From Halorientalis persicus (GTDB lineage: Archaea > Halobacteriota > Halobacteria > Halobacteriales > Haloarculaceae): a stretch of DNA of 48,560 nt. This document shows, one piece after another, positions 1-48,560 of the stretch. The stretch is taken from positions 1 to 48,560 of the forward strand of contig NZ_FOCX01000025.1 in NCBI RefSeq assembly GCF_900110215.1. The letters run 5' to 3'. Position 1 is the stretch's first letter; each line of letters opens with the position of its first letter. The translations under genes were made by a program, and so were the position numbers. Below the pieces are notes generated by a model. The model saw only the letters and a list, made by a program, of their open reading frames with translations, was not told the DNA's origin and searched no databases.

Positions 1-140
1 CGAATCGATGAGCGGAATCTGTGTCAGATCGCTTTCTGAACGGTCGCTCTTGTTCCACAGGCAACTATTCCAGCGGATTTCCGAGACTCTGGATAGTGTT
101 GCCACTCAGACGCCCTGCTCTCAAGGAGAGAGTCCCGTTA

Positions 141-434
141 CTATCCGATTCCGGTTTCCTTCTTCACCAGCGTCAGCGTGTTGTCGGCTGTCACAATGGG
201 CGAATGTTCGTACTCACCGGTCAACTGCATCTGCACCAGCAGATCGACCGCCCGCCAGATCGAGTACAGCAGACACGCGAACGCGAAGTAGAAGAATCGG
301 AGGCCGAAATTTTTCGAGGTAGTGCCGGTCATGAATCGTTTAATCGATTTGTAGCCGCTCTCGATCTCCCACCGGTAGCCGCACTCGGTGAGGTGGCCAC
401 TCCCTCTATTCGTCACTGATCTCTTTGGGATCAC
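141..434 (-). pseudogene. C-terminal remnant of a haloarchaeal DDE (IS4-superfamily, ISH3-like) transposase
   Basis: This reading frame holds only the C-terminal end of a DDE transposase. The segment YRWEIESGYKSIKRF matches the Y-R-E-K signature that carries the catalytic glutamate in IS4-superfamily transposases. It is followed by the usual hydrophobic stretch (RFFYFAFACLLYSIWRAVDLL). The first ~19 codons of the frame do not look like transposase, so the upstream two thirds, including the two catalytic aspartates, is missing. Break and loss of the N-terminus are seen directly; assignment to an ISH3-like group is from recalled family patterns and is less certain. I see no clear terminal inverted repeat on either side. 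It marks the left side of the accessory region as a site of old insertion. Confidence 0.75.
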
Positions 435-635
435 CCTGACCTGCTCAAGCCATATGCATTGAGACGACCGGGCTCAACTACTGTCGCAATTTGGAGGGTC
501 TGCTATATCCGGCTTAGAGGACCTGAAATCCGCAAAACCGTGATTGAGTACAGAATGTAGCGTGCTGGAGAGGGGCTTTTCGCTGCCTTTGGCGCTCCTT
601 GAGGTAGGGGCTTCCTGAAAAAAGGCTACTGTGGG

Positions 636-1148
636 CTAGAGTACCCCCGGCCGGATTGGGAAATCGCCGATTGCAGATCTATAGGCCGGTCTTCCACCGT
701 CAACGCCGGATAGAGACCATGTTTCGCCTTCGCGCTTGTGGTAATACACTTGGCCGCAGTCACCACACTTGAAATATGCCGTTGCCCGATTCCCCTCAGC
801 GTCGTGTAGAGCTATTGTTGCGACTTCTTTTGGGACATCTGCAAGATTCCGGTCTTGTCCTCGTAGGTCTTGATATACAGCTCGCAGCTCTTCGACTGCG
901 TGTCTAGGGAATCTGATCTCAACTTTGATCTTTGAGTTCCCGTGGCCAATATTGTCCACGCCGTCACAAGGACCTTCTATACGTTCGCACGATCTTCCAC
1001 GGATTACGTTGACCCATTGCCTGAGCGACCCACCATACACTGCTCTGAACCGTTTGATCTTGTCCGATGGCTGGTCATTGCAGTCCTGGGGTGAATCCCC
1101 GGCTTCGATAGCACGAACGCTGACGGCTGGGGAGCCTGGTTTCATCAT
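636..1148 (-). CDS. Hypothetical protein with CxxC pair, tandem paralog of the next gene
   Basis: I do not recognise the family. The 170-residue product has an N-terminal region (YGGSLRQWVNVIRG, GHGNSKIKVEIRFP), a helical part, then HDAEGNRATAYFKCGDCG, a likely zinc-binding knuckle near residue 128, and ends in a short variable tail. The order and wording of these blocks is repeated in the gene at 1145-1663, so the two arose by tandem duplication. The start ATG overlaps the stop of that gene in an ATGA arrangement, which implies translational coupling. Two adjacent ATG codons (1148 and 1145) are possible starts. The pair lies downstream of the large surface-protein gene on the same strand and may share its transcript. 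Confidence 0.75.
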   Translation of the reverse strand: MMKPGSPAVSVRAIEAGDSPQDCNDQPSDKIKRFRAVYGGSLRQWVNVIRGRSCERIEGPCDGVDNIGHGNSKIKVEIRFPRHAVEELRAVYQDLRGQDRNLADVPKEVATIALHDAEGNRATAYFKCGDCGQVYYHKREGETWSLSGVDGGRPAYRSAIGDFPIRPGVL

Positions 1149-1663
1149 TGGTGTTTTGGAAGGTTACTCACGGGCTGTTCGACTGGGAAGCCGCCAGTAG
1201 CGTATTCGTAGATCGGCTTTTCATCTATTTCACCTGTGACAGACCACTTTTCTCCCTCTTCGTCGTAGCTGTGATATGTCCCACACTCACCGCAGGTGAA
1301 GCAGGCGCCTGCCCGGTTACCTTCGGCATCGTGAAGGGCTGTCGCTGTCGCCTTTGTTGTGGTCGGCTGGATATTTCTGTTTAGGCCGCGAAAGTCTTGG
1401 CAGATAGCCTGAAGCTTTTCCTTTACCGTCTCTGGCTGGTAAATCCAGATTTTGATTTTAGATTCTCCATGTCCGACCTCGATCACGTTATCGCAGAGCG
1501 ATGCGGTACACTTGCACGATTCTCCTCGGACTGTCTCGACCCAGGTTCTGAGCGACCCACCATAGGTTTCTCTGTACTGCTCGATGGTGTGCATTGAGGC
1601 CATTGGGCCGGGGGGCACTTCGCCAGTCTCGATCGCAAGGACGTTGATTGTTGCTTTGATCAT
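1145..1663 (-). CDS. Hypothetical protein with CxxC pair, tandem paralog of the previous gene
   Basis: This 172-residue product is unrecognised. It shares blocks in the same order with the protein of 636-1148: YGGSLRTWVETVRGESC, GHGESKIKIWI, CQDF/YQDLRG, ALHDAEGNRAGACFTCGECG and WSVTG. The CxxC in the last block, with two more cysteines near residues 50-57, suggests metal binding, though no enzyme motif is visible. It lies about 108 bases downstream of the surface-protein gene and overlaps the following gene by four bases. The duplicated copies differ at most non-motif positions, so the duplication is old, and retention of both suggests distinct roles or a heteromer. Function is unknown. Confidence 0.77.
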   Translation of the reverse strand: MIKATINVLAIETGEVPPGPMASMHTIEQYRETYGGSLRTWVETVRGESCKCTASLCDNVIEVGHGESKIKIWIYQPETVKEKLQAICQDFRGLNRNIQPTTTKATATALHDAEGNRAGACFTCGECGTYHSYDEEGEKWSVTGEIDEKPIYEYATGGFPVEQPVSNLPKHQ

Positions 1664-1770
1664 TTGCGGTTATTGAGTGTACTTCTGTGGAACTGTTCTG
1701 TGTAGTGTCGCCGTGAATCGCAAAACCTCGTGTCCTTGACTAGAACTTTGTTTGGCTTGTCGGTAGAGAC

Positions 1771-4700
1771 CTACTCTGCTTCTCCCTCCCGTCTGAAGCG
1801 GTTCGCTTGGTATTGTAGCCCGGTCGCCTCCAGGTCGGCTCGGACGAACGAGCCGTCGGCAGTTTTGACGACAACCTCGTTCCCGCCTTTGTCGAAGTAC
1901 CGCTGCGGAAGGCTGATGGTGACGTTCTCGGTCAGCCGTTCGTTATCGAGTTGTGAGGCAGGGACCGGGTGTTCGTACGTCGTTCCATTGGGGTTGATGA
2001 CCATGACGCTGGGCTTGTAGGAGGTCAGAATATCGCCAACATAGGAGAGTTGCGCCTCTCCATCGATTTTGATTCCGTTTGTTTCGATGGTGGACATATC
2101 GAGTGTGTGCTCGCCCAGCGTGAGGCTATCCAGTTCGATGGTCGCCTTCTCACCTTCTCCAAGTGGTTCTGACTTGCCGAAGTCTTCTGGGTACGAGAAC
2201 TCGGTGCCGTCAATGCTGATCGTGGCATCACCGACCTTGGCGGTCGCGCCATACCCGAGTTCATATTTCACTGGCAGGCCGTTGGCTTTGATCGTGATGT
2301 TGTCGCCGCCGACCAGCGTCGAGTCTGCGATGTCACAACTGGTCGATCCAGTGAGAGCGTTGGGCTTCTGGCAGATCGTACTCCCATCGTGCATCAAGCG
2401 GACGTTCTTCGTTGCCGTCCGCTCTTTGTATTCGACAACAGCCTTCAGCGTGGGATTCATCCCATCAACTGACTGCGACTGGACGGTGAGTTCCTTCTGT
2501 CCGGGCGAGAAGGCCTTCGTCGACATTTCGTAGGTATCGCCCGACGTCAGCACGCCCATCCCGTTGTTACGTTGGTCGTAATTGAACGTCTGACCGCCCA
2601 TATCGACAGTTCCGGAACCCACACCAGCTCGTGCAGTATAGCTCATCGATACTTCCGGGGTCGGGCCGTTCGATGAGAACGATAGCGTGCTGCTCGGGGA
2701 GACATTGCTTGAGTCTACCGTACAGGTTGTCGACCCCGGAACCGTGTTCTCCGAACACCGGGTATTCCCATCTGCTTTTACGCGCACGTTTTCCGTCACA
2801 GACCGTTCTTGGAACGTCAACTCGTAGTTGACACCTTGTTCACCGGAGGTCTGGATGTCGAACGTGTGCGTCCCTGGGGAAAGAGAGCCGATGTTGACTG
2901 TGCTGGACCCGGAGCCGCCGACATTATCGTTGTAGGTCCCGGAGATGCCAGGGCCAGAGACACTGACGTCCCGCGTTTTCTGTTTCTGGATAACCTCTAC
3001 GGAAATGTCAAGGTCATCATAGGAGGCCCCAGTGAATGAGCCTTCCAACATCCCGTTATTTGGATTATCTGGGTGTTCTGGCCGGGAGACAGTGACTTCC
3101 TTCCGGGCATCAATTGGTGGTTCCGTGCCGGTAGAGCCGCCGTAGCTAGAGGTCGTAGCCCAAGAATCGATCGTCGAATAGTTTCTATCTACGTAATACC
3201 CATCCATGATGTCTATGTACTTCTGGTAGGGCTCGACCTGCTTCCTGAGCGCGAACGTCTGGCCTCCATCGTAGTTCGCGTCGTGCCAATCGCCTTCGAC
3301 GTCGAGAATATACTCACGGGTTGAACCGTCGGGCGGCGCAGGCATGATCGTCTGAATCTTAGCATTCCCGCAGTCCCAATAACACTGACCAGCACTGCCG
3401 CTGAAGTGTTCTGTGGTGACTGTCCCGGTCCACGACTGTCCATTCAATTGGAGTTGGACATTCTCTGCTGGCTGATTACCGTTGACCTGGACGGTCAATT
3501 CGCCGTCCTTGATCTCTCCTGTGACCCTCCGGTTGTTCGTGTTTTCTTGACCGGTCACCTGGAATTGGACATCCTGTGGACGGAGGTTGCCGCGGACGTT
3601 GTGGGTAAATGAGTTCTGTGACTTCGAGGTACTGATGCTGCGCGACTCAGTATCCCCGATGAGCTGGAGTTGGTGGTTGATTGTCGGGAGGTTCCCACCG
3701 ACTGTGAACGTCTGACTGTTGCCGCTGGCCGCTTGCTGTTGCTTGAGAGATGAGACTTCCTGGAATCCTTCAAGCGTCACTTTTGGGTTTTCGATTGGCT
3801 GGTTACCCTCCAGTGTGTGAGTGGCCTCGGTCGAGTTCCCGGTCAACATCTTGTCAGATGCTTTGCTGTCACCGTAGAGCGTCAGTACCGGATTGCGCGG
3901 TTGTGTATTCCCGCGTGCGGTGAAGTCGAGGGGGGAACTAGCGTTGAATTGTATTTCCCGTTCTGAGGAAGTGGCGACGCTTGAGAGGCTAATTGTCACG
4001 TCGTTGGCGTTGAGGTTGTTCGCGAACGTGATGTTGGAGTTAATTCGCGATCCGTTTCCGAGAGCTTTGATCTGTTGTGCCTCTGGAGCAGTCCAGTCGA
4101 TCTCGTTTCTGGCAACGTCGCCGTCACTGTCAGTGAAGTAAATCGCGCTGGATGGGGCTTTCTCCAGTTCGATATTGCCGCTGTCTCCGACCTCAAATTT
4201 TGCAGATCGGGGCGCTGCTGTCGACTCGAGATCGGTTGGGATGACAGAGAGCGTGTGTGTTCCGCTCTCGACACTGTCGAAGGAGTAGGCACCGGATTGG
4301 TCCGTAGTGGTTTCCTTTTCGCCGCTGTCCAGGATCACTTTGGCGTTCGTGAGTGCGTCTCCGGAGGGGCCAGTGACGCTGCCTTTGACTTCTGTGACGT
4401 TGTACGAGCCTTCTGATTCGTTCCCGTCGATCGGGTCTGAACCACCACCGCCACCTCCTCCGCCGCCACCGCCACCGCTGATCGGGGCAGTGGTGCCGTC
4501 GTTCAGGACATTTTCGACCTCAGACGCAGTTGTTTCCTTGAATTCACTGGAGGGGAGATTATCGAGATTCCATTCGATGAGCGCTTCCTCTGCGGCTAGC
4601 TGCGTGTCATAGAAGTACGGTTCGACGCTTACTGACCCGTCTGGATGGAGGAATACGACGTTTCCTTCTGAGTTCTCAGCTGCCACGACGTACGCACTAC

Positions 4701-5403
4701 TATTGACTTTGAAAACAGACCAAGGAGAGTCCAATTCTGGACTGGAGATGTTGCGCGCGTCTGGATCGATTGTCGTGTTGGGGTTTTCGACTACAATTTG
4801 TTCCCACTGTCCGATGGCCTTTCTAGCATCTTGTTCAGTATCGAAGAAGTGGACGCTGTCGACGACTACGCCATTGGCGTTGAGATAGACTGTTTCGCCG
4901 TTACTATTCTCGCCAGCGACGACGTATTGATCGCCGTATTTGTAGATCGTCCAGTTAGGGCCACCACCGACTTCTGAGATAGATCCGTCTGCTTTCGAGA
5001 CGTTGGTCTCTGCTGAGGCGACCCCACTACTCCCACTAGGACCGCCGAGGAATGGGAGGCCGGTAACAGCGATCAGGAGGGCAACACCAAACAGGGAGAT
5101 GCCAATTATGACACCGACTGTTTTGAGACTGGTTCGGGCAACGATTTCTTTGGGGTTGAAACTCCGTCCAGCCCCCAGCTGCATCTCGATGACCTTTGCA
5201 GGGATTGCCTCGCCATTTTTGTAGTGATGCTTACACCCTTCGGTTCGGCAACCCGAAGCATGGATGATTTTGTCTTTGTCTGAATCGTACGCCTGAACTC
5301 GACGCTGGTGTGCGGCAAGTCCCCGTTCCCAACATTCGGGGCAGACCATCTCGCTCCGAGATGAGGCGTTGATATCATTCAGATCGCGACTCACTGATAC
5401 CAC
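1771..5403 (-). CDS. Large membrane-anchored surface protein with zinc-finger N-terminus, repeats and carboxypeptidase-regulatory-like domain
   Basis: The 1,210-residue product starts with a cytoplasmic-looking zinc finger (CPECWERG at 21-28 and GCRTEGCKHH at 51-60) and one hydrophobic segment (about 95-120). A long extracellular part follows. It contains two ~52-residue tandem repeats (about 151-202 and 228-279, each W-[ST]-[IV]-[YF]-K ... E-W), a run of about 12 glycines near 310-321, and a carboxypeptidase-regulatory-like beta domain (about 335-395, GSVTGPSGDALTNAKVILD). At least five repeats around the pattern GN-x-P-x-N-x-LxG come next, then beta-rich modules containing cysteine pairs. 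It could be a spike, adhesin or vesicle/virion surface protein; no homolog can be named. The first start is GTG at 5403; ATG at 5346 (MVCPEC) is an alternative. It is by far the largest gene of the accessory region. Confidence 0.85.
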   Translation of the reverse strand: MVSVSRDLNDINASSRSEMVCPECWERGLAAHQRRVQAYDSDKDKIIHASGCRTEGCKHHYKNGEAIPAKVIEMQLGAGRSFNPKEIVARTSLKTVGVIIGISLFGVALLIAVTGLPFLGGPSGSSGVASAETNVSKADGSISEVGGGPNWTIYKYGDQYVVAGENSNGETVYLNANGVVVDSVHFFDTEQDARKAIGQWEQIVVENPNTTIDPDARNISSPELDSPWSVFKVNSSAYVVAAENSEGNVVFLHPDGSVSVEPYFYDTQLAAEEALIEWNLDNLPSSEFKETTASEVENVLNDGTTAPISGGGGGGGGGGGGSDPIDGNESEGSYNVTEVKGSVTGPSGDALTNAKVILDSGEKETTTDQSGAYSFDSVESGTHTLSVIPTDLESTAAPRSAKFEVGDSGNIELEKAPSSAIYFTDSDGDVARNEIDWTAPEAQQIKALGNGSRINSNITFANNLNANDVTISLSSVATSSEREIQFNASSPLDFTARGNTQPRNPVLTLYGDSKASDKMLTGNSTEATHTLEGNQPIENPKVTLEGFQEVSSLKQQQAASGNSQTFTVGGNLPTINHQLQLIGDTESRSISTSKSQNSFTHNVRGNLRPQDVQFQVTGQENTNNRRVTGEIKDGELTVQVNGNQPAENVQLQLNGQSWTGTVTTEHFSGSAGQCYWDCGNAKIQTIMPAPPDGSTREYILDVEGDWHDANYDGGQTFALRKQVEPYQKYIDIMDGYYVDRNYSTIDSWATTSSYGGSTGTEPPIDARKEVTVSRPEHPDNPNNGMLEGSFTGASYDDLDISVEVIQKQKTRDVSVSGPGISGTYNDNVGGSGSSTVNIGSLSPGTHTFDIQTSGEQGVNYELTFQERSVTENVRVKADGNTRCSENTVPGSTTCTVDSSNVSPSSTLSFSSNGPTPEVSMSYTARAGVGSGTVDMGGQTFNYDQRNNGMGVLTSGDTYEMSTKAFSPGQKELTVQSQSVDGMNPTLKAVVEYKERTATKNVRLMHDGSTICQKPNALTGSTSCDIADSTLVGGDNITIKANGLPVKYELGYGATAKVGDATISIDGTEFSYPEDFGKSEPLGEGEKATIELDSLTLGEHTLDMSTIETNGIKIDGEAQLSYVGDILTSYKPSVMVINPNGTTYEHPVPASQLDNERLTENVTISLPQRYFDKGGNEVVVKTADGSFVRADLEATGLQYQANRFRREGEAE

Positions 5404-5631
5404 CCCGGTTCAATAGAGGGGGCCGTTTTCGATTTTTGATGGGGACATTTCCGTGTGTGGAGGACAGAGCGGACAGATGGGGGTCCATCCATGCTGCGCG
5501 CTATTTCTCGAACTGACAAAAATCTATGGAAACTGATTCAACTTCTGATAATCTCACGCGGAGAAAAACCGGCAAGAACGGCACTATAGATTGTGTTTTT
5601 TCAGTATCGATATCGGGCTTGGCGGGATATG

Positions 5632-5979
5632 TCATATATCATCCGTGTTTTGATCTTGGTTTGGATCGCTGTAATCAACACCAGGCCCGAATTTGGGCGG
5701 CAACTCGACTACGGGAGAAATATTGTAATTTGCTTTTCGGCCATCTTCACCGTGTGTTATCTTTGTAATGAGCGAATGATCTTCTAGAGTGCTGAGAGCG
5801 CGCTTGACTGTTCGTTCGGGTAGTCGAGTCTCTTTTTTTAGTTGATTGCGGGAGAGCCAGCCTTCGTAGGCGAGGGTCTTCAGGACGAGAATTTGTGATG
5901 GCGACAACTGGTTTAACAACTCTTCGACAGGTTGGTCTGGTCCGCTCGGGCCGTCTGGGTTGTAGTCTGGCGGTACCAT
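5632..5979 (-). CDS. Winged-helix (MarR-like) DNA-binding regulator
   Basis: The product of about 115 residues has a clear winged-helix core: LSPSQILVLKTLAYEGWLS, then RNQLKKETRLPERTVKRALSTLEDHSLI, which fits helices 1-3 and the wing of MarR/IclR-type regulators. The N- and C-terminal tails are short, acidic and probably disordered, and no ligand-binding domain is present. The start at 5979 (MVPPDYN) is preferred because the longer frame begins with a Cys/Trp/Arg-rich stretch unlike the rest. It is divergent from the PH-domain gene that begins at 6125 and lies upstream of the surface-protein gene, so it may control either. This regulatory role is inferred from position only. Confidence 0.8.
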   Translation of the reverse strand: MVPPDYNPDGPSGPDQPVEELLNQLSPSQILVLKTLAYEGWLSRNQLKKETRLPERTVKRALSTLEDHSLITKITHGEDGRKANYNISPVVELPPKFGPGVDYSDPNQDQNTDDI

Positions 5980-6124
5980 TGTCGGTCTGCGCCAGATGCA
6001 GAGCCTCAACACGCGCGCGAGACAGCCAGACCAGGCGGTTGGAATTTTGGCTGCTGTTGCTTCCCGCCATCATCTAGCTGAAAAAACAAGTGGATTTTTA
6101 CTTAAATGGGCGAATAATTCCGCC

Positions 6125-6820
6125 ATGGACAGCCCTCCAAGCTGGTTAGAGGTAGATTCGGCGGATCAAGTATTGTATTCTGGTCATCCGAGTCCGTTCG
6201 TGCTTGTGCCAGAGGGAATTGCGACTGTTGTCGTGTCGCTGATCACCTCGTATGTAATTTCAGAGGGGCCGCTTGCTGGGACGACGGTTTTTGGCCATTC
6301 GATCCAGTTCTATCTCGCGATTCTTCTGGCCCTCTCGATTCTGCTACTCGGATACATGGAGCTTCGGAGACGCTTCACGCAGTATGTCGTGACGACACAG
6401 GGGGTTTATAAGAAGACGGGAATCATCGGCCGAGACCCGGATTTTATCCCGATTCGGAATTTGCAGGCGATGGATTGGAACCAGAATCCGCTCGAACGGA
6501 TGGTTGGAATCGGTGATGTGATGTTTTTCTCGGCATCTGCGGGCCATATGTCGACGTTGGATTGGAGCTACGTTCCGGATCCGTCGGAAGCTGGTGGGTT
6601 GATCGAAGACCAACTGTCGGGCTTGAATGTTGAAGTGCAGCGCCAGCCGCCGGGGACTGAGGAAAGTACTGAGGGGCAGGAACAGCAGACCCAACCGAGT
6701 GATGACGATGGCGGGACGCAACGTTCGACTGGCGATGCAGCGAGTGCAACCGCCGAAGGCGCGACTAGCGATGGGGCTGAGACGGAGGATTCAGCGGAGA
6801 CGCCGCGCGGATTCCATTGA
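6125..6820 (+). CDS. Membrane protein with bacterial PH-like (YdbS-type) domain
   Basis: The 231-residue protein has two hydrophobic segments (about 27-46 and 60-79) followed by a bacterial PH-like domain (about 85-165) with the typical YVVTTQGVYKKTGIIG, IPIRNLQAMDWNQNPLERMVGIGDV and FFSASAG blocks. A Ser/Asp/Glu-rich disordered tail follows (175-231). Family knowledge: such proteins sit in the cytoplasmic membrane and their biochemical role is poorly defined. The ATG at 6125 lies just after an A/T-rich element (tttttacttaaat, about 25-30 bases upstream) that could be its TATA box, giving a short leader. The 3' end overlaps the convergent small gene at 6791-6997 by 30 bases. It is the only plus-strand gene in the first 15 kb. 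Confidence 0.85.
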   Translation: MDSPPSWLEVDSADQVLYSGHPSPFVLVPEGIATVVVSLITSYVISEGPLAGTTVFGHSIQFYLAILLALSILLLGYMELRRRFTQYVVTTQGVYKKTGIIGRDPDFIPIRNLQAMDWNQNPLERMVGIGDVMFFSASAGHMSTLDWSYVPDPSEAGGLIEDQLSGLNVEVQRQPPGTEESTEGQEQQTQPSDDDGGTQRSTGDAASATAEGATSDGAETEDSAETPRGFH

Positions 6821-6997
6821 TTTTTCGGGCTGATTCTGGTTACCAGCGAAGATTTCGCCAGACTCCTGCGCCTGTTTGTGCTGGTCGCTGATCGTGTCCA
6901 GAGCCTCTTTCTCGTCGAAGACCCACGGTGGGATTGGTCGGGAGACGGTTTCGCTACTTTCCCTCCCGTGGGTATCTGCTCGTTGGGATTCAGACAT
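6791..6997 (-). CDS. Small hydrophilic hypothetical protein
   Basis: This is a 68-residue, charged protein with no recognised domain (MSESQRADTHGRES at the start; a central IPPWVFDEKEALDTISDQ). The ATG at 6997 lies within the last codons of the gene at 6990-7265, an 8-base overlap that favours this start over the longer frame, whose N-terminal part is only the antisense-like reading of the neighbour. It converges with the PH-domain gene and overlaps its 3' end by 30 bases. Function is unknown. Confidence 0.55.
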   Translation of the reverse strand: MSESQRADTHGRESSETVSRPIPPWVFDEKEALDTISDQHKQAQESGEIFAGNQNQPEKSMESARRLR

Positions 6998-7265
6998 CGC
7001 TCTCACCCGGCGGGTATCGGAGGAACTGGTCGTCTGAATCGTGGAACGTTTCGACGTGACTGAAGGTTCCGTCAGGGTCGCCGAGGACGAGCGCGAAGTG
7101 GTGGCTGTGGACTTCCTCGATAGCGAGAATGTACTGGGGGGAGTTGGTTGGCTCGTGCCAGATCCACTCGGCGCCGTCGGGCCACAGTATTCCCTGTTCA
7201 ACGAACTCGTCTTTGTCTGGTGGGGCGGAACTTGGTGGTTGGTTGCTGTCGGTCTCGTCGCTCAT
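6990..7265 (-). CDS. Small hypothetical protein
   Basis: The 91-residue product has an acidic, proline-rich start and a folded-looking body (FVEQGILWPDGAEWIWHE, YILAIEEVHSHHFALVLGD, FHDSDDQFLRYPPGE). The three Trp residues and the beta-strand pattern suggest a small globular domain, but I recognise no family. It lies 79 bases downstream of the zinc-ribbon gene at 7345-8439 and overlaps the next gene by 8 bases, so the three are probably co-transcribed. Confidence 0.7.
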   Translation of the reverse strand: MSDETDSNQPPSSAPPDKDEFVEQGILWPDGAEWIWHEPTNSPQYILAIEEVHSHHFALVLGDPDGTFSHVETFHDSDDQFLRYPPGESDV

Positions 7266-7344
7266 GGCACTCTACTTGCTGTGCCACAAAACCGCCGGCC
7301 TTGGTACGGGGGAACGGACAGAAAAGAAGTACCACAGAGTCCGA

Positions 7345-8439
7345 CTACGAGTCGCTGTCGCGCGAGGTGGTAGTCGGAACGTTCTGGCCACGATCTTCCA
7401 GCTGCTGGAGGTGGTATTCGTGGGCGTCTTCGGACCCGCGCTCGACCTTGGGGAAGTCGTCGGCTGTGATTTCGGGCTCGTTGATCTCGTCGGGGATTTC
7501 TGTCCCGTCCGGGACCTGCGTATCTACGTCCCGATCGTGTTTGTCTTCGATGTTCTGGCTGTCGAGGTGTTCGGGCTCGGGCCCGAACTGGCCGCTGTCA
7601 CACTCCCAGCATTGCCAGACGGGCCGCCCGGGAGTGTCTTCGAGATAGTGGAGCGTTTCGAGAGGGGGGCCACTGGACTTGATATCGCCGTTGTGGTGGA
7701 TATCGTCTGCCCATGTTGGCCGTCCTTCTCGCCCTTCGAATGTGTGAGGCGTTTTCTGGCCACAGTCGGTGCAGAAGAGGTCTTCTGTGTCGTCGGGGGC
7801 AGATCCGGATTGCTTGATGACGTAGGCGAGTGCGGGGACGATCCAGTATCGCTTGCCGTCCACGAGGTCGGCATCGGCGTAGGTCGCGACGGTGTCGACG
7901 TCGAGTTCTTGACCGTACTTGCCGTAGAGGTGGGGCCGCTTTGCGGACGCGTACGAGGACGTGTTGGGTGTATCCAGTTGTGACTGGATGGTGGCGAGGA
8001 TTGCCTGCCCGTCTTCAGAGGTGAGTGGGGCGGCTCCGGGCAGGTTGCCCCAGGCGTTCTGGACGGTGTCTGCGAGATCAACGTTATCGATGAGGTCGTA
8101 GTTGTCCCCGGACGTGGGGAGATCGCGACTGCTACCCAGTTTGGACTTAAAGAGCCCCGTCGCCTGCGGGAGTGCAACATGCTTGGACTGGGCCGGGACA
8201 ATCGCGAAGACAACCCGGTCGAGCGTCCAGCTGTTGGAGTCGGTCGTGGCACTCCAGCGCGCAGTGACCGAGGGATTGATTGTGTGCCCGCAGTTGGGGC
8301 ACTGAGCGACTTCAGTTGAGACGGATTCTTGGCAGGTGGGGCAGGTCTGCTGGTTGGGGCTGTCCTGATCCTGGTGAGTGCCGGTAGACTGTGCAAATTC
8401 TGAGATGGGAGATTGGGATGAGTTGGGGTTGGGAGCCAT
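7345..8439 (-). CDS. Zinc-ribbon protein of unknown function
   Basis: The product of about 364 residues has an N-terminal zinc ribbon (CPTCQESVSTEVAQCPNCG), a central mixed region (TLDRVVFAIVPAQSKHVALP, WIVPALAYVIKQSG), two further CxxC pairs (CTDCGQ and CWECDSG) that could form a second zinc site, and a long acidic tail. No catalytic motif is visible. ATG 8439 (MAPNPNSS) is preferred over 8451 because a TATA-like element (tttaaatagg on the minus strand, about 8466-8477) would place the transcript start close to 8446, upstream of 8439 but inside the longer version. It heads a probable three-gene transcript running to 6791. Confidence 0.78.
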   Translation of the reverse strand: MAPNPNSSQSPISEFAQSTGTHQDQDSPNQQTCPTCQESVSTEVAQCPNCGHTINPSVTARWSATTDSNSWTLDRVVFAIVPAQSKHVALPQATGLFKSKLGSSRDLPTSGDNYDLIDNVDLADTVQNAWGNLPGAAPLTSEDGQAILATIQSQLDTPNTSSYASAKRPHLYGKYGQELDVDTVATYADADLVDGKRYWIVPALAYVIKQSGSAPDDTEDLFCTDCGQKTPHTFEGREGRPTWADDIHHNGDIKSSGPPLETLHYLEDTPGRPVWQCWECDSGQFGPEPEHLDSQNIEDKHDRDVDTQVPDGTEIPDEINEPEITADDFPKVERGSEDAHEYHLQQLEDRGQNVPTTTSRDSDS

Positions 8440-8552
8440 CGGTTCAAGCATACTTCGGCAGAAGGTCCTATTTAAACTGTCCGGTCTATCAGAATTGATT
8501 CATATTCTGTCTAGAAGACAGAGATCGAGTTCGACGCGGGACGCTGGATGGG

Positions 8553-8906
8553 CTAGTCGTCGAACATGAACTGCTGGCTGGCCTGTTCGCCACCCAGCGT
8601 CAGCTGTTGGTCGTCGCTGCTCGCGAAGAGAGATTGCTGTTCGGTCTCTTCGCCAGTGGGGCCACTGTCGGTGGATCGATCGTCGACGCCAAACTCAGAG
8701 GCTTTCTCCTGTTCGACTTGGCTTTCGCCCCGCTGTCTGGGGATGTCGACGCCATGGTCCTCGAGCGACATTCTGATCTGTTCTTTCTTCGTGAGTTCGC
8801 CGGACTGATTGAATTCGGCCTGTGTGCCGTCCTGTTCTGGATTGCTGTCGATGCCGGGGTCAGCGAACTCTGTAGGCGGATCGCTATTGCTTTCGCTTTC
8901 TGACAT
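8553..8906 (-). CDS. Acidic, mostly disordered hypothetical protein
   Basis: The 117-residue protein is rich in Ser, Glu, Asp and Gln. The one segment that looks foldable is LTKKEQIRMSLEDHGVDIPRQ, probably a helix; the C-terminus (QQLTLGGEQASQQFMFDD) is a short hydrophobic peptide that could be a docking motif. I recognise no family. Its upstream side has an AT-rich block (aaaaatattt on the minus strand, near 8984-8996) that could be the promoter of this gene, leaving a leader of roughly 60 bases. The composition is typical of haloarchaeal linker proteins. Confidence 0.6.
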   Translation of the reverse strand: MSESESNSDPPTEFADPGIDSNPEQDGTQAEFNQSGELTKKEQIRMSLEDHGVDIPRQRGESQVEQEKASEFGVDDRSTDSGPTGEETEQQSLFASSDDQQLTLGGEQASQQFMFDD

Positions 8907-9017
8907 TGGTGAGACCTACGGACAGATTGTCCACCTCACCCGCAGACTCACAAACCACAAACCGGATTTTCACCTTGGCTAAATATTTTTAGCTGAGAGG
9001 ATGTGCCAGTACTGAAA

Positions 9018-9494
9018 CTAGAGTCCTACCACATTAAAGTCGAATTTTTGGCGGGGGAGAAGTGTTGGACGGCGCGCTTTGAGAAGCACCTCCAGCGTGT
9101 CAGATCCAGGTACGAACGGGAAGTTACCTGGCTTTTCGTGAATTACTGGGACTCCTTCAGACGTGAAAACCAAGTGCTGTTGAGATCTACTGGCCTCTGG
9201 TTGGAGATTAAGCATACATTGGCCGCGGACTAGGCCGAGTCCTCGAACCAAGTTGTTGATTTGGATCTGGGCGTGGCCTTGATCGACTGTGAGGGCGTCA
9301 AGCAGGGCGTCTCGTGCTTGTTGCAGGGATTGAGTGGTTGTTTCTCGGAGTGCAAGCTCGTTGGCTGCTTGGGCTGGATCGGCGGCTTCCAGCCTTTCGC
9401 GTACGTCCGACTGAGACAGTTCATCTTGGAATTGAACACGAACCGGTTCGGTCAGGCCTGAAACTGCCGGTGTGTCAACGTTGGTTTGGGTCAT
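9018..9494 (-). CDS. Hypothetical protein
   Basis: The 158-residue product has a helical N-terminal half (ELSQSDVRERLEAADPAQ, RETTTQSLQQARDALLDALT) and a beta-like C-terminal half (HLVFTSEGVPVIHEKPG, DTLEVLLKARRPTL). I do not recognise it. ATG 9494 is chosen because it overlaps the stop of the upstream gene in an ATGA arrangement; the longer frame reads back through that gene with an Arg/Pro-rich antisense-like sequence. It is probably translated coupled to the membrane-hydrolase gene. Confidence 0.72.
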   Translation of the reverse strand: MTQTNVDTPAVSGLTEPVRVQFQDELSQSDVRERLEAADPAQAANELALRETTTQSLQQARDALLDALTVDQGHAQIQINNLVRGLGLVRGQCMLNLQPEASRSQQHLVFTSEGVPVIHEKPGNFPFVPGSDTLEVLLKARRPTLLPRQKFDFNVVGL

Positions 9495-10066
9495 GATTGG
9501 AGCGGCTGAGTGGTCTGGATCAGGATGGCGAAAACGACGATCTGGCAGAGAACTCCGGCCGCGAACAGGCCGTAGTTCCACCAGTAGTTGTCGTATTTTG
9601 TGAACCCGTAGTACAGTTCGCGGTTGCTAATAGGCCAAAGCGGACGGATCAGGTTTGATCCGCGGCCCACGGTAAGTGCATCTGCAAACAGGTGCGATGC
9701 GACTCCAAGGAATGCGCTCGCCGCTGCAATGGTCCCCCCAGCTACAGGACTGGGAAGCGCGGACAGGACCGCTGTGACACTGTCACTGTCTGGAATTGTG
9801 GCCGCTGAGTCGGTTGCGACTGAGAGGCCTGCTGTTACAACGAGTCCGGCGATGATGGCGACGATGAAACCAAACCACACCGTGTGTGTGCCGCCACGGT
9901 GTGTGATCAACTCCGTTGAAAAGTCGATAGTGTCTGGAAGTGACGCTACTGATAGCGCAATTACGGTAGCGCCAGCAGCCAGCAGGGGGCTAGCCGCAAT
10001 ACCGAGTATGATAGTGAGCGGGGCCGCCCATGCGAGGGCCATTCCAGCGTGACCGATTTGCTTCAT
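9491..10066 (-). CDS. Membrane-bound metal-dependent hydrolase, YdjM/DUF457-like
   Basis: The 191-residue polytopic membrane protein carries the family's metal-binding pattern: an early LPDTID, then HRGGTHT (56-62) at the end of a loop, and SHLFADALT (124-132) in a later helix. At least four hydrophobic segments are visible (about 10-30, 63-82, 108-122, 165-185). Family knowledge: these LexA-regulated/DUF457 proteins are predicted inner-membrane hydrolases with unknown substrates. ATG 10066 (MKQIGHAG) is preferred over 10093 because GAGG lies ten bases upstream and the HAG start is conserved in this family as I recall it. The stop overlaps the next gene by four bases. Confidence 0.85.
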   Translation of the reverse strand: MKQIGHAGMALAWAAPLTIILGIAASPLLAAGATVIALSVASLPDTIDFSTELITHRGGTHTVWFGFIVAIIAGLVVTAGLSVATDSAATIPDSDSVTAVLSALPSPVAGGTIAAASAFLGVASHLFADALTVGRGSNLIRPLWPISNRELYYGFTKYDNYWWNYGLFAAGVLCQIVVFAILIQTTQPLQS

Positions 10067-10243
10067 CCCTTGGTATCCTCTGCCGTTTCGCAACCAACTG
10101 TTTTAAACCTATAACTAGAGTCCAACATTATCCGGTTCTTCTATATTCTTTGATACTATTGGACAGCCAAATTTTCGGCCTATATGGGACTTATTTTGAT
10201 TCTGTAAATAAACCATATGGTAAATATACATTCTCTGCAAGTG

Positions 10244-10738
10244 TCAATAAGAGATGGAGAACTCTTCTAGAGAACCGGGGCGCAGATCTGAGATGTCCAG
10301 CCGTGGTTCCTCAGTTTGAATGTAGAGATCCTTCGGCGTGTTGAACGTACGGATCAGCTGGAAGTCGTATTTCTCTTCGCTGCTAGTGTTGGTTCCGGCT
10401 CCAATTGAGCCAACGTGGGCGATCTGTGCTTTTGACTGGCTCGATAGTCCGATGTTGAGACTCCCGCCGTGTTCTTTGGAAATGCAGACCACGTCTGACG
10501 GGTCCGAGACGATCTCGCGAGCGGTGTGGAGGCACCATTCGGCTCCGAACTGCAGCTGTGTGTCGCTGACAGTGACTGGTGTTGGTGGCCGGTCGGTGTA
10601 GGAGTCTTTGCCACGGAGATACACGCCGGGCGAGAGGGTCCCGTCCTGTCCGTACCCTTTTTCGACGCCGTCACCAGCTTGTAGGACAATCGCGATCCGC
10701 CCGACCGGGAGCAGCGAGTCGGCGAGGGGATTGGTAAA
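10244..10738 (-). pseudogene. 3' part of a gene cut by the TnpB element (likely same gene as 12223-12513)
   Basis: The frame is open from just after a TAG at 10739-10741 to 10244 and reads as genuine protein throughout (LADSLLPVGRIAIVLQAGDG, then the tail ending LEEFSISY), but there is no convincing start: the first GTG is at 10624, well inside the protein-like stretch. The open reading stops exactly where the TnpB element's right end lies, so the element sits in this gene. On the other side, the frame of 12223-12513 continues past its TAG as GGEERVASLDNHSSLHSANSP up to the element's left end. The protein family is not recognised. Whether the C-terminal fragment is still translated from the GTG is unknown. 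Confidence 0.6.
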
Positions 10739-10741
10739 CTA

Positions 10742-10868
10742 CCCCACCCTACTTCGCTCACCCACAGGGGGTTCGCTCGTTGAGGGTGGGGCTTTGACGT
10801 GGACTCCCGTTCGGGCCACAGTACGTGGCACGGAGAAGCCCGTCTCCCCGTCGAAGGGGCTTCGGTGC
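10742..10868 (-). ncRNA. Candidate TnpB-associated guide RNA (reRNA/omegaRNA) scaffold at the element's right end
   Basis: Immediately 3' of tnpB on the same strand are two stable hairpins (9-bp stem at 10742-10791 and 7-bp stem at 10835-10863) ending at the element boundary. Family knowledge: TnpB nucleases use an RNA transcribed from the 3' end of tnpB through the right end, with the guide copied from the flanking host DNA; overlapping sense RNAs of this type are known in Halobacterium. The predicted guide would start beyond 10742, in the disrupted gene. Transcription is inferred and not shown by the sequence. Confidence 0.55.
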
Positions 10869-12113
10869 TTACACGTTCACGTTCATCGTCCCGCCATTCA
10901 GCGCAACGTTTACGGGTGCGCCTCCGTCGCCGCCAGTCTGGTTGCGACGGAGTAACCGCCGACACCAACGCACCGCTACGTTCTTGGCGGCGTTGTAGTC
11001 GGCGTGGTTCTCGTAGCCGCACTTCTGGCACTCGAAGTGTTCTTGCGTAGGGCGGTTATCCTCGTGGGTGAACCCACAACTGCTGCATCGTTGTGAGGTG
11101 TAGTAGGCTGGCACCGTCTTCGCCTGCGGACTTCGCTCCAGTTCTTCGACGTCGATGCCGTAGGCCTTGGCCTTGTACTCGACGTACTCGTACAGACGGT
11201 TAAAGCGCCAGCGGTGATGCCACGTCGCTCCCTGCGCCCGCTTTCGGATGTCGGTCAGGTCTTCGAACGCGATCACTGAACAGTCGTGTTCGACCGCTTC
11301 TTCGACGATCTCGTTGGCGACGATGTGGAGGTACTGCTTGTAGTACGCCGTTTCTTTCGTGCTGACGCGCTGGAGCGTGCGGTGAGCTTCCTGTGTGCCG
11401 GCTTGCTGGAGATCAGCCCGGCGCTGTTGGAATTCGCGGTGCCAGTGGTCAAGTTCGTCACCTGTCCAGAACGTGCCGGTTGACGCGACAGCGAGAGTTT
11501 CGACGCCGAGGTCGATCCCGAGAACTGTCCTGTTCTCGGGGACAGCGGCGTCAGTGTAGGTGCTATCGGTCTCTTCCTCAATGCGTTTGAATCCGATGTG
11601 GAGCCAGAACTCGCCCTCGAACGGCTTATAGTGGAGTGTACTGGTACGAAACTCCCAGTCGTCACCGTTGAGGTACTCCTCGAACGGCGTGTCGGTCTCG
11701 TCTGCTGGCAGCACGTAGTCAGCTTCGATACGTCCATCCACGGTGGACAGGGACACGTGGTCGTCGTGGAAGGTGGCGGCGCGTTTGTCGTACCGAGCGG
11801 TGTCGGCGGTGAACTCAGGTTGACTGGTGTCCTCGTTCTTTTCGAGGCGTGCAACACCAGACTTGATGGCTTCGACGGCCTGGAAGATGGCTTGCTGGAC
11901 GAGATTCGCGGTAAGGTCGTGGTCTGCTTTCAGGTCGTGGTACAGCTCGTCTTTGACAGCGTACTTCGCTGTTTGCTTGTAATCGTTCTCGTTCCAGCAG
12001 TGGTCGCTGGTCTCGTTGGCGATGTGTTTGTATTGGGAGATTGTGTCGAGAAGTGCGTCTCTGTCGCTGTCGGCCACGTCGAGTTTGACCGGCAGTGTGC
12101 GACGCACCTCCAT
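10869..12113 (-). CDS. tnpB: TnpB RNA-guided nuclease (IS200/IS605 OrfB)
   Basis: The 414-residue protein has all three RuvC catalytic positions: D201 in GIDLGVETLAV, E284 in IAFEDLTDIRKRA and D372 in HADYNAAKNVAVRW. A zinc ribbon is formed by C343, C346, C362 and C365 (CSSCGFTH ... CQKCGY). The N-terminal REC/WED-like region (1-195) is complete, and length matches the family norm of about 400. Family knowledge: such proteins cut DNA under guidance of a right-end RNA and help retain the element. It appears intact and potentially active. The start ATG at 12113 follows the AT-rich left end. Confidence 0.93.
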   Translation of the reverse strand: MEVRRTLPVKLDVADSDRDALLDTISQYKHIANETSDHCWNENDYKQTAKYAVKDELYHDLKADHDLTANLVQQAIFQAVEAIKSGVARLEKNEDTSQPEFTADTARYDKRAATFHDDHVSLSTVDGRIEADYVLPADETDTPFEEYLNGDDWEFRTSTLHYKPFEGEFWLHIGFKRIEEETDSTYTDAAVPENRTVLGIDLGVETLAVASTGTFWTGDELDHWHREFQQRRADLQQAGTQEAHRTLQRVSTKETAYYKQYLHIVANEIVEEAVEHDCSVIAFEDLTDIRKRAQGATWHHRWRFNRLYEYVEYKAKAYGIDVEELERSPQAKTVPAYYTSQRCSSCGFTHEDNRPTQEHFECQKCGYENHADYNAAKNVAVRWCRRLLRRNQTGGDGGAPVNVALNGGTMNVNV

Positions 12114-12222
12114 ACTCGTTTCAACGATTTCTATGTAGTTAAATTCTTTTATTATGTAGTGGGGAATTGGCCGAGTGCAGAGAACTGTGATTGTCGAGGG
12201 ATGCGACGCGCTCCTCCCCTCC

Positions 12223-12513
12223 CTACTGCGCTGCTTGAGAGACTGCAGTCTCTCTGCGCTGCTCGTTGAGGAAGGGGGCTCCGCGCTGTTTTATGCTGAA
12301 CGTTGGATCGTGTTCGTCGGCTTCGTCGTGCCACCGCGGGCTGATTGCACGCTCTTTGTGGCCGTCGTTCGATTGTCGGTCTTCCTCTTCAGCCCGGCTT
12401 GCGGTAATTCCGGGCGTTACTGTTTCTTCTTCCGAACTGGAGGACTGGCTACTGTCTCCCCAGTCGGTAAGCGAATGCTGGCCGCCGCTAGAAGAAGGCG
12501 TGTCGTTGCTCAT
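12223..12513 (-). pseudogene. Probable 5' part of the gene interrupted by the TnpB element, closed by an in-frame TAG
   Basis: The 96-residue frame begins MSNDTPSSSGGQHSL and is Ser/Glu/Asp-rich, with a more ordered end (FSIKQRGAPFLNEQRRETA). It closes at a TAG (12223-12225), yet the same frame stays open for another ~20 codons that resemble protein up to the TnpB element, where the open frame of 10244-10738 resumes on the other side. No start codon exists between the TAG and the element. I therefore read it as one gene damaged by a nonsense change and an insertion. The alternative is a short intact gene followed by the remnant of another. It lies three bases after the stop of 12517-14022, so it is in an operon. 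Confidence 0.5.
12226..12263. repeat. 18-bp perfect palindrome bracketed by 10-bp direct repeats
   Basis: GAGAGACTGCAGTCTCTC (12237-12254) is a perfect palindrome. It is flanked by two copies of ctgcgctgct at 12226-12235 and 12254-12263, 28 bases apart. The structure lies in the last codons before the TAG at 12223 and about 60-90 bases from the left end of the TnpB element. It could be the footprint of a small duplication or excision, or a cruciform. Confidence 0.7.
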
Positions 12514-12516
12514 CTT

Positions 12517-14022
12517 TCAGAATCCGGCGAGTGTCGATTGTTGGTCGGTTTCTGCCTCTGTCCGGGAGCGATTTGCGTTGTCTTCCGTCTGTTCCTGCAT
12601 TCGAGAACTCATCTCGGGATGGGGAACGCCTGCTTCTACGAGTGGGGCGAGTGTGGGGATATTCTGGTCGCCAGTCCCGCCGAGTGCGTTGCCGGCCTTG
12701 ATGACTCGATGGATCGTTTCTGGCTTGTAGTTCTGGTCCCGCAGCTCGATGGCGACGAGCGTTGCTTCCTGCTCGACCCTGTGCCATTCGCTGTCGTCGT
12801 TAGCAACCGCATCTTGCTGTTCTGCGATCCGACGTGCGGCGGCGACGATATCGTTGTCAGGACCGGGATGCTCGATCATGAACTGTACTGCAGCGTCGTA
12901 GGCGCGGTCTTGGCTGACCCGTTTGACCAGTGGATATGCGTCCGGGACAACACCACTTGCAAGTCGCGTCTGCCCGGATCCGGTACCTGTACCGTTCATC
13001 CAGGTGACGGCGACTATAAGCTGGCCGTAGAACGGATGGTCCCAGACGGTCCGGCTGGTCCTGGAGGGATACTTGCTGGTCGATGTCGTGTGTTCGGTCA
13101 GCGTCCAGTCGCCCGGCGGCGAAATGTCGTCGACGTGGATCGAGTCGTAGTCGGTGCTGATATCGGCAGTCAGATTGATGTGGGTCCGACCACCGGGCCC
13201 GGATTCATCGAGTGTGGCCAGATACGGCCGATAGCGTCCGTCTCCGGGATGAGAATTGAGATGAGATTCCAGTTTCCAGGCCCCTTCTGCCCACGAGTCG
13301 GGACCGGGCTTGCCGAGACTTCGCTGGCGGTACTCCATCATGCCGTCGGTGTCGAGACCGACGCGATGCCGGATGTGTGTTGCCCAGTCGAAAGGATCGA
13401 TTGCCCACAGGCGAACGTAGCCGTCCATCTCGAACAGGCAGACGACCTGCAACGCTCCGTCTTCTGCAGTTCCGTAGTAGGCGAGACCGAACCCAGGTGC
13501 TGGGATTCGCTCCCAGCCGTTGATTTCGTTTGGCGGCTCTGAGAGGAGTTCTTTGCCGTTGAGGAGTCGCCGTTGTTCGGTGGCGAGATCGATCCACGCC
13601 TCTTTGTATTCTGACCGGAGTTCGTCCTCGACGTCGCTGAGTTGGTCTTCGGAAAACGCGTGGGCGAACCAGCTGATGATTGTGTTTGCCTTCTGCAGTT
13701 GCTCGCCGTCTTCGCTGTTGATTTCACCGAAGTTTCGCTCGTGAGGCGTTAGCGAGAACACCATGTCTCGCCAGTAGCCCGGGTCGTCGTTGCTTCCAGC
13801 AGTGTCGTCTTGCCACGCTTCCATGGACTGACGGATCTCCTCGTGATGTCCGAGGTCGCCAAGCGCCTGTTCGAGACACCGCTCTGCCACCTGCACCGTG
13901 TATTCATCGTCGCTGGCAGGTACTTGATCGGGCAGCGGCGCTTGGGACACAGGAAGGGTCCCGTCTAACTGTGGTGCGACCATCTCTTTGTAGAATCGAT
14001 CTGGAGAAAATTTGTCGATCAT
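12517..14022 (-). CDS. Hypothetical protein, ~500 residues
   Basis: I do not recognise this 501-residue product. The first ~170 residues look helical (QVAERCLEQALGDLGHHEEI, ANTIISWFAHAFSEDQLSDVEDELR). The middle is beta-rich with many aromatic residues (GWERIPAPGFGLAYYG, VVCLFEMDGYVRLWAIDP, THINLTADISTDYDSIHVDD, GQLIVAVTWMNGTGTGS). The C-terminal 130 residues are helical again (AYDAAVQFMIEHPGPDNDIV), with a disordered end finishing DQQSTLAGF. There is no signal peptide and no obvious catalytic motif. It overlaps the upstream gene (ATGA at 14019-14022) and is followed after three bases by 12223-12513. The alternating helical and beta parts could suit a structural or DNA-packaging protein of a plasmid-virus, but that is a guess. 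Confidence 0.8.
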   Translation of the reverse strand: MIDKFSPDRFYKEMVAPQLDGTLPVSQAPLPDQVPASDDEYTVQVAERCLEQALGDLGHHEEIRQSMEAWQDDTAGSNDDPGYWRDMVFSLTPHERNFGEINSEDGEQLQKANTIISWFAHAFSEDQLSDVEDELRSEYKEAWIDLATEQRRLLNGKELLSEPPNEINGWERIPAPGFGLAYYGTAEDGALQVVCLFEMDGYVRLWAIDPFDWATHIRHRVGLDTDGMMEYRQRSLGKPGPDSWAEGAWKLESHLNSHPGDGRYRPYLATLDESGPGGRTHINLTADISTDYDSIHVDDISPPGDWTLTEHTTSTSKYPSRTSRTVWDHPFYGQLIVAVTWMNGTGTGSGQTRLASGVVPDAYPLVKRVSQDRAYDAAVQFMIEHPGPDNDIVAAARRIAEQQDAVANDDSEWHRVEQEATLVAIELRDQNYKPETIHRVIKAGNALGGTGDQNIPTLAPLVEAGVPHPEMSSRMQEQTEDNANRSRTEAETDQQSTLAGF

Positions 14023-14357
14023 TGGTCGGGCCCCCAGTCGATTGCGGTGTTGTTCTTGACGATCAGGTCCACGACACGATCGACGATTCGAGTGTGGCAG
14101 ATGTCTTCGGCTAGAAAAATGTCGTTATCGCCGCCGTTCTGGACGCGAGAACTGGCAGGAAGCGTCTTTGCGAACGCGAGAGGCGCGATGTCGGTATTGA
14201 AGCCAGATTCTACGAGTATGTCTGCGACACGCTCGCGAAGGAGCGATGTGTTGTCCACGTCGCCGGCCATGATTTTCTCGCTATGTTCGTCGACGAACGC
14301 GACGAGCATCCCATCGGCTTCGCTCTTCGATTCTGGTTGTGTGACTTCTCGGGTCAT
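14019..14357 (-). CDS. Small hypothetical protein
   Basis: The 112-residue, acidic protein has a helical centre (GMLVAFVDEHSEKIMAGD, SLLRERVADILVESGF) and a C-terminus with AEDICHTRIVDRVVDLIVK. No family is recognised. ATG 14357 (MTREVTQ) is preferred over an upstream TTG, as there is no Shine-Dalgarno sequence for either and the extra residues look non-conserved. It overlaps the following gene by four bases and is probably the first gene of the operon running to 12223. Confidence 0.68.
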   Translation of the reverse strand: MTREVTQPESKSEADGMLVAFVDEHSEKIMAGDVDNTSLLRERVADILVESGFNTDIAPLAFAKTLPASSRVQNGGDNDIFLAEDICHTRIVDRVVDLIVKNNTAIDWGPDQ

Positions 14358-14422
14358 CGTAACTGTCTCACTTCGCCCGCTGATCCGCAACTAATAAGCA
14401 GACTGGAGAAAGCGCCGACGTA

Positions 14423-15082
14423 CTAGGGAAGCACGAGATTCTCTAACCGAATTTCGTAGGAACCGCGTTCGTAGCTCAGAGCGAATGGGTAAGTTTCAGA
14501 CGGATTCACACACCATGTTGAGGGCACTTCTGCGTCGGGGCGGTCTGCGGTAACCTCCGTACATGTTACACCTTTCACCGTCTGATTCTCCCCAATGGTG
14601 ACCGTTACCGATTCATCTGTCGTCCAGGAGTTTCCATTCTCTAAGGAGTGTCCGTCAACGAGTGCCGGTCCAATATTCAGTGTGGAATATACGGAACCGA
14701 ATTTCACTGCCGTCTCTTCACCAACAGCACTCTGATTCACGGTTATTGAAGTGGCTTGATCTGGCGTGGAAGTGAACACAGTCGCTTTGTCAACAGTCGC
14801 GTTGATGATGGTCCAGTTGTAGGTGAGTGTAGGGCCCTGTTCACTGCTCTGTTGAATATACTGGAAGGATTTGTTCTGTTTGTGGAACGGTTCTTTTTCA
14901 GATGGTGCTGACCGATTGTCTGTTGCATTCTCATCCGTGGGGGTCGGTGTTGCTGTTCCTTGCTCACCGCCGAGCATCCCTCCACATCCAGCGAGGGCGA
15001 TAAGCGCTACAAGTCCACAGAGACTGAGGGCTTTGCGATTGGGGAGTGTGCGGCTCACGATTTCACGATTGATTTTGAACAT
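14423..15082 (-). CDS. Secreted lipoprotein with lipobox
   Basis: The 219-residue product has a basic start, a hydrophobic stretch and a lipobox (LIALAGCGG, lipidation Cys at residue 33). A Thr/Pro/Ser-rich linker follows (GTATPTPTDENATDN), the usual haloarchaeal lipoprotein arrangement for anchoring outside the membrane. The body contains several N-x-S/T sequons and two cysteines (about 178 and 195) that could pair. No twin-arginine motif is seen, so Sec export is more likely, though most haloarchaeal lipoproteins use Tat. The binding partner or function is not apparent. It is transcribed divergently from 15218. Confidence 0.85.
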   Translation of the reverse strand: MFKINREIVSRTLPNRKALSLCGLVALIALAGCGGMLGGEQGTATPTPTDENATDNRSAPSEKEPFHKQNKSFQYIQQSSEQGPTLTYNWTIINATVDKATVFTSTPDQATSITVNQSAVGEETAVKFGSVYSTLNIGPALVDGHSLENGNSWTTDESVTVTIGENQTVKGVTCTEVTADRPDAEVPSTWCVNPSETYPFALSYERGSYEIRLENLVLP

Positions 15083-15217
15083 GTTATATCATTCGGCTGA
15101 CTTCGATGTTGTTTGGATTCGTCTGTCTATCCAATTCATTTGCGGCACCTCAACATTATCCGCCGGGAATACTATTATCTCCTTTCAGGTTTTCTTTCTG
15201 ATAACGGGTGAGAACAA

Positions 15218-15787
15218 ATGTCACATTCGTCGTCAGACCCAGACAGTACCTCTCGCACCGATTCGCTTCAGCTGATGCTTGTCCACAGCGTTTTCCCGGA
15301 CGTAGACCAACTAGACGACGACACTGTCGCGAAACTTCTCGATGGGCGTGACCAACTTGGCTCGGAAACTGGCTATCTGATGTGCTTTACCGATCTGAAG
15401 CACTCCCGTCTTCACCCACACTCTATCTCGGATATGGCTGATGAGAAATATCCGGTCCCACGGCCTGCACTTGAGAGTCTCCCACCGCACATCGAGGCAG
15501 AACTCGAGCAGGGTGGTGAATCGATGTTTTTTGCGCGATACGACCGAGACAGTCACGAATTCTACGATGTGGCTCTACCGACGGACCAGAGTGACTACAT
15601 TGAGAAGGCGGCGGAGTTAATGACCCGATTGGATTGCTCGTTGCCGGAGGCCCTGGATTACATTGTCCTTGAGTCTGGGGAATACAGTCCAAAAACATGG
15701 AGTAGTATTCGTGACGTTCGCGAACGCCAAGTTAAAGCAAACGCAGATGCTGTACGGGACAATCTTCACGATCGCCCGTCAGAGTGA
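15218..15787 (+). CDS. Hypothetical protein with C-terminal HTH-like segment
   Basis: The 189-residue protein is not assigned to a family. Its last 50 residues (CSLPEALDYIVLESGEYSPK then TWSSIRDVRERQVKANADAV) resemble the degenerate sigma-70-region-4-like helix-turn-helix ending seen in many small haloarchaeal DNA-binding proteins, in which a W-x-x-I/V-R-G/D-V recognition turn is followed by a basic helix. The N-terminal half has beta strands (GYLMCFTDLK, MFFARYDRDSHEFYDVAL). It is one of the few plus-strand genes here and overlaps the convergent radical SAM gene by nine bases. A DNA-binding role is inferred. Confidence 0.7.
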   Translation: MSHSSSDPDSTSRTDSLQLMLVHSVFPDVDQLDDDTVAKLLDGRDQLGSETGYLMCFTDLKHSRLHPHSISDMADEKYPVPRPALESLPPHIEAELEQGGESMFFARYDRDSHEFYDVALPTDQSDYIEKAAELMTRLDCSLPEALDYIVLESGEYSPKTWSSIRDVRERQVKANADAVRDNLHDRPSE

Positions 15788-16846
15788 GAGCGACCCGACC
15801 TCGTCGGGGATTTTGGGCATTGGTGTGCTTGGGGTTGGCCGTTCAGCGAACGGTTCTGGCGACTGCCGGTCGTACCATTTTCGAAGCCATGCTTCGACGG
15901 CGCCGTCTGCGATGGACATCAGTCGCGAGTCGGGCCAGAGATGGACTGGCAGATCATGCTTATCGCCTAATTCCTGAACCCACGCGTGGTGTTTTAGCGA
16001 GTAGCGCCGCCATGCGTCCCGATCGCGAATCTTGGCTAATTGGCTGCCAAGCTCATCGTGGCTGTGGTTCCAGGCCGCGTCGACGGTCATCTGAAAGTTG
16101 GCCCCGCGTTGGTTGATCGGCTCATGAAAGATGACGTCGGGATCAGCCGTCGCCACCTTTTTGAGCAGCGTCTCCATCTGGTCCCGGCTGTCGATTGACG
16201 GGTATGTTGGGGAGAGCGAGATGAACGTCGGGAAGCCGGCGTCGGCGAATTCTTTCAGGCCGTCGAGCCGGCTTTCTACTGGTGGCGCGTTCTGCTCTAT
16301 GGCGCTCACTGCGTCCTCGTCGAGCGTAGGGACTGAGGTCCCAATGGTGACGTAGCCGCGTGCTTGCTCGAATGAGTGCTGGTAGTGGTTTGCCAGCTTG
16401 GGATTCCGAGTGAGGACTCGAGTGTACTTCTCGTAGTCGCCAAGGATCTGGATCGTCTTGCTGCTGATATCTGCTGCTCGCGGATCCATGAAGGCGTCTG
16501 TATGGAACGAGATTCCGACAATCCCCTGCCCACCTTCGGTTTCTCGCCACGTACGCTTTCTCGAGAGTTTGCTTTCTAACCGTTCGGGGATATCGTCGCG
16601 ATAGAGCACGTAGTCACCCCACTCTTCCTGTCCATCGTCGACGTCGACCTGTTCTTTGAGCATTTCACCCCGCGTTCGGATATTGGGGGTGGAAGGGACG
16701 TAACAGAAAGAACATCCGTGAGAACAGCCACTGGCGACGTTCAGTACGTAATCGCAGAGGTACTTCTCATTCAGTCCCGATTTTGAAAGGATGGCTTTGG
16801 TCGGATCTTCTGCAGTCCGTGGTCTGTTGCTTTGACCGTCTGACAT
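15779..16846 (-). CDS. Radical SAM protein, spore-photoproduct-lyase-like (COG1533 type)
   Basis: The 355-residue protein carries CSHGCSFCYV (C41, C45, C48), the Cx3Cx2C cluster-binding motif of radical SAM enzymes in the SPL/Rv2578c-like group, preceded by YVLNVASG. Later blocks (GISFHTDAFMDP, RVLTRNP, GYVTIGTSVPTLDE and FISLSPTYPS) fit the TIM-barrel strands. Family knowledge: spore photoproduct lyase reverses thymine-dimer lesions; many relatives are of unknown function. Start ATG 16846 (MSDGQSN) avoids overlap with the methylase upstream (stop at 16867). Its place next to a DNA methylase suggests a DNA-directed role, either repair or base modification. Confidence 0.88.
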   Translation of the reverse strand: MSDGQSNRPRTAEDPTKAILSKSGLNEKYLCDYVLNVASGCSHGCSFCYVPSTPNIRTRGEMLKEQVDVDDGQEEWGDYVLYRDDIPERLESKLSRKRTWRETEGGQGIVGISFHTDAFMDPRAADISSKTIQILGDYEKYTRVLTRNPKLANHYQHSFEQARGYVTIGTSVPTLDEDAVSAIEQNAPPVESRLDGLKEFADAGFPTFISLSPTYPSIDSRDQMETLLKKVATADPDVIFHEPINQRGANFQMTVDAAWNHSHDELGSQLAKIRDRDAWRRYSLKHHAWVQELGDKHDLPVHLWPDSRLMSIADGAVEAWLRKWYDRQSPEPFAERPTPSTPMPKIPDEVGSLSL

Positions 16847-16866
16847 GGTTGTACTGACCCTGTGGG

Positions 16867-17856
16867 TCAGTCGTCTGACCACGCCCCAAGGCCGGATTGT
16901 TCGCTTTCAGTTTGGTCAGTTGGGACTACTGCTGAGTTGTAGCCGCCTTCCTTTCCATCGTTTTTCTGGTTCCACACAAGCTGTGTTTTCAGGTAGTCAA
17001 CCCGTTCGTTATACGCATTGATGTGATCACCCACCTCGGACTCAGACACGCCGAGACGGATGAGCAATTCTTCCAACTTCGATTTGTAATTGTAGAGCGT
17101 TTCAACCCAGAAGTGCGAATCATAGAGCGGAGACTTAGTCTTCTGTAGGGTGAGAAGAATTGTCTCGATACTGTGGTCTGGGAATGTAGCACGCGGTAAT
17201 GCGGCGATCTGGACGATATTTTCTCGAAGGAGTACGTCCCTGAACGGCGCAAATGTGTCCCGCAGGAGCGCCTGTTCGGGAAGAATGACTGACATCCAAC
17301 CGCCGACCTTCAGGTGGTTAATCATAGCTTCGGTGAAGGGGGCATACAGTGGGAATGATCCCTCTGTTGAGTTGTACTGCTCCCGGTATTGGTCGCGAAG
17401 ACCCGTGTCGATGTTTTTGTATCGAGAGTACGGCGGGTTCGCGATAGCGAAGTCGAACTTGGTGTCGAAGTCAGCGGTGAGGAAGTTCGTTTCTTTGATG
17501 GTGACGTCTCCGTGGACTGGCGTTTTCTCGGCCGTTGCTCCTGGCGGATATGAGGGTGTGTGGGCTCGACGTGAGTCGTCTGAAAGCGACGGGGTATGTG
17601 GCTCGGATTTACCGAACCGCTGGTCCAGAAATCCAGCCCGGTTCTCATTTGCCTCGACGAGGTGAGCGTCTGGAAGCGGCTTCCCTCTCACACTGCAGTA
17701 TCGTTTGACTGCTGCGAAGAGAGGGCCACGCCCTGCCCCCGGGTAGAGAAGATTTGTTTCGTTGTCGTCGTTGTTGTGAATGCAACTCAACAGTGAGAGC
17801 GCGACTTCATCACTGATTGCGGGCGGTGTTGGGACGAATCCATCTTCCGCTGGCAT
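16867..17856 (-). CDS. N6-adenine DNA methyltransferase
   Basis: The 329-residue enzyme has the SAM-binding motif I LLYPGAGRGPLFAAV (about 36-50) and the catalytic motif IV NPPY (140-143) in FDFAIANPPYSRYKN, in the order of gamma-class N6-adenine methylases. Later blocks (HLKVGGWMSVILPEQALLR, VQIAALPRATFPDHSIETIL) match motifs V-VIII. The C-terminal 90 residues are probably helical and could recognise the target. No restriction gene is linked. The start ATG 17856 is the only good candidate. It is the first of the modification genes and is probably co-transcribed with the radical SAM gene, 20 bases downstream. Confidence 0.92.
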   Translation of the reverse strand: MPAEDGFVPTPPAISDEVALSLLSCIHNNDDNETNLLYPGAGRGPLFAAVKRYCSVRGKPLPDAHLVEANENRAGFLDQRFGKSEPHTPSLSDDSRRAHTPSYPPGATAEKTPVHGDVTIKETNFLTADFDTKFDFAIANPPYSRYKNIDTGLRDQYREQYNSTEGSFPLYAPFTEAMINHLKVGGWMSVILPEQALLRDTFAPFRDVLLRENIVQIAALPRATFPDHSIETILLTLQKTKSPLYDSHFWVETLYNYKSKLEELLIRLGVSESEVGDHINAYNERVDYLKTQLVWNQKNDGKEGGYNSAVVPTDQTESEQSGLGAWSDD

Positions 17857-17937
17857 ATATCACTTTCAGTGGCAGGACCACAATGCCCCGTCCGTTCTAT
17901 CGGTGTAGGGGCGCTATTTTGCTGTCATCGGAAGAAG

Positions 17938-17970
17938 GTCTATATATCAGGAGTTACTCACGTTGGATTG
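17938..17970 (+). promoter_or_regulatory. TATA-box promoter for a leaderless padR-like gene
   Basis: The element tctatatatcagg (about 17938-17950) is a strong TATA-like sequence whose centre lies about 26 bases before the ATG at 17971. That is the spacing expected if the transcript begins at or next to the start codon, so the gene is probably translated without a leader. No Shine-Dalgarno sequence is present. Confidence 0.6.
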
Positions 17971-18258
17971 ATGTACGACCTGACTGCCTTCCAACGTGAC
18001 CTTTTGTATGTAATTGCAGGGTTGGATCAGCCCCATGGTCTCGCGCTCAAGGAGGAACTCGAGACGTACTACGAGGGCGAAATTCACCATGGCCGCCTGT
18101 ATCCGAACCTCGATACACTGGTCGAGAAAGGACTCGTAAGCAAGTCCTCGAAAGACCGGCGAACGAACGAATATACCATTTCCAACCGCGGAGAGCGTGA
18201 GATTGAGACCCGTCAGAAGTGGGAACAGAAGTATCTCTCTGACTCAATTACAACGTGA
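17971..18258 (+). CDS. PadR-family transcriptional regulator
   Basis: The 95-residue product is a typical short PadR winged helix: LTAFQRDLLYVIAGLDQPHG, then LKEELETYYEGEIHHGRLYP, NLDTLVEKGLVSK and RTNEYTISNRG as the wing. Like many haloarchaeal PadR proteins it lacks the long C-terminal dimer helix. ATG 17971 is chosen for its TATA spacing and because the sequence before it is Cys/Arg-rich and unlike coding DNA. It faces the methylase/radical SAM genes divergently and overlaps the convergent gene at 18248 by 11 bases, so control of the methylase is plausible. Confidence 0.88.
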   Translation: MYDLTAFQRDLLYVIAGLDQPHGLALKEELETYYEGEIHHGRLYPNLDTLVEKGLVSKSSKDRRTNEYTISNRGEREIETRQKWEQKYLSDSITT

Positions 18259-18790
18259 TGATCTCGTCGGGATCGCCGTAACCGATCGGTGCTTCGTTCC
18301 AGATACAGATTCGTGGCCGTCCGTGGGACGCGCCGAAGTCAACGACGACCCGGCCGTCTGAGATACCAGGAATGCGAAGCACCTCTGTGTGATTACCGTC
18401 AGGCTCGATGCCACACCGAGACTGGAACTCAACCCCGTCGCTGTCCTTGTTCTCTTGGAACCGGACGAAGACCTGGTCGCTGTTTCGGGGATTGACCGCG
18501 TCGACGGTGAATCCCTCGACGTTGCTCGCGATGAATCCGTTGTTCAGCGGATCGTGGCCGATCTCGATGAGTGCGCCGACCCGCCGCAGCTGCCCATACA
18601 GGTAGAAGTTGGCGACGGTGGCGTCGTCTAGAGCCTGCTGGAGCCGATCGACCCGGTCGAGGTCTCGCTTCACTTCGTCTTTGGTCATCCGGCTGTTGAT
18701 GAGAGCAACCGGACCGGCCCGTTCGATGACGTCCTGCTGTTCGTACGTTTCTTTCTCCAAGTCATTGGCGTCGTGTATTTCTCCCATGTG
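18248..18790 (-). CDS. Hypothetical protein
   Basis: The 180-residue product starts with a long charged helix (DLEKETYEQQDVIERAG, KDEVKRDLDRVDRLQQALDD), probably a coiled coil, and ends in a beta-rich domain (GALIEIGHDPLNNGFI, QVFVRFQENKDSDGVEF, RVVVDFGASHGRPRICIW). I recognise no family. ATG 18790 is preferred to the longer frame, whose first 76 residues overlap the promoter and start of the divergent gene and read as non-coding. It converges with padR. Confidence 0.65.
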   Translation of the reverse strand, partial: HMGEIHDANDLEKETYEQQDVIERAGPVALINSRMTKDEVKRDLDRVDRLQQALDDATVANFYLYGQLRRVGALIEIGHDPLNNGFIASNVEGFTVDAVNPRNSDQVFVRFQENKDSDGVEFQSRCGIEPDGNHTEVLRIPGISDGRVVVDFGASHGRPRICIWNEAPIGYGDPDEIITL

Positions 18791-18907
18791 TTCACTAACC
18801 TCGCAAGGACGACAACTCGCGGTGGCGAGAACGGGAATTTCAGTGCTTATCAGCACTTCTCCAAGCGCGTCAAGGTGTGCGTAACAGTTTTCCGAGATCC
18901 CTGGAAA

Positions 18908-19561
18908 ATGAGATGCATGGAAGATGGACTCGGCAACGAACGAGTTGACTTGCTCGGCACGACCGCTGATGACCTTGTGGCAATCGGGCGTCTGCTTGAG
19001 TCGCCGAGGTTGGCGCATATCTGGTTTACTCTCTTTGTGGAGGGAGGTATAGAGAGGGAGAATTCAGACTCAAATCCGTTCCTGTGGGATGGCCTTACGG
19101 TAAAGGAAATTCAGGAATCAACTGACGCTGACATCCCTGAATCGACTTTGTATGAGGATATCGACGAGCTGGTGGACATTGGTGCTATTCGTGTGAAATC
19201 AGATATTCAACCTCGCGGGTATGAGGCGAAGTTCTTCCAAGCTGATGGGGATAGCATTGATCGCACTGTTGGCGGCGGTCTCATAGGACCTGGCTACATC
19301 GGTTTAGTAGGAAAATCGGAGGTCAATGATAGCGTCGCTCAATTCCTCGACAAATACCGGTATGAGGACCTGAACAACGTTCTTCAGATGCTGCGGGCTG
19401 ATATGCGAGGGGTGCTGGATAGGAGTGTTCAGGAAATGGTTCCTGAAGCTGATGATGCTGATATCGAAGCGGTTCTTCCTGTACTCGAGGACGTGTTTTC
19501 GGATGTCAGCCGTCACCCGCTTGTTGATTCAAAGTACTTTCCGGATGAAGTGAGGGGGTAG
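18908..19561 (+). CDS. Winged-helix transcriptional regulator (haloarchaeal type)
   Basis: The product of about 217 residues has a winged-helix segment, LTVKEIQESTDADIPESTLYEDIDELVDIGAI, followed by a wing (VKSDIQPRGYEAKFF), then a helical C-terminal half with DDADIEAVLPVLEDVF. It resembles haloarchaeal regulators of ~200 residues that pair an ArsR-like DNA-binding head with a helical dimer region. Both ATG 18908 and ATG 18917 are possible; the sequence before is cysteine- and arginine-rich and poorly coding. It is divergent from 18248 and convergent with the C5-methylase gene, ending 19 bases from it. Confidence 0.75.
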   Translation: MRCMEDGLGNERVDLLGTTADDLVAIGRLLESPRLAHIWFTLFVEGGIERENSDSNPFLWDGLTVKEIQESTDADIPESTLYEDIDELVDIGAIRVKSDIQPRGYEAKFFQADGDSIDRTVGGGLIGPGYIGLVGKSEVNDSVAQFLDKYRYEDLNNVLQMLRADMRGVLDRSVQEMVPEADDADIEAVLPVLEDVFSDVSRHPLVDSKYFPDEVRG

Positions 19562-19580
19562 GCTGTTCCTCCCCTTCACG

Positions 19581-21437
19581 TTAGTCGTCCGAGTTGGCTC
19601 TGCCATTCCCTGCATTTTCTCCCGGTGTGGTTCCAGCGCTTGGAGTGTCACTGTCAGTGAACGAGAACAGCGTCGGATCGTGACTGGTCAGTAGGTGTTT
19701 GCAGAGTGCTTTTGCCAATGACACGGGGACTGCGTTCCCGATCTGTGCGGTCGTTTCAGTCTTGTTGCCGACAAACTCGTAATCGGAGGGGAAGCCTTGT
19801 GCACCCGCGAGTTCTTCCGGTTTGAGCATCCGATATCGAATATCTATCCCGAAGGGGTAGCACTCGGGGATCACGAGCGCGAATCGGTCCTTGGTGGTGA
19901 CGGTCGGGAGCGGTTCGTTGATCGGGTTGGGGCTTCCCTGCCCGTAGAACTCGTCGATGAACGGCTGAATTAGACCCGGCTGAGAGCCGGTTGCCGTGAC
20001 GGTGGGTAGTGGATCGTCGAGATCGTGGGTTCGTGGGCGCTGGCCAGCGCGCTCGCTGTAGAAGGGCACGAGGTAGGACTCGACCAGGTGTCCGTCATGA
20101 TTCTTCGCAGTGACAGTGTGAAGGGGTTCTTCACCCGGATTATACCCAGGGTTGCTGTGGAGTCCACGTTGCCGTCCGTTCCGCGGCAGGACGAATGGAT
20201 CTGGGTTGAGCATCTGGAGGGCCCCGGTTGTCGTAACGGTGTTCACGGGCTTCTCTGATGCTTTTCGCGGAGCGGCCCCGCTGTGCTGTCCGAGGATAAA
20301 CGGATCGGCGTTCAGGAGACTGACCGCGCCTCTCGTTGCGATGGTGGGCAGGGGCGATTCATCGACTGCCCGTGCCACTGAGTTCGAATGCTGGCCGAGG
20401 ACGTAGGGCGTTGCGAGCGCGAACTTTTCGCCACCGGCAGTAATGGTATCGAGGGGGGAATCGACGGGCTTGGCCGTACTGGTGCCGTAGTACTTGACGA
20501 GAAACGGTTCACACCGTTGTTCCATCACTTCGCCGGCGTTGGCTGCCGGGACTGGTCGGTCTTGTAGCTCCCGAACTTCGTCGCGAGTGATGCCGTCCAG
20601 GAAGTCGGCGAACGGTTCAAGCGAGTCGTCACAGTACCGTCGGAGCCCTTCTGCCACCCGGCTCATCGTCGTGTGCTTGAGCGGTTTCTTGTTGTTGGAG
20701 ACGCCCCGCTCCCAGATGCTCTGTCCGGGATCGTCCCAGTCGATGATTTCGCTGGCCGTCCGCCACGGTTTGGTGTCGCCGTGTCCGTCTTCGGAGTGCG
20801 TCGGGTCGGGGAACGTGGGCTTGCCGTCGCGACGGGCGACGATGAACAGCCGTTCACGGCTGGTCGCATCGCCGTAGTCTGCGGCGTTGAGAACTTTCCA
20901 GTCGACGCTGTACCCGTGGGCGTGGATGCTGTCGACCCAGGCGCTGAACGTTTCTCCGTTCCGCGATGGGGTTCCATCAGCCTCAAGCGGTCCCCAGCTG
21001 GCGAACTCCTTGACGTTCTCAAAGAGGACGATCTCGGGCTGGAGTTTCTGAATGAACGTCAGAACGTCCCACGCCGGCATTCTCTTCTGCTTGTCGGCGG
21101 GTTTGGAGCCACGTGCCGCGCTCCAGTGGGTACATTCGATGCCACCGCTGAGGATCTTCACATCGGGATTGGGGTCGTCGAATATCTCCCGCGGCTTGAC
21201 GTTCTGCACTTCGTCGTGGAAGTGACGGGCCCACGAGTGATTGGCAGCGTGGGTTTCCAGCGCCTTCTCGTCGTGGTTGATCCCGACCAAGTCGATACGG
21301 TCCTCGAGTAGTTCTCTGGTAGGCTCTGGGGCGTCGACGGCTTCCTCTTTGATGCCCTCGACGAGCCCCCAGCTGAGACCACCGCCGCCGCAGAACAGAT
21401 CCACGACGCGGATGGTGTTGTCACTGCTCTCTGTCAT
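19581..21437 (-). CDS. C5-cytosine DNA methyltransferase with repeat-rich target domain
   Basis: The 618-residue enzyme has motif I (VVDLFCGGGGLSWGL, 11-25), a motif IV in which the usual Pro-Cys is Glu-Cys (SGGIECTHWSAARG, 97-110; catalytic C102), motif VI (FENVKEF, 139-145), motif VIII (SRERLFIVARR), motif IX (RYRMLKPEELAGAQGFP) and motif X (QIGNAVPVSLA). Between motifs VIII and IX lie six copies of a repeat with the core P-L-P-T-V-T, at about 328, 362, 397, 438, 476 and 509, often ending in PF-V/I-L. Family knowledge: Glu-Cys variants with such repeats occur in phage and phage-like methylases. The longer size (typical 350-450) comes from this repeated region. It lies 30 bases downstream of 21468-22814. 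Confidence 0.94.
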   Translation of the reverse strand: MTESSDNTIRVVDLFCGGGGLSWGLVEGIKEEAVDAPEPTRELLEDRIDLVGINHDEKALETHAANHSWARHFHDEVQNVKPREIFDDPNPDVKILSGGIECTHWSAARGSKPADKQKRMPAWDVLTFIQKLQPEIVLFENVKEFASWGPLEADGTPSRNGETFSAWVDSIHAHGYSVDWKVLNAADYGDATSRERLFIVARRDGKPTFPDPTHSEDGHGDTKPWRTASEIIDWDDPGQSIWERGVSNNKKPLKHTTMSRVAEGLRRYCDDSLEPFADFLDGITRDEVRELQDRPVPAANAGEVMEQRCEPFLVKYYGTSTAKPVDSPLDTITAGGEKFALATPYVLGQHSNSVARAVDESPLPTIATRGAVSLLNADPFILGQHSGAAPRKASEKPVNTVTTTGALQMLNPDPFVLPRNGRQRGLHSNPGYNPGEEPLHTVTAKNHDGHLVESYLVPFYSERAGQRPRTHDLDDPLPTVTATGSQPGLIQPFIDEFYGQGSPNPINEPLPTVTTKDRFALVIPECYPFGIDIRYRMLKPEELAGAQGFPSDYEFVGNKTETTAQIGNAVPVSLAKALCKHLLTSHDPTLFSFTDSDTPSAGTTPGENAGNGRANSDD

Positions 21438-21467
21438 TGCTCACTTCCGTCGCACTGACTCAATTTC

Positions 21468-22814
21468 TCAGGCTGGTTTGAGGTCCTCAAACCGGTTCGG
21501 GAATCCGCACTCTGGGCAGTGATGAATCGTTTCGTTACCGACGATACGGGTTGATCCGTTGGGCGCGGTTCCACAGTGCTGACAGGCAAACGCGCTCGGT
21601 GTCGTACGGATTCGTGGATCGATGTTGGGGTGATTGTGCTGTTGGAGACAGTCCGTGACGATTTCGCTCATCGCCTTCCGGCCGCCGATCTCGAAATGGT
21701 CGGATAGGGAGTAGTTGTGTTTTGATTGCTGCCCATCGACGTCGTATACTGAGAGGAACGAGAGCCCACCTGGACCGCCAAGATCAGTCTCCGACACGTT
21801 CGCAGTCGTCGGGATGATCCGATTGAGTGTGACGAAGGGGTGGACCGGAATCCACCATGCGTTGACGATAACCGTCTCGCGGGCTACTCGGACAGCTTCG
21901 GAAAAGAGGGCTACACGCTCCTCGTACGGTATCTTCCACGGCGGGTCGGTGATGACGGCGTCGACGGCGCCGTCTTGGAGGGGGAGATTGCGACCGTCGC
22001 CAAGGTGTGTGGCTGCTGTCTGCCCCGTCCCCCCTCGATTCGTGTATTCTTTAGTGAGGTCGATTCGAATATCACCGAGGCGGTTGCTTCCGCAGCAGAT
22101 GTTCGCGACCGTGCCGGCGTCTGCAACTAACTGTTTGACCGTTTCGCGTAACTGCTCGTGCCACGCCCAGCCTTCTCGGAATCCGCGTTGTTCCTCGTCG
22201 GTGTCGAACGGACGGGGGAGTCTTCTCGGAGGGCCTGTTCCCCTGCCCTGCTGTTGCTGCATGACCACGCCCCCATCACCCCGTGTCTCTCCTGACTGAG
22301 GGGTCCAACTGTCTTCGAAGGTGGATTGGACCCGCGAAAATCGAAGATAGCTTTGCGGCGGTTCGAAGCCCAGTGGGTCCAATAGGTCAATCTGCTCCAT
22401 CTGTAGCCGGTCTGAGTCCGGGACCCATTTCGCCGAGGAAAGCAGCGTCCCGCCCGTCGCCAATAGTTCCGAAAGGCGGTGGAATTCGGTTGGCCGGGCG
22501 AACCATGCCATCTTCGACTTCGTATAGATGATCGAGTCGTACGTTGGCGACTCGTCTGGAAACCACTCGTTGGCCTTCACAGCATCGGCAGTCGTCGCGC
22601 TTGACACACGAACCGTGGGCTTGCGCCCAGTTACCTGTGAGACGACGTCGGCGTACTCTTGGGTACGGTCTTCGCATCCGCCGACGACAAGCGTCTCTCC
22701 GGAGACGTGCTTACCTAGGTAGTCTCGCTCTGCCGTCGCGACCGTATCGAGGGGGCCGGACAGGCGGCCGTGCAACAGGCCGCGATCGGCGTCAGAAAGT
22801 GGAATGGGGCGCAT
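21468..22814 (-). CDS. Two-domain DNA methyltransferase with DPPW motif and C-terminal zinc ribbon
   Basis: The 448-residue protein appears to hold two Rossmann-like units. The N-terminal one (TLVVGGCEDRTQEYADVV; YDSIIYTKSKM; ELLATGGTLLSSAKW) keeps the fold's outline but has no catalytic motif. The second (TVANICCGSNRLGDIRIDL about 235-252; LGDGRNLPL; AVITDPPWKIPYEERV, DPPW 290-293) matches N6-adenine/N4-cytosine methylases. A zinc ribbon ends the protein (CQHCGT at 411, CPECGF at 433). A glutamine-rich linker (VVMQQQQG) joins the units. Substrate is probably DNA given its neighbours, but an RNA substrate cannot be excluded. Start is ATG 22814. Confidence 0.85.
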   Translation of the reverse strand: MRPIPLSDADRGLLHGRLSGPLDTVATAERDYLGKHVSGETLVVGGCEDRTQEYADVVSQVTGRKPTVRVSSATTADAVKANEWFPDESPTYDSIIYTKSKMAWFARPTEFHRLSELLATGGTLLSSAKWVPDSDRLQMEQIDLLDPLGFEPPQSYLRFSRVQSTFEDSWTPQSGETRGDGGVVMQQQQGRGTGPPRRLPRPFDTDEEQRGFREGWAWHEQLRETVKQLVADAGTVANICCGSNRLGDIRIDLTKEYTNRGGTGQTAATHLGDGRNLPLQDGAVDAVITDPPWKIPYEERVALFSEAVRVARETVIVNAWWIPVHPFVTLNRIIPTTANVSETDLGGPGGLSFLSVYDVDGQQSKHNYSLSDHFEIGGRKAMSEIVTDCLQQHNHPNIDPRIRTTPSAFACQHCGTAPNGSTRIVGNETIHHCPECGFPNRFEDLKPA

Positions 22815-22832
22815 CTTTAGACTCTCTGGTGA

Positions 22833-23468
22833 TTAGTCGGCCAGTTCTTGCGGCATCGCGACGAGCGAGCCGAACGTCTCCTGGGCATTGTAGACGCTCG
22901 TCAGCCACTGGGCGACGAGCAGCAGGCAAATCTCGGCCTCCTTCTCGTCTTTCACGGTATAGCCGCGTCCGTGCTTGCCCCCGTTCTCGTGGATTGTCTG
23001 GTCGATGTCGGCAACGTGGTCCCGATCGTGGAATTTGAGGACCGTGTGCGGGTCGGTTCTCGTCTGTTCCGAAAGCGACTCCGGCAGCGGGAGGTGTCCG
23101 AATCGGGTCTCGTTCGTGAACTGTCTGAGATCGCTCCGGGGAGTGACGACAGCGGGGAGTTCGTCGTGGTCGCCGCTCGCGACGATTCGGTGTGCCCGGT
23201 ACATCTTCTGGCCGGGATGGTGTCCCCACGGATCGATTGGGAGACACTCGACCGTCGTTCCGCTTTCGTGGACTAACCGAACGAGTAGGCAGATTCGCTT
23301 CACTTTTGCGGGCTGGCGGAAGCCGGCTTTGTCGACGTGCCAGTCTTCGCTCGTGTGTTGATCGATGTACCAAGCCACATCTTTGATCGTGTGGCCGGTC
23401 TGGTCGTCTCGCGGGGGGACGTGTCCGTCTTGAACGTCCTCTCCCGAGATGGTCCGGAAGTCAGGCAT
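22833..23468 (-). CDS. Hypothetical protein
   Basis: The 211-residue product is unrecognised. It contains HTIKDVAWYIDQHTSEDWHV, beta strands (ICLLVRLVHESGTTVECLPI), a histidine-rich middle (WGHHPGQKMYRAHRI; HTVLKFHDRDHVADIDQTIHENGGKHG) and a hydrophobic C-terminal helix (EICLLLVAQWLTSVYNA). The clustered His and Asp residues could bind metal, but I cannot assign a nuclease or other class. It is sandwiched between the DPPW methylase (18 bases downstream) and the Dam-like methylase (40 bases upstream), so it likely takes part in the same modification process. Confidence 0.75.
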   Translation of the reverse strand: MPDFRTISGEDVQDGHVPPRDDQTGHTIKDVAWYIDQHTSEDWHVDKAGFRQPAKVKRICLLVRLVHESGTTVECLPIDPWGHHPGQKMYRAHRIVASGDHDELPAVVTPRSDLRQFTNETRFGHLPLPESLSEQTRTDPHTVLKFHDRDHVADIDQTIHENGGKHGRGYTVKDEKEAEICLLLVAQWLTSVYNAQETFGSLVAMPQELAD

Positions 23469-23508
23469 GGTTCAATTGGATCGCTTAGTCTCAATCCTGC
23501 GCCGGCGA

Positions 23509-24564
23509 TCAGGGGGCAACTACGAGTTGTTCTGCGGGGGGTGATCGGTCCCACTGCCCGTCGTTCTCGACGGTGACGGTGATATCGCCGAGGTGCCGGA
23601 GGTTCTGTTGGACGGCATACAGTCGTCCCTCTTCGTCGACGCAACTGAGCGACACGGCTTCCGGATCTTCGGGGTCGAAGATGGATTCGGTTCGCGGGTC
23701 GTCGACTGCGATAACGTCCGCCTGGACTTCTGGACGCAATTCGGCGGGGACGCCGAGTGTGTCGCGGAACTCGATAGTGAGGCTGGTTCCTCGCCGTAAC
23801 TCGCCAAGGTCGATCGGGCGGGCAGCGTGGTCGCCCGTTGCGAGCGAAACCTTCACCCCCGGCGCTTGAGCGTTCGGCCCAGCGGTCGGCTGGACAGCAG
23901 AGGCCCGCGCCGGAGCGACGCCACCGTCCGCGGTGTGGATATCGTTGAGCGAGCCCTGGTCGGCGAGTGTCTTGATTTCGTGACGCTCCCAGAGCGTCCC
24001 GATGTCGTCGAAGGTTTCCAGAAGACTGTCGGGAACGGCCCCGAAGGCGGCCAACAGCGGGGCGAAAGGCGATGACCCCGACGTATTGCTGAAACTGAGC
24101 CGTTGATTCAGGGCGCACAGATAGTCCGCGTCTGCGATGTGTTCCTCGAACCAGTCGGCTGAAAGCCCCGTCGACGCGATGAGACAGACGATCAATTGCA
24201 CACTTTCTCGGTTAGCTTCGGTGTGGATTTTCTCGGCCCACTCGTCGATCACGCCCCGCTCGAACGGGGGATTCACGTAGACCGCTCCAAACCAGTCTTG
24301 CTTGAGGCCGTTGTCGGCAGGCGTGAATCGGTGTTCTGCGATTGGGAATGGTTCCGTCTCACTGCGCGTGGCGGGGTCCAGGTCGAAACCGCCTACCGCA
24401 TCGGAGAGTCGCCGAGCCAGCCAGCGTGGCGTCCCCCGTTCGTTGCTCCCGCCCACGCCGGGCATCTGTTCAGATCGAGTTTCGTGCGCTGAGCTCTCGT
24501 CCGTCTCGGTCTGACTTGGGCCGAAGTTGGAGAGTGTGGTTGACTGCGACTTGTCGGTCATCAC
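23509..24564 (-). CDS. Phage-type N6-adenine DNA methyltransferase (Dam-like, PF05869 type)
   Basis: The 351-residue protein carries the pattern of phage Dam-like methylases in order: TPRWLARRL (45-53), FDLDPAT (60-66), HRFTPADNGLKQDWFG (about 78-93) and VYVNPPF (95-101) as motif IV. After residue 190 comes an extra ~160-residue region, beta-rich toward the end (GTSLTIEFRDTLGVPAELR, GDITVTVENDGQWDR), that is not part of the usual ~170-residue enzyme and may recognise DNA or partners. Two adjacent ATGs (24564 and 24561) are possible starts. The presence of a phage-type enzyme supports virus ancestry for this region. Confidence 0.92.
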   Translation of the reverse strand: MMTDKSQSTTLSNFGPSQTETDESSAHETRSEQMPGVGGSNERGTPRWLARRLSDAVGGFDLDPATRSETEPFPIAEHRFTPADNGLKQDWFGAVYVNPPFERGVIDEWAEKIHTEANRESVQLIVCLIASTGLSADWFEEHIADADYLCALNQRLSFSNTSGSSPFAPLLAAFGAVPDSLLETFDDIGTLWERHEIKTLADQGSLNDIHTADGGVAPARASAVQPTAGPNAQAPGVKVSLATGDHAARPIDLGELRRGTSLTIEFRDTLGVPAELRPEVQADVIAVDDPRTESIFDPEDPEAVSLSCVDEEGRLYAVQQNLRHLGDITVTVENDGQWDRSPPAEQLVVAP

Positions 24565-24659
24565 CCGGCCCGCAGACCCGCAACGTCCCGATACCAGCCC
24601 CCCGTGTCTCCAGTTGCGATATACGTGGGATTCTGAGTCTCTTCGGTTTGCTTGCTCTC

Positions 24660-25070
24660 TCAGTCGGTTCGGCGGTATTGAGTCCGCGTCTCGTAATCGA
24701 TGACCTTCGATGGGTCGACGTTGGTCCCATCTACAGCATCGATGAACTGTCTGGCGTTAACAGTCACTGCCTCTGCTGGATCCGCGTCGGCGTCCTCGAG
24801 CATCTGCAGGGCAGTCGATTTATCTATCACTTTGGGGTGTTCACTTCCTACCCTTCGTACTCCGGCCACGTTGTCTCCGACGTCCACTCCGTCATCTAAT
24901 GCAGCCTCTATCACTTCCTGACGGGCTTTTTTAGCCTTTTTCTCTAACCGTCTGAACGCATTTCGCATCTCCGCAAGCGCCCGGACATTACTCGTGTCGA
25001 TGCCGTCATCAATTACGGCCTCGGCGTAGTTGGCCGTATCTTGGAGTTTTCCGGGGTCGGGGTGTACCAT
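24660..25070 (-). CDS. Small coiled-coil hypothetical protein
   Basis: The 136-residue protein has a central basic helix (RALAEMRNAFRRLEKKAKKA, with RQEVIEAALDDG after it) that probably forms a coiled coil, and an acidic C-terminal half (KSTALQMLEDADADPAEAV). ATG 25070 (MVHPDPGKL) is preferred to 25097, as the extra residues contain a short unrelated stretch. The basic-helix pattern could bind nucleic acid. Family and function are unknown. Confidence 0.66.
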   Translation of the reverse strand: MVHPDPGKLQDTANYAEAVIDDGIDTSNVRALAEMRNAFRRLEKKAKKARQEVIEAALDDGVDVGDNVAGVRRVGSEHPKVIDKSTALQMLEDADADPAEAVTVNARQFIDAVDGTNVDPSKVIDYETRTQYRRTD

Positions 25071-25253
25071 CGTGTCTAGATCGTTAGAGTAGTCCACCTG
25101 TATAGCTTACTGCAATCTCTGGGGCCGGGATGTTCATCGACTGCGCTTTCAAACACATTTCCAAAGACCACAGAGCGTGTAGAGAAAGGCATCGGAGGTT
25201 CCTATTTGGAGAGGTTATCGTGCAGAAACCCGATGGATTCACGTCGGGAATTA

Positions 25254-25901
25254 TTATTTGACCGGGGCCACGACGACCGCTCGTTCTGGTCCTTCGAGCA
25301 ACAACTCCTCGTGCCCGCGGAAGTAGATCGTGTACCGATCCGGATCGTAGAGCATGGCTCGTTCGGTCACCCATCCCAGCGCCCGTTTGAGAAGACCTTC
25401 TCTGAATAGGGGTCCGAATTCCTTGTTATGGAGCGTCCCGCCTTCTTGGAGCTCCTCCCAGTCCTCGAAGCCGTATGCTTCGGGAGGGCTGATCTGCTTT
25501 TGAGCAGTCGCTTTGAGGTGGTCATCGTTGTCGACGACCTTCCCTATCCCTCTGCCCGCTCCTGGAACGATGGTAGCCTTCTTGACGGTTGTCGTTTCTC
25601 CCTTTTCCCATACCACCTGCTCAGGAAGATTGGGTAACGGTAGTCCGTTGTGTTGCTCCACCACTTCTTCCAGGTGCTCTCGTGCCGACGGGCGTGACAG
25701 GAACGTCTCGCCACATTCGCAGCTTATCGTCTCGTTCTGACCGAAATAGCCGTCAGTGTCCTGTACTTCAATGATGTTCCCCCCTTCGATCAATATCTCG
25801 TCTTCGAAGTACTGCTGGTACTCGATAGAGATGCTATGCTTTGCGGCGGGGACGTCTAGCGAAACGGTCCCGTCTTCGGGCTGGTTCGCGCTTTCGCTCA
25901 T
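25254..25901 (-). CDS. Hypothetical protein with a C2H2-like zinc finger
   Basis: The 215-residue product includes ISCECGETFLSRPSAREHLE, followed by QH, a possible single zinc finger with two Cys and two His. It then shows a charged region (KGETTTVKKATIVPGAGRG) and a C-terminal part with KRALGWVTERAMLYDPDRYT and a beta strand (AVVVAPVK). No family is known to me. It shares a run of minus-strand genes with 25939-26550 (37 bases upstream) and is likely co-transcribed with the TGT-like gene. Confidence 0.7.
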   Translation of the reverse strand: MSESANQPEDGTVSLDVPAAKHSISIEYQQYFEDEILIEGGNIIEVQDTDGYFGQNETISCECGETFLSRPSAREHLEEVVEQHNGLPLPNLPEQVVWEKGETTTVKKATIVPGAGRGIGKVVDNDDHLKATAQKQISPPEAYGFEDWEELQEGGTLHNKEFGPLFREGLLKRALGWVTERAMLYDPDRYTIYFRGHEELLLEGPERAVVVAPVK

Positions 25902-25938
25902 GACTCACTCCGGTGGCTGTACCCCAATGCTCGACGAG

Positions 25939-26550
25939 CTACAGGTCCGCCAGCGAGGATTGTGACGTGTCTTCTTGATCGGGGACATCGACGTCGACGG
26001 ACCGGGACTTCGGTTTCGACTCGATCGGGGCCGATGCCGGGTATTCGGTGGGGGCGTTCACTGACTGCAACCAGTCGAACGTTTTCACTACCTGATGTTC
26101 ACTCCCGGCTGCAGTTTTGTTCTCACCCGTACAGTTCTCTCTGAGCGCTCCGATGGACGTGTAGCCGTGATACGCAGTATAGAACCAGAGATGTACCTCG
26201 ACGCTATCGCGTAGCAGATACTCGAAAAGCGGCGTCCTCGTGGCGGCCTGCCGCTTGGCTTTCCATTCGGTGAGCGACACGCATTCGACGCCGACGTGCT
26301 GATGGTTGTACCCAGCGACGGCGAGGCGTTGCTCCGATGCAGATGTGAGGCGACGGAGGGGTCCGAAGCCGTCGAACCCGTGCTCGACCGGGACGACGTC
26401 TTCTCCGAGCGCCTGGGCAGCTGGCGTCAGCCGGTGCGGGATTTCGTCAATCCCGCGTTCTTCCTCCGTTGCCCAACCGCAACGATCACAGATTGGCATC
26501 GATCCGTCGCCACAGATTGGACACTCCCGATCGTCGGTCTCGGTTGCCAT
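25939..26550 (-). CDS. Zinc-ribbon hypothetical protein
   Basis: The 203-residue protein begins with CPICGDGSMPICDRCGW, a compact zinc ribbon, continues with a region holding LTPAAQALGEDVVPVEHGF, and then a mixed part (HVGVECVSLTEWKAKRQAA, DSVEVHLWFYTAYHGYTS). The C-terminal 50 residues are disordered and acidic. It is unrecognised. It begins 32 bases after the stop of the TGT-like gene 26583-27917 on the same strand; coupling to that enzyme is plausible. Confidence 0.68.
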   Translation of the reverse strand: MATETDDRECPICGDGSMPICDRCGWATEEERGIDEIPHRLTPAAQALGEDVVPVEHGFDGFGPLRRLTSASEQRLAVAGYNHQHVGVECVSLTEWKAKRQAATRTPLFEYLLRDSVEVHLWFYTAYHGYTSIGALRENCTGENKTAAGSEHQVVKTFDWLQSVNAPTEYPASAPIESKPKSRSVDVDVPDQEDTSQSSLADL

Positions 26551-26582
26551 CGTTCACCTCTGCTGCCGTTCCGCAACCTGCA

Positions 26583-27917
26583 TTACTGGATCTCCGAAAG
26601 CGTCGTCTGCTCGCTTGCGTCGGCCTGATGACTGACCGCGGCCTGGGCAGTTGGTTCCCCTACATTCGCGAGGGGGTTATGGACCTCCTCCTCGTCGACG
26701 ATATCGGCTCCGCAGTCAGGACAGCAGTAGGTTTCACCATCTTCGATGAGCGTATCGAAGGGGAGCTCCGTTCCACAGTCGATGCAACGGTAGTCGTATG
26801 GGCCGTAGAGCGCTTGTTCTCGGTTAGACAGCTGTAGGTCCCAAATGTTGAGTGCAGTCCCCTCACAGTGCCGACAGCGGCCCGAGAGCTTGGCCGCTGG
26901 ACGGCCTGGGTCCAAGACCTTTCCACAGAGGCATTTGATTCGGACGTACTCGTCTACGTCGTAGTCTCCTGAAGTGTAGTCTCCAATGCTAGTGACTGTC
27001 ACTCCGGTCGTATCGACGTCGGGGTTGATTGCCGCGGCTTCTGAAATAACAGCATCGACGTCACGGCGGTAGTCGCGATAAGCGATGAGCATGTTCACCC
27101 AGTTGAAGGAGGGATACTCGGGTTTGCGGTAGTTGACCCACTCGTCTTGGAAGTGTTTGGGGCCCTCGTGGGCTGTCGTTGTCGCGTCGTAGTAAAGCCG
27201 AGAGTCCCACGCATTGCTATCGACACTATCGAGTGCAGCAAGGATGTCTGGTGAGTTCATCACGGTCTGCTTGACGCCAAACCCGTGCAGATCGACGCGA
27301 GAGGGGAGTGCGTCACGGACCCGTAAGACTGTATTGCGGATTCGTTCGGTTTGGCCGCGCCGGCACACGCTACCGATCCCCATCTTGTCGGTGATCAGTC
27401 CGTGGTCCTGCAAGAGATCCAAATGCTCCAGGTACTCTCGCACGTCGTAGCCTTGGAGTACGGCGACAGGGTCGGCGTCGAGTCCGCGGTTCGATGCAGC
27501 TTCGATCGTTTCGATGTGGTCGCGGAGTGTCCACTGTTGATGTTGCGTCACTGACCGGTCCCACCGGCGGAGTAGATCCGGTTCGCAGGCCCAGTCCCTG
27601 AGTGCGAAATGCTCGATCAGGTCGTCACGCTCTTCGATAAACGTGATATAATCAGAAATCGAGGTCTCGTATTCAGGGTTTGAGGAAAGCGTCGAATAGC
27701 CGCCTGAGTCCAGAATCCAACTGGGCCCGTCCCAGGGTTCGTTCATCTTCGTCGCGTAGGACACCATCGCGTATTCCGGGGCGTTGAAAGCAGCTGGATC
27801 AAACGGAGTTTCATCGAGTGTTTCCGTGTGGTCGTCTTTGGACAAAGCCCGAAGTGCCTTCCTGGAAGACCCAGATGAGACTGTCCAGACGAAGTCCAAT
27901 TCATCGGGTGAGGGCAT
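26583..27917 (-). CDS. tRNA-guanine-transglycosylase-like protein (DpdA-like), with two C-terminal zinc ribbons
   Basis: The 444-residue protein follows the TGT barrel motif by motif: WILDSGGYSTL (67-77) for the base-binding DSGG, VAVLQGYDVREYL (151-163) for the VQG loop, MGIGSV (179-184) for the IGGL loop, LHGFGVK (210-216) for the MGVG strand, and DSVDSNAWDSRLYYDA (230-245), which should hold the nucleophilic aspartate. The C-terminus has two zinc sites (CLCG 329-332 with CRHC 348-351; CIDC 378-381 with CCPDC 398-402). Family knowledge: TGTs swap guanine for 7-deazaguanine in tRNA, and DpdA relatives do so in DNA of phages and of a halovirus. A DNA role here is inferred from the methylase neighbours. 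Precursor genes are absent, but archaeal hosts make preQ0 for archaeosine. Confidence 0.85.
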   Translation of the reverse strand: MPSPDELDFVWTVSSGSSRKALRALSKDDHTETLDETPFDPAAFNAPEYAMVSYATKMNEPWDGPSWILDSGGYSTLSSNPEYETSISDYITFIEERDDLIEHFALRDWACEPDLLRRWDRSVTQHQQWTLRDHIETIEAASNRGLDADPVAVLQGYDVREYLEHLDLLQDHGLITDKMGIGSVCRRGQTERIRNTVLRVRDALPSRVDLHGFGVKQTVMNSPDILAALDSVDSNAWDSRLYYDATTTAHEGPKHFQDEWVNYRKPEYPSFNWVNMLIAYRDYRRDVDAVISEAAAINPDVDTTGVTVTSIGDYTSGDYDVDEYVRIKCLCGKVLDPGRPAAKLSGRCRHCEGTALNIWDLQLSNREQALYGPYDYRCIDCGTELPFDTLIEDGETYCCPDCGADIVDEEEVHNPLANVGEPTAQAAVSHQADASEQTTLSEIQ

Positions 27918-28001
27918 CGAAAATCTCCACTACCCCCGCCGACCCCCAACTCCGTGTCTTATCGTACTGATGGGGTCTGTACCCCGTTGATCAAACTGTA
28001 T

Positions 28002-28223
28002 CTACTTCGGGTAGCTCTCGTCACCGGGGAAACCAATCTCGTCGGGATTCTCTGCGATGTCGTAAGCGATCTGGTCGATTGCCTTTACGTCACCACTGAT
28101 CCGAAGCAGTCGGTTGATGGCTTCGTCGTACACTTCGTTCCGTTCTCTGTTTTCGTTCTCGAAGTTCTGTTCGAGGGCCTTGCGAAAGCGAGTCCGTGCG
28201 TGACTGCGGGCTGCATCTCCCAT
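28002..28223 (-). CDS. Small basic/acidic hypothetical protein
   Basis: The product of about 73 residues is mostly helical (ARTRFRKALEQNFENE, then DEAINRLLRISGDVKAIDQI), with no known family. ATG 28223 (MGDAARS) is preferred to 28262 or 28244 because the added N-terminus (MAIWVIV) lies in a stretch whose coding quality is poor, though a short hydrophobic leader is not excluded. It opens the minus-strand run of genes and faces the 28263-28702 intergenic region. Confidence 0.55.
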   Translation of the reverse strand: MGDAARSHARTRFRKALEQNFENENRERNEVYDEAINRLLRISGDVKAIDQIAYDIAENPDEIGFPGDESYPK

Positions 28224-28262
28224 TACGATCACCCAGATTGCCATGACCCAACCCAATTTCAC

Positions 28263-28702
28263 TTAGAGATAATGTAAAAACGGCAAATATCGCACCCCAA
28301 GACGGCCAAATTCGGAAATATAACGGAACCATTTTCACTAGTGAGAATCTGACTTCACATGGTGGCCGCGGAAATCGGCCACAATGGATGAGTTCCAAAG
28401 GAGCGTGTGACTTCGGGGATTTCCCCGAGGGCTATTGGACGACTTTTCCAGCATTCGCTCAATCTCTAAATCGCTTCTAGACGGGCGTAGAGTACTTCAG
28501 AGACGGTTTATTGAATAATAATCTACTGAGTTTATTGACCGGTTTGCCAATTGATTTAGTGGCTTATCTATCCATTGACGGACTGGCCTGTCTGATTATG
28601 GCTAAGCTGTCTAATCGGTTGGTGGATAACGCGTTTAATTAACCAGGCTGGTATATGAATGTCTGACGTAGTTTTTTATTAGATGATGGAGTAGTCTCCG
28701 GT
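28263..28702. other. AT-rich intergenic region before parA: candidate centromere and/or replication origin
   Basis: This 440-base stretch has no gene and is richer in A/T than its surroundings. Seen in it: a near-palindrome tttTCACTAGTGAgaa at 28332-28347 with a perfect 10-base core; a hairpin tcggggattTCCCCGA around 28410-28430; an inverted pair gtggccg / cggccac near 28361-28381; two copies of tttattga near 28510-28540; and two ctgtctRat repeats near 28590-28615. A TATA-like ttttttatta sits about 25-30 bases before the parA ATG. Divergent promoters plus short repeats next to a ParA gene suggest a partition site; no replication initiator gene was recognised nearby. Confidence 0.45.
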
Positions 28703-29638
28703 ATGCCACGTACGTATGTGTGGTGGTCTGAGAGTGGAGGTCCCGGTAAAACAACCAATGCGATGAACACTGCTGCAGCCATTGGGCGAGATGACTACGA
28801 CGTTTTAGTGATCGATCTTGACCCGCAGCGGGGTGCGCTCACTCACTACGCAGGATTTGGGCATCTCGATCATGACACCGAGGAAAATACGGTTGAGACG
28901 ACTATCATGGATGTCTTTTTCGAGGGGACGGATCCGCACGAGATAATGGTCGAAACCCCGCATTTCGATCTATTGCCAGGACATGAAAGCCTCGCCAACT
29001 TCGACTCGAAACTCGACGAAGCCGGGTTCTATGGCCTTGATCGGTTTGGCGTCATCCGAGACATCATCGAGGACCTTGCCAGTGAGTACGACTATTTCTT
29101 GGTGGACTGCAATGCTGCTCTCGGCGAGCTCGTCGACAATGCTGTCTTCGCGGCGCGAAATGTGATGGTCCCCCTGGAACTGAGCCCGAAAGGCCGGGCG
29201 TCACAGAAGGGGCTGGAGGCTACGATCGACGCTATGAGTTCTGGGTTTGATGGCGTCGGCGTTGACATTGCGATTGCGGGTGTGGTCCCGTCTCGTGTCG
29301 GTAACGCCAAGATTTTCGAGGAATACCGCGAGGAATTCGAGGGTGACGATATTCCTATGAGTCCGTTCTCGATTCCCGAGCACAGCTTGCTTCGATATAC
29401 GTGGGACAAGAACATGGACATCTTCCAGTTCATCGACTCGGATGAGACTCGCGATCTCCGCGAGTACGAAGAACACGTCCCGCTCGCGTTCAAGGTCATT
29501 GGCCGCTGGATGACCGGCGATTACTCCTACGATGAGGCTGTCGAGAAGTGGGACGACGTGAAAGACGAGCGGATGGGCGACGCTGAGCCGGAGAAACTGC
29601 TGGACGAAGGCGATTCTTCAACGGAGGCTGAAGTCTAA
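28703..29638 (+). CDS. parA: ParA/SopA-like partition ATPase with altered Walker A
   Basis: The 311-residue ATPase has SESGGPGKTTNAMN at 9-22 as P-loop, then VLVIDLDPQRGALTHY (34-49) as the A' motif, and DYFLVDCNAALGELV as Walker B, all typical of the ParA/MinD group. In the canonical deviant Walker A (KGGxGKT) the first lysine is conserved; here it is Ser11, so the signature lysine that reaches across the dimer is absent. The C-terminal part (HVPLAFKVIGRWMTGDYSYD) resembles haloarchaeal SopA proteins as I recall them. Role: plasmid segregation. It overlaps by one base (TAATG) with the next gene, the expected small partner. Confidence 0.9.
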   Translation: MPRTYVWWSESGGPGKTTNAMNTAAAIGRDDYDVLVIDLDPQRGALTHYAGFGHLDHDTEENTVETTIMDVFFEGTDPHEIMVETPHFDLLPGHESLANFDSKLDEAGFYGLDRFGVIRDIIEDLASEYDYFLVDCNAALGELVDNAVFAARNVMVPLELSPKGRASQKGLEATIDAMSSGFDGVGVDIAIAGVVPSRVGNAKIFEEYREEFEGDDIPMSPFSIPEHSLLRYTWDKNMDIFQFIDSDETRDLREYEEHVPLAFKVIGRWMTGDYSYDEAVEKWDDVKDERMGDAEPEKLLDEGDSSTEAEV

Positions 29639-30066
29639 TGGGGAGTAAGGAAGAGCGTTACAAGGTCGACGGCGTGGATGATGGACTGGATGAAAAAGAG
29701 GACGCTGACGGACAAGAATCAGAAAGCAGGACAACTCCTTCGACATCTTCCCAGAGGGCCGAGAATGGGGAGTCTTCGGCTGGTACGGCCGATAAGCAGG
29801 CTTCGGACAGTGGTACAGGCAATGAACAGGAAATCCCGCACCGAGTACGGTACGACAGCCCCCAGGAAAACCGGTCTGCCTTGACGATTTATGTTGGTGA
29901 TGAGGATGAGCGGCGCATCCGTGAATTGGTCCAGCTGGCAGAAGACGAGTTTGATGAAAAGGTGTACGAAACTGATGTCCAACTTGCGGCACTGCGGTGT
30001 GACTTGGACGATGACGACTCGTTCCTCACCGAGATGAGGGCTATCGGCTACGGCTACTTCGAGTAG
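29638..30066 (+). CDS. Probable ParB-like small partner of ParA
   Basis: The 142-residue protein has a disordered acidic N-terminal 75 residues and a compact C-terminal part (RSALTIYVGDEDERRIRELV, then QLAEDEFDEKVYETDVQLAA) that resembles a ribbon-helix-helix-like or short HTH segment. Overlap with the parA stop (TAATG) shows coupling. In archaeal and bacterial systems the gene directly downstream of parA encodes the centromere-binding adaptor; I assign the role on this position. No classical ParB motif is visible. Confidence 0.65.
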   Translation: MGSKEERYKVDGVDDGLDEKEDADGQESESRTTPSTSSQRAENGESSAGTADKQASDSGTGNEQEIPHRVRYDSPQENRSALTIYVGDEDERRIRELVQLAEDEFDEKVYETDVQLAALRCDLDDDDSFLTEMRAIGYGYFE

Positions 30067-30067
30067 C

Positions 30068-30265
30068 CTACGGCTGGATCTCGCGAATTCGCTCGCTGTA
30101 TTCTTCTTCGTACTCTTCGAGCAACTCTTCGAACTCGTCTTTGGCGTCTTCGGCGGTGGGTCCGGACCCTTCGATGGTGATCCGGTCCTCGTCGCGAGTC
30201 CCTTCGCCACGCTTCAGCCGGGCTTCGATTCGTGCGCCAGTATCGTCTTCGGGTTCTGCTGACAT
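30068..30265 (-). CDS. Small acidic hypothetical protein
   Basis: The 65-residue protein begins MSAEPEDDTGARIEARLKRG, with an RGEGTRDEDRITIEG strand pair and a long acidic helix (EDAKDEFEELLEEYEEEYSE). Proteins with this KRG-GTRDED arrangement are common as small orphan proteins in haloarchaeal genomes, but their function is not known to me. It is convergent with the parA partner gene, one base apart. Confidence 0.7.
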   Translation of the reverse strand: MSAEPEDDTGARIEARLKRGEGTRDEDRITIEGSGPTAEDAKDEFEELLEEYEEEYSERIREIQP

Positions 30266-30315
30266 TGTTTGATTCGGCCGCTCTAAGGCGGCTGCTCCAC
30301 TCGCAGTCCCTCAAC

Positions 30316-31266
30316 TCAACTGAGCGCCGTTGTCCACTTCGTCTTCGTCCAGTCGTGACTGTAGACCGTGTCAGAACTGGCTGTGACTGTCTTCTCACCC
30401 TCGTACTCGAAGTCGGCGGCCTTGTAGCACGTCCCGTCGTTCCCGTCGATACCGGCGAGGGCGATGAGCCGGTCATAGTCCGTGTTGTGGCGCAGCCAAC
30501 CCCGAACCCGTGCGAGCATCCACGAACTCGTGTTCTGTGGCCGGTTGGGATGGTTCGCAAGACGGGTCAGATATAGTGTGCCGTCGTAATTGTCGATCGA
30601 GTTGTTGTGTGGGTGTTCCACGACCGCGGCCGAGGTCAGGTAGCCGTCGACGGTCGCGATGAATGCGTACCGCCAGCCGTGGACGCCATTTTGTCGGTGC
30701 CAGACCTGTCCATCCGCTGCTCCGCAGAGAAACTGGTTGACGATTCGATTTGCTCCCTCTCCGTGAATCCGTGCAAAGGCGAGATCACTGCACGTCTCCG
30801 CCGTTGGGTACGCATCTTCAGCACCGATCTTTGGCTGTTCCCAGCGTGAGTATGCCCATTCGGGGCTATCCCCTGGACGTTCATTGGGGGTTGGATGATG
30901 AGGCATTTCGGGCGGTGGCGTTGTTCGCCAATCATGGTCAGCAGAGTGGACTGCAGCTGCCAGAGGGGCCGCCTTGCAGGGGAGTCGGTTGGCGAACTGT
31001 GTGTACCAGACACCGTCCTTCCGGTGAAACCCGACGATACGGTGTCGAGTGTACGTTGCGAAGACCTCTTTGACGTGAGCGTCTCCATTTTCCCCTTCGT
31101 ATGTATGTTCTTGCGTGTCCGAGACTGTGCGGTGGAATATGTCACGCTCGCCCAGAGACGATGGCGGGTGTTGGACTTCGCCGTCGTTATCTAAGAAGTC
31201 CTGTTGTTCGGACTGTCGGAACGTGGTCAGTGCCCGCGTTCCGCCCTGCTGAGAGGTCTTCGGCAT
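30316..31266 (-). CDS. Mom-like GNAT-fold DNA modification protein
   Basis: The 316-residue product ends in a GNAT-like domain that follows the phage Mu Mom pattern: YAFIATVDGYLTSAAVVE (200-217), LYLTRLANHPNRPQNTSSWM (231-250), DYDRLIALAGIDGNDGTCYK (263-282) and AADFEYEGEKT. The block L-x-R-x3-H/D-P-N and the late GT-x-Y-K/Q-A-A-[DN]-x-x-Y-x-G are what I recall as the Mom-family signature. Family knowledge: Mom converts adenine in phage Mu DNA to an N6-acetamido-type modified base and blocks host restriction. The first ~190 residues are an extra region not found in Mu Mom (231 residues total). ATG 31266 (MPKTSQQ) fits the four-base gap to the upstream gene. The DNA substrate is inferred. Confidence 0.72.
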   Translation of the reverse strand: MPKTSQQGGTRALTTFRQSEQQDFLDNDGEVQHPPSSLGERDIFHRTVSDTQEHTYEGENGDAHVKEVFATYTRHRIVGFHRKDGVWYTQFANRLPCKAAPLAAAVHSADHDWRTTPPPEMPHHPTPNERPGDSPEWAYSRWEQPKIGAEDAYPTAETCSDLAFARIHGEGANRIVNQFLCGAADGQVWHRQNGVHGWRYAFIATVDGYLTSAAVVEHPHNNSIDNYDGTLYLTRLANHPNRPQNTSSWMLARVRGWLRHNTDYDRLIALAGIDGNDGTCYKAADFEYEGEKTVTASSDTVYSHDWTKTKWTTALS

Positions 31267-31270
31267 GATA

Positions 31271-31579
31271 TTAGGGAAGCGAGCAGTCGATTGTATCGTC
31301 TTGCGGTGCTCGTCGGATTCGGATCTCGTCGTCGACGAGTTCAATTCGTTTGATGCCCGCTGTTTCCAGAACGGCTTCTGCGACGGAGGGACCGTTTACT
31401 TCGATGTCTGCAGTGGTCACTTCTCCCTCGTACAGTGCCGGGTGTTGGAGGCTGGGGCCGTCGAATTCGTAGGCGTAGCCGAGGATTTCCCAGTTCCGCT
31501 GGTCGGTGTGGAGCGTTTCGCCGAGGATGGCGTATCGAGTCGTCGTGTCGTCTTCCGATCGGGTTGATGGTTCGGTCAT
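31271..31579 (-). CDS. Small hypothetical protein
   Basis: The 102-residue product (MTEPSTRSEDDTTTRYAILG at the start) has a beta-rich body (WEILGYAYEFDGPSLQHPAL, EVTTADIEVNGPS) and a C-terminal helix (AEAVLETAGIKRIELVDDE). It is unrecognised. ATG 31579 is preferred over the longer frame, which is a shifted reading of the upstream gene. It lies four bases before the Mom-like gene and could be its partner. Confidence 0.68.
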   Translation of the reverse strand: MTEPSTRSEDDTTTRYAILGETLHTDQRNWEILGYAYEFDGPSLQHPALYEGEVTTADIEVNGPSVAEAVLETAGIKRIELVDDEIRIRRAPQDDTIDCSLP

Positions 31580-31613
31580 TGATGAATCGTATGTTGGTTT
31601 ATGAACTGATCGG

Positions 31614-32207
31614 TTACTCTGCGTCGAAGTGGGGATCGTGGTGTTCCGCCTCGTTGATCCCGAGCGACCGATGCAGATTTGCGATATCTGTTGTTCGCTG
31701 CTCGTAGGATCGGTTGTGCTTCTGGATGAGCGACAGCTGAGCGGTGTGGAAATCGACGTAGGAGGGGATTCCTCGATGTCCCGCTCCGTTGTCGTAGTAC
31801 ACGAGGCCGGTACTCGGATTGTGCAACTGGAGTGCGACATTCCGGACAGGCCGTGACGCTTTGTCGCCGGTCCGGCTTGCGGTTTGGAACTGATCGACAG
31901 CTTTCCAGTCCAGTTCACCGCCAGTGTAGCGATCGAGTATTTCGACGACCGTTCCGTGCGTCCAATTGAGGATTTCGTGGGCGTGTTCGTCCTGCCGACA
32001 GAGGGCGGGACTGACTTTTTCCGGCTTCTCGGCGTCTCCCGTATCGATATCAGAGTGATTGATTAGAAGCCGTGAGAGAGCCTTGTTGACGCTCGGGTGG
32101 AGCGACGACGCATCTGGCCAGTATGGCCGCTTGAGCCGGACGACGTCGCCTTTTTCCACGAATGGAATGGACAGGTCTGTGTCTGGGATATCCATGTGTC
32201 GCCCCAT
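31614..32207 (-). CDS. Hypothetical protein
   Basis: The 197-residue product contains an early beta segment (VEKGDVVRLKRPYWPDA), a helical middle (ALCRQDEHAHEILNWTHGTV) and a Tyr/His-rich end (PSTGLVYYDNGAGHRGIPSY). No catalytic motif or known family is seen. ATG 32195 (MDIPDTD) is an alternative start. Its early KGDVVRLK pattern resembles small SH3-like barrels, a weak hint. It is 34 bases upstream of 31271-31579 and 42 bases downstream of 32250-32645. Confidence 0.65.
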   Translation of the reverse strand: MGRHMDIPDTDLSIPFVEKGDVVRLKRPYWPDASSLHPSVNKALSRLLINHSDIDTGDAEKPEKVSPALCRQDEHAHEILNWTHGTVVEILDRYTGGELDWKAVDQFQTASRTGDKASRPVRNVALQLHNPSTGLVYYDNGAGHRGIPSYVDFHTAQLSLIQKHNRSYEQRTTDIANLHRSLGINEAEHHDPHFDAE

Positions 32208-32249
32208 CTGCGAATACTCAACTCTCTATACCGGACCGCCCATCGCCAG

Positions 32250-32645
32250 TCAGGCGCAAGCTTCTGGCGGGATCGAAACTGGGTTCAGGAATCCGTATTC
32301 TGTCTCTTTGCCTAGGAGCAGTAGGCCGAGTTGGTACTCGAGGAAGGTTTCATCATCGACGGTCCGGGGGCGTACGATAGCATCTCGTGAGAGGACCCAT
32401 TCGCCGACGGTGGTGTCCCACCGTTGGTAGAGTTGGGCGTCAGATAGACCCAATAGCTCGTTGCAGAACTCAACGAGATCCTTGTGCGTGAATTCTGAGC
32501 GTGAATCGCGTTCCAGTTCGCACTTCCAGCTGGCGATGTCGCGGACGATTCGTTGTCGCTGGACCTCTGAGAGAGGCTCAGGTCGGTTGGAGTAGAGGTT
32601 GTCGGTTGTGTTAGACTCCGCTTCGCCGGCTTCTTCGGTGGACAT
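32250..32645 (-). CDS. Small hypothetical protein
   Basis: The 131-residue protein is mostly helical (SEVQRQRIVRDIASWKCELE, KDLVEFCNELLGLSDAQLYQ) with a mixed C-terminal half (WVLSRDAIVRPRTVDDETFL). I recognise no family. ATG 32645 (MSTEEAG) is preferred over 32669. It lies 24 bases downstream of the methylase fragment 32670-33587. Confidence 0.63.
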   Translation of the reverse strand: MSTEEAGEAESNTTDNLYSNRPEPLSEVQRQRIVRDIASWKCELERDSRSEFTHKDLVEFCNELLGLSDAQLYQRWDTTVGEWVLSRDAIVRPRTVDDETFLEYQLGLLLLGKETEYGFLNPVSIPPEACA

Positions 32646-32669
32646 GGCACTCTCCTCACCGGGCCACAA

Positions 32670-33587
32670 TCATGTAGAGAAGGCTCCAAGCGTCTCCTGG
32701 TGTTCGTCAGCGTTGGAAACAGCGTCTCGGGACTGGAACCGGAACTCGGACGTTTCGAGATACTCACGGTTGGTGTCGATAGCTATCCATCCCCGATCGT
32801 GTTCGGCGGCGACGGCGCCGACGACATTCGATCCGGCGAAGGGATCGAGAATGACGTCACCGGGTTTGGAGACGCGTGGAACGAGGTACTCGACCAGCTT
32901 GCTGGGGAAGCGTGCAGGATGCCAGTCACGGCCTGCTTCTCGGCACATCTGGAGATATTTCGTATTCGATGCGGTGTTTGAGATGGAGAGCGCGGCTGGT
33001 TCTCTGTCCAGCATGACCTCGACGAACCGGTAGTAGGACAGGAGAGCGCTCCCATCGAGTGGGGAGGGATCGCAGAACTTCGAGAGATGCTTTCGGAGTG
33101 TCGCAGTGTTGATGCCGAGCATGGTCGGGTCTGGGAGACGACCTGGGTCTGGCCGGGCATCGCGAAGCCCGAGTTTTGCGCGAACGAATTGGTCCAACGT
33201 GCGCTTTGCATCGACGAAAGTGTCTTTCGATACCGACGGTGATCGGAGTGTTGCCAGATGTGGTAGTGGGGGCAAATCGCGGTCCGAGGGGTGCGTCTGT
33301 AGGTCCGATGGCTGAGCGACGAAGTTGCCCGGAATTTCGAAGTCACTCGGATGGGCGGCATCGGGAACTGTTCCGGCAGACCGGTTGGACAGCCCCCAAG
33401 CTGTGTCGTCGACGTCGATGTTGAACGAGCCTTGGACCGGGGCCTTCAGCGGCGGGGCGGAATCGTTGTCGCCGCCGAGTGGTGTGAACCAGTGGATTGG
33501 ATTGGCCATGCACCGAACGCGCGTTTTCCGGTTTTTCGCGTATTCCTGCGAGTCGTTCGGATCTGTGCCGGGATTATACCACGTCAC
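32670..33587 (-). pseudogene. C-terminal half of a split beta-class (N4-cytosine-type) DNA methyltransferase
   Basis: This 305-codon frame begins at a GTG three codons after an in-frame TGA and immediately enters what is the middle of a known methylase type: TWYNPGTDPNDSQEYAKNRK, with the recalled full-length block being a Y-W-Y-N-P stretch following motif IV. It ends with HPARFPSKLVEYLVPRV, then DVILDPFAGSNVVGAVAAEH (motif I), then RGWIAIDTNREYLE. This motif order, catalytic motif before SAM motif, is that of beta-class enzymes. The other half is at 33769-34317, with a ~180-base gap and a frame break between. It could still work as a two-chain enzyme if both are translated. Confidence 0.8.
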
Positions 33588-33656
33588 AGCGTGTCATAGA
33601 AGTCTTCACATGGTACAGTCATATTCATTATCTTTTTAGAGAGTAACAGACGTAGA

Positions 33657-33682
33657 AGAGCGTGCACTAGGTGCACGACTCT
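33657..33682. repeat. Inverted repeat in the gap of the split methylase
   Basis: AGAGCGTGCAC (33657-33667) and GTGCACGACTCT (33671-33682) are inverted copies differing by one bulged base, with three bases between. It lies in the 180-base non-coding gap between the two methylase halves, in AT-rich flanking sequence unlike the coding halves. It could be the remnant of an insertion or a regulatory site. Confidence 0.5.
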
Positions 33683-33768
33683 TAGAATCGTTCAAAGATA
33701 GGAATTTTACTCCTGTATAGTGACCATTCTTGCTCAGTTGGCGTTATTCGACGTAGCGACTGTGGTTT

Positions 33769-34317
33769 CTATGGAGCCGCAGACAGCAGGCTTGGAGCCG
33801 GTAACGCTGAATCCGTCGATAGCCATGAGAACCGTTCTATGACACCCTCGGTCAGTCTGCCGACGTGGCGGGCCCGCTGGGGCGGAGAGACCGTGTCGGT
33901 TGTCTCGGGGGGAGAGTATCCTCCTTCAGTACCATCGGACTGGTGGGCGGAGAGTGGGCTTACAGAGACGTTCTCGGAGCCACAGAAGACAGCGGGGAGT
34001 GTGTGTTGGTAGGTGGTCCGAACTGGTTTCTCTGGTTTCCAGCCGCCACCAACCTCGATGAGAATGCTCCCCGTAGGCTTCACGACCCGTGCCAATTCCG
34101 CGGCGAAGGGATAGAACCAATCGAGGTAGTCGTCTGCGGTCGGATTCCCGTATTCGAGGGGATCCGCGAGTCCGAATGGTGGTGACGTGATGACGGCGTC
34201 GACGCTGTTCTCTGGGATATCCGGAAGTGATTCCCGACTGTCTCCGTGGTATGCAGTCCCGTTTTCTCTTGTATATACGGGACTACTGGAAATAGCAGTC
34301 TCTGGTTCTGTCGCCAT
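33769..34317 (-). pseudogene. N-terminal half of a split beta-class DNA methyltransferase
   Basis: The 182-codon frame holds a start (MATEPETAISSS), YHGDSRESLPDIPENSVDAV, then ITSPPFGLADPLEY with the SPPF catalytic motif, then DYLDWFYPFAAELARVVKPT and LIEVGGGWKPEKPVRTTYQ, which is the expected start of the second third of the protein. After PAVFCGSE the frame changes into a Ser/Pro/Arg-rich sequence with no family likeness, running to a stop at 33769. About 80 codons of foreign-looking sequence thus replace the rest, whose matching continuation is 32670-33587. The break point is near 33990. Confidence 0.8.
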
Positions 34318-34392
34318 GCTACTGCCATGGCCAGTCCACAATCTCTAGCCCAGTCTATCGTCCAGAGATCGTACTGAAAGGTGACCAGAGAG

Positions 34393-34408
34393 GCACCCGT
34401 AAGGGTGC
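34393..34408. terminator. Hairpin in the intergenic region upstream of the split methylase
   Basis: GCACCC-gtaa-GGGTGC (34393-34408) is a perfect six-base stem with a four-base loop, in the 213-base gap between the TGT-like gene (stop 34531) and the methylase fragment start (34317). A second inverted pair, cgctcag / ctgagcg, lies near 34465-34485. A role in ending the upstream transcript is a guess, since archaeal terminators are usually T-tracts. Confidence 0.3.
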
Positions 34409-34530
34409 TCGGAGTTGTCATGAACCGCAATCAACGGACCAACGGCGATGATCGCGTTGCGCTCAGGTTCTCACTGAGCGAATGAATATACTACTGGTCG
34501 CATACATACGATTTACGCAAATTTTCGCGG

Positions 34531-35457
34531 TTAGTAGCTTTGAATCCCGGATTGTGTTGTTGCCTGATCGTTCCCACAATCGGTTTTCCCAGTGGTGTTT
34601 GGTGTGAGTTGGGACCGATGCTGGCGCTGTTCGGTTGGAATGTCGTCGATCATGTCCTGCACTGTATCGAGATTTGTTTGGGTGTGGTAGGTCTCTTCCA
34701 GACAGGGATCGTCGACGCGGTCGGTCAACATATAGTTCGCCATCAGTAGGACGCTCTTGGCGAACTGGCCGTTAACCGTCGAGATGTCGGTACCAGAGGG
34801 CAGCGTCAGCTGGCGTTGTTTCCATTCCTTGTCGGGAATCTGCTTGTTGACAATCGCGAACTCGGCGGTCTTAGTGTCGAAACTGTCGATGAGGTTCGGT
34901 TCGTTCCGAATCGCGCGGATCATGGTGAGTGAGGTCCCGACACCGAAGGCGTGGAGGTAGGTGTGATCACTGACGGCGTCGCTAATCGCCCTGATTCGAC
35001 GGACCTGCTTCTCCGGGTCGTTGAGTGACTGCAATCCGCCGATGGCCAGCCGGCTGAATTGCTGGTAGAAGGACTCGTGGGCTCCGTAGTGTTCGACGTA
35101 TGGCGGTTGGAGAACAGGCATGATCTCGGGCCGGCGGCCGTCGACGTCCTGGTAGCGGTTGAGGAAGTCGACGAGCGATTCAAGGGTCCGCTCGGGCTCG
35201 CCGGGATAGTCTTTCGGGATGACGATGTCGGCGCTCTGGTTGAGAGCAGATTCGAGTACGTCTTCGTTGGCCATGTTCTCGTCTTCGTAGGCAGAGTCGA
35301 TGATCAGTCGCGTACACATCGCCCGCATGTCGTTGTGGGCTTTGCCGGCGTGCATCAGGCGATTCGGGTACCGATATCGCGGGATGTAGGAGGCGGCGAA
35401 GACGTCGACGTAGGACGAACCGACGATCTCGTTGATGTAGCTCTGTTCACTCCGCAT
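34531..35457 (-). CDS. Compact tRNA-guanine-transglycosylase-like protein (DpdA-like)
   Basis: The 308-residue product is a second, divergent TGT-like barrel. Motifs in order: LIIDSAYED (51-59) replacing DSGG, IMPVLQPPYVEHY (112-124) for the VQG loop, LAIGGLQS (137-144) for the IGGL loop, YLHAFGVGTSLTMIRAI (167-183) for the MGVG strand, and LIDSFDTKTAEFA (189-201), with D194 the probable nucleophile. The canonical CxCx2C...H zinc site of TGTs is not present. Family knowledge: short TGT-like proteins without the tRNA-binding extension are typical of DpdA enzymes acting on DNA. Start ATG 35457 is chosen from an 11-base overlap with the stop of 35447-36241. The relation to the 26583 protein is only at fold level. 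Confidence 0.8.
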   Translation of the reverse strand: MRSEQSYINEIVGSSYVDVFAASYIPRYRYPNRLMHAGKAHNDMRAMCTRLIIDSAYEDENMANEDVLESALNQSADIVIPKDYPGEPERTLESLVDFLNRYQDVDGRRPEIMPVLQPPYVEHYGAHESFYQQFSRLAIGGLQSLNDPEKQVRRIRAISDAVSDHTYLHAFGVGTSLTMIRAIRNEPNLIDSFDTKTAEFAIVNKQIPDKEWKQRQLTLPSGTDISTVNGQFAKSVLLMANYMLTDRVDDPCLEETYHTQTNLDTVQDMIDDIPTEQRQHRSQLTPNTTGKTDCGNDQATTQSGIQSY

Positions 35458-36241
35458 CACGATCACCCCCGGAACCTGCAACTGCACTGCCCGCTTCGGT
35501 GAGCGCCCACCGGTCTGCTGTTGGATCCAGCGTTGCTGTATCGACGCCGGGATCGGTTACGAACCCGACGTGGTAGAGATGCGACTTTAGATGCTGGAAC
35601 TGGCCACTGTAGCCGTTACCGCTCGTGAGCGGATGTTCGCGACCGTTAGGCGAGTGAATGACTGGTGGCTTCTGATCCTGCTGTGCGAGTTCCCAGCCGT
35701 TCTGGAGACAGATCGAACTGGTGAGAGAGATATTCTGTTCGGTGAGATGGGTGACGAGATCGGGAAGCGTGACTGCGTTTGAGATGCCGACGGCGCCACA
35801 GTCCGCGAGGGCAGTGAGAATTGAGTCGGCAGGTAGGTAGTGCTGATAGACGCGCTGGCCGAGACGGGCCCAGAACGGCGCTTTCTTTGCGAGACGGGCG
35901 TGGGATCTTTTGAGGTCTTCGAGGGCGCTGAGAGCCGCCGTTGACGTCTCGAATTCGTCCGTCGCGACGGCGACGACCTGCTGACCGACAGATCCGACCT
36001 CGAATTCGCGAGTGATCAAGCCCAATTCCTCGGCACCGAGTCGGGCGTGTCCGACTGTCTGAACGAGCGAGTCGGTGATGTGCCGAGTGGTTGCTCCGTC
36101 GGCATACACCGCGAGTGGGACGCCGAGGTAGTTTTTCGGATGGCTGAGGTTCAGTTGTGCGATGTGGGGCGTTGTCGGATCGTGCTCCGGCTCGGTGTAA
36201 CCCGCGTCTGGGTCTCGGGGAGATGGTTCTGTCTGTGGCAT
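35447..36241 (-). CDS. Hypothetical protein, coupled to the compact TGT-like gene
   Basis: The 264-residue protein is unrecognised. It has NLSHPKNYLGVPLAVYADGA near its start, a middle with TAALSALEDLKRSHARLAKK, a helical section (LPADSILTALADCGAVGI; VTLPDLVTHLTEQNISLTSS) and an end that looks like a winged-helix tail (HLYHVGFVTDPGV, WALTEAGSAVAGS). Haloarchaeal winged helices often close with a DPTADRWALTE-type segment, so it may be a DNA-binding protein. Its stop overlaps the TGT-like gene by 11 bases, which points to coupled translation and a shared job. ATG 36241 (MPQTEPSP) is preferred over 36250. Confidence 0.68.
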   Translation of the reverse strand: MPQTEPSPRDPDAGYTEPEHDPTTPHIAQLNLSHPKNYLGVPLAVYADGATTRHITDSLVQTVGHARLGAEELGLITREFEVGSVGQQVVAVATDEFETSTAALSALEDLKRSHARLAKKAPFWARLGQRVYQHYLPADSILTALADCGAVGISNAVTLPDLVTHLTEQNISLTSSICLQNGWELAQQDQKPPVIHSPNGREHPLTSGNGYSGQFQHLKSHLYHVGFVTDPGVDTATLDPTADRWALTEAGSAVAGSGGDRDAE

Positions 36242-36391
36242 ATGGTTCACCAGCGACCAGCTGACTCAGTTCACCGACAGAGCCCCAAGCTGGCGAGAGC
36301 AATCTGGGACTACTGCGGATTCCGCAGTGTCGAGGATTCTCTGAGTGCTTTGATCGATGGCATTGGAACTGGGATGAAACAGTGGGGGTGG

Positions 36392-36625
36392 CTACTCGAC
36401 GGTCTGCGCCGCAGCGAACTCCTCGTTGACTATCTCCCCGTCCTCGATGAACACGGTATCACACTCGATACAGCTGAGAGAACTGTACGCCGGGAGCAAC
36501 TCGCCGACCTTCCGTTTGTGTCCGTCTTCGGTGACCGTGATAGTCACGCCCATGCTCTGGACACCGTGGAGCTTGTTTGAGCCGCAGTTCAGGCAGTTCG
36601 TCAGCGTCGGATATTCTACGACCAT
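36392..36625 (-). CDS. Small zinc-ribbon protein
   Basis: The product of about 77 residues has two CxxC pairs, NCLNCGSN and SCIECDTV, 36 residues apart, which should bind one zinc. Between them lies a beta segment (GVTITVTEDGHKRKVGELLP). ATG 36625 (MVVEYPT) fits better than 36649, since the added residues are Arg-rich. A transcription or recruiter role is possible, but no family is recognised. Confidence 0.65.
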   Translation of the reverse strand: MVVEYPTLTNCLNCGSNKLHGVQSMGVTITVTEDGHKRKVGELLPAYSSLSCIECDTVFIEDGEIVNEEFAAAQTVE

Positions 36626-36694
36626 CGCGCCGCGTCTGCGTGGACTCAACTATTCTTCGCCCCTGTTTGCTCAATACAGATCAACAACGGTTCA

Positions 36695-37470
36695 TCACTC
36701 GGATCCCACTTCCTTGATGAGTTTTGGGTGGTAGTGCCGGACAAGTTTCGTCATGGACTCTACAATCGTGTCGATGAATTCTTCGTCTGGTTCGCGGTCC
36801 AGTTGCTCGAACTCTATGTAAACCAGATTGCTATTGGGACGGTGTTCGTCGATCGTTTGGAACCCTTCTAACTGGTCCGCGTATTTCGTAATGACTTCAC
36901 GAACTCTGTCCTTTTCCTCCTCATCTGATCCAAATAGACCGATGCTCACGACCGCCTTTCCTTGCTCTACCATGTGCGGTTTGAATCGATACAGGACTGT
37001 GTCTGGATGATCGGGATGTTTCGAGTCAAAGCCAAGTCTGCGAGATGCGGCCCCACTGATGTCCGCTGGACTCGAATGGTGGGTCATATCGCCTATTTCA
37101 TCATAGATGTAGTCCCGAACTTGCCGAATTACCTTGGAGTAGTCGACCTTGCTGTCTTCTGGCTGTACCCGAGACAGTGGATAGTCCACGACCGTTGAAG
37201 ACAACAACAGCGATTGACTCGTCGCTGCATCGTCAGGGAAATGAAACCACTGTACGGCAACACACTGGACGGCCAATCCCTGTTCAAGCAGGTATCGGGC
37301 GTTGTTCTCGGTGCGTGAAGTGATCTCTTCAGCGAGAATCACCATCCGCTGGTGCGTGTTGAACCCGTCGACGCCGCCCCCTAGTGCAGTTTCGTGAGCC
37401 TCCTTGAGGGAATCTTCCACAACTGCTGTTTCACCAACATCCCATTCACCATCCCGAAGATTCCTCTTGT
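36695..37470 (-). pseudogene. 5'-truncated PD-(D/E)XK-like nuclease-family gene at the accessory-region junction
   Basis: The open frame runs from the stop at 36695 up past the GTG at 37420 to ~37470, where it meets IclR coding sequence in another frame. The fragment reads EYKRNLRDGEWDVGETAVVE, then THQRMVILAEEITSRTENNA, RYLLEQGLAVQCVAVQWFHF and a helical end. The H/D-QR-IxL-A-E and x-YLLEQGLxVxCVxVQ blocks recall a haloarchaeal/bacterial family with an upstream nuclease core (DUF91/DUF4268-like); I am not certain of the family. The catalytic N-terminal core is absent. Translation from GTG 37420 would yield 241 residues. Confidence 0.62.
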
Positions 37471-37472
37471 AC

Positions 37473-37881
37473 TCGCGGTTCGCTTGCTGATCCGACCGTA
37501 AGTTTGTCCAACCTCGTCAGCAACTGCCCGGTCGAGGTAGACTGCCCGGCCGTGTTCCTCAACGACGAGCCAGGCGACCAAACCGGTTTCGTCGGCTAGA
37601 TCGGAGAGGATCCCGTCCGCCTGCCCGGATATCGGTATTGAGTTGCGTGCAGCGGTTCCGTGAGAGAGAAACTTGAGACTCAGATGGTAGCTCCCCCCGT
37701 CGCTCACGAGGTATTCGAGCGACTCGAGTGTCGAAAGATATCCGTGAAGTGTGCTCTTTGCGAGGTCGAACTCGTCGGTCACTTCGTCCAGATCTGCGCC
37801 CCCGTGGTCGTGGACATACTCGATGATCTCAAACGCGGTTTGGGCCGATTTGACCATCCGTCCGGGCTCGGAGAGTGCCAT
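37473..37881 (-). pseudogene. 3'-truncated IclR-family regulator
   Basis: This frame starts MALSEPGRMVKSAQTAFEII and contains a complete IclR winged helix (LDEVTDEFDLAKSTLHGYLS, LESLEYLVSDGGSYHLSLKF), and the start of the ligand domain (SGQADGILSDLADETGLVAW, VYLDRAVADEVGQTYGRISK). The similarity stops at about residue 136 (KRTAS), just where the family expects the THLHSTALGKA block; the next 30 codons (to a stop at 37381) are frame-shifted reading of the adjoining gene. Nearly half of the ligand domain is lost, so the protein is unlikely to work normally, although the DNA-binding part could be made. Confidence 0.82.
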
Positions 37882-38834
37882 GACAACACATTACATTCAT
37901 CGTATTTTAGTATTTTCGTATGGCCACTGCTAAGCTGCTCGCCCTTTGCCACCATTGTTACGAATATATCGAACAGCATCATATATACCAATGATGTTAG
38001 AATAATTGTTACTATCCATTGCTATATACATTCTCCTCTCGGAACCGAGTTACCCGGGATCTGTTATTCACAACAATCGAATCACGATCCTGTATCTGCA
38101 GGTAACAGCGTAGCTATTCGGTATCGAGTCGGCCTATGGATGAGAATTTAGGAGATCCTGTTGGGATATGTGCTAACATAATACAAACCAGATGAAATAT
38201 TACCTACTATAATTAGGATTATTCGAAAACAATGTATGTTAAAACGGTGCTAACGGTCTCATAGATTTGATTTATGTGAAACAAAACGACACCACAAATA
38301 TCATATTACATATATTTATTCGGTATAAGTGAACGGATCCGCCTTGCACCTTGAAGTGGTAGCGTGATGTAGTCGGTGACAAGGGTACATACTGCCGATT
38401 GCGGCAGCTTGTCGTATACGCTCGTATCGACGAGTTCGAGTCACAGTCACCAGCACAACACCGTCACGCGAAAACCTTCACCAGAGATGTTGTTGCGGCC
38501 ACAACAAGACTGTGGCGGTCATCGCACGGGAAGTCCTTGCAGCCAGCGGGAAACAGCCCTCAACACGTTTCTCACCGAGTGCAGCTAGAGTGAGTCCAAA
38601 CGTCACCGCGACTGCCGAGATGCCCGCACTGTCAGTTACAGCCTGTCTCTCCGGAAGCCCGCAGCCTGGCATTGTTGGACCATCGTTCCGATACTACCGG
38701 AAGCGGCTCCACTACGTCCACATAACAGTCGTAGCTTTGTTATTCTCCTCAAGCCCGTTGCGCGCACACCACGACTCGTCATCAATGAATATCCCCAGTT
38801 TTAAATTTTGATCCACCGTAATTTGCTTTAACGG
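37882..38834. other. Long gene-free region between the truncated IclR gene and rdfA
   Basis: About 950 bases with no convincing gene. The first ~450 bases are AT-rich with several TATA-like runs (for example near 37975-38035 and 38215-38335, including tatatttattcggtataag). The second half (~38340-38800) is of average composition with short open frames on both strands that show no family likeness and have atypical composition (Ser/His/Cys-rich or Ala/Thr/Arg-rich). It may be decayed gene remnants or regulatory DNA. A T-loop-like word (gttcgagtc at 38434-38442) has no tRNA fold around it. Confidence 0.5.
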
Positions 38835-39467
38835 ATGGTCAATACTAGGGAGGACGAGGACGGGAACACTGTCGACAGCAAAGTCGCCCGTCTGATAGAC
38901 GATTACGGCCTCGGTGAGGCATACGGCAACCGTCTCGAATCGCTCTGGACCGCCGAGGGAAGCAAGCGCGAGAGCCTCCGCTCGCTTGCCGATAGATTCA
39001 ACGAACGGCTACTCGAAGCCGCAATCACGGACGCCGGGATGTCGACGGTCGACGGTGAGGTTGCCAACATCTACCGACTGCTGACCGACGACGAGGTGAG
39101 TAGCGGCAATCGAATCGAAGCTCGGCGACGGCTCGAACAGAACGGCATCGATGTCGACCAACTTGAGCGGGATTTCGTCACTTACCAGGCGATTCGTTCG
39201 TATCTTAAGGGGTATCGCGGGGCGGAGTACGAGAATGAGAGCCAGACAGAGCGCACGGACAGTGTGATCGACACCATTCAGCGACTGAAATCGCGTACCC
39301 GCTCAGTGGCCGAACAGAGCCTCGACCAACTCCGCGGGGCCGACCGGATCAACCTCGGCGAGTTCCGACTGTTTATCGATATCAGCGTTCATTGTGAGGA
39401 CTGTAACTCACAGTACGGGTTCATCGAGCTGGTACAACGAGGCGGATGCGATTGTCAGTCGGAGTAA
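38835..39467 (+). CDS. rdfA: Rod-determining factor RdfA-like protein
   Basis: The 210-residue product begins MVNTREDEDGNTVDSKVARL and follows the haloarchaeal RdfA pattern: VARLIDDYGLGEAYGNRLES, then LWTAEGSKRESLRSLADRFN, EAAITDAGMSTVDGEVANIY, LLTDDEVSSGNRIEARRRLE and NGIDVDQLERDFVTYQAIRS, ending in a small Cys motif (CEDCNSQYGF ... GGCDCQSE) likely to bind zinc. Family knowledge: in Haloferax volcanii RdfA is needed for the plate-to-rod shape switch; paralogs lie next to SMC-like genes. Here it converges with such a gene with seven bases between. Start ATG 38835 is preceded by AT-rich sequence. Confidence 0.88.
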   Translation: MVNTREDEDGNTVDSKVARLIDDYGLGEAYGNRLESLWTAEGSKRESLRSLADRFNERLLEAAITDAGMSTVDGEVANIYRLLTDDEVSSGNRIEARRRLEQNGIDVDQLERDFVTYQAIRSYLKGYRGAEYENESQTERTDSVIDTIQRLKSRTRSVAEQSLDQLRGADRINLGEFRLFIDISVHCEDCNSQYGFIELVQRGGCDCQSE

Positions 39468-39474
39468 CGCGATT

Positions 39475-41424
39475 TCAGATGTCGGTTACACGGGTATAGT
39501 CGTCGGAGAATGCCTGCGCATCCTCGGGGAGGAGCGCAACCACGAGGAATTGCACGTAGTCTGCAAAGTACGTGATGAGATCGGCGATACGGTTGGAGTC
39601 GATCGCTTCGAGTGAGTCGAGCAACATGAACGGCACTGTTTCGTGGACATCGTGGACGAGATATCCTGCCAAGGCGAACGTCAGGCCCGTCACCTCGCGT
39701 TCACTCTCCGAGAGGTGATCGATCGTGTCTTCGTAGGTCGCCCCGGATTCGGTGGTTCGCACGACATGAAGCTCGAATACGGTCTTTTCGACGTTGCGCC
39801 GCCCCTCTTTGACCGTTTTCTCGATTCGCTCGATCCAGATGCGCGCGAGGTTCTCGTATCCGAGCAGGTCCAGCACCTCGTCCATATGATTATTGAACTC
39901 CTCGATGGCCTGCTGCTCGATCTGGTCGATACGCGTCCGCTGTGCCTCCAGTTCGTCGCTGATTTCCTCGCGTTTGGCTTGGAGTTGGTCCTCCTCGGCC
40001 AGTCGGTCTTCGATAGTCGCGATGCGGTCGGTGACGTCGTCGAGATCGGATTCGTGTTGGCTTAGTTCGAACTCCAATTGGTTGGCCTCTTTGTGGAGAT
40101 CGAGCACCTCAGAGAACTCCTCTGATTCCAGAGATTCGACCTGCGTTTCGACCGCTTCGACTTCGTCGCTGAGTTCGTCCCGCCGATCCCGGAGGTCGTC
40201 GAGTCGTGCCTTCCGTCGTTCGATTTCCGCTTCAAGATCGCTGATCTCCTTGTCGAGCGATTCACGCTTGCGTTGCTGTTTCTCCCACTCACGCTTGTCT
40301 GTGCGCAACTCATCAAGTTCGTCTTCGATCTCGCGGATTTCGCTCATCTGGTCCTGCCGGACCGTCCGGAGCGTGTCCATCGTGTCCTCGATGCGGTCGG
40401 GATCGACTTCGCTCCCGCAGGTCCAGCAGACCGCCGTCTCGGATTCGAGCAGTTGATCGGTCACTTCCTCGTAGGAATCGGCCTCCGCCGTGAGTGCGTC
40501 AGTGACGTTCGTTTCTTCGCCATCGAGCATTTCCTCGTTGAACTGGATGATGTCCTGTAGCGCGCTGACTTCGGATTCAAGCGTCTGTTTGCGCTCCCGG
40601 AGTCGAGATATTTCTCGGTCGACCCTCTCGTTGTCACCCATCGGCGTCTCGGGTAACTCTTGGCGTTCCGATTCGAGGTCCGCTAACTCACGGTTGAGTG
40701 ATTTAATGCTCTCTTCCTGCACGTCGATATCGGATCGGACAGACTCGAGATCCGACCGGAGTTCACGGAGGTCGTCCAGCCGTGATTCGAGTTCACGCTT
40801 GTCCTCACGAGTTTCGTCGAGATCAGCGTCAGCCGACTCGATCTCTGTTTCCTTATCGGCGAGTTCCTGTTGTTTTGCCTCGATCTGTTGTTCGAGGTCG
40901 CGCTTTTGCTCCTCCAGCGACGGAAGTTCTTCTTTGAGGGAATCCAACTCCTCAAGTTCGTCGTCGATCTCGTTGCGTTTGCGTTCAAGACGGTCAATTT
41001 CGGCTTTGATTTCATCGATGTCGACAGGCTGCATGATGAGTTCCCGCAGGTCACGCTGCTGAACGACCGCCCGGCGGGCCTCGTTCGATTCGAGAAGGAA
41101 GGCAAAGAGGTTGGCGAGGGTGGCGTCCTCGAGGTACGGGACGCCACCGAACGTGATTGAGCCGTTCGTGCGTCGGAGCGTCCGGCGGTATCGCTCACCG
41201 TCAAGGACGAGTTCGACTTCGCCTTCCGTAGCGTCACCCTTGAGTGTGACGTCGTCGCTGCCCATAACCGCCATGATCGACTGTAAGAAGGAGGTTCGGT
41301 TGGTCGCGTTGCGTCCGCTTAGGACTGTCACGCCCTCGGGAATGTCGACTTTGGTCTGATCGATACCTCCGATATTTTCGGCGGTGACCGTGGCTTCCGA
41401 GATATCCGTATCGACCTTTGACAT
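39475..41424 (-). CDS. Archaea-specific SMC-related protein (Sph-like) with zinc hook
   Basis: The 649-residue ATPase has an N-terminal head with a changed P-loop, LSGRNATNRTSFLQSI (35-50), two long coiled coils (about 140-320 and 350-520) and a zinc hook VCWTCG (C333, C336) at their tip, then a C-terminal head with LSESEREVTGLTFALAGYL as signature motif and PFMLLDSLEAID as Walker B. In Rad50/SMC the P-loop is GxxGxGK[ST]; here the lysine position is Arg43, as I recall for the archaea-specific group. Family knowledge: Sph proteins act in chromosome organisation and, with RdfA, shape or development. ATG 41424 (MSKVDTD) is chosen because a TATA-like element lies at the leaderless distance; the longer frame is promoter DNA. 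Confidence 0.92.
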   Translation of the reverse strand: MSKVDTDISEATVTAENIGGIDQTKVDIPEGVTVLSGRNATNRTSFLQSIMAVMGSDDVTLKGDATEGEVELVLDGERYRRTLRRTNGSITFGGVPYLEDATLANLFAFLLESNEARRAVVQQRDLRELIMQPVDIDEIKAEIDRLERKRNEIDDELEELDSLKEELPSLEEQKRDLEQQIEAKQQELADKETEIESADADLDETREDKRELESRLDDLRELRSDLESVRSDIDVQEESIKSLNRELADLESERQELPETPMGDNERVDREISRLRERKQTLESEVSALQDIIQFNEEMLDGEETNVTDALTAEADSYEEVTDQLLESETAVCWTCGSEVDPDRIEDTMDTLRTVRQDQMSEIREIEDELDELRTDKREWEKQQRKRESLDKEISDLEAEIERRKARLDDLRDRRDELSDEVEAVETQVESLESEEFSEVLDLHKEANQLEFELSQHESDLDDVTDRIATIEDRLAEEDQLQAKREEISDELEAQRTRIDQIEQQAIEEFNNHMDEVLDLLGYENLARIWIERIEKTVKEGRRNVEKTVFELHVVRTTESGATYEDTIDHLSESEREVTGLTFALAGYLVHDVHETVPFMLLDSLEAIDSNRIADLITYFADYVQFLVVALLPEDAQAFSDDYTRVTDI

Positions 41425-41439
41425 AGATACAGCCAATGA

Positions 41440-41456
41440 ACGAACGTATAAAAATG
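41440..41456 (-). promoter_or_regulatory. TATA-box promoter of the SMC-related gene
   Basis: On the minus strand, attttTATACg lies about 20-32 bases before the ATG at 41424, the spacing for an almost leaderless transcript. No Shine-Dalgarno sequence is seen between them. This element decides the start over upstream in-frame codons. Confidence 0.55.
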
Positions 41457-41585
41457 TGACCATTGTGTCACCCTTTGTACCGGACGCCCACGCGGAGTCG
41501 ACCAAACAACGGGTGACCATTCTACGACCTTCTGTGGGACGATCCCGGGCGTAACCCACCGATCAATAGAAGGTGTCACCGGCCG

Positions 41586-42210
41586 TCACCTTCTTACCCA
41601 GCAGGTCACAGTGGACCCTTTCGGCGAGTTCGTCCTCCGATCGTGACGGGTGGCGACTTCGGTCAGTTTACGCAGGATTACGTTGGCACCGCCCTCATCG
41701 CACTTATCCAGCGGACCCTCGGGCCAATTTCCGCCCAGGCGAGCTCCCGTGTCGATCTCCGCTGCGGTCACCACGTCGTTCTCGACCAGCTTCGCTGCCT
41801 CGTTGACAAATGGCGTCCACACCAGCAATGTGTCAAAGCCCTGGCCGGCGTCGGCCGGGATGTCCGGTTCGTGTCGGTCCGTGTAGTCGTAGTACCCCCA
41901 TCGGGTCTCCGTCAACACCGCCCATTCTCGTTGAGTTGATGGAGGAGCGGACAGACTGGCGTGTTGTAGGACATTGGCCGGTCATCCTTCAGGTCGTCCT
42001 GTTCGCCCTCGACGCGGAGCTGGATACCGCCGGTGTAGTCCGCGAGTTCGAAGGGACCCATCGGGAACATCTCCTTGTACGTCATCGCGGAGTCAATTCC
42101 TCGAGAGAGTGGTCGCAGCGGTAACACATCCACTCGGATTCCTCCATGTAGGGCCGCATCAGGCGGTTGACGATGACCGAGGGAATGTCCATCTTTTCGC
42201 CGCGGCTCAC
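41586..42210 (-). pseudogene. Frameshifted, 5'-truncated 3-hydroxyacyl-CoA dehydrogenase
   Basis: Three pieces in different frames together make the C-terminal half of a 3-hydroxyacyl-CoA dehydrogenase. First, IPSVIVNRLMRPYMEESEW (about 42200-42135). Second, GIDSAMTYKEMFPMGPFELA then DYTGG (42095-42040). Third, WGYYDYTD, then LLVWTPFVNEAAKLVENDVV, TAAEIDTGARLGGNWPEGPL and NVILRKLTEVATRH (41905-41615). Frame shifts lie near 42130 and near 41912. The entire NAD-binding half is missing upstream of ~42210. The enzyme would oxidise 3-hydroxyacyl-CoA in beta-oxidation, so its loss matters for the acyl-CoA genes nearby. Recognition is by motifs of the C-terminal domain (MGPFELADY, GYYDY). Confidence 0.85.
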
Positions 42211-42678
42211 TCTGTCTCCGATCTGCCTTGGATACCGACCTGGTATAACAGATACAGGGTTGTTATTTGGTTCTGCTCGTTCCGTTTGACGGAACGAAGT
42301 TACCGGGCGATCGACGATTGACGACCGGAGAGCGCCAATCCGGGCCCAGTCCGACCGCAGTGTGAGTGGTTCCCGCCGCTCGAACGATTACTTGAAAGGG
42401 GGCCGTGATTAGCGTCCGAATACACCGGATAAAACGAGATATGTGTTACCGCGGAACAAACACGACACTCCTGCTGTATCGGCAGATATGGTCCGGAATC
42501 CGGATATTTGGGGGCGGCCCAGTGTGGTATAGCGGGGGTTCAGCGTTCCGGAGAATACGAATGCAATATGCGGCCGTGCTTCAGTGATCGGGGTTGTATT
42601 TTGCTGGATGCCATCGGTATATCCCACGCGATTCGGAGCTGTGGATATCTCGGGGATGCTGAGTGGAGAACACAGAAC

Positions 42679-42697
42679 TGTCCGGATAATCCGGACA
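42679..42697. promoter_or_regulatory. Perfect 19-base palindrome, candidate IclR operator
   Basis: TGTCCGGATAATCCGGACA is a perfect inverted repeat (9-1-9) located 34 bases before the ATG of the IclR gene and overlapping its likely TATA region (acaattaag). Related CCGGATA half-sites recur upstream near 42425 (ccggataa) and 42502 (ccggatat). Position and symmetry suggest autoregulation by the dimeric IclR protein encoded next to it. Confidence 0.7.
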
Positions 42698-42730
42698 ATT
42701 AAGTGGGTCGGGGTTGAGGTATGCAATCAT

Positions 42731-43468
42731 ATGACTAAGACCATAGAAACTGCGTTCAATATCGTTGAAACGATACTCGAACTGGAGAAAGCGGGGGTTG
42801 CGGAGTTAGCTGACGAACTGAATAAACCAACGAGCACCGTTCACGACTACCTGCAAGGGCTCGAGGAGATCGGCTGTGTTGTCAACGATAACGGAACATA
42901 CCGTGTTGGATCGCGATTTCTATCAATCGGGACACGTATGCGGAGTCAATTGGAGATATATGAGATGGCAAAACCGGAACTCCAGAACCTGGCGGCCAAA
43001 ACCGGTGAACATGCAAGTTTAATGATCGAGGAAAATAATTACGGGGTTGTATTATACACGGCCACCGGGGAACGAGCAGTGCAGGTTGATATCCATGATG
43101 GTGACATCTCACGGCTACATACAACCGCTCCTGGAAAAGCCATACTGGCAAACTTTTCTTCAGAGCGAGCGGAGGCGATTATTGATCATTACGAGTTGAC
43201 GCCTCGAACTCCGCACACTATTACGGAAAAAAGCGAGATTTTCGAAGAGCTAGATGACATCCGGGAACAAGGGTATGCAATCGATCGAGAGGAACTCTTC
43301 GAAGGGATGCAGGGCGTTGGCAGGCCGATCGTGGTCGGAGATAACGTTATCGGCGCGATCAGCGTTTACGGGCCAACCGGCCGAATGGATGAATCGAAAA
43401 TAACTGAAAAAGTATCGGATATGGTTTTGGAGACGGTGAACGTTATCGAAGTTAGTTTGAAGTATTGA
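42731..43468 (+). CDS. IclR-family transcriptional regulator
   Basis: The 245-residue protein is a full-length IclR regulator: winged helix (IETAFNIVETILELEKAGVA, ELNKPTSTVHDYLQGLEEIG), linker, then ligand domain (ELQNLAAKTGEHASLMIEEN, DISRLHTTAPGKAILANF, GYAIDREELFEGMQGVGRPI, GAISVYGPTGRM). Every family block is present, unlike in the truncated copy at 37473-37881. It lies upstream of an acyl-CoA synthetase and may control it; the palindrome at 42679 suggests it controls itself. ATG 42731 is chosen because the family N-terminus starts here and the longer frame is promoter sequence. Confidence 0.93.
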   Translation: MTKTIETAFNIVETILELEKAGVAELADELNKPTSTVHDYLQGLEEIGCVVNDNGTYRVGSRFLSIGTRMRSQLEIYEMAKPELQNLAAKTGEHASLMIEENNYGVVLYTATGERAVQVDIHDGDISRLHTTAPGKAILANFSSERAEAIIDHYELTPRTPHTITEKSEIFEELDDIREQGYAIDREELFEGMQGVGRPIVVGDNVIGAISVYGPTGRMDESKITEKVSDMVLETVNVIEVSLKY

Positions 43469-43673
43469 GCAAACCCGGCATCCTCTCCCGAGTTTACGCG
43501 ACGGAATCCCGATGGGAGCTTCAGGTTTGCAGTCTCGTCACCGGCCTCACAGACCTTTCGGGGACGGGTTTTCCCACAGCATCGGACTGGTTGACTGCCG
43601 GCTTCACGAGAACGCCGTTCTCGTGGAACCCATCAGAAATAGTTTTATTAAACGGGCCTATATCTATGTTACC

Positions 43674-45281
43674 ATGCCACAGGAAGAGGGCACTCAAAAA
43701 GATACCGTCACCCGATCGAACGAGATCGCTCGAATGGTCGGTGGTGATATCGCTCGCCGTGCGGCGAACCGCACGCCACAGAAACTGGCGTTCATCGCTC
43801 CAGAACAAGATGAAGAGTTGACGTTCGAGGCGTTCAATCGCCGTGTTAATCGCGCGGCCCATGCGTTCCAAGAGGAGGGGCTGGAGAGTGGGGATCGTCT
43901 CGCAATCGTCGGCGGCAACTCCCTCCAGTTCCTGACGGCCTATTTCGGGGCGCTGAAAACCGGGATAGTTTTCACGCCGATCAACCCTGAGATCACTTCC
44001 GAGGATATCGGGTACGAACTCGATCACTCGGAAGCGGATGCACTCCTCGTTGACGATGTGCTGTACCCGAAGGTCGAACCACTCGTTGCTGATCGTGACA
44101 TCGACGTTCTTGCGACAATCACGGTGGGAGATGAGGACAGTCCAGTCCCCTCGTTCGACGAGGTTATCGACGGTCAGTCACCCACGGAACCGGCCGTCGA
44201 GATACACGACGAAGACCTCGCACAGATTATGTACACGAGCGGGACGACCTCTCGTCCGAAAGGCGTGCTACTCAGCCACAAGGCGATCACGACCGGCTCT
44301 CTGAACGTCAGCGCGAGTGGTGACCTCACCCGGAACGACGTAACGTCCTGTGTGATGCCCCTGTTCCACTGTGCGCAATTAACGATGGTGAAGGGTGCGA
44401 TGCACGTCTCGGCGACGACAGTCGTCCGCCGGTCGTTCGATCCCGACGGCTTCCTGGAGGACGTCGAACAGCGAGACCTGACGTGGTCGTTTATGTTGCC
44501 CGCGATGTACAATGGACTACTGGCTCGCCCTGACATCGAGGACCGGGATCTATCCTCACTCCGCTACTGCCTGTACGCGATGGCGCCAATAGGGAACGAG
44601 ACGTTAGAGCGGGCAATCGAGACATTCGATGCCGACTTCGCTCTTGGAAGCGGTCAGACCGAAGCCTATCCCCCCACCTGTATCTACCACCCCGAGTGGC
44701 AACTGGAGAAAGAGGGCAACTACTGGGGCCACGCCGCCGCTAACACCGACATCGCGATCATGGACGACGACGGGACCCTGCTCGACCGCGGCGAGGTCGG
44801 GGAGATCGTCTACCGCGGCCCGAACGTCATGGACGGCTATCTCAAAAACGAGGAAGCCACGGAGGAGGCGTTCGCCCACGGGTGGTTCCACTCGGGGGAC
44901 ATGGGATTCTTCGACGAGGACGGTCTATTGAAGTTCGTCGACCGCAAAAAGGACATTATCAAATCCGGCGGCGAGAACGTCTCCACGCAGAAAGTCGAGT
45001 CGACGCTCCTCGACCATCCCGCCGTCGAGGAACTCGCCGTCGTCGGCATCCCACACGAGCGCTGGGGCGAAGCCGTCACGGCGTTCGTCATTCCCGCGGA
45101 GGGGGCCGACGCCGACACCGAAGACATTCGTGAGTACGCCAGCGAGCACCTGGCCGGATTCGAGTCCCCGAAAGCCGTGGAGTTCGTCGAGGAGTTACCC
45201 AAAACGGCGACGGGGAAGATACAGAAGTTCCAGCTGGCTGAGCATGAAGCGGACTACTACCAAGAACAGGTCGACGATTGA
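43674..45281 (+). CDS. Acyl-CoA synthetase (AMP-forming)
   Basis: The 535-residue enzyme has all class I adenylate-forming motifs: YTSGTTSRPKG (187-197, P-loop), LGSGQTEAYP (324-333), YRGPNVMDGYL and HSGDMGFFDEDG (406-417), RKKDIIKSGGENVS (424-437), and TATGKIQKF (511-519) with catalytic K515. Role: ATP + fatty or aromatic acid + CoA to acyl-CoA, AMP and pyrophosphate; medium or long chain is likely, but the exact substrate cannot be told. ATG 43674 (MPQEEG) is preferred over the upstream part of the frame, which contains low-quality coding and the promoter (ttttattaaac). The stop codon (45279-45281) directly touches the TnpB element, so the last codons could have been altered by insertion. 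Confidence 0.93.
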   Translation: MPQEEGTQKDTVTRSNEIARMVGGDIARRAANRTPQKLAFIAPEQDEELTFEAFNRRVNRAAHAFQEEGLESGDRLAIVGGNSLQFLTAYFGALKTGIVFTPINPEITSEDIGYELDHSEADALLVDDVLYPKVEPLVADRDIDVLATITVGDEDSPVPSFDEVIDGQSPTEPAVEIHDEDLAQIMYTSGTTSRPKGVLLSHKAITTGSLNVSASGDLTRNDVTSCVMPLFHCAQLTMVKGAMHVSATTVVRRSFDPDGFLEDVEQRDLTWSFMLPAMYNGLLARPDIEDRDLSSLRYCLYAMAPIGNETLERAIETFDADFALGSGQTEAYPPTCIYHPEWQLEKEGNYWGHAAANTDIAIMDDDGTLLDRGEVGEIVYRGPNVMDGYLKNEEATEEAFAHGWFHSGDMGFFDEDGLLKFVDRKKDIIKSGGENVSTQKVESTLLDHPAVEELAVVGIPHERWGEAVTAFVIPAEGADADTEDIREYASEHLAGFESPKAVEFVEELPKTATGKIQKFQLAEHEADYYQEQVDD

Positions 45282-45286
45282 CATCC

Positions 45287-45308
45287 TCCTCCGCCTGAAG
45301 GCGGAGGA
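45287..45308 (-). repeat. Right-end hairpin of the second TnpB element
   Basis: TCCTCCGCCT-ga-AGGCGGAGGA is a perfect 10-base stem with a two-base loop, five bases after the synthetase stop codon. It is the expected right-end recognition hairpin and the 3' part of the guide-RNA scaffold; it may also act to end the synthetase transcript. Confidence 0.75.
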
Positions 45309-45325
45309 ATCCCGAGGTTGGGATA

Positions 45326-46645
45326 TTAGGGTTCGCAGTCCACCACCTCTCGTTGCGGTTGGAATCCGCAGGAGAGGTCATACAGGTGGACTGCTGGCTG
45401 TGCCAACCAGCCGGTACTCCTATCCCCGTCCAAACTGGACGCAGACTCAGAGTTACTTGTACTGTCGTTGATGTCAAGACGGATGTTCTCCGCCCCGTTC
45501 ACGTCGGCGTTGAACGCCGCATCACACCACTCGCAGACGTATAGGCCACGTTCGACACGTTGACTCTCGTCTTCCGTCCCGCAGATGCAACACGTCTTGC
45601 TCGTGTCCCGTTCGAACACGTCCACGACCTCGATACCCTCAACCTTCGCTTTGTATTCGAGGATGTTGGTGAAGCGGTCGAATGCCCACCCGTGTAGGTC
45701 GAGGTTGCCGTGCTTGCCCCAGTTTTTCGACTCGCCGTTCTCGTCTTCGCGCACGCCTGCCAAGTCTCCGACGTTGATGCGGCCAACGCCCTTCTCGACA
45801 CACCGTTCGACGATGTGTTTCGCTAAGGCATGGAAGAAGTGGGTGCGGCGTTCCGACCACTTCGCGTGGAGACGTGTGGCTCGTTCACTACCGCTGTCGT
45901 CGCAGTTGGCGATTTCTTTCGGGAAGTAGTACCCGTCCTGTTTCAGGCGGTTGCCGGGGTACAGGTCCGCGTCTTCCGTGCTGTAGGCGACGGCGGCGAA
46001 GTTGCTGATGCCGAGGTCGATACCTGCTGTCTCGGTTCCGGGAGCGTTGGGCGTCTCGATCTCGTCTTTGCAGACGAGGTGGAGTTCCCATCGCTCCTTC
46101 GCTTGGTCGTAGACGGCACGGACTTGTTGCAGGTTCTCGACCGTGACTCCGGGCCGGGTTTCGTATTCGACAAGGATGAATTCCCGCGCTCGGGGGTGTT
46201 CCTTGTGGTTCGCGCCCTTCGAGAGCCGCACTCGATTGTTCTTGGCGTCGTGGCGGATACCGTTCTGCTTCCACGTCACTGTCGAACGAGGATGTTCTTC
46301 GTGGACGCGACGGCCTTGGTCATCGTAGTAGTTTTCTTTGCGATAGCCGGGCGGATTGTCCCGGTTGTCGTCACTGGAGTACCACGAGTTGAAGGCTTCA
46401 GCGAGTTCCTCCAGAATCCGCTGACTGGACTGACTGTGCAGTCCTCGGTATTTGTCGTGTTCCTTCAACTCGTCTTTCAACTCCTCGTGGTCGGGGATCT
46501 CCCCGGTTTCCTCCCAGACTTCTCGGGAGTAATAGTTCGCAACGTTCCAGAGTTTGCTGGCACTCCACCCGTGTCGGTCGAGCGACTCCGCCACCTGCGA
46601 GTGGTTGCGGATTCGCGCCCGGTGGGTGCGGTGGACTTCCAGCAT
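45326..46645 (-). CDS. tnpB: TnpB-family protein with altered RuvC-II site
   Basis: The 439-residue protein has RuvC-I D210 in GIDLGISNFAAVAY and RuvC-III D381 in FNADVNGAENIRLD, with a zinc ribbon made by CCICG (352-356) and CEWC (371-374). At RuvC-II, where most TnpB have hydrophobic-E-D/N-L, it reads INVGDLAGVRE (290-300), so Gly293 replaces the catalytic glutamate. E300 or D294 might substitute. It belongs to a different subgroup from the tnpB at 10869 (only the catalytic core is similar). Its N-terminus (MLEVHRTHRARIRNHSQVAE) and zinc ribbon are intact. It may be an active variant or a nuclease-dead protein. Confidence 0.88.
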   Translation of the reverse strand: MLEVHRTHRARIRNHSQVAESLDRHGWSASKLWNVANYYSREVWEETGEIPDHEELKDELKEHDKYRGLHSQSSQRILEELAEAFNSWYSSDDNRDNPPGYRKENYYDDQGRRVHEEHPRSTVTWKQNGIRHDAKNNRVRLSKGANHKEHPRAREFILVEYETRPGVTVENLQQVRAVYDQAKERWELHLVCKDEIETPNAPGTETAGIDLGISNFAAVAYSTEDADLYPGNRLKQDGYYFPKEIANCDDSGSERATRLHAKWSERRTHFFHALAKHIVERCVEKGVGRINVGDLAGVREDENGESKNWGKHGNLDLHGWAFDRFTNILEYKAKVEGIEVVDVFERDTSKTCCICGTEDESQRVERGLYVCEWCDAAFNADVNGAENIRLDINDSTSNSESASSLDGDRSTGWLAQPAVHLYDLSCGFQPQREVVDCEP

Positions 46646-46766
46646 CGTGAAACGCCTGTATAACCGATTATACTCGCTTCTTTTGTAAATGTTGGTGGTT
46701 GGTAGCCGTGGAATATCTCAACCCTGTTGGTATCGGTTGAGCGTGACACTGAGTGACGGCGCGTAT

Positions 46767-46786
46767 CCACGGCCTGAAGGCCGTGG
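46767..46786 (-). repeat. Left-end hairpin of the second TnpB element
   Basis: CCACGGCCT-ga-AGGCCGTGG is a perfect 9-base stem with a two-base loop about 120 bases upstream of the tnpB start. Its loop context matches the right-end hairpin at 45287-45308, marking the left end of the element. Confidence 0.7.
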
Positions 46787-46873
46787 TATTGCGCCTGCTC
46801 AACGTATAAGCCGAAAGATAATCCGATATCGGTGCGCCGACTGTGTCGTACCGACATAGTTCAGGCCACCACA

Positions 46874-46907
46874 AGGATATAAGGTCACCCGGCGAAAGTA
46901 CTGCAGC
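46874..46907 (+). promoter_or_regulatory. TATA-box promoter of the acyl-CoA dehydrogenase gene
   Basis: The element ggatataagg (46874-46883) lies about 29 bases before the ATG at 46908, giving a transcript with at most a few leader bases. It is outside the TnpB element, so the gene keeps its own promoter despite the insertion upstream. Confidence 0.55.
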
Positions 46908-48074
46908 ATGGACTTCGAAGAATCAGAGTTCGAGCAGATGATCCGCTCGTCGGTACGCGAGATCGCCGAGGATTATGACGAGGACTACTGGCGAGAGGTC
47001 ACCGACGAACGGCGATTCCCCGAGGAGTTCTGGCAGGACCTCGCAGACAACGGATGGGTCGGTATCACGATCCCCGAAGAGTACGGGGGACAAGGCCTTG
47101 GAATGCAGGAAATGGTGACCGTGATGGAGGAGATCGGCCGCGCCGGGGCTTGGTCCGCGACGGCGGGGTTCATCCTCACCCCTATCTTCGGCGGCGAGAC
47201 GCTCGTCGCACACGGAACAGAGGAACAGAAGGAACGGTGGCTCCCCCAGATCGCCGACGGCAGCGCCCGCTGGGCGCTTGGTGTTACCGAACCAAACGCG
47301 GGCCTCAACACCAGAAACATCGAGACACGGGCCCGCAAAGAGGGCGATGAATACGTCATAAACGGACGGAAGATGTGGATCTCCGGCGTGGCCGAGGCGG
47401 ACCGGATTACGATGCTAGCTCGGACGTTGTCACCCGAGGAGGCAGAGCATCCGAGTCACGGGCTGTCGGTTTTCCTGGTCGATCCCGAAGATTCGAACCT
47501 CGATTACGACGAGATCCCCCTGGATGGATTCTTTCCCGAACCGACGTACAACCTCTATCTGGACGACGTGCGGGTTCACGAGTCACAGCTCGTCGGAGAG
47601 GAGCACCAGGGGCTGTATCACGTGTTCGACACGCTCAACACCGAACGCATCGCTGGAGCGGCGACAGCCATCGCGACGGGCCACTACGCCCTAGAGAAGG
47701 CCGTAGAGTACGCGAAGGAACGGGCCGTCTTCGATGCCCCGATCGGTTCGCATCAGGCGATTCAGCACCCGCTTGCCGACGCGTATGCCGATCTCGAAAC
47801 GGCCCGATTGATGAACCATCGAGCGGCCTGGTTGTACGACAACGACGAGGAGGCTGGCACCGCCGCCAACATTGCCAACCTAAAGTGTGGAGAGGCGGCG
47901 TGGAACGCGTGCGAGACGGCGATGACGACCTTCGGCGGGATGAGCATCAGCAAGGAGATGGGTATTTCCAAGATGTGGGAGATGATACGTCACCTCCGCA
48001 TCGCCCCCGTCAGTGAACAGATGCTTCGGAATTACATCGCCGAACACGAACTCGGACTCCCCCGCTCCTATTAG
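46908..48074 (+). CDS. Acyl-CoA dehydrogenase
   Basis: The 388-residue flavoprotein shows the family blocks: ITIPEEYGGQGLGMQEMVTV, HGTEEQKERWLPQIADGSAR, ALGVTEPNAGLNTRNIETRA, YVINGRKMWISGVAEAD, NTERIAGAATAIATGHYALE and RAVFDAPIGSHQAIQHPLAD. Length is normal (~380). It would oxidise acyl-CoA to enoyl-CoA with FAD, passing electrons to ETF. The C-terminal end has FGGMSISKEMGISKMWEMIR where the family has a catalytic-base and R-D-A-R-I-like region, so it may belong to a subgroup with a displaced base. It forms a pathway unit with the acyl-CoA synthetase, although the TnpB element now separates them. Confidence 0.92.
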   Translation: MDFEESEFEQMIRSSVREIAEDYDEDYWREVTDERRFPEEFWQDLADNGWVGITIPEEYGGQGLGMQEMVTVMEEIGRAGAWSATAGFILTPIFGGETLVAHGTEEQKERWLPQIADGSARWALGVTEPNAGLNTRNIETRARKEGDEYVINGRKMWISGVAEADRITMLARTLSPEEAEHPSHGLSVFLVDPEDSNLDYDEIPLDGFFPEPTYNLYLDDVRVHESQLVGEEHQGLYHVFDTLNTERIAGAATAIATGHYALEKAVEYAKERAVFDAPIGSHQAIQHPLADAYADLETARLMNHRAAWLYDNDEEAGTAANIANLKCGEAAWNACETAMTTFGGMSISKEMGISKMWEMIRHLRIAPVSEQMLRNYIAEHELGLPRSY

Positions 48075-48393
48075 GGACGTGCGTACACCGAGCGGGACAC
48101 CAGTTGACTGCGGCTTCGGGACGGACCGCTCCGGACGGTGATCGGTACCTCGGAGAACGCTATGGAAATAAGAGTGCCTCCCTGTTCGGACCGTCGGTCA
48201 TGGCTTTCATTCCGACTGGTCATGAATGTGTGCCCGTCACGAAGATGATAAAGACAGCGAGCGCATACCCCTGTCTTCAGGTGGGGGTTAAGCGGACACC
48301 ATAGTGTGCCAATCCACCGTTCTGTTACAGAACCGGATTTCCCACCGTCTACCCAAGATATTTGTCCACCGAGATCCACAGTGTACAATACAG
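48075..48393. other. Intergenic region with the left end of an IS200-type element
   Basis: Nothing coding is seen in this 319-base stretch. Near its end, an imperfect hairpin acccctgtcttcaggtgggggt (48267-48288) has the form of the subterminal left-end hairpin of IS200/IS605 elements and lies ~105 bases before the tnpA start. The element's left end is probably near 48250. Confidence 0.5.
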
Positions 48394-48560
48394 ATGAAGA
48401 CCACACGGCATGCAACCTACAACCTCAATTACCACATAGTGTGGATACCGAAGTACCGGCAATCGGTACTCACGGGAGAGGTCGCAGACCGTGTGGAATC
48501 CATCATCCACGAGATAGCCGACGACAAAGGACTTGACATCCAAGACCTCGCCATCCAGCC
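48394..48560 (+). CDS. tnpA: IS200/IS605 Y1 transposase TnpA (partial, runs off the window)
   Basis: The 55 residues visible begin MKTTRHATYNLNYHIVWIPK, then YRQSVLTGEVADRVESII and a helix. This is the N-terminal signature of Y1 HUH transposases (the Y-x-L/V-x-Y-H-I/L-V-W-x-P-K-Y-R strand). The HUH pair and the catalytic tyrosine would lie beyond the window. Such enzymes can mobilise TnpB-only elements in trans if their ends are compatible. ATG 48394 follows 105 bases after the hairpin. Confidence 0.88.
   Translation, partial: MKTTRHATYNLNYHIVWIPKYRQSVLTGEVADRVESIIHEIADDKGLDIQDLAIQ

Follow-up and report, generated by a model that had tools for sequence, protein, structure and literature searches.

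We analysed a haloarchaeal DNA stretch of 48,560 bp (the window), which is the complete contig C37 of a 4.87 Mb genome in 121 contigs. The ORFs of the window were translated, most substantial ORFs were compared with Pfam, and subsets were compared with PHROGs, NCBIfam and PADLOC. All eight loci that the original prediction had linked to DNA base chemistry from motifs are present, and family matches or folds now back this chemistry beyond the motifs, most weakly for the gene at 21468. Judged from coordinates, most of the modification genes lie in two minus-strand runs with a ParA pair between them on the plus strand (28703-30066). Run A (36250 to 30316) comprises the gene at 35447, a TGT-like gene, a broken methylase, two small genes and a Mom-family gene. 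Run B (27917 to 19581) comprises DpdA, small genes, a Dam methylase, the gene at 22833, a DPPW methylase and an m5C methylase, with intergenic gaps below about 200 bp. Both runs probably form operons. Beyond run B, a further methylase gene, at 16867, and a radical SAM gene share a 16-bp overlap.

The ParA-type partition ATPase noted in the middle of the region is encoded at 28703..29638 on the plus strand (PF13614, 2e-24) and has a homologue with 87% amino acid identity on contig C75 of the same genome. The small gene coupled to it (29638..30066, plus strand) is a probable partition partner, kept with ParA on C75 (62%). The radical SAM gene described as flanking the region is present (15779..16882, minus strand; PF04055, 1.9e-8) and is Rv2578c/PA0069-like (NCBIfam NF038135, 4e-14, below cut-off), but we found no link to base modification in this analysis. 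The protein encoded at 35447..36250 (minus strand) overlaps the TGT-like gene, and its relatives stand beside TGT-like genes on contig C33 of the same genome and in genomes G168, G174, G283 and G001.

Most likely, the region holds the DNA-modification genes of a haloarchaeal mobile element that resembles a plasmid or virus, and the ParA pair, together with the related plasmids described below, suggests a plasmid. Pfam and PHROGs scans of the window proteins recognised no virion gene set, and no replication-initiation gene was recognised among the proteins scanned. Identification of the window as a virus was unsupported, the sole virion-type signal being a partial match of one surface-like protein to a head protein. 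At the right end of the contig (42.5-48.5 kb) we identified, from their sequences, an IclR-type regulator and acyl-CoA genes, and thus part of C37 may be host DNA. The borders of the element are hidden by the contig ends.

Methylases and a MITE-like insertion

Of the five methylase loci originally proposed, four are apparently intact and the fifth is broken by an insertion; all are on the minus strand. The gene at 16867..17856 encodes a predicted Eco57I-like N6-adenine DNA methylase with an NPPY motif (PF07669, 1.4e-15; PF02384, N6_Mtase, 3.3e-10). The predicted m5C DNA methylase at 19581..21437 (PF00145, 8.4e-40; phrog_116, 3e-78) has its catalytic cysteine in the sequence GGIECTHWS and contains repeated segments between conserved ends. 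A probable DNA methylase with a DPPW motif and a C-terminal zinc ribbon lies at 21468..22814, as indicated by sequence motifs and a weak match to Methyltransf_25 (0.028). It is accompanied by a phage-type Dam N6-adenine methylase with an NPPF motif at 23509..24564 (PF05869, 8.2e-12; phrog_111, 2e-23).

The remaining locus had been described as a split beta-class methylase formed by 32670 and 33769. We rejected a two-gene enzyme, since this is a single N4/N6 methylase gene interrupted by a MITE-like element and is one intact ORF of 460 aa in a same-genus relative (G168:C3). The C-terminal half (32670..33586; PF01555, 3.3e-16) and the N-terminal half with its SPPF motif (33851..34341; PF01555, 8.5e-8) are what remain in the window, and the ORFs at 32670 and 33769 align to the C-terminal and N-terminal ends, respectively, of the Pfam N6_N4_Mtase profile. 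Aligned with G168:C3 at the DNA level, the window has 264 additional bases (33587..33850, no strand assigned), which carry the terminal inverted repeat GTGTCATAGAA/TTCTATGACAC and a 4-bp target duplication, GTCA, at 33583-33586 and 33851-33854. A second copy of the element, 87% identical, occurs elsewhere in G168 (L079, 16826-17088). The dN/dS of both halves is still near 0.14, suggesting that the break is recent.

Guanine transglycosylases and a Mom-family acyltransferase

The two genes thought to be TGT-like both hold up, the one at 26583..27917 (minus strand) as a clear member of the DpdA family. It encodes a predicted DNA-guanine transglycosylase with a C-terminal zinc-ribbon-like tail, and matches Pfam DpdA (PF23859, 1.3e-25) with 90.5 bits against a cut-off of 27, as well as phrog_1279 (1.3e-31). 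Residues D70, H211 and D233 are invariant across relatives in our alignments, in which the DSGG aspartate, the LHxFG histidine and the SxD aspartate are conserved. The closest phage relatives are DpdA proteins of mycobacteriophages, about 390 of which have a match, the best being 35-37% identical over 40% of the length of the window protein. Searched against the PDB, a profile of its relatives gave a single match, the DNA-guanine transglycosylase 7ui4, which was weak (E 0.099).

The gene at 34531..35487 (minus strand) is more divergent. Alone, its product has a weak single-sequence match to Pfam TGT (0.023; 14.2 bits against a cut-off of 26.3), and its paralogue on C33 (46%) exceeds the same cut-off with 29.7 bits. 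The family profile aligns to the DpdA profile with 97% probability, and its best PDB match is again 7ui4, weakly (E 0.13). A protein annotated as DpdA in Halorubrum virus HRTV-29 belongs to the family and is 27% identical to the window protein. Structure prediction, proposed as a check on this protein, gave an AF2 model (pLDDT 79) with a TGT fold: all 50 of the 50 Foldseek matches listed from the PDB are tRNA-guanine transglycosylases (best E 9.8e-9). The conserved Asp/His pattern is kept, with D64, D93, H179 and D204 invariant in aligned relatives. Comparison with G168 gave a dN/dS of 0.11, indicating purifying selection. On sequence and model evidence we assign the gene to a predicted second, divergent family of guanine transglycosylases. 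A Pfam scan found no PUA RNA-binding domain in this protein or in DpdA.

The product of the gene at 30316..31344 (minus strand) was considered Mom-like, and it exceeds the Pfam Mom cut-off (PF25680, 6.7e-7; 29.6 bits against 27.1) and carries the same label in PHROGs (phrog_1384, 2e-9). Structure prediction, proposed for this protein too, gave an AF2 model (pLDDT 73) with disordered residues 1-63, an extra N-terminal beta-rich domain (about 64-180) and a Mom-like GNAT fold at about residues 185-340. Foldseek ranked phage Mu Mom (8bv8) first and second (E 1.6e-8 and 5.9e-7), ahead of ordinary GNATs. Residues R261, N271, T272, G298, N302, G304 and Y307 are invariant among relatives. The protein is thus predicted to be a GNAT acyltransferase of the Mom family.

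Recurrence of the grouping in haloarchaeal elements

We sampled 292 haloarchaeal genomes, counting Mom-family matches within 10 kb of a DpdA locus, and detected such matches at 5 of the 12 DpdA loci (C37, C33, G283:C90, G217:C5 and G135:C4, the last two from genomes that are near copies). Under a null in which each genome is taken to have 0.4 Mb of accessory DNA, the binomial estimate of this linkage by chance is below 1e-9, and below 1e-5 if only three loci are independent. Contig C33 carries DpdA (55%) and, 343 bp away from it, Mom (51%), as well as two TGT-like genes, one of which is overlapped by a 35447-like gene; G283:C90 carries Dam in addition to DpdA and Mom. DpdA and Mom also occur 4.6-8 kb apart, match to match, on five complete haloarchaeal plasmids, from Haloplanus HW8-1, Haloplanus rubicundus, Halorientalis marina, Halobellus DFY28 and Halorarius halobius. 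The Mom proteins of these plasmids are named as XF1762 family. Because several of these plasmids seem to be variants within a single family, the counts overstate the number of independent events.

The two transglycosylases are likewise found together. The TGT-like gene overlaps DpdA in the haloviral contigs that we read (L098 and L099) and precedes it, adjoining, on a Halobaculum plasmid. Within 41 kb, plasmid unnamed2 of Salinibaculum KK48 encodes DpdA, a TGT-like protein, about seven methylases, a queuosine-precursor transporter and an AccI endonuclease. Single-sequence scans of a viral contig collection found no relatives of 26583, 30316 or 34531; an alignment scan (A3) of the same collection found ten DpdA loci, and two further alignments (A5 and A6) found no relatives there. 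A tblastn search of a phage collection with the haloviral TGT-like protein gave no match.

DpdA is missing from many TGT-like loci and from some Mom loci, and the modules thus appear to be separable. G168, for example, has the TGT-like and methylase part and neither DpdA nor Mom. Gene order varies among the elements that carry these modules.

Candidate functions and alternatives

The host should make preQ0 for tRNA archaeosine. The genome encodes a chromosomal QueC on contig C50, separate from C37, and two TGT-domain genes on C64 that we read as arcTGT and ArcS, and we found no match to QueF in it. Thus preQ0 should be available and preQ1 should not, making dPreQ0 the predicted base. For the same reason we lowered the possibility that the Mom-type enzyme acts on preQ1. 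DUF6884, which has been tied to DpdC (PMC11888242), lies beside DpdA in HRTV-29 and near DpdA in a Haloplanus plasmid, and none was recognised among the scanned window proteins. We consequently predict dPreQ0 ahead of dADG as the modified guanine.

The proposal of a layered modification island stands in part: two DNA-type transglycosylases, Mom and orphan methylases are grouped, with recurrence above chance, although one methylase is broken. Phage DpdA inserts preQ0 and shields phage DNA against restriction enzymes (PMC6884629), and for HRTV-29 it was proposed that DpdA alone suffices, using host preQ0 (PMC8651126). By analogy with the phage enzyme, we read the set as layered self-marking by which a plasmid- or virus-like element would resist restriction, an interpretation that we consider probable, if with modest confidence. 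DpdA would swap guanines in the element DNA for host-made preQ0, and the second TGT-like enzyme would probably do so too. The Mom-type enzyme would use a CoA donor to acylate a base, most likely adenine at N6, and orphan methylases would mark further adenines and cytosines. The analysis establishes gene identities, folds, conserved residues of catalytic type, recurrent linkage and a host gene for preQ0; we infer that DNA is the substrate, which bases are formed, that the marks act jointly and that they protect. Among the window proteins scanned, Pfam, NCBIfam and PADLOC revealed no restriction endonuclease, in agreement with the absence originally reported; transposon TnpB is the lone nuclease-domain protein recognised. 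As these scans revealed no partner nuclease, we read the marks as self-protection, a coat that may carry the element past the restriction systems of one host after another.

A more elaborate version of this reading is tentative and, in our view, rather unlikely. It holds that a 7-deazaguanine, an acyl-adenine and a methylated cytosine are three chemically different marks, and that the two divergent DNA-guanine transglycosylases cooperate, perhaps in a heteromer or with differing sequence specificities, in a plasmid-borne module shared across haloarchaeal mobile elements. Eukaryotic TGT is a heteromer.

Mobile elements might also gather modification genes singly, each acting alone or decaying, so that their nearness reflects hitchhiking. 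The TGT-like genes that G168 and others carry in the absence of DpdA or Mom, the broken beta-class methylase and the differing gene orders all fit such accretion, but the DpdA-Mom and TGT-like-DpdA linkages recur across genera above chance and the gene at 34531 is under purifying selection, and we regard accretion without joint function as unlikely. Alternatively, the marks could label self DNA in a dpd- or BRC-like defence whose nuclease destroys unmarked DNA. Bacterial dpd islands do join DpdA with restriction genes (PMC11888242), and in BREX-related capture (BRC) systems TGT and GNAT occur alongside PglZ and HerA (PMC12839542). However, no DpdB, DpdC, PglZ, HerA or, TnpB aside, nuclease domain was seen in the scanned window proteins, which leaves this defence very improbable. 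Also very improbable is that one or both TGT-like enzymes target tRNA of the host or element instead of DNA: the tRNA enzymes among the Foldseek matches listed for 34531 speak for it, whereas the best PDB match of both family profiles is, weakly, a DNA-guanine transglycosylase, the PUA domain is missing from the Pfam results for both proteins, and the host possesses its own arcTGT.

We return to layered self-marking to compare the window with known systems. It shares the DpdA family with phage and virus systems (Mycobacterium phage Rosebush, Salmonella phage 7-11 and HRTV-29), in which, as here, dpd restriction genes are not seen. Unlike them, it has two divergent transglycosylases, Mom and four or five methylases, and no virion genes were recognised on the element. 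The protein at 30316 belongs to the same Pfam family as phage Mu Mom and the XF1762 family and has the same fold, but differs in its extra N-terminal domain and its linkage to DpdA; the general scans of window proteins identified no Com-like regulator. Bacterial dpd islands (dpdA-C plus dpdD-K) have DpdA and host preQ0 in common with the window; in contrast, Pfam, NCBIfam and PADLOC recognised no DpdB, DpdC or dpdD-K restriction genes among the scanned window proteins, and the DpdC-like DUF6884 occurs in relatives only. The nearest published idea to the window set is the proposal that TGT and GNAT serve as self-marks in BRC systems (PMC12839542). The TGT-GNAT pairing as DNA marks is similar, whereas PglZ, HerA/FtsK, DUF6079 and DUF4007 were not recognised in Pfam scans of the window proteins. 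Haloarchaeal plasmids with VWA/AAA genes (Haloplanus, Halorarius, Halorientalis and Halobellus) likewise carry DpdA and Mom, and the two regions that we read also contain an N6 methylase and DUF6610, but the window element has no VWA/AAA genes that we could see, more methylases and a second TGT.

In the open-licence literature we found no description of DpdA-Mom linkage in haloarchaea or, more generally, of the pairing of DpdA with Mom or with a second transglycosylase. Named, complete plasmids from cultures (Haloplanus HW8-1, Halorarius halobius and Halorientalis marina) are now available for chemistry. Most of what is known of DNA hypermodification comes from phages. Should our reading be right, archaeal plasmids too carry layered modification of several bases, and this would help to account for the passage of plasmids across haloarchaeal restriction barriers.

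Methylase genes and insertion elements

The m5C methylase encoded at 19581-21437 contains several repeated segments of ~50 residues each (PFILGQHSG...), which are perhaps multiple target-recognition units. At 15779-17856, the N6A methylase gene overlaps by 16 bp with a radical SAM gene of the Rv2578c/PA0069/mobile-pair type. We identified a 264-bp MITE-like element with terminal repeats GTGTCATAGAA at 33587-33850, and another copy of it occurs in a same-genus genome (L079, 16826-17088). The window also encodes two IS605-type TnpB proteins (10869-12113 and 45326-46645), the second of which is 84% identical to TnpB on G217:C5, a haloarchaeal contig with linked DpdA and Mom.

RdfA and a surface-like protein

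RdfA (rod-determining factor, 1.5e-77) adjoins an SMC-related archaea-specific protein (NF045487) at 38835-41559. The 1,210-aa membrane/surface-like protein at 1771-5403 matched the phage head protein family phrog_16642 in part (2.4e-8).

Related elements

A DUF6884 (DpdC-like) gene immediately precedes dpdA in Halorubrum virus HRTV-29 (L094, 11598-12723) and lies close to DpdA/Mom on a Haloplanus plasmid (L119, 22551-23141). The Salinibaculum plasmid region NZ_CP129994.1 309916-350599 (L120) encodes DpdA, ~7 methylases, an AccI endonuclease and a queuosine-precursor transporter. A PAPS-reductase-like protein is encoded on contig C33 of the source genome (L037, 2732-4012), and a PAPS reductase is annotated in HRTV-29 as well.

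Contig C75 of the source genome (L003) encodes a ParA 87% identical in amino acids to that of the window, together with the same partner gene and an adjoining AAA ATPase. This contig is an element related to, yet different from, that of the window.

Follow-up and report, generated by a model that had tools for sequence, protein, structure and literature searches.

The gene at positions 26583 to 27917 (minus strand) of the window, which is the whole 48,560-nucleotide stretch of Halorientalis persicus DNA analysed here, encodes a member of the broad DpdA family. The product, P0001, is a TGT-like protein of 444 amino acids, placed by PF23859, phrog_1279 and a match to the TGT fold. P0001 is probably a DNA guanine transglycosylase that inserts preQ0 made by the host into the DNA of its element, as a safeguard against restriction. 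Computation establishes the family, the fold, the active-site residues, the gene surroundings and the pathway genes of the host; from these we infer DNA as the substrate, preQ0 as the base, evasion of restriction as the outcome, and a role for the zinc ribbons in the tail of the protein. The enzyme type is known; the new details are its extra tail of zinc ribbons and the presence of another TGT-type enzyme in the window.

Family, fold and active site of P0001

The reading frame opens with ATG and is judged real from a paralogue on contig C33 of the same genome (54% identity over 370 amino acids); in the first 300 aligned codons, dN is ~0.40 and dS ~2.7, the latter close to saturation. P0001 scores well above the gathering cut-off of the Pfam DpdA family, PF23859 (90.5 bits, E 1.3e-25; cut-off 27), and matches phrog_1279, labelled "queuine tRNA-ribosyltransferase" (110.7 bits, E 1.3e-31). 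The PADLOC DpdA model gives 18.4 bits, and the NCBIfam DpdA equivalog NF041059 gives 23.5 bits, far under its cut-off of 200, indicating that P0001 belongs to the broad DpdA family and is not the DpdA of bacterial dpd islands. Neither PF01702 nor a PUA domain was matched in a Pfam scan at E 0.1.

A first-pass annotation had called the protein TGT-like on the order of its motifs. Indeed, DSGGY (D70), VLQGY (Q155, G156), IGS (G182) and HGFGVK (H211, G214) follow one another in sequence, ahead of DSVDSNAW (D233, nucleophile-like). Invariant columns, an alignment to the host archaeosine transglycosylase (arcTGT) and pLDDT values delimit a catalytic TIM-barrel core at approximately residues 50 to 238 (27204..27770, minus strand), which holds D70, D108, Q155, G182, H211, G214 and D233. 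All of these, together with G156, are among 12 columns that are invariant across 16 relatives. In the profile alignment to the host arcTGT, D70 falls on the DSG aspartate and D233 on the aspartate of LFDSAAY, with D108, Q155, H211 and G214 in register, although this is a single-sequence comparison of low statistical weight (probability 12%, E 0.0025). By TGT enzymology, we take D70 to be the general acid/base and D233 to be the nucleophile.

An AlphaFold2 model built from 16 sequences has a mean pLDDT of 66, with ten-residue block means of 86 to 98 at residues 71 to 180, mostly 84 to 98 at residues 71 to 230, and below 60 in the tail. The best 50 Foldseek matches listed for this model are all TGT structures (best E 2.9e-9), and VIA-align against solved TGTs reaches a best Z of 18.9 over 280 residues (5.0 Å, 11% identity). 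The comparison with archaeal TGT that the annotation had proposed gives a Z of 18.6 for both 1j2b and 1iq8 (277 to 281 residues, 16% identity). The annotation would have abandoned its reading for a model without a TIM barrel or for the loss of both aspartates; the model matches the TGT fold, and D70 and D233 are both present. The solved DpdA 7ui4 was tried as a sequence relative and reached only E 0.91, so no relationship is claimed; its absence from the 50 matches listed in each fold search (Foldseek and VIA-align) excludes nothing.

Ribbons and PIP-like peptides in the C-terminal tail

Two C-terminal ribbons had been placed after residue 325, and at the level of cysteine motifs both are found there. 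Ribbon 1 (residues 329 to 351; 26865..26933, minus strand) reads C329-x-C331 ... C348-x2-C351, and ribbon 2 (residues 378 to 402; 26712..26786, minus strand) reads C378-x2-C381 ... C399-x2-C402, with C398 as an alternative to C399. Zinc binding is predicted from these motifs. Both ribbons are modelled at a pLDDT of ~40 to 58 and their profile matches lie below cut-offs, as with Zn_ribbon_8 against ribbon 2 (19.7 bits, cut-off 34.4). Residues 186 to 328 contain zero cysteines, so P0001 has no CxCxxC at the TGT zinc position, unlike the host arcTGT, which carries this motif after its nucleophile.

The tail was compared across 33 non-redundant relatives (<80% identity, P0001 included). With the degenerate ORF L015 set aside, 23 rows are archaeal and 9 come from bacterial viruses; the position in the tree was used to assign some viral contigs to the archaeal rows. 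Ribbon 1 occurs in 6 of the 23 archaeal rows, and ribbon 2 solely in P0001 (1 of 33). The six ribbon 1 rows fall together in the tree as one moderately supported group (82/86; 79% of bootstrap trees). As read from the sequences, ribbon 1 marks one DpdA subgroup and ribbon 2 is a private addition in P0001; the pair noted by the annotation looks like local embellishment. Its further idea, that the ribbons replace the TGT zinc site, does not hold. CxxC and CxC pairs are absent altogether from 12 of the 23 archaeal rows, indicating that losing the zinc site did not depend on acquiring ribbons. In five archaeal DpdA relatives (L010, L012, L013, L048 and L065), it is the N-terminal end and not the C-terminal one that bears ribbon-like CxxC pairs. 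A module common to ribbon 2 and the methyltransferase at 21468-22814 was suggested by eye and is not claimed (E 0.065 among 1854 ORFs).

P0001 ends in QTTLSEI(Q). The heptapeptide QTTLSEI (residues 437 to 443; 26589..26609, minus strand) is a degenerate PIP-like peptide that fits a relaxed pattern only, and P0001 lacks the strict form, defined as Q-x-x-[LIM]-x-x-[FYW] in the final 20 residues. Of the 23 archaeal DpdA rows, 9 have a strict tail, as does 1 of the 9 rows from bacterial viruses, against 2 of 295 host-chromosome ORFs (greedy calls, at least 120 amino acids). The count is 4 of 44 for ORFs of the window, 2 of 41 for those of C33, and 8 of 340 for the remaining ORFs at 24 DpdA loci, these eight including two homologues of the second TGT-type protein described below (TGT2). 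One-sided Fisher tests give p 5e-10 for archaeal DpdA versus host and p 0.003 for window versus host, values that overstate independence because the rows are related. Over 2000 rounds of shuffling, the tails gave on average 0.17 strict forms per 23 and never more than 3. None of the six ribbon-bearing rows has the strict form; L061 ends in QATLANI and L017 in QTTLPNQ. Excerpts of PMC3504372 describe Haloferax polymerase PIP motifs in which a less bulky hydrophobic residue replaces the second phenylalanine, and a shallow PCNA pocket, which leaves room for a degenerate form such as that of P0001; binding stays putative. Within the window, strict tails belong to two methyltransferases (16867-17856 and 32670-33587), TGT2 (34531-35487) and a 501-aa protein (12517-14022).

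Gene neighbourhood and a second TGT-type protein

P0001 heads a run of eight co-directional genes (19581..27917, minus strand) with gaps of 18 to 156 nt, presumably co-transcribed. Adjoining it is a 203-aa protein with N-terminal CxxC pairs and the C terminus QSSLADL (25939..26550, minus strand; phrog_6332, 22.8 bits). The run also holds a Dam-type N6-adenine methyltransferase (23509..24564, minus strand; PF05869, 45.5 bits), a probable methyltransferase with a C-terminal zinc ribbon (21468..22814, minus strand; weak Methyltransf_25 and DZR matches, all below cut-off) and a C5-cytosine DNA methyltransferase of 618 amino acids (19581..21437, minus strand; PF00145, 137.6 bits). Elsewhere in the window, likewise on the minus strand, are an Eco57I/N6 DNA methyltransferase with the PIP-like C terminus QSGLGAW (16867..17856; PF07669, 58.2 bits) and a Mom-like protein (30316..31344) that lies just above the PF25680 cut-off (29.6 bits, cut-off 27.1) and matches phrog_1384 (38.1 bits). 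An N6/N4 DNA methyltransferase (32670..34341, minus strand) is divided between two ORFs, 33769-34341 and 32670-33587, the latter matching PF01555 (60.4 bits) and ending in QETLGAF. TSPPFG and DPFAGS motifs were picked out by eye in this split enzyme; the catalytic motif is in one ORF and the SAM motif in the other, and the gene is possibly disrupted.

This setting bears on the substrate. The first-pass annotation had favoured DNA on the strength of the ribbons; that direction is upheld, and family and gene context argue for it better than the ribbons do. The run with its Dam-type and C5 methyltransferases, the Mom-like protein and other methyltransferases of the window, the lack of a PUA domain among the Pfam matches, and the PIP-like tails of archaeal relatives argue for P0001 as a DNA transglycosylase. 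A tRNA-modifying TGT paralogue carried by the element would share its superfamily with arcTGT and could use the same free base, but arcTGT and an ArcS-like protein are already encoded by the host, P0001 is without a PUA domain, DpdA is its best family, and its neighbours are DNA-modification enzymes, all of which makes a role on tRNA very improbable.

Thirty-seven of the window proteins were scanned against Pfam, ten also against NCBIfam, phrog and PADLOC, and ten, partly others, against phrog. A ParA was found (Pfam). No preQ0 biosynthesis genes were seen among the 37. No viral structural genes were recognised among the proteins scanned, apart from matches to a coiled-coil SMC-like protein (tape-measure and minor-head families) and one head-protein match at E 0.012, suggesting that the DpdA-bearing DNA is a plasmid or other mobile element. 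The genes at 42584-48074 (an IclR regulator, an AMP-dependent ligase and an acyl-CoA dehydrogenase) resemble host metabolism, and the element may end near 42 kb. An RdfA (rod-determining factor A; 38835-39467; PF21811, 260 bits) lies between TGT2 and this host-like right end. Two TnpB-type proteins with a Cas12f1-like TNB domain are encoded at 10869-12113 and 45326-46645. The radical SAM protein at 15779-16882 was considered as a QueE and rejected, its CxxxCxxC cluster differing from the QueE motif; its best matches are phrog_13321 and, below cut-off, SPL.

TGT2 (34531..35487, minus strand; 318 amino acids, C terminus QSGIQSY) is a second TGT-superfamily protein, 6.6 kb from DpdA. A conserved partner of 267 amino acids (35447..36250, minus strand) overlaps its start, and the pair recurs on C33 (35% identity). 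Taken alone, the TGT2 of the window is below every Pfam cut-off (PF01702, 14.2 bits; cut-off 26.3) and sub-threshold for phrog_1279 (16.4 bits); its homologue on C33 (46% identity) passes PF01702 with 29.7 bits. Further, a five-sequence TGT2 profile matches the DpdA profile (probability 95%, E 2.4e-8), and an iterated search from TGT2 reaches the host arcTGT (E 1.7e-6). The 50 Foldseek matches listed for a TGT2 model are all TGTs, which is supporting evidence only, as the model is poor (mean pLDDT 49), and the TGT2 profile found no match among PDB sequences. The annotation, correct as far as TGT-like went, did not name DpdA, missed TGT2 and the Mom-like gene, and left the published orphan haloarchaeal DpdA unmentioned.

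QTRT1 and QTRT2 work as a pair on tRNA. By analogy, P0001 and TGT2 might form a two-enzyme or heterodimeric DNA transglycosylase in which one subunit would bind DNA or recruit the clamp and the other would exchange the base. TGT2 is present on both DpdA-bearing contigs of the host genome (the window and C33), its homologues lie directly upstream of DpdA on viral contigs L047 and L048 and on the Halobaculum plasmid L027, and its D64, D93, H179 and D204 are invariant in five homologues. Set against this, the two genes are well apart in the window, and at the seed-model threshold the other DpdA loci examined gave no TGT2, the only match being DpdA itself; we regard such a pair as rather unlikely. 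A third TGT-like protein, on C33 (L038:17690-18880; 28% identity), has a strict PIP-like tail in which QQHLGAF is followed by three further residues, and a scan of viral contigs with it gave no match.

Within the class, 14 of 391 genomes contain a relative of P0001 (E ≤1e-5), and within the family 9 of 146 do (E ≤1e-10), both counts including the host genome and the two samples overlapping. Among viral contigs, a single-protein scan with P0001 found no close relatives and a profile scan found 17; the scan of genome contigs gave a single locus. Mom-like proteins lie near ribbon-bearing DpdA in four of six lineages (the window, C33, L074 and Haloplanus-type plasmids). None was found at the ribbon lineages L020 and L081 or at any ribbonless-DpdA locus in a search at E ≤1e-4 of the fetched loci except 18 host stretches (L090-L107), absences that are unequally strong because flank lengths differ. 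On a Haloplanus plasmid (L021:17259-23141), DpdA stands with XF1762 (Mom-like), DUF6610 and DUF6884, possibly a larger 7-deazaguanine cassette. DUF6610 was suggested by eye as a further TGT relative, and profile comparison was negative (E 0.3-0.6, probability ≤0.2%). C33 (L039:12250-17979) and the Haloplanus plasmid (L021:2908-8152) both carry AAA ATPase and VWA proteins alongside DpdA.

Such companions raise the question of whether P0001 serves a self-marking restriction system instead of restriction evasion. Bacterial dpd islands are restriction systems that mark self DNA (excerpts of PMC6884629 and PMC11888242), and AAA_5 and VWA proteins are found on C33 as well as an AAA ATPase and VWA protein near DpdA on the related plasmid; apart from the TnpB-type proteins, the window proteins that were scanned gave no match to a nuclease, a helicase or DpdB. 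We consider this quite unlikely.

Proposed role and comparison with known DpdA systems

As the annotation had supposed, the archaeosine pathway of the host can supply preQ0. The host genome has queC, two PTPS (queD) genes, one of them adjoining queC, a Radical_SAM ORF between queC and the PTPS gene that is probably queE from its position, arcTGT and an ArcS-like protein. In the proposed reaction, D233 would attack C1' of deoxyguanosine in DNA with D70 as the general acid/base; guanine would leave and a 7-deazaguanine base enter, most likely free preQ0 from this pathway. Ribbon 1, and in P0001 ribbon 2, may be added modules behind the barrel that contact nucleic acid or protein. The modified base would mark element DNA beside adenine and cytosine methylation, and probably a Mom-type adenine modification, protecting it from cleavage by restriction enzymes.

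The choice of base is less secure. P0001 could insert G+, preQ1 or an unknown purine, or another enzyme of the element could elaborate dPreQ0. Four different bases occur in viruses with DpdA or preQ0-pathway genes (excerpts of PMC6884629), and plasmids of the ribbon subgroup carry DUF6884, a domain of DpdC according to excerpts of PMC11888242. A regular-expression scan of window and C33 ORFs of at least 80 amino acids found no DUF6884-like pair of CxxxK and LSAxxG, and the window proteins that were scanned gave no QueF-like match. We consider a different or further elaborated base rather unlikely.

Several points weigh against the preferred reading of P0001 as a preQ0-inserting DNA transglycosylase. 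Its nearest phage relatives are mycobacteriophage DpdAs, and Orion, with DpdA only and a host lacking preQ0, has unmodified DNA, so that preQ0 use by this branch is putative; its tail is only degenerately PIP-like in a subgroup devoid of the strict form, and its ribbons are low-confidence in the model. A more speculative and rather unlikely reading is that archaeal plasmids and viruses encode a system coupled to replication: the ribbon-tailed DpdA, TGT2 or both would be recruited to the sliding clamp through their PIP-like tails and would exchange guanine for 7-deazaguanine in new DNA at its exit from the fork. Methyltransferases tethered to the clamp and the Mom-like enzyme would act together with them, and three bases of the genome would be modified.

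These findings extend predicted 7-deazaguanine modification of DNA to archaeal plasmids. A ribbon-tailed DpdA, TGT2, a Mom-like protein and at least four methyltransferases in one element is a layout not found in the papers searched. Open-licence literature yielded no paper pairing DpdA with "zinc ribbon" or with PCNA and none naming DUF6610 or XF1762, and excerpts of PMC12418951 and PMC10058572 contain nothing on DpdA. More interesting as leads than the ribbons are TGT2, the Mom-like protein and, in the wider family, the PIP-like tails. The tails make it testable how a DpdA gets to DNA instead of tRNA, a question to which the barrel alone gives no answer.

An orphan haloarchaeal DpdA fed by host preQ0 is not a new idea and is already in print (PMC8651126). 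Excerpts of that paper propose that HRTV-29 uses its own DpdA with host preQ0, and excerpts of PMC6884629 propose that the DpdA of Haloarcula vallismortis modifies HVTV-1. Both are haloarchaeal and without preQ0 genes of their own, with host preQ0 as the proposed source, and P0001 is likened to them by description only; tblastn of INPHARED phages with P0001 and with L044 gave no Halorubrum virus among the matches listed. The excerpts of PMC6884629 also show that phage CAjan cannot insert 7-deazaguanine into its DNA without DpdA. In Rosebush, by the same account, dPreQ0 amounts to ~28% of G, and the DNA of Orion, which has DpdA only and a host without preQ0, is unmodified.

Mycobacteriophage DpdA (PF23859/phrog_1279) resembles P0001 in the barrel core, the aspartates, and the Q-G and H-x-F-G motifs (~35% identity over 170 to 180 amino acids). 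The DpdA of phage Pops has 258 amino acids and no tail, against the 444 residues of the tailed P0001, and Pops and L058 (2 of the 9 bacterial-virus rows) retain a CxxC near the TGT zinc position that P0001 lacks. The archaeosine tRNA-guanine transglycosylases share its fold at low identity. Closer are the plasmid DpdAs of Natronosalvus, Haloplanus, Halobellus, Halorientalis and Halorarius, which are 40 to 46% identical over 80 to 83% of P0001. In the Haloplanus type, DUF6610 and DUF6884 lie close to DpdA, and the 25-kb locus yielded no TGT2. All five share ribbon 1 with P0001, whereas ribbon 2 sets P0001 apart from them.

Follow-up and report, generated by a model that had tools for sequence, protein, structure and literature searches.

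The window analyzed here is a stretch of 48,560 nucleotides of Halorientalis persicus DNA (contig NZ_FOCX01000025.1, assembly GCF_900110215.1), in which two overlapping genes on the reverse strand encode a compact TGT/DpdA-like protein and, directly upstream of it, a second protein that we call PART. These genes and the features of the window that bear on them are as follows.

34531 to 35457, reverse strand: compact TGT/DpdA-like base-exchange enzyme (predicted from the open reading frame, invariant columns, AlphaFold model, and Foldseek/VIA comparisons)
35447 to 36241, reverse strand: PART, the dedicated partner, 264 aa, directly upstream of the compact enzyme at 8 loci
35447 to 35457, reverse strand: 11-base overlap of the partner stop and the enzyme start, read from the sequence
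34534 to 34554, reverse strand: PIP-box-like motif QSGIQSY, residues 302 to 308 (TTQSGIQSY with its flank), in a disordered tail
26583 to 27917, reverse strand: longer DpdA, 444 aa (PF23859, E 1.3e-25; PHROG 1279, E 1.3e-31)
30316 to 31344, reverse strand: Mom-like DNA modification protein (Pfam Mom, E 6.7e-7)
32670 to 34341, reverse strand: N6/N4 DNA methyltransferase in two pieces, 33769-34341 and 32670-33587 (Pfam PF01555)

The surroundings (15779-36241) form a dense modification island, nearly all on one strand, that contains radical SAM, Eco57I-type and C5 methyltransferase, Dam, DpdA, Mom-like, and N6/N4 methyltransferase genes. The last of these is split, with about 264 extra bases between its halves compared with Halorientalis regularis TNN28, where the orthologue (L004:9975-11357) is one intact 460-aa open reading frame.

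The open reading frame at 34531-35457 encodes 308 aa, and a GTG further upstream, at 35487, is an alternative start that would give 318 aa. An earlier, sequence-only reading of this DNA had named the motifs LAIGGL, LHAFGVGT, and DSFDTKT, reported that the CxCx2C site is missing, and placed the enzyme start 11 bases inside the partner gene. All three motifs are found in the translation, the overlap is exact, and the zinc site is indeed missing; the protein has three scattered cysteines, none of which is conserved in the family alignment. Comparison with the TNN28 orthologues (91% identical for the enzyme and 88% for the partner) gave dN/dS values of 0.10 and 0.28, respectively, consistent with purifying selection; both are therefore real, constrained genes. 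The genome has a paralogous pair on a different contig, C33 (locus L020:8033-10881), the enzyme being about 46-47% and the partner 35% identical to the window copies. DpdA and Mom genes lie close to this second pair, the Mom-like protein sharing 48-50% identity with that of the window, and next to it lies a third compact enzyme, which is extended at its N terminus and whose tail reads QQHLGAF. The partner and enzyme genes also overlap or touch at L020, L021, L032, L078, L080, and L081, and it is likely that the overlap couples translation of the two proteins.

Single-profile searches with the 308-aa protein gave only sub-threshold matches to TGT models (Pfam PF01702, 14.3 bits with a gathering cut-off of 26.3, E 0.022; PHROG, E 0.0074; NCBIfam, E 0.022), whereas the C33 paralogue scored 28 bits against the Pfam model, above the cut-off. 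The curated DpdA models (Pfam PF23859 and NCBIfam NF041059) did not match the 308-aa protein up to E 1. Profile-profile comparison of the compact family with longer DpdAs, in contrast, gave a match (P 96%, E 2.4e-9) along the DS...D...Q...GG...H stretch. An AlphaFold (AF2) model built on a 14-row alignment had a pLDDT of 75.6 overall and above 85 for most of residues 1 to 200. The matches listed by Foldseek against the PDB were all TGT (E 1.7e-7), VIA aligned the model with TGT over about 237 residues (Z 17.6, 3.3 Å), and the BFVD matches were phage queuine tRNA-ribosyltransferases and a protein of phage nt-1. The structure prediction that the sequence-only reading had proposed as a check therefore yields the TGT (beta/alpha)8 barrel.

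In E. coli TGT, D89 is the general acid/base and D264 is the nucleophile. Alignment with E. coli TGT, the host arcTGT, and DpdA places D54, D83, Q117, G140, and D194 of the window enzyme at the positions of E. coli D89, D143, Q187, G213, and D264. The invariant columns of the joint alignment are, in E. coli numbering, D89, S90, D143, Q187, G213, G245, D261, and D264, for which the counterparts assigned by motif are D54, S55, D83, Q117, G140, G174 (the glycine of HAFGVG), D191, and D194. D54, D83, G140, H169, and D194 are invariant in both family alignments (15 and 14 members). H169, which follows the IGG motif, aligns with H211 of the longer DpdA in the profile-profile comparison and is probably the counterpart of the histidine named for DpdA, H196 in phage 9g (PMC6884629). 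The glycines and the aromatic residue that follow the general base in TGT (DSGGFQ or DSGGYS) are missing after D54, and because these residues differ, the base pocket may differ from that of TGT. The product of 34531-35457 is thus, as had been proposed, a TGT/DpdA-fold protein with the TGT catalytic residues and without the zinc site.

With the tRNA TGTs (Z. mobilis TGT, E. coli Tgt, and archaeal arcTGT) the window enzyme shares this barrel and the five catalytic equivalents, but it lacks the CxCx2C zinc site, the PUA domain, and the GG(F/Y) after the general base, and it is only 11-14% identical to them. With bacterial and phage DpdA (S. Montevideo, 7UI4; phages 9g and CAjan) it shares the TGT-derived fold and, likely, the DpdA-type histidine, although there is no confident sequence match to 7UI4 (E 0.31), at 308 aa the protein falls short of the 406 positions of the NCBIfam DpdA model, the DSGG loop is lost, and a dedicated partner and a PIP-like tail are present. 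Its closest annotated viral relative is gp33 of Halorubrum tailed virus 29 (HRTV-29; MZ334526), a 243-aa member of the same compact family (27% identity over 67%) that has the same catalytic residues, has no zinc site, and has been annotated and discussed as a DpdA (PMC8651126). HRTV-29, too, is a mobile element of haloarchaea, and it lacks preQ0 genes, as does the window as far as its genes were scanned; it differs in having a DUF6884/YaaA-like partner, gp32, instead of PART and in a tail without a clear PIP box. The compact form without zinc had been singled out: the zinc site is truly absent, but because gp33 is a published DpdA, the window enzyme belongs to a kind already known and is less unusual than supposed. 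What is new here is the conserved dedicated partner and the occurrence of C-terminal PIP motifs far above chance.

Strong matches to a compact-enzyme profile of 15 members were found in 25 of 392 Halobacteriales genomes, and further relatives occur in HRTV-29, on haloarchaeal plasmids, and on several IMG/VR contigs. One of these contigs (L098, IMGVR_UViG_3300009703_000010) carries three divergent compact TGT genes in 9 kb, two of whose products end in the PIP-like QHEFGxFF. Beside the compact TGTs of G142 and G383 lie related uncharacterized proteins (L024:8242-9309 and L041:476-1426) that by eye look like degenerate TGT paralogues, with no profile match.

The sequence-only reading had supposed that the product of 35447-36241 may be a dedicated partner, had suggested searching for the pair in other haloarchaeal genomes, and had named as contrary results a pair conserved nowhere else together with no structural resemblance to TGT. 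Neither is the case. PART homologues lie directly upstream of a compact enzyme at eight loci (the window, C33, TNN28, G141, the Salinibaculum KK48 plasmid [G142], G383, G399, and G156), and in a 42-row tree the enzymes linked to PART form one deep clade (support 95/92) in which every member is paired. No genuine stand-alone PART was found elsewhere in the loci examined, and a search of IMG/VR for PART found none. A seemingly TGT-less PART in G199 was rejected, as it is a truncated copy of a nuclease-like protein of about 415 aa.

This longer protein, annotated as hypothetical, is conserved among haloarchaea and is also encoded at full length by the host. PART matches its C-terminal ~215 aa (hhalign P 100%, E 2.7e-46), and the PART profile has matches in 234 of the 392 Halobacteriales genomes; most of these matches are C-terminal halves of the ~415-aa protein. 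The N-terminal half carries an invariant PDL...EAKG, which by eye resembles a PD-(D/E)XK-like signature and would make the protein nuclease-like; PART has no counterpart of this putative nuclease region and goes with the compact enzyme. Locus L123 (G000:C50) carries a ~415-aa protein with the PD-(D/E)XK-like N terminus and the PART-like C terminus. Pfam, NCBIfam, and PADLOC provided no name for PART or the ~415-aa family, and PDB sequence searches with either gave chance matches only. AlphaFold with a two-sequence input gave PART a pLDDT of 33, too low for a fold assignment, and its winged-helix look is an impression by eye only. From homology to the ~415-aa protein, PART may bind DNA, and it looks borrowed from that putative nuclease.

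Such an origin also suggests another role, in which PART would be an interfering mimic, a nuclease-less copy that blocks the DNA sites or the partners of the host PD-(D/E)XK-like protein while the compact DpdA acts alone. The presence of the full-length protein in the host and in most haloarchaea sampled, and the absence of the putative nuclease half from PART, are in keeping with this idea. A free inhibitor should also occur on its own, however, and all stand-alone PARTs that we found are directly upstream of a compact TGT and belong to one co-inherited clade; because the pairing is this strict, we consider a decoy unlikely.

Other clades of compact TGTs have a different neighbor. A DUF6884 gene is adjacent to the enzyme gene in 12 loci and fused to it in L097, and some lineages have neither PART nor DUF6884. 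Neither the window nor the surroundings of the PART pairs at L020, L021, L022, and L032 yielded a DUF6884. DUF6884 (PF21818) proteins are YaaA-like and DNA binding, with a base flipped into the site in a model, and have been linked to lesion recognition (PMC11701544). They show no detectable sequence relation to PART, but since they sit beside or are fused with compact TGTs elsewhere, they plausibly play the same role; in bacterial phages DUF6884 occurs without an adjoining TGT, none being present within the 2-2.5 kb read around it in Liefie, Kronos, Naby, and ChaoS9. Because the enzyme is without the zinc and PUA parts of the tRNA TGTs, we assign DNA contact to the partner and infer that PART in the window clade, and a DUF6884/YaaA-like protein in other clades, would each supply it to a minimal enzyme core.

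The enzyme ends in a tail that is disordered in the AF2 model (pLDDT below 50) and accessible, and its last residues, QSGIQSY, fit a PIP motif of the QxxhxxaB type. The motif has only one aromatic residue because it ends at the C terminus; the published archaeal motif is QXXhXXaa, with KTTQSTLDSFFK as consensus peptide (PMC4929162). QSGIQSY is kept in the TNN28 orthologue, in which the preceding linker differs. Across the family, 16 of 42 compact enzymes have a strict PIP motif among their 25 C-terminal residues, compared with 0.6 expected from shuffled tails (relatedness between the enzymes being ignored) and with 11 of 443 background open reading frames (2.5%); a loose definition raises the count to 24 of 42. 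The motifs are spread across most clades and are degenerate in several members of the PART clade. Two other modifiers of the window have PIP-like ends, QETLGAF in 32670-33587 and QSGLGAW in 16867-17856. This tag probably docks the enzyme on the DNA-copying machinery (PCNA), in which case modification would follow replication; our literature search found no account of PCNA-linked modification enzymes of archaeal viruses.

The window also encodes the longer DpdA, with zinc-ribbon-like stretches at its C terminus, and the sequence-only reading took two TGT-like enzymes on one element to suggest sequential or sequence-specific base exchange. As a general arrangement the former is weak: 22 of the 25 genomes with a compact enzyme are without PF23859, and TNN28 has the compact enzyme and PART without a PF23859 protein; as a rule, then, the shorter protein is not dependent on the longer. 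Elements that carry both may exchange bases sequentially, and exchange may also be sequence-specific. A stronger version, in which the compact enzyme and the longer DpdA would form a heterodimer or a sequential pair comparable to eukaryotic QTRT1/QTRT2, draws on the presence of both in the window and on contig C33, on overlapping compact and longer genes at L033 and L104-L107, and on weak co-occurrence (3 of 25 genomes, Fisher P = 0.04). So rare a combination does not resemble a QTRT1/QTRT2-type pair, and neither does the retention of full active sites, with their catalytic residues, in both the compact and the longer enzymes; the PF23859-less genomes, TNN28 among them, likewise make this arrangement improbable. 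The overlapping genes are found on viral contigs and a Halobaculum plasmid, and at L033:11908-14209 and L104:8028-10248 the longer DpdA has an N-terminal zinc ribbon.

We favor, with a probability of about 0.6, the reading that the two genes, carried by a haloarchaeal mobile element, form a two-component system for base exchange in DNA, tethered through the PIP motif, supplied with preQ0 by the host, and conferring nuclease resistance. The DpdA-like enzyme would excise guanine from DNA through a covalent intermediate between D194 and the deoxyribose, with D54 as general acid/base and the base held by D83, Q117, and G140. In its place, preQ0 or a related 7-deazaguanine would be inserted; we attribute its supply to the host archaeosine pathway, as QueC and arcTGT are present in the host genome. 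The partner would provide the DNA contact and the C-terminal tail would tether the enzyme to PCNA. The element would thereby resist nucleases of the host, among them perhaps the PD-(D/E)XK-like host protein with which PART has a region in common, and the system may in this way mark and protect element DNA. DpdA relatives are known to install preQ0, and the DNA of halovirus HVTV-1 carries a 7-deazaguanine, although no DpdA was found in that virus (PMC6884629).

Two other activities are much less likely. An RNA-acting TGT that modifies tRNA from a mobile element would share the fold and the catalytic set of the tRNA TGTs, but the lack of PUA and zinc domains, the profile match to DpdA, the PIP-box-like tails (none is found on the host arcTGT tail), the surrounding DNA methyltransferases and Mom, and the DNA-binding DUF6884 neighbors in sister clades make it very improbable. 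We give slightly less credence still to a repair or glycosylase-type activity that removes damaged or foreign-modified guanines instead of installing a protective base: TGT-type chemistry does release a base, a PCNA tether would suit repair, and DUF6884 proteins have the lesion-recognition link, but the base-exchange residue set is complete, relatives insert preQ0, and viruses and plasmids carry the genes together with further DNA modifiers.

A more specific form of the favored base-exchange system, which we offer tentatively and consider rather doubtful as a whole, is that a minimal DpdA core, docked on PCNA by its PIP box and aimed by an exchangeable recognition protein, either DUF6884 or PART with the region it has in common with the host PD-(D/E)XK nuclease-like protein, gives newly replicated element DNA a 7-deazaguanine at the sites which that host nuclease would recognize. 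For the question of how enzymes of the DpdA type select their DNA and target sites, a minimal core with interchangeable partners and a PCNA tag would offer handles on both specificity and timing. If the recognition mode of PART is common to the widespread host nuclease-like protein, that haloarchaeal gene would gain a testable role in DNA restriction.
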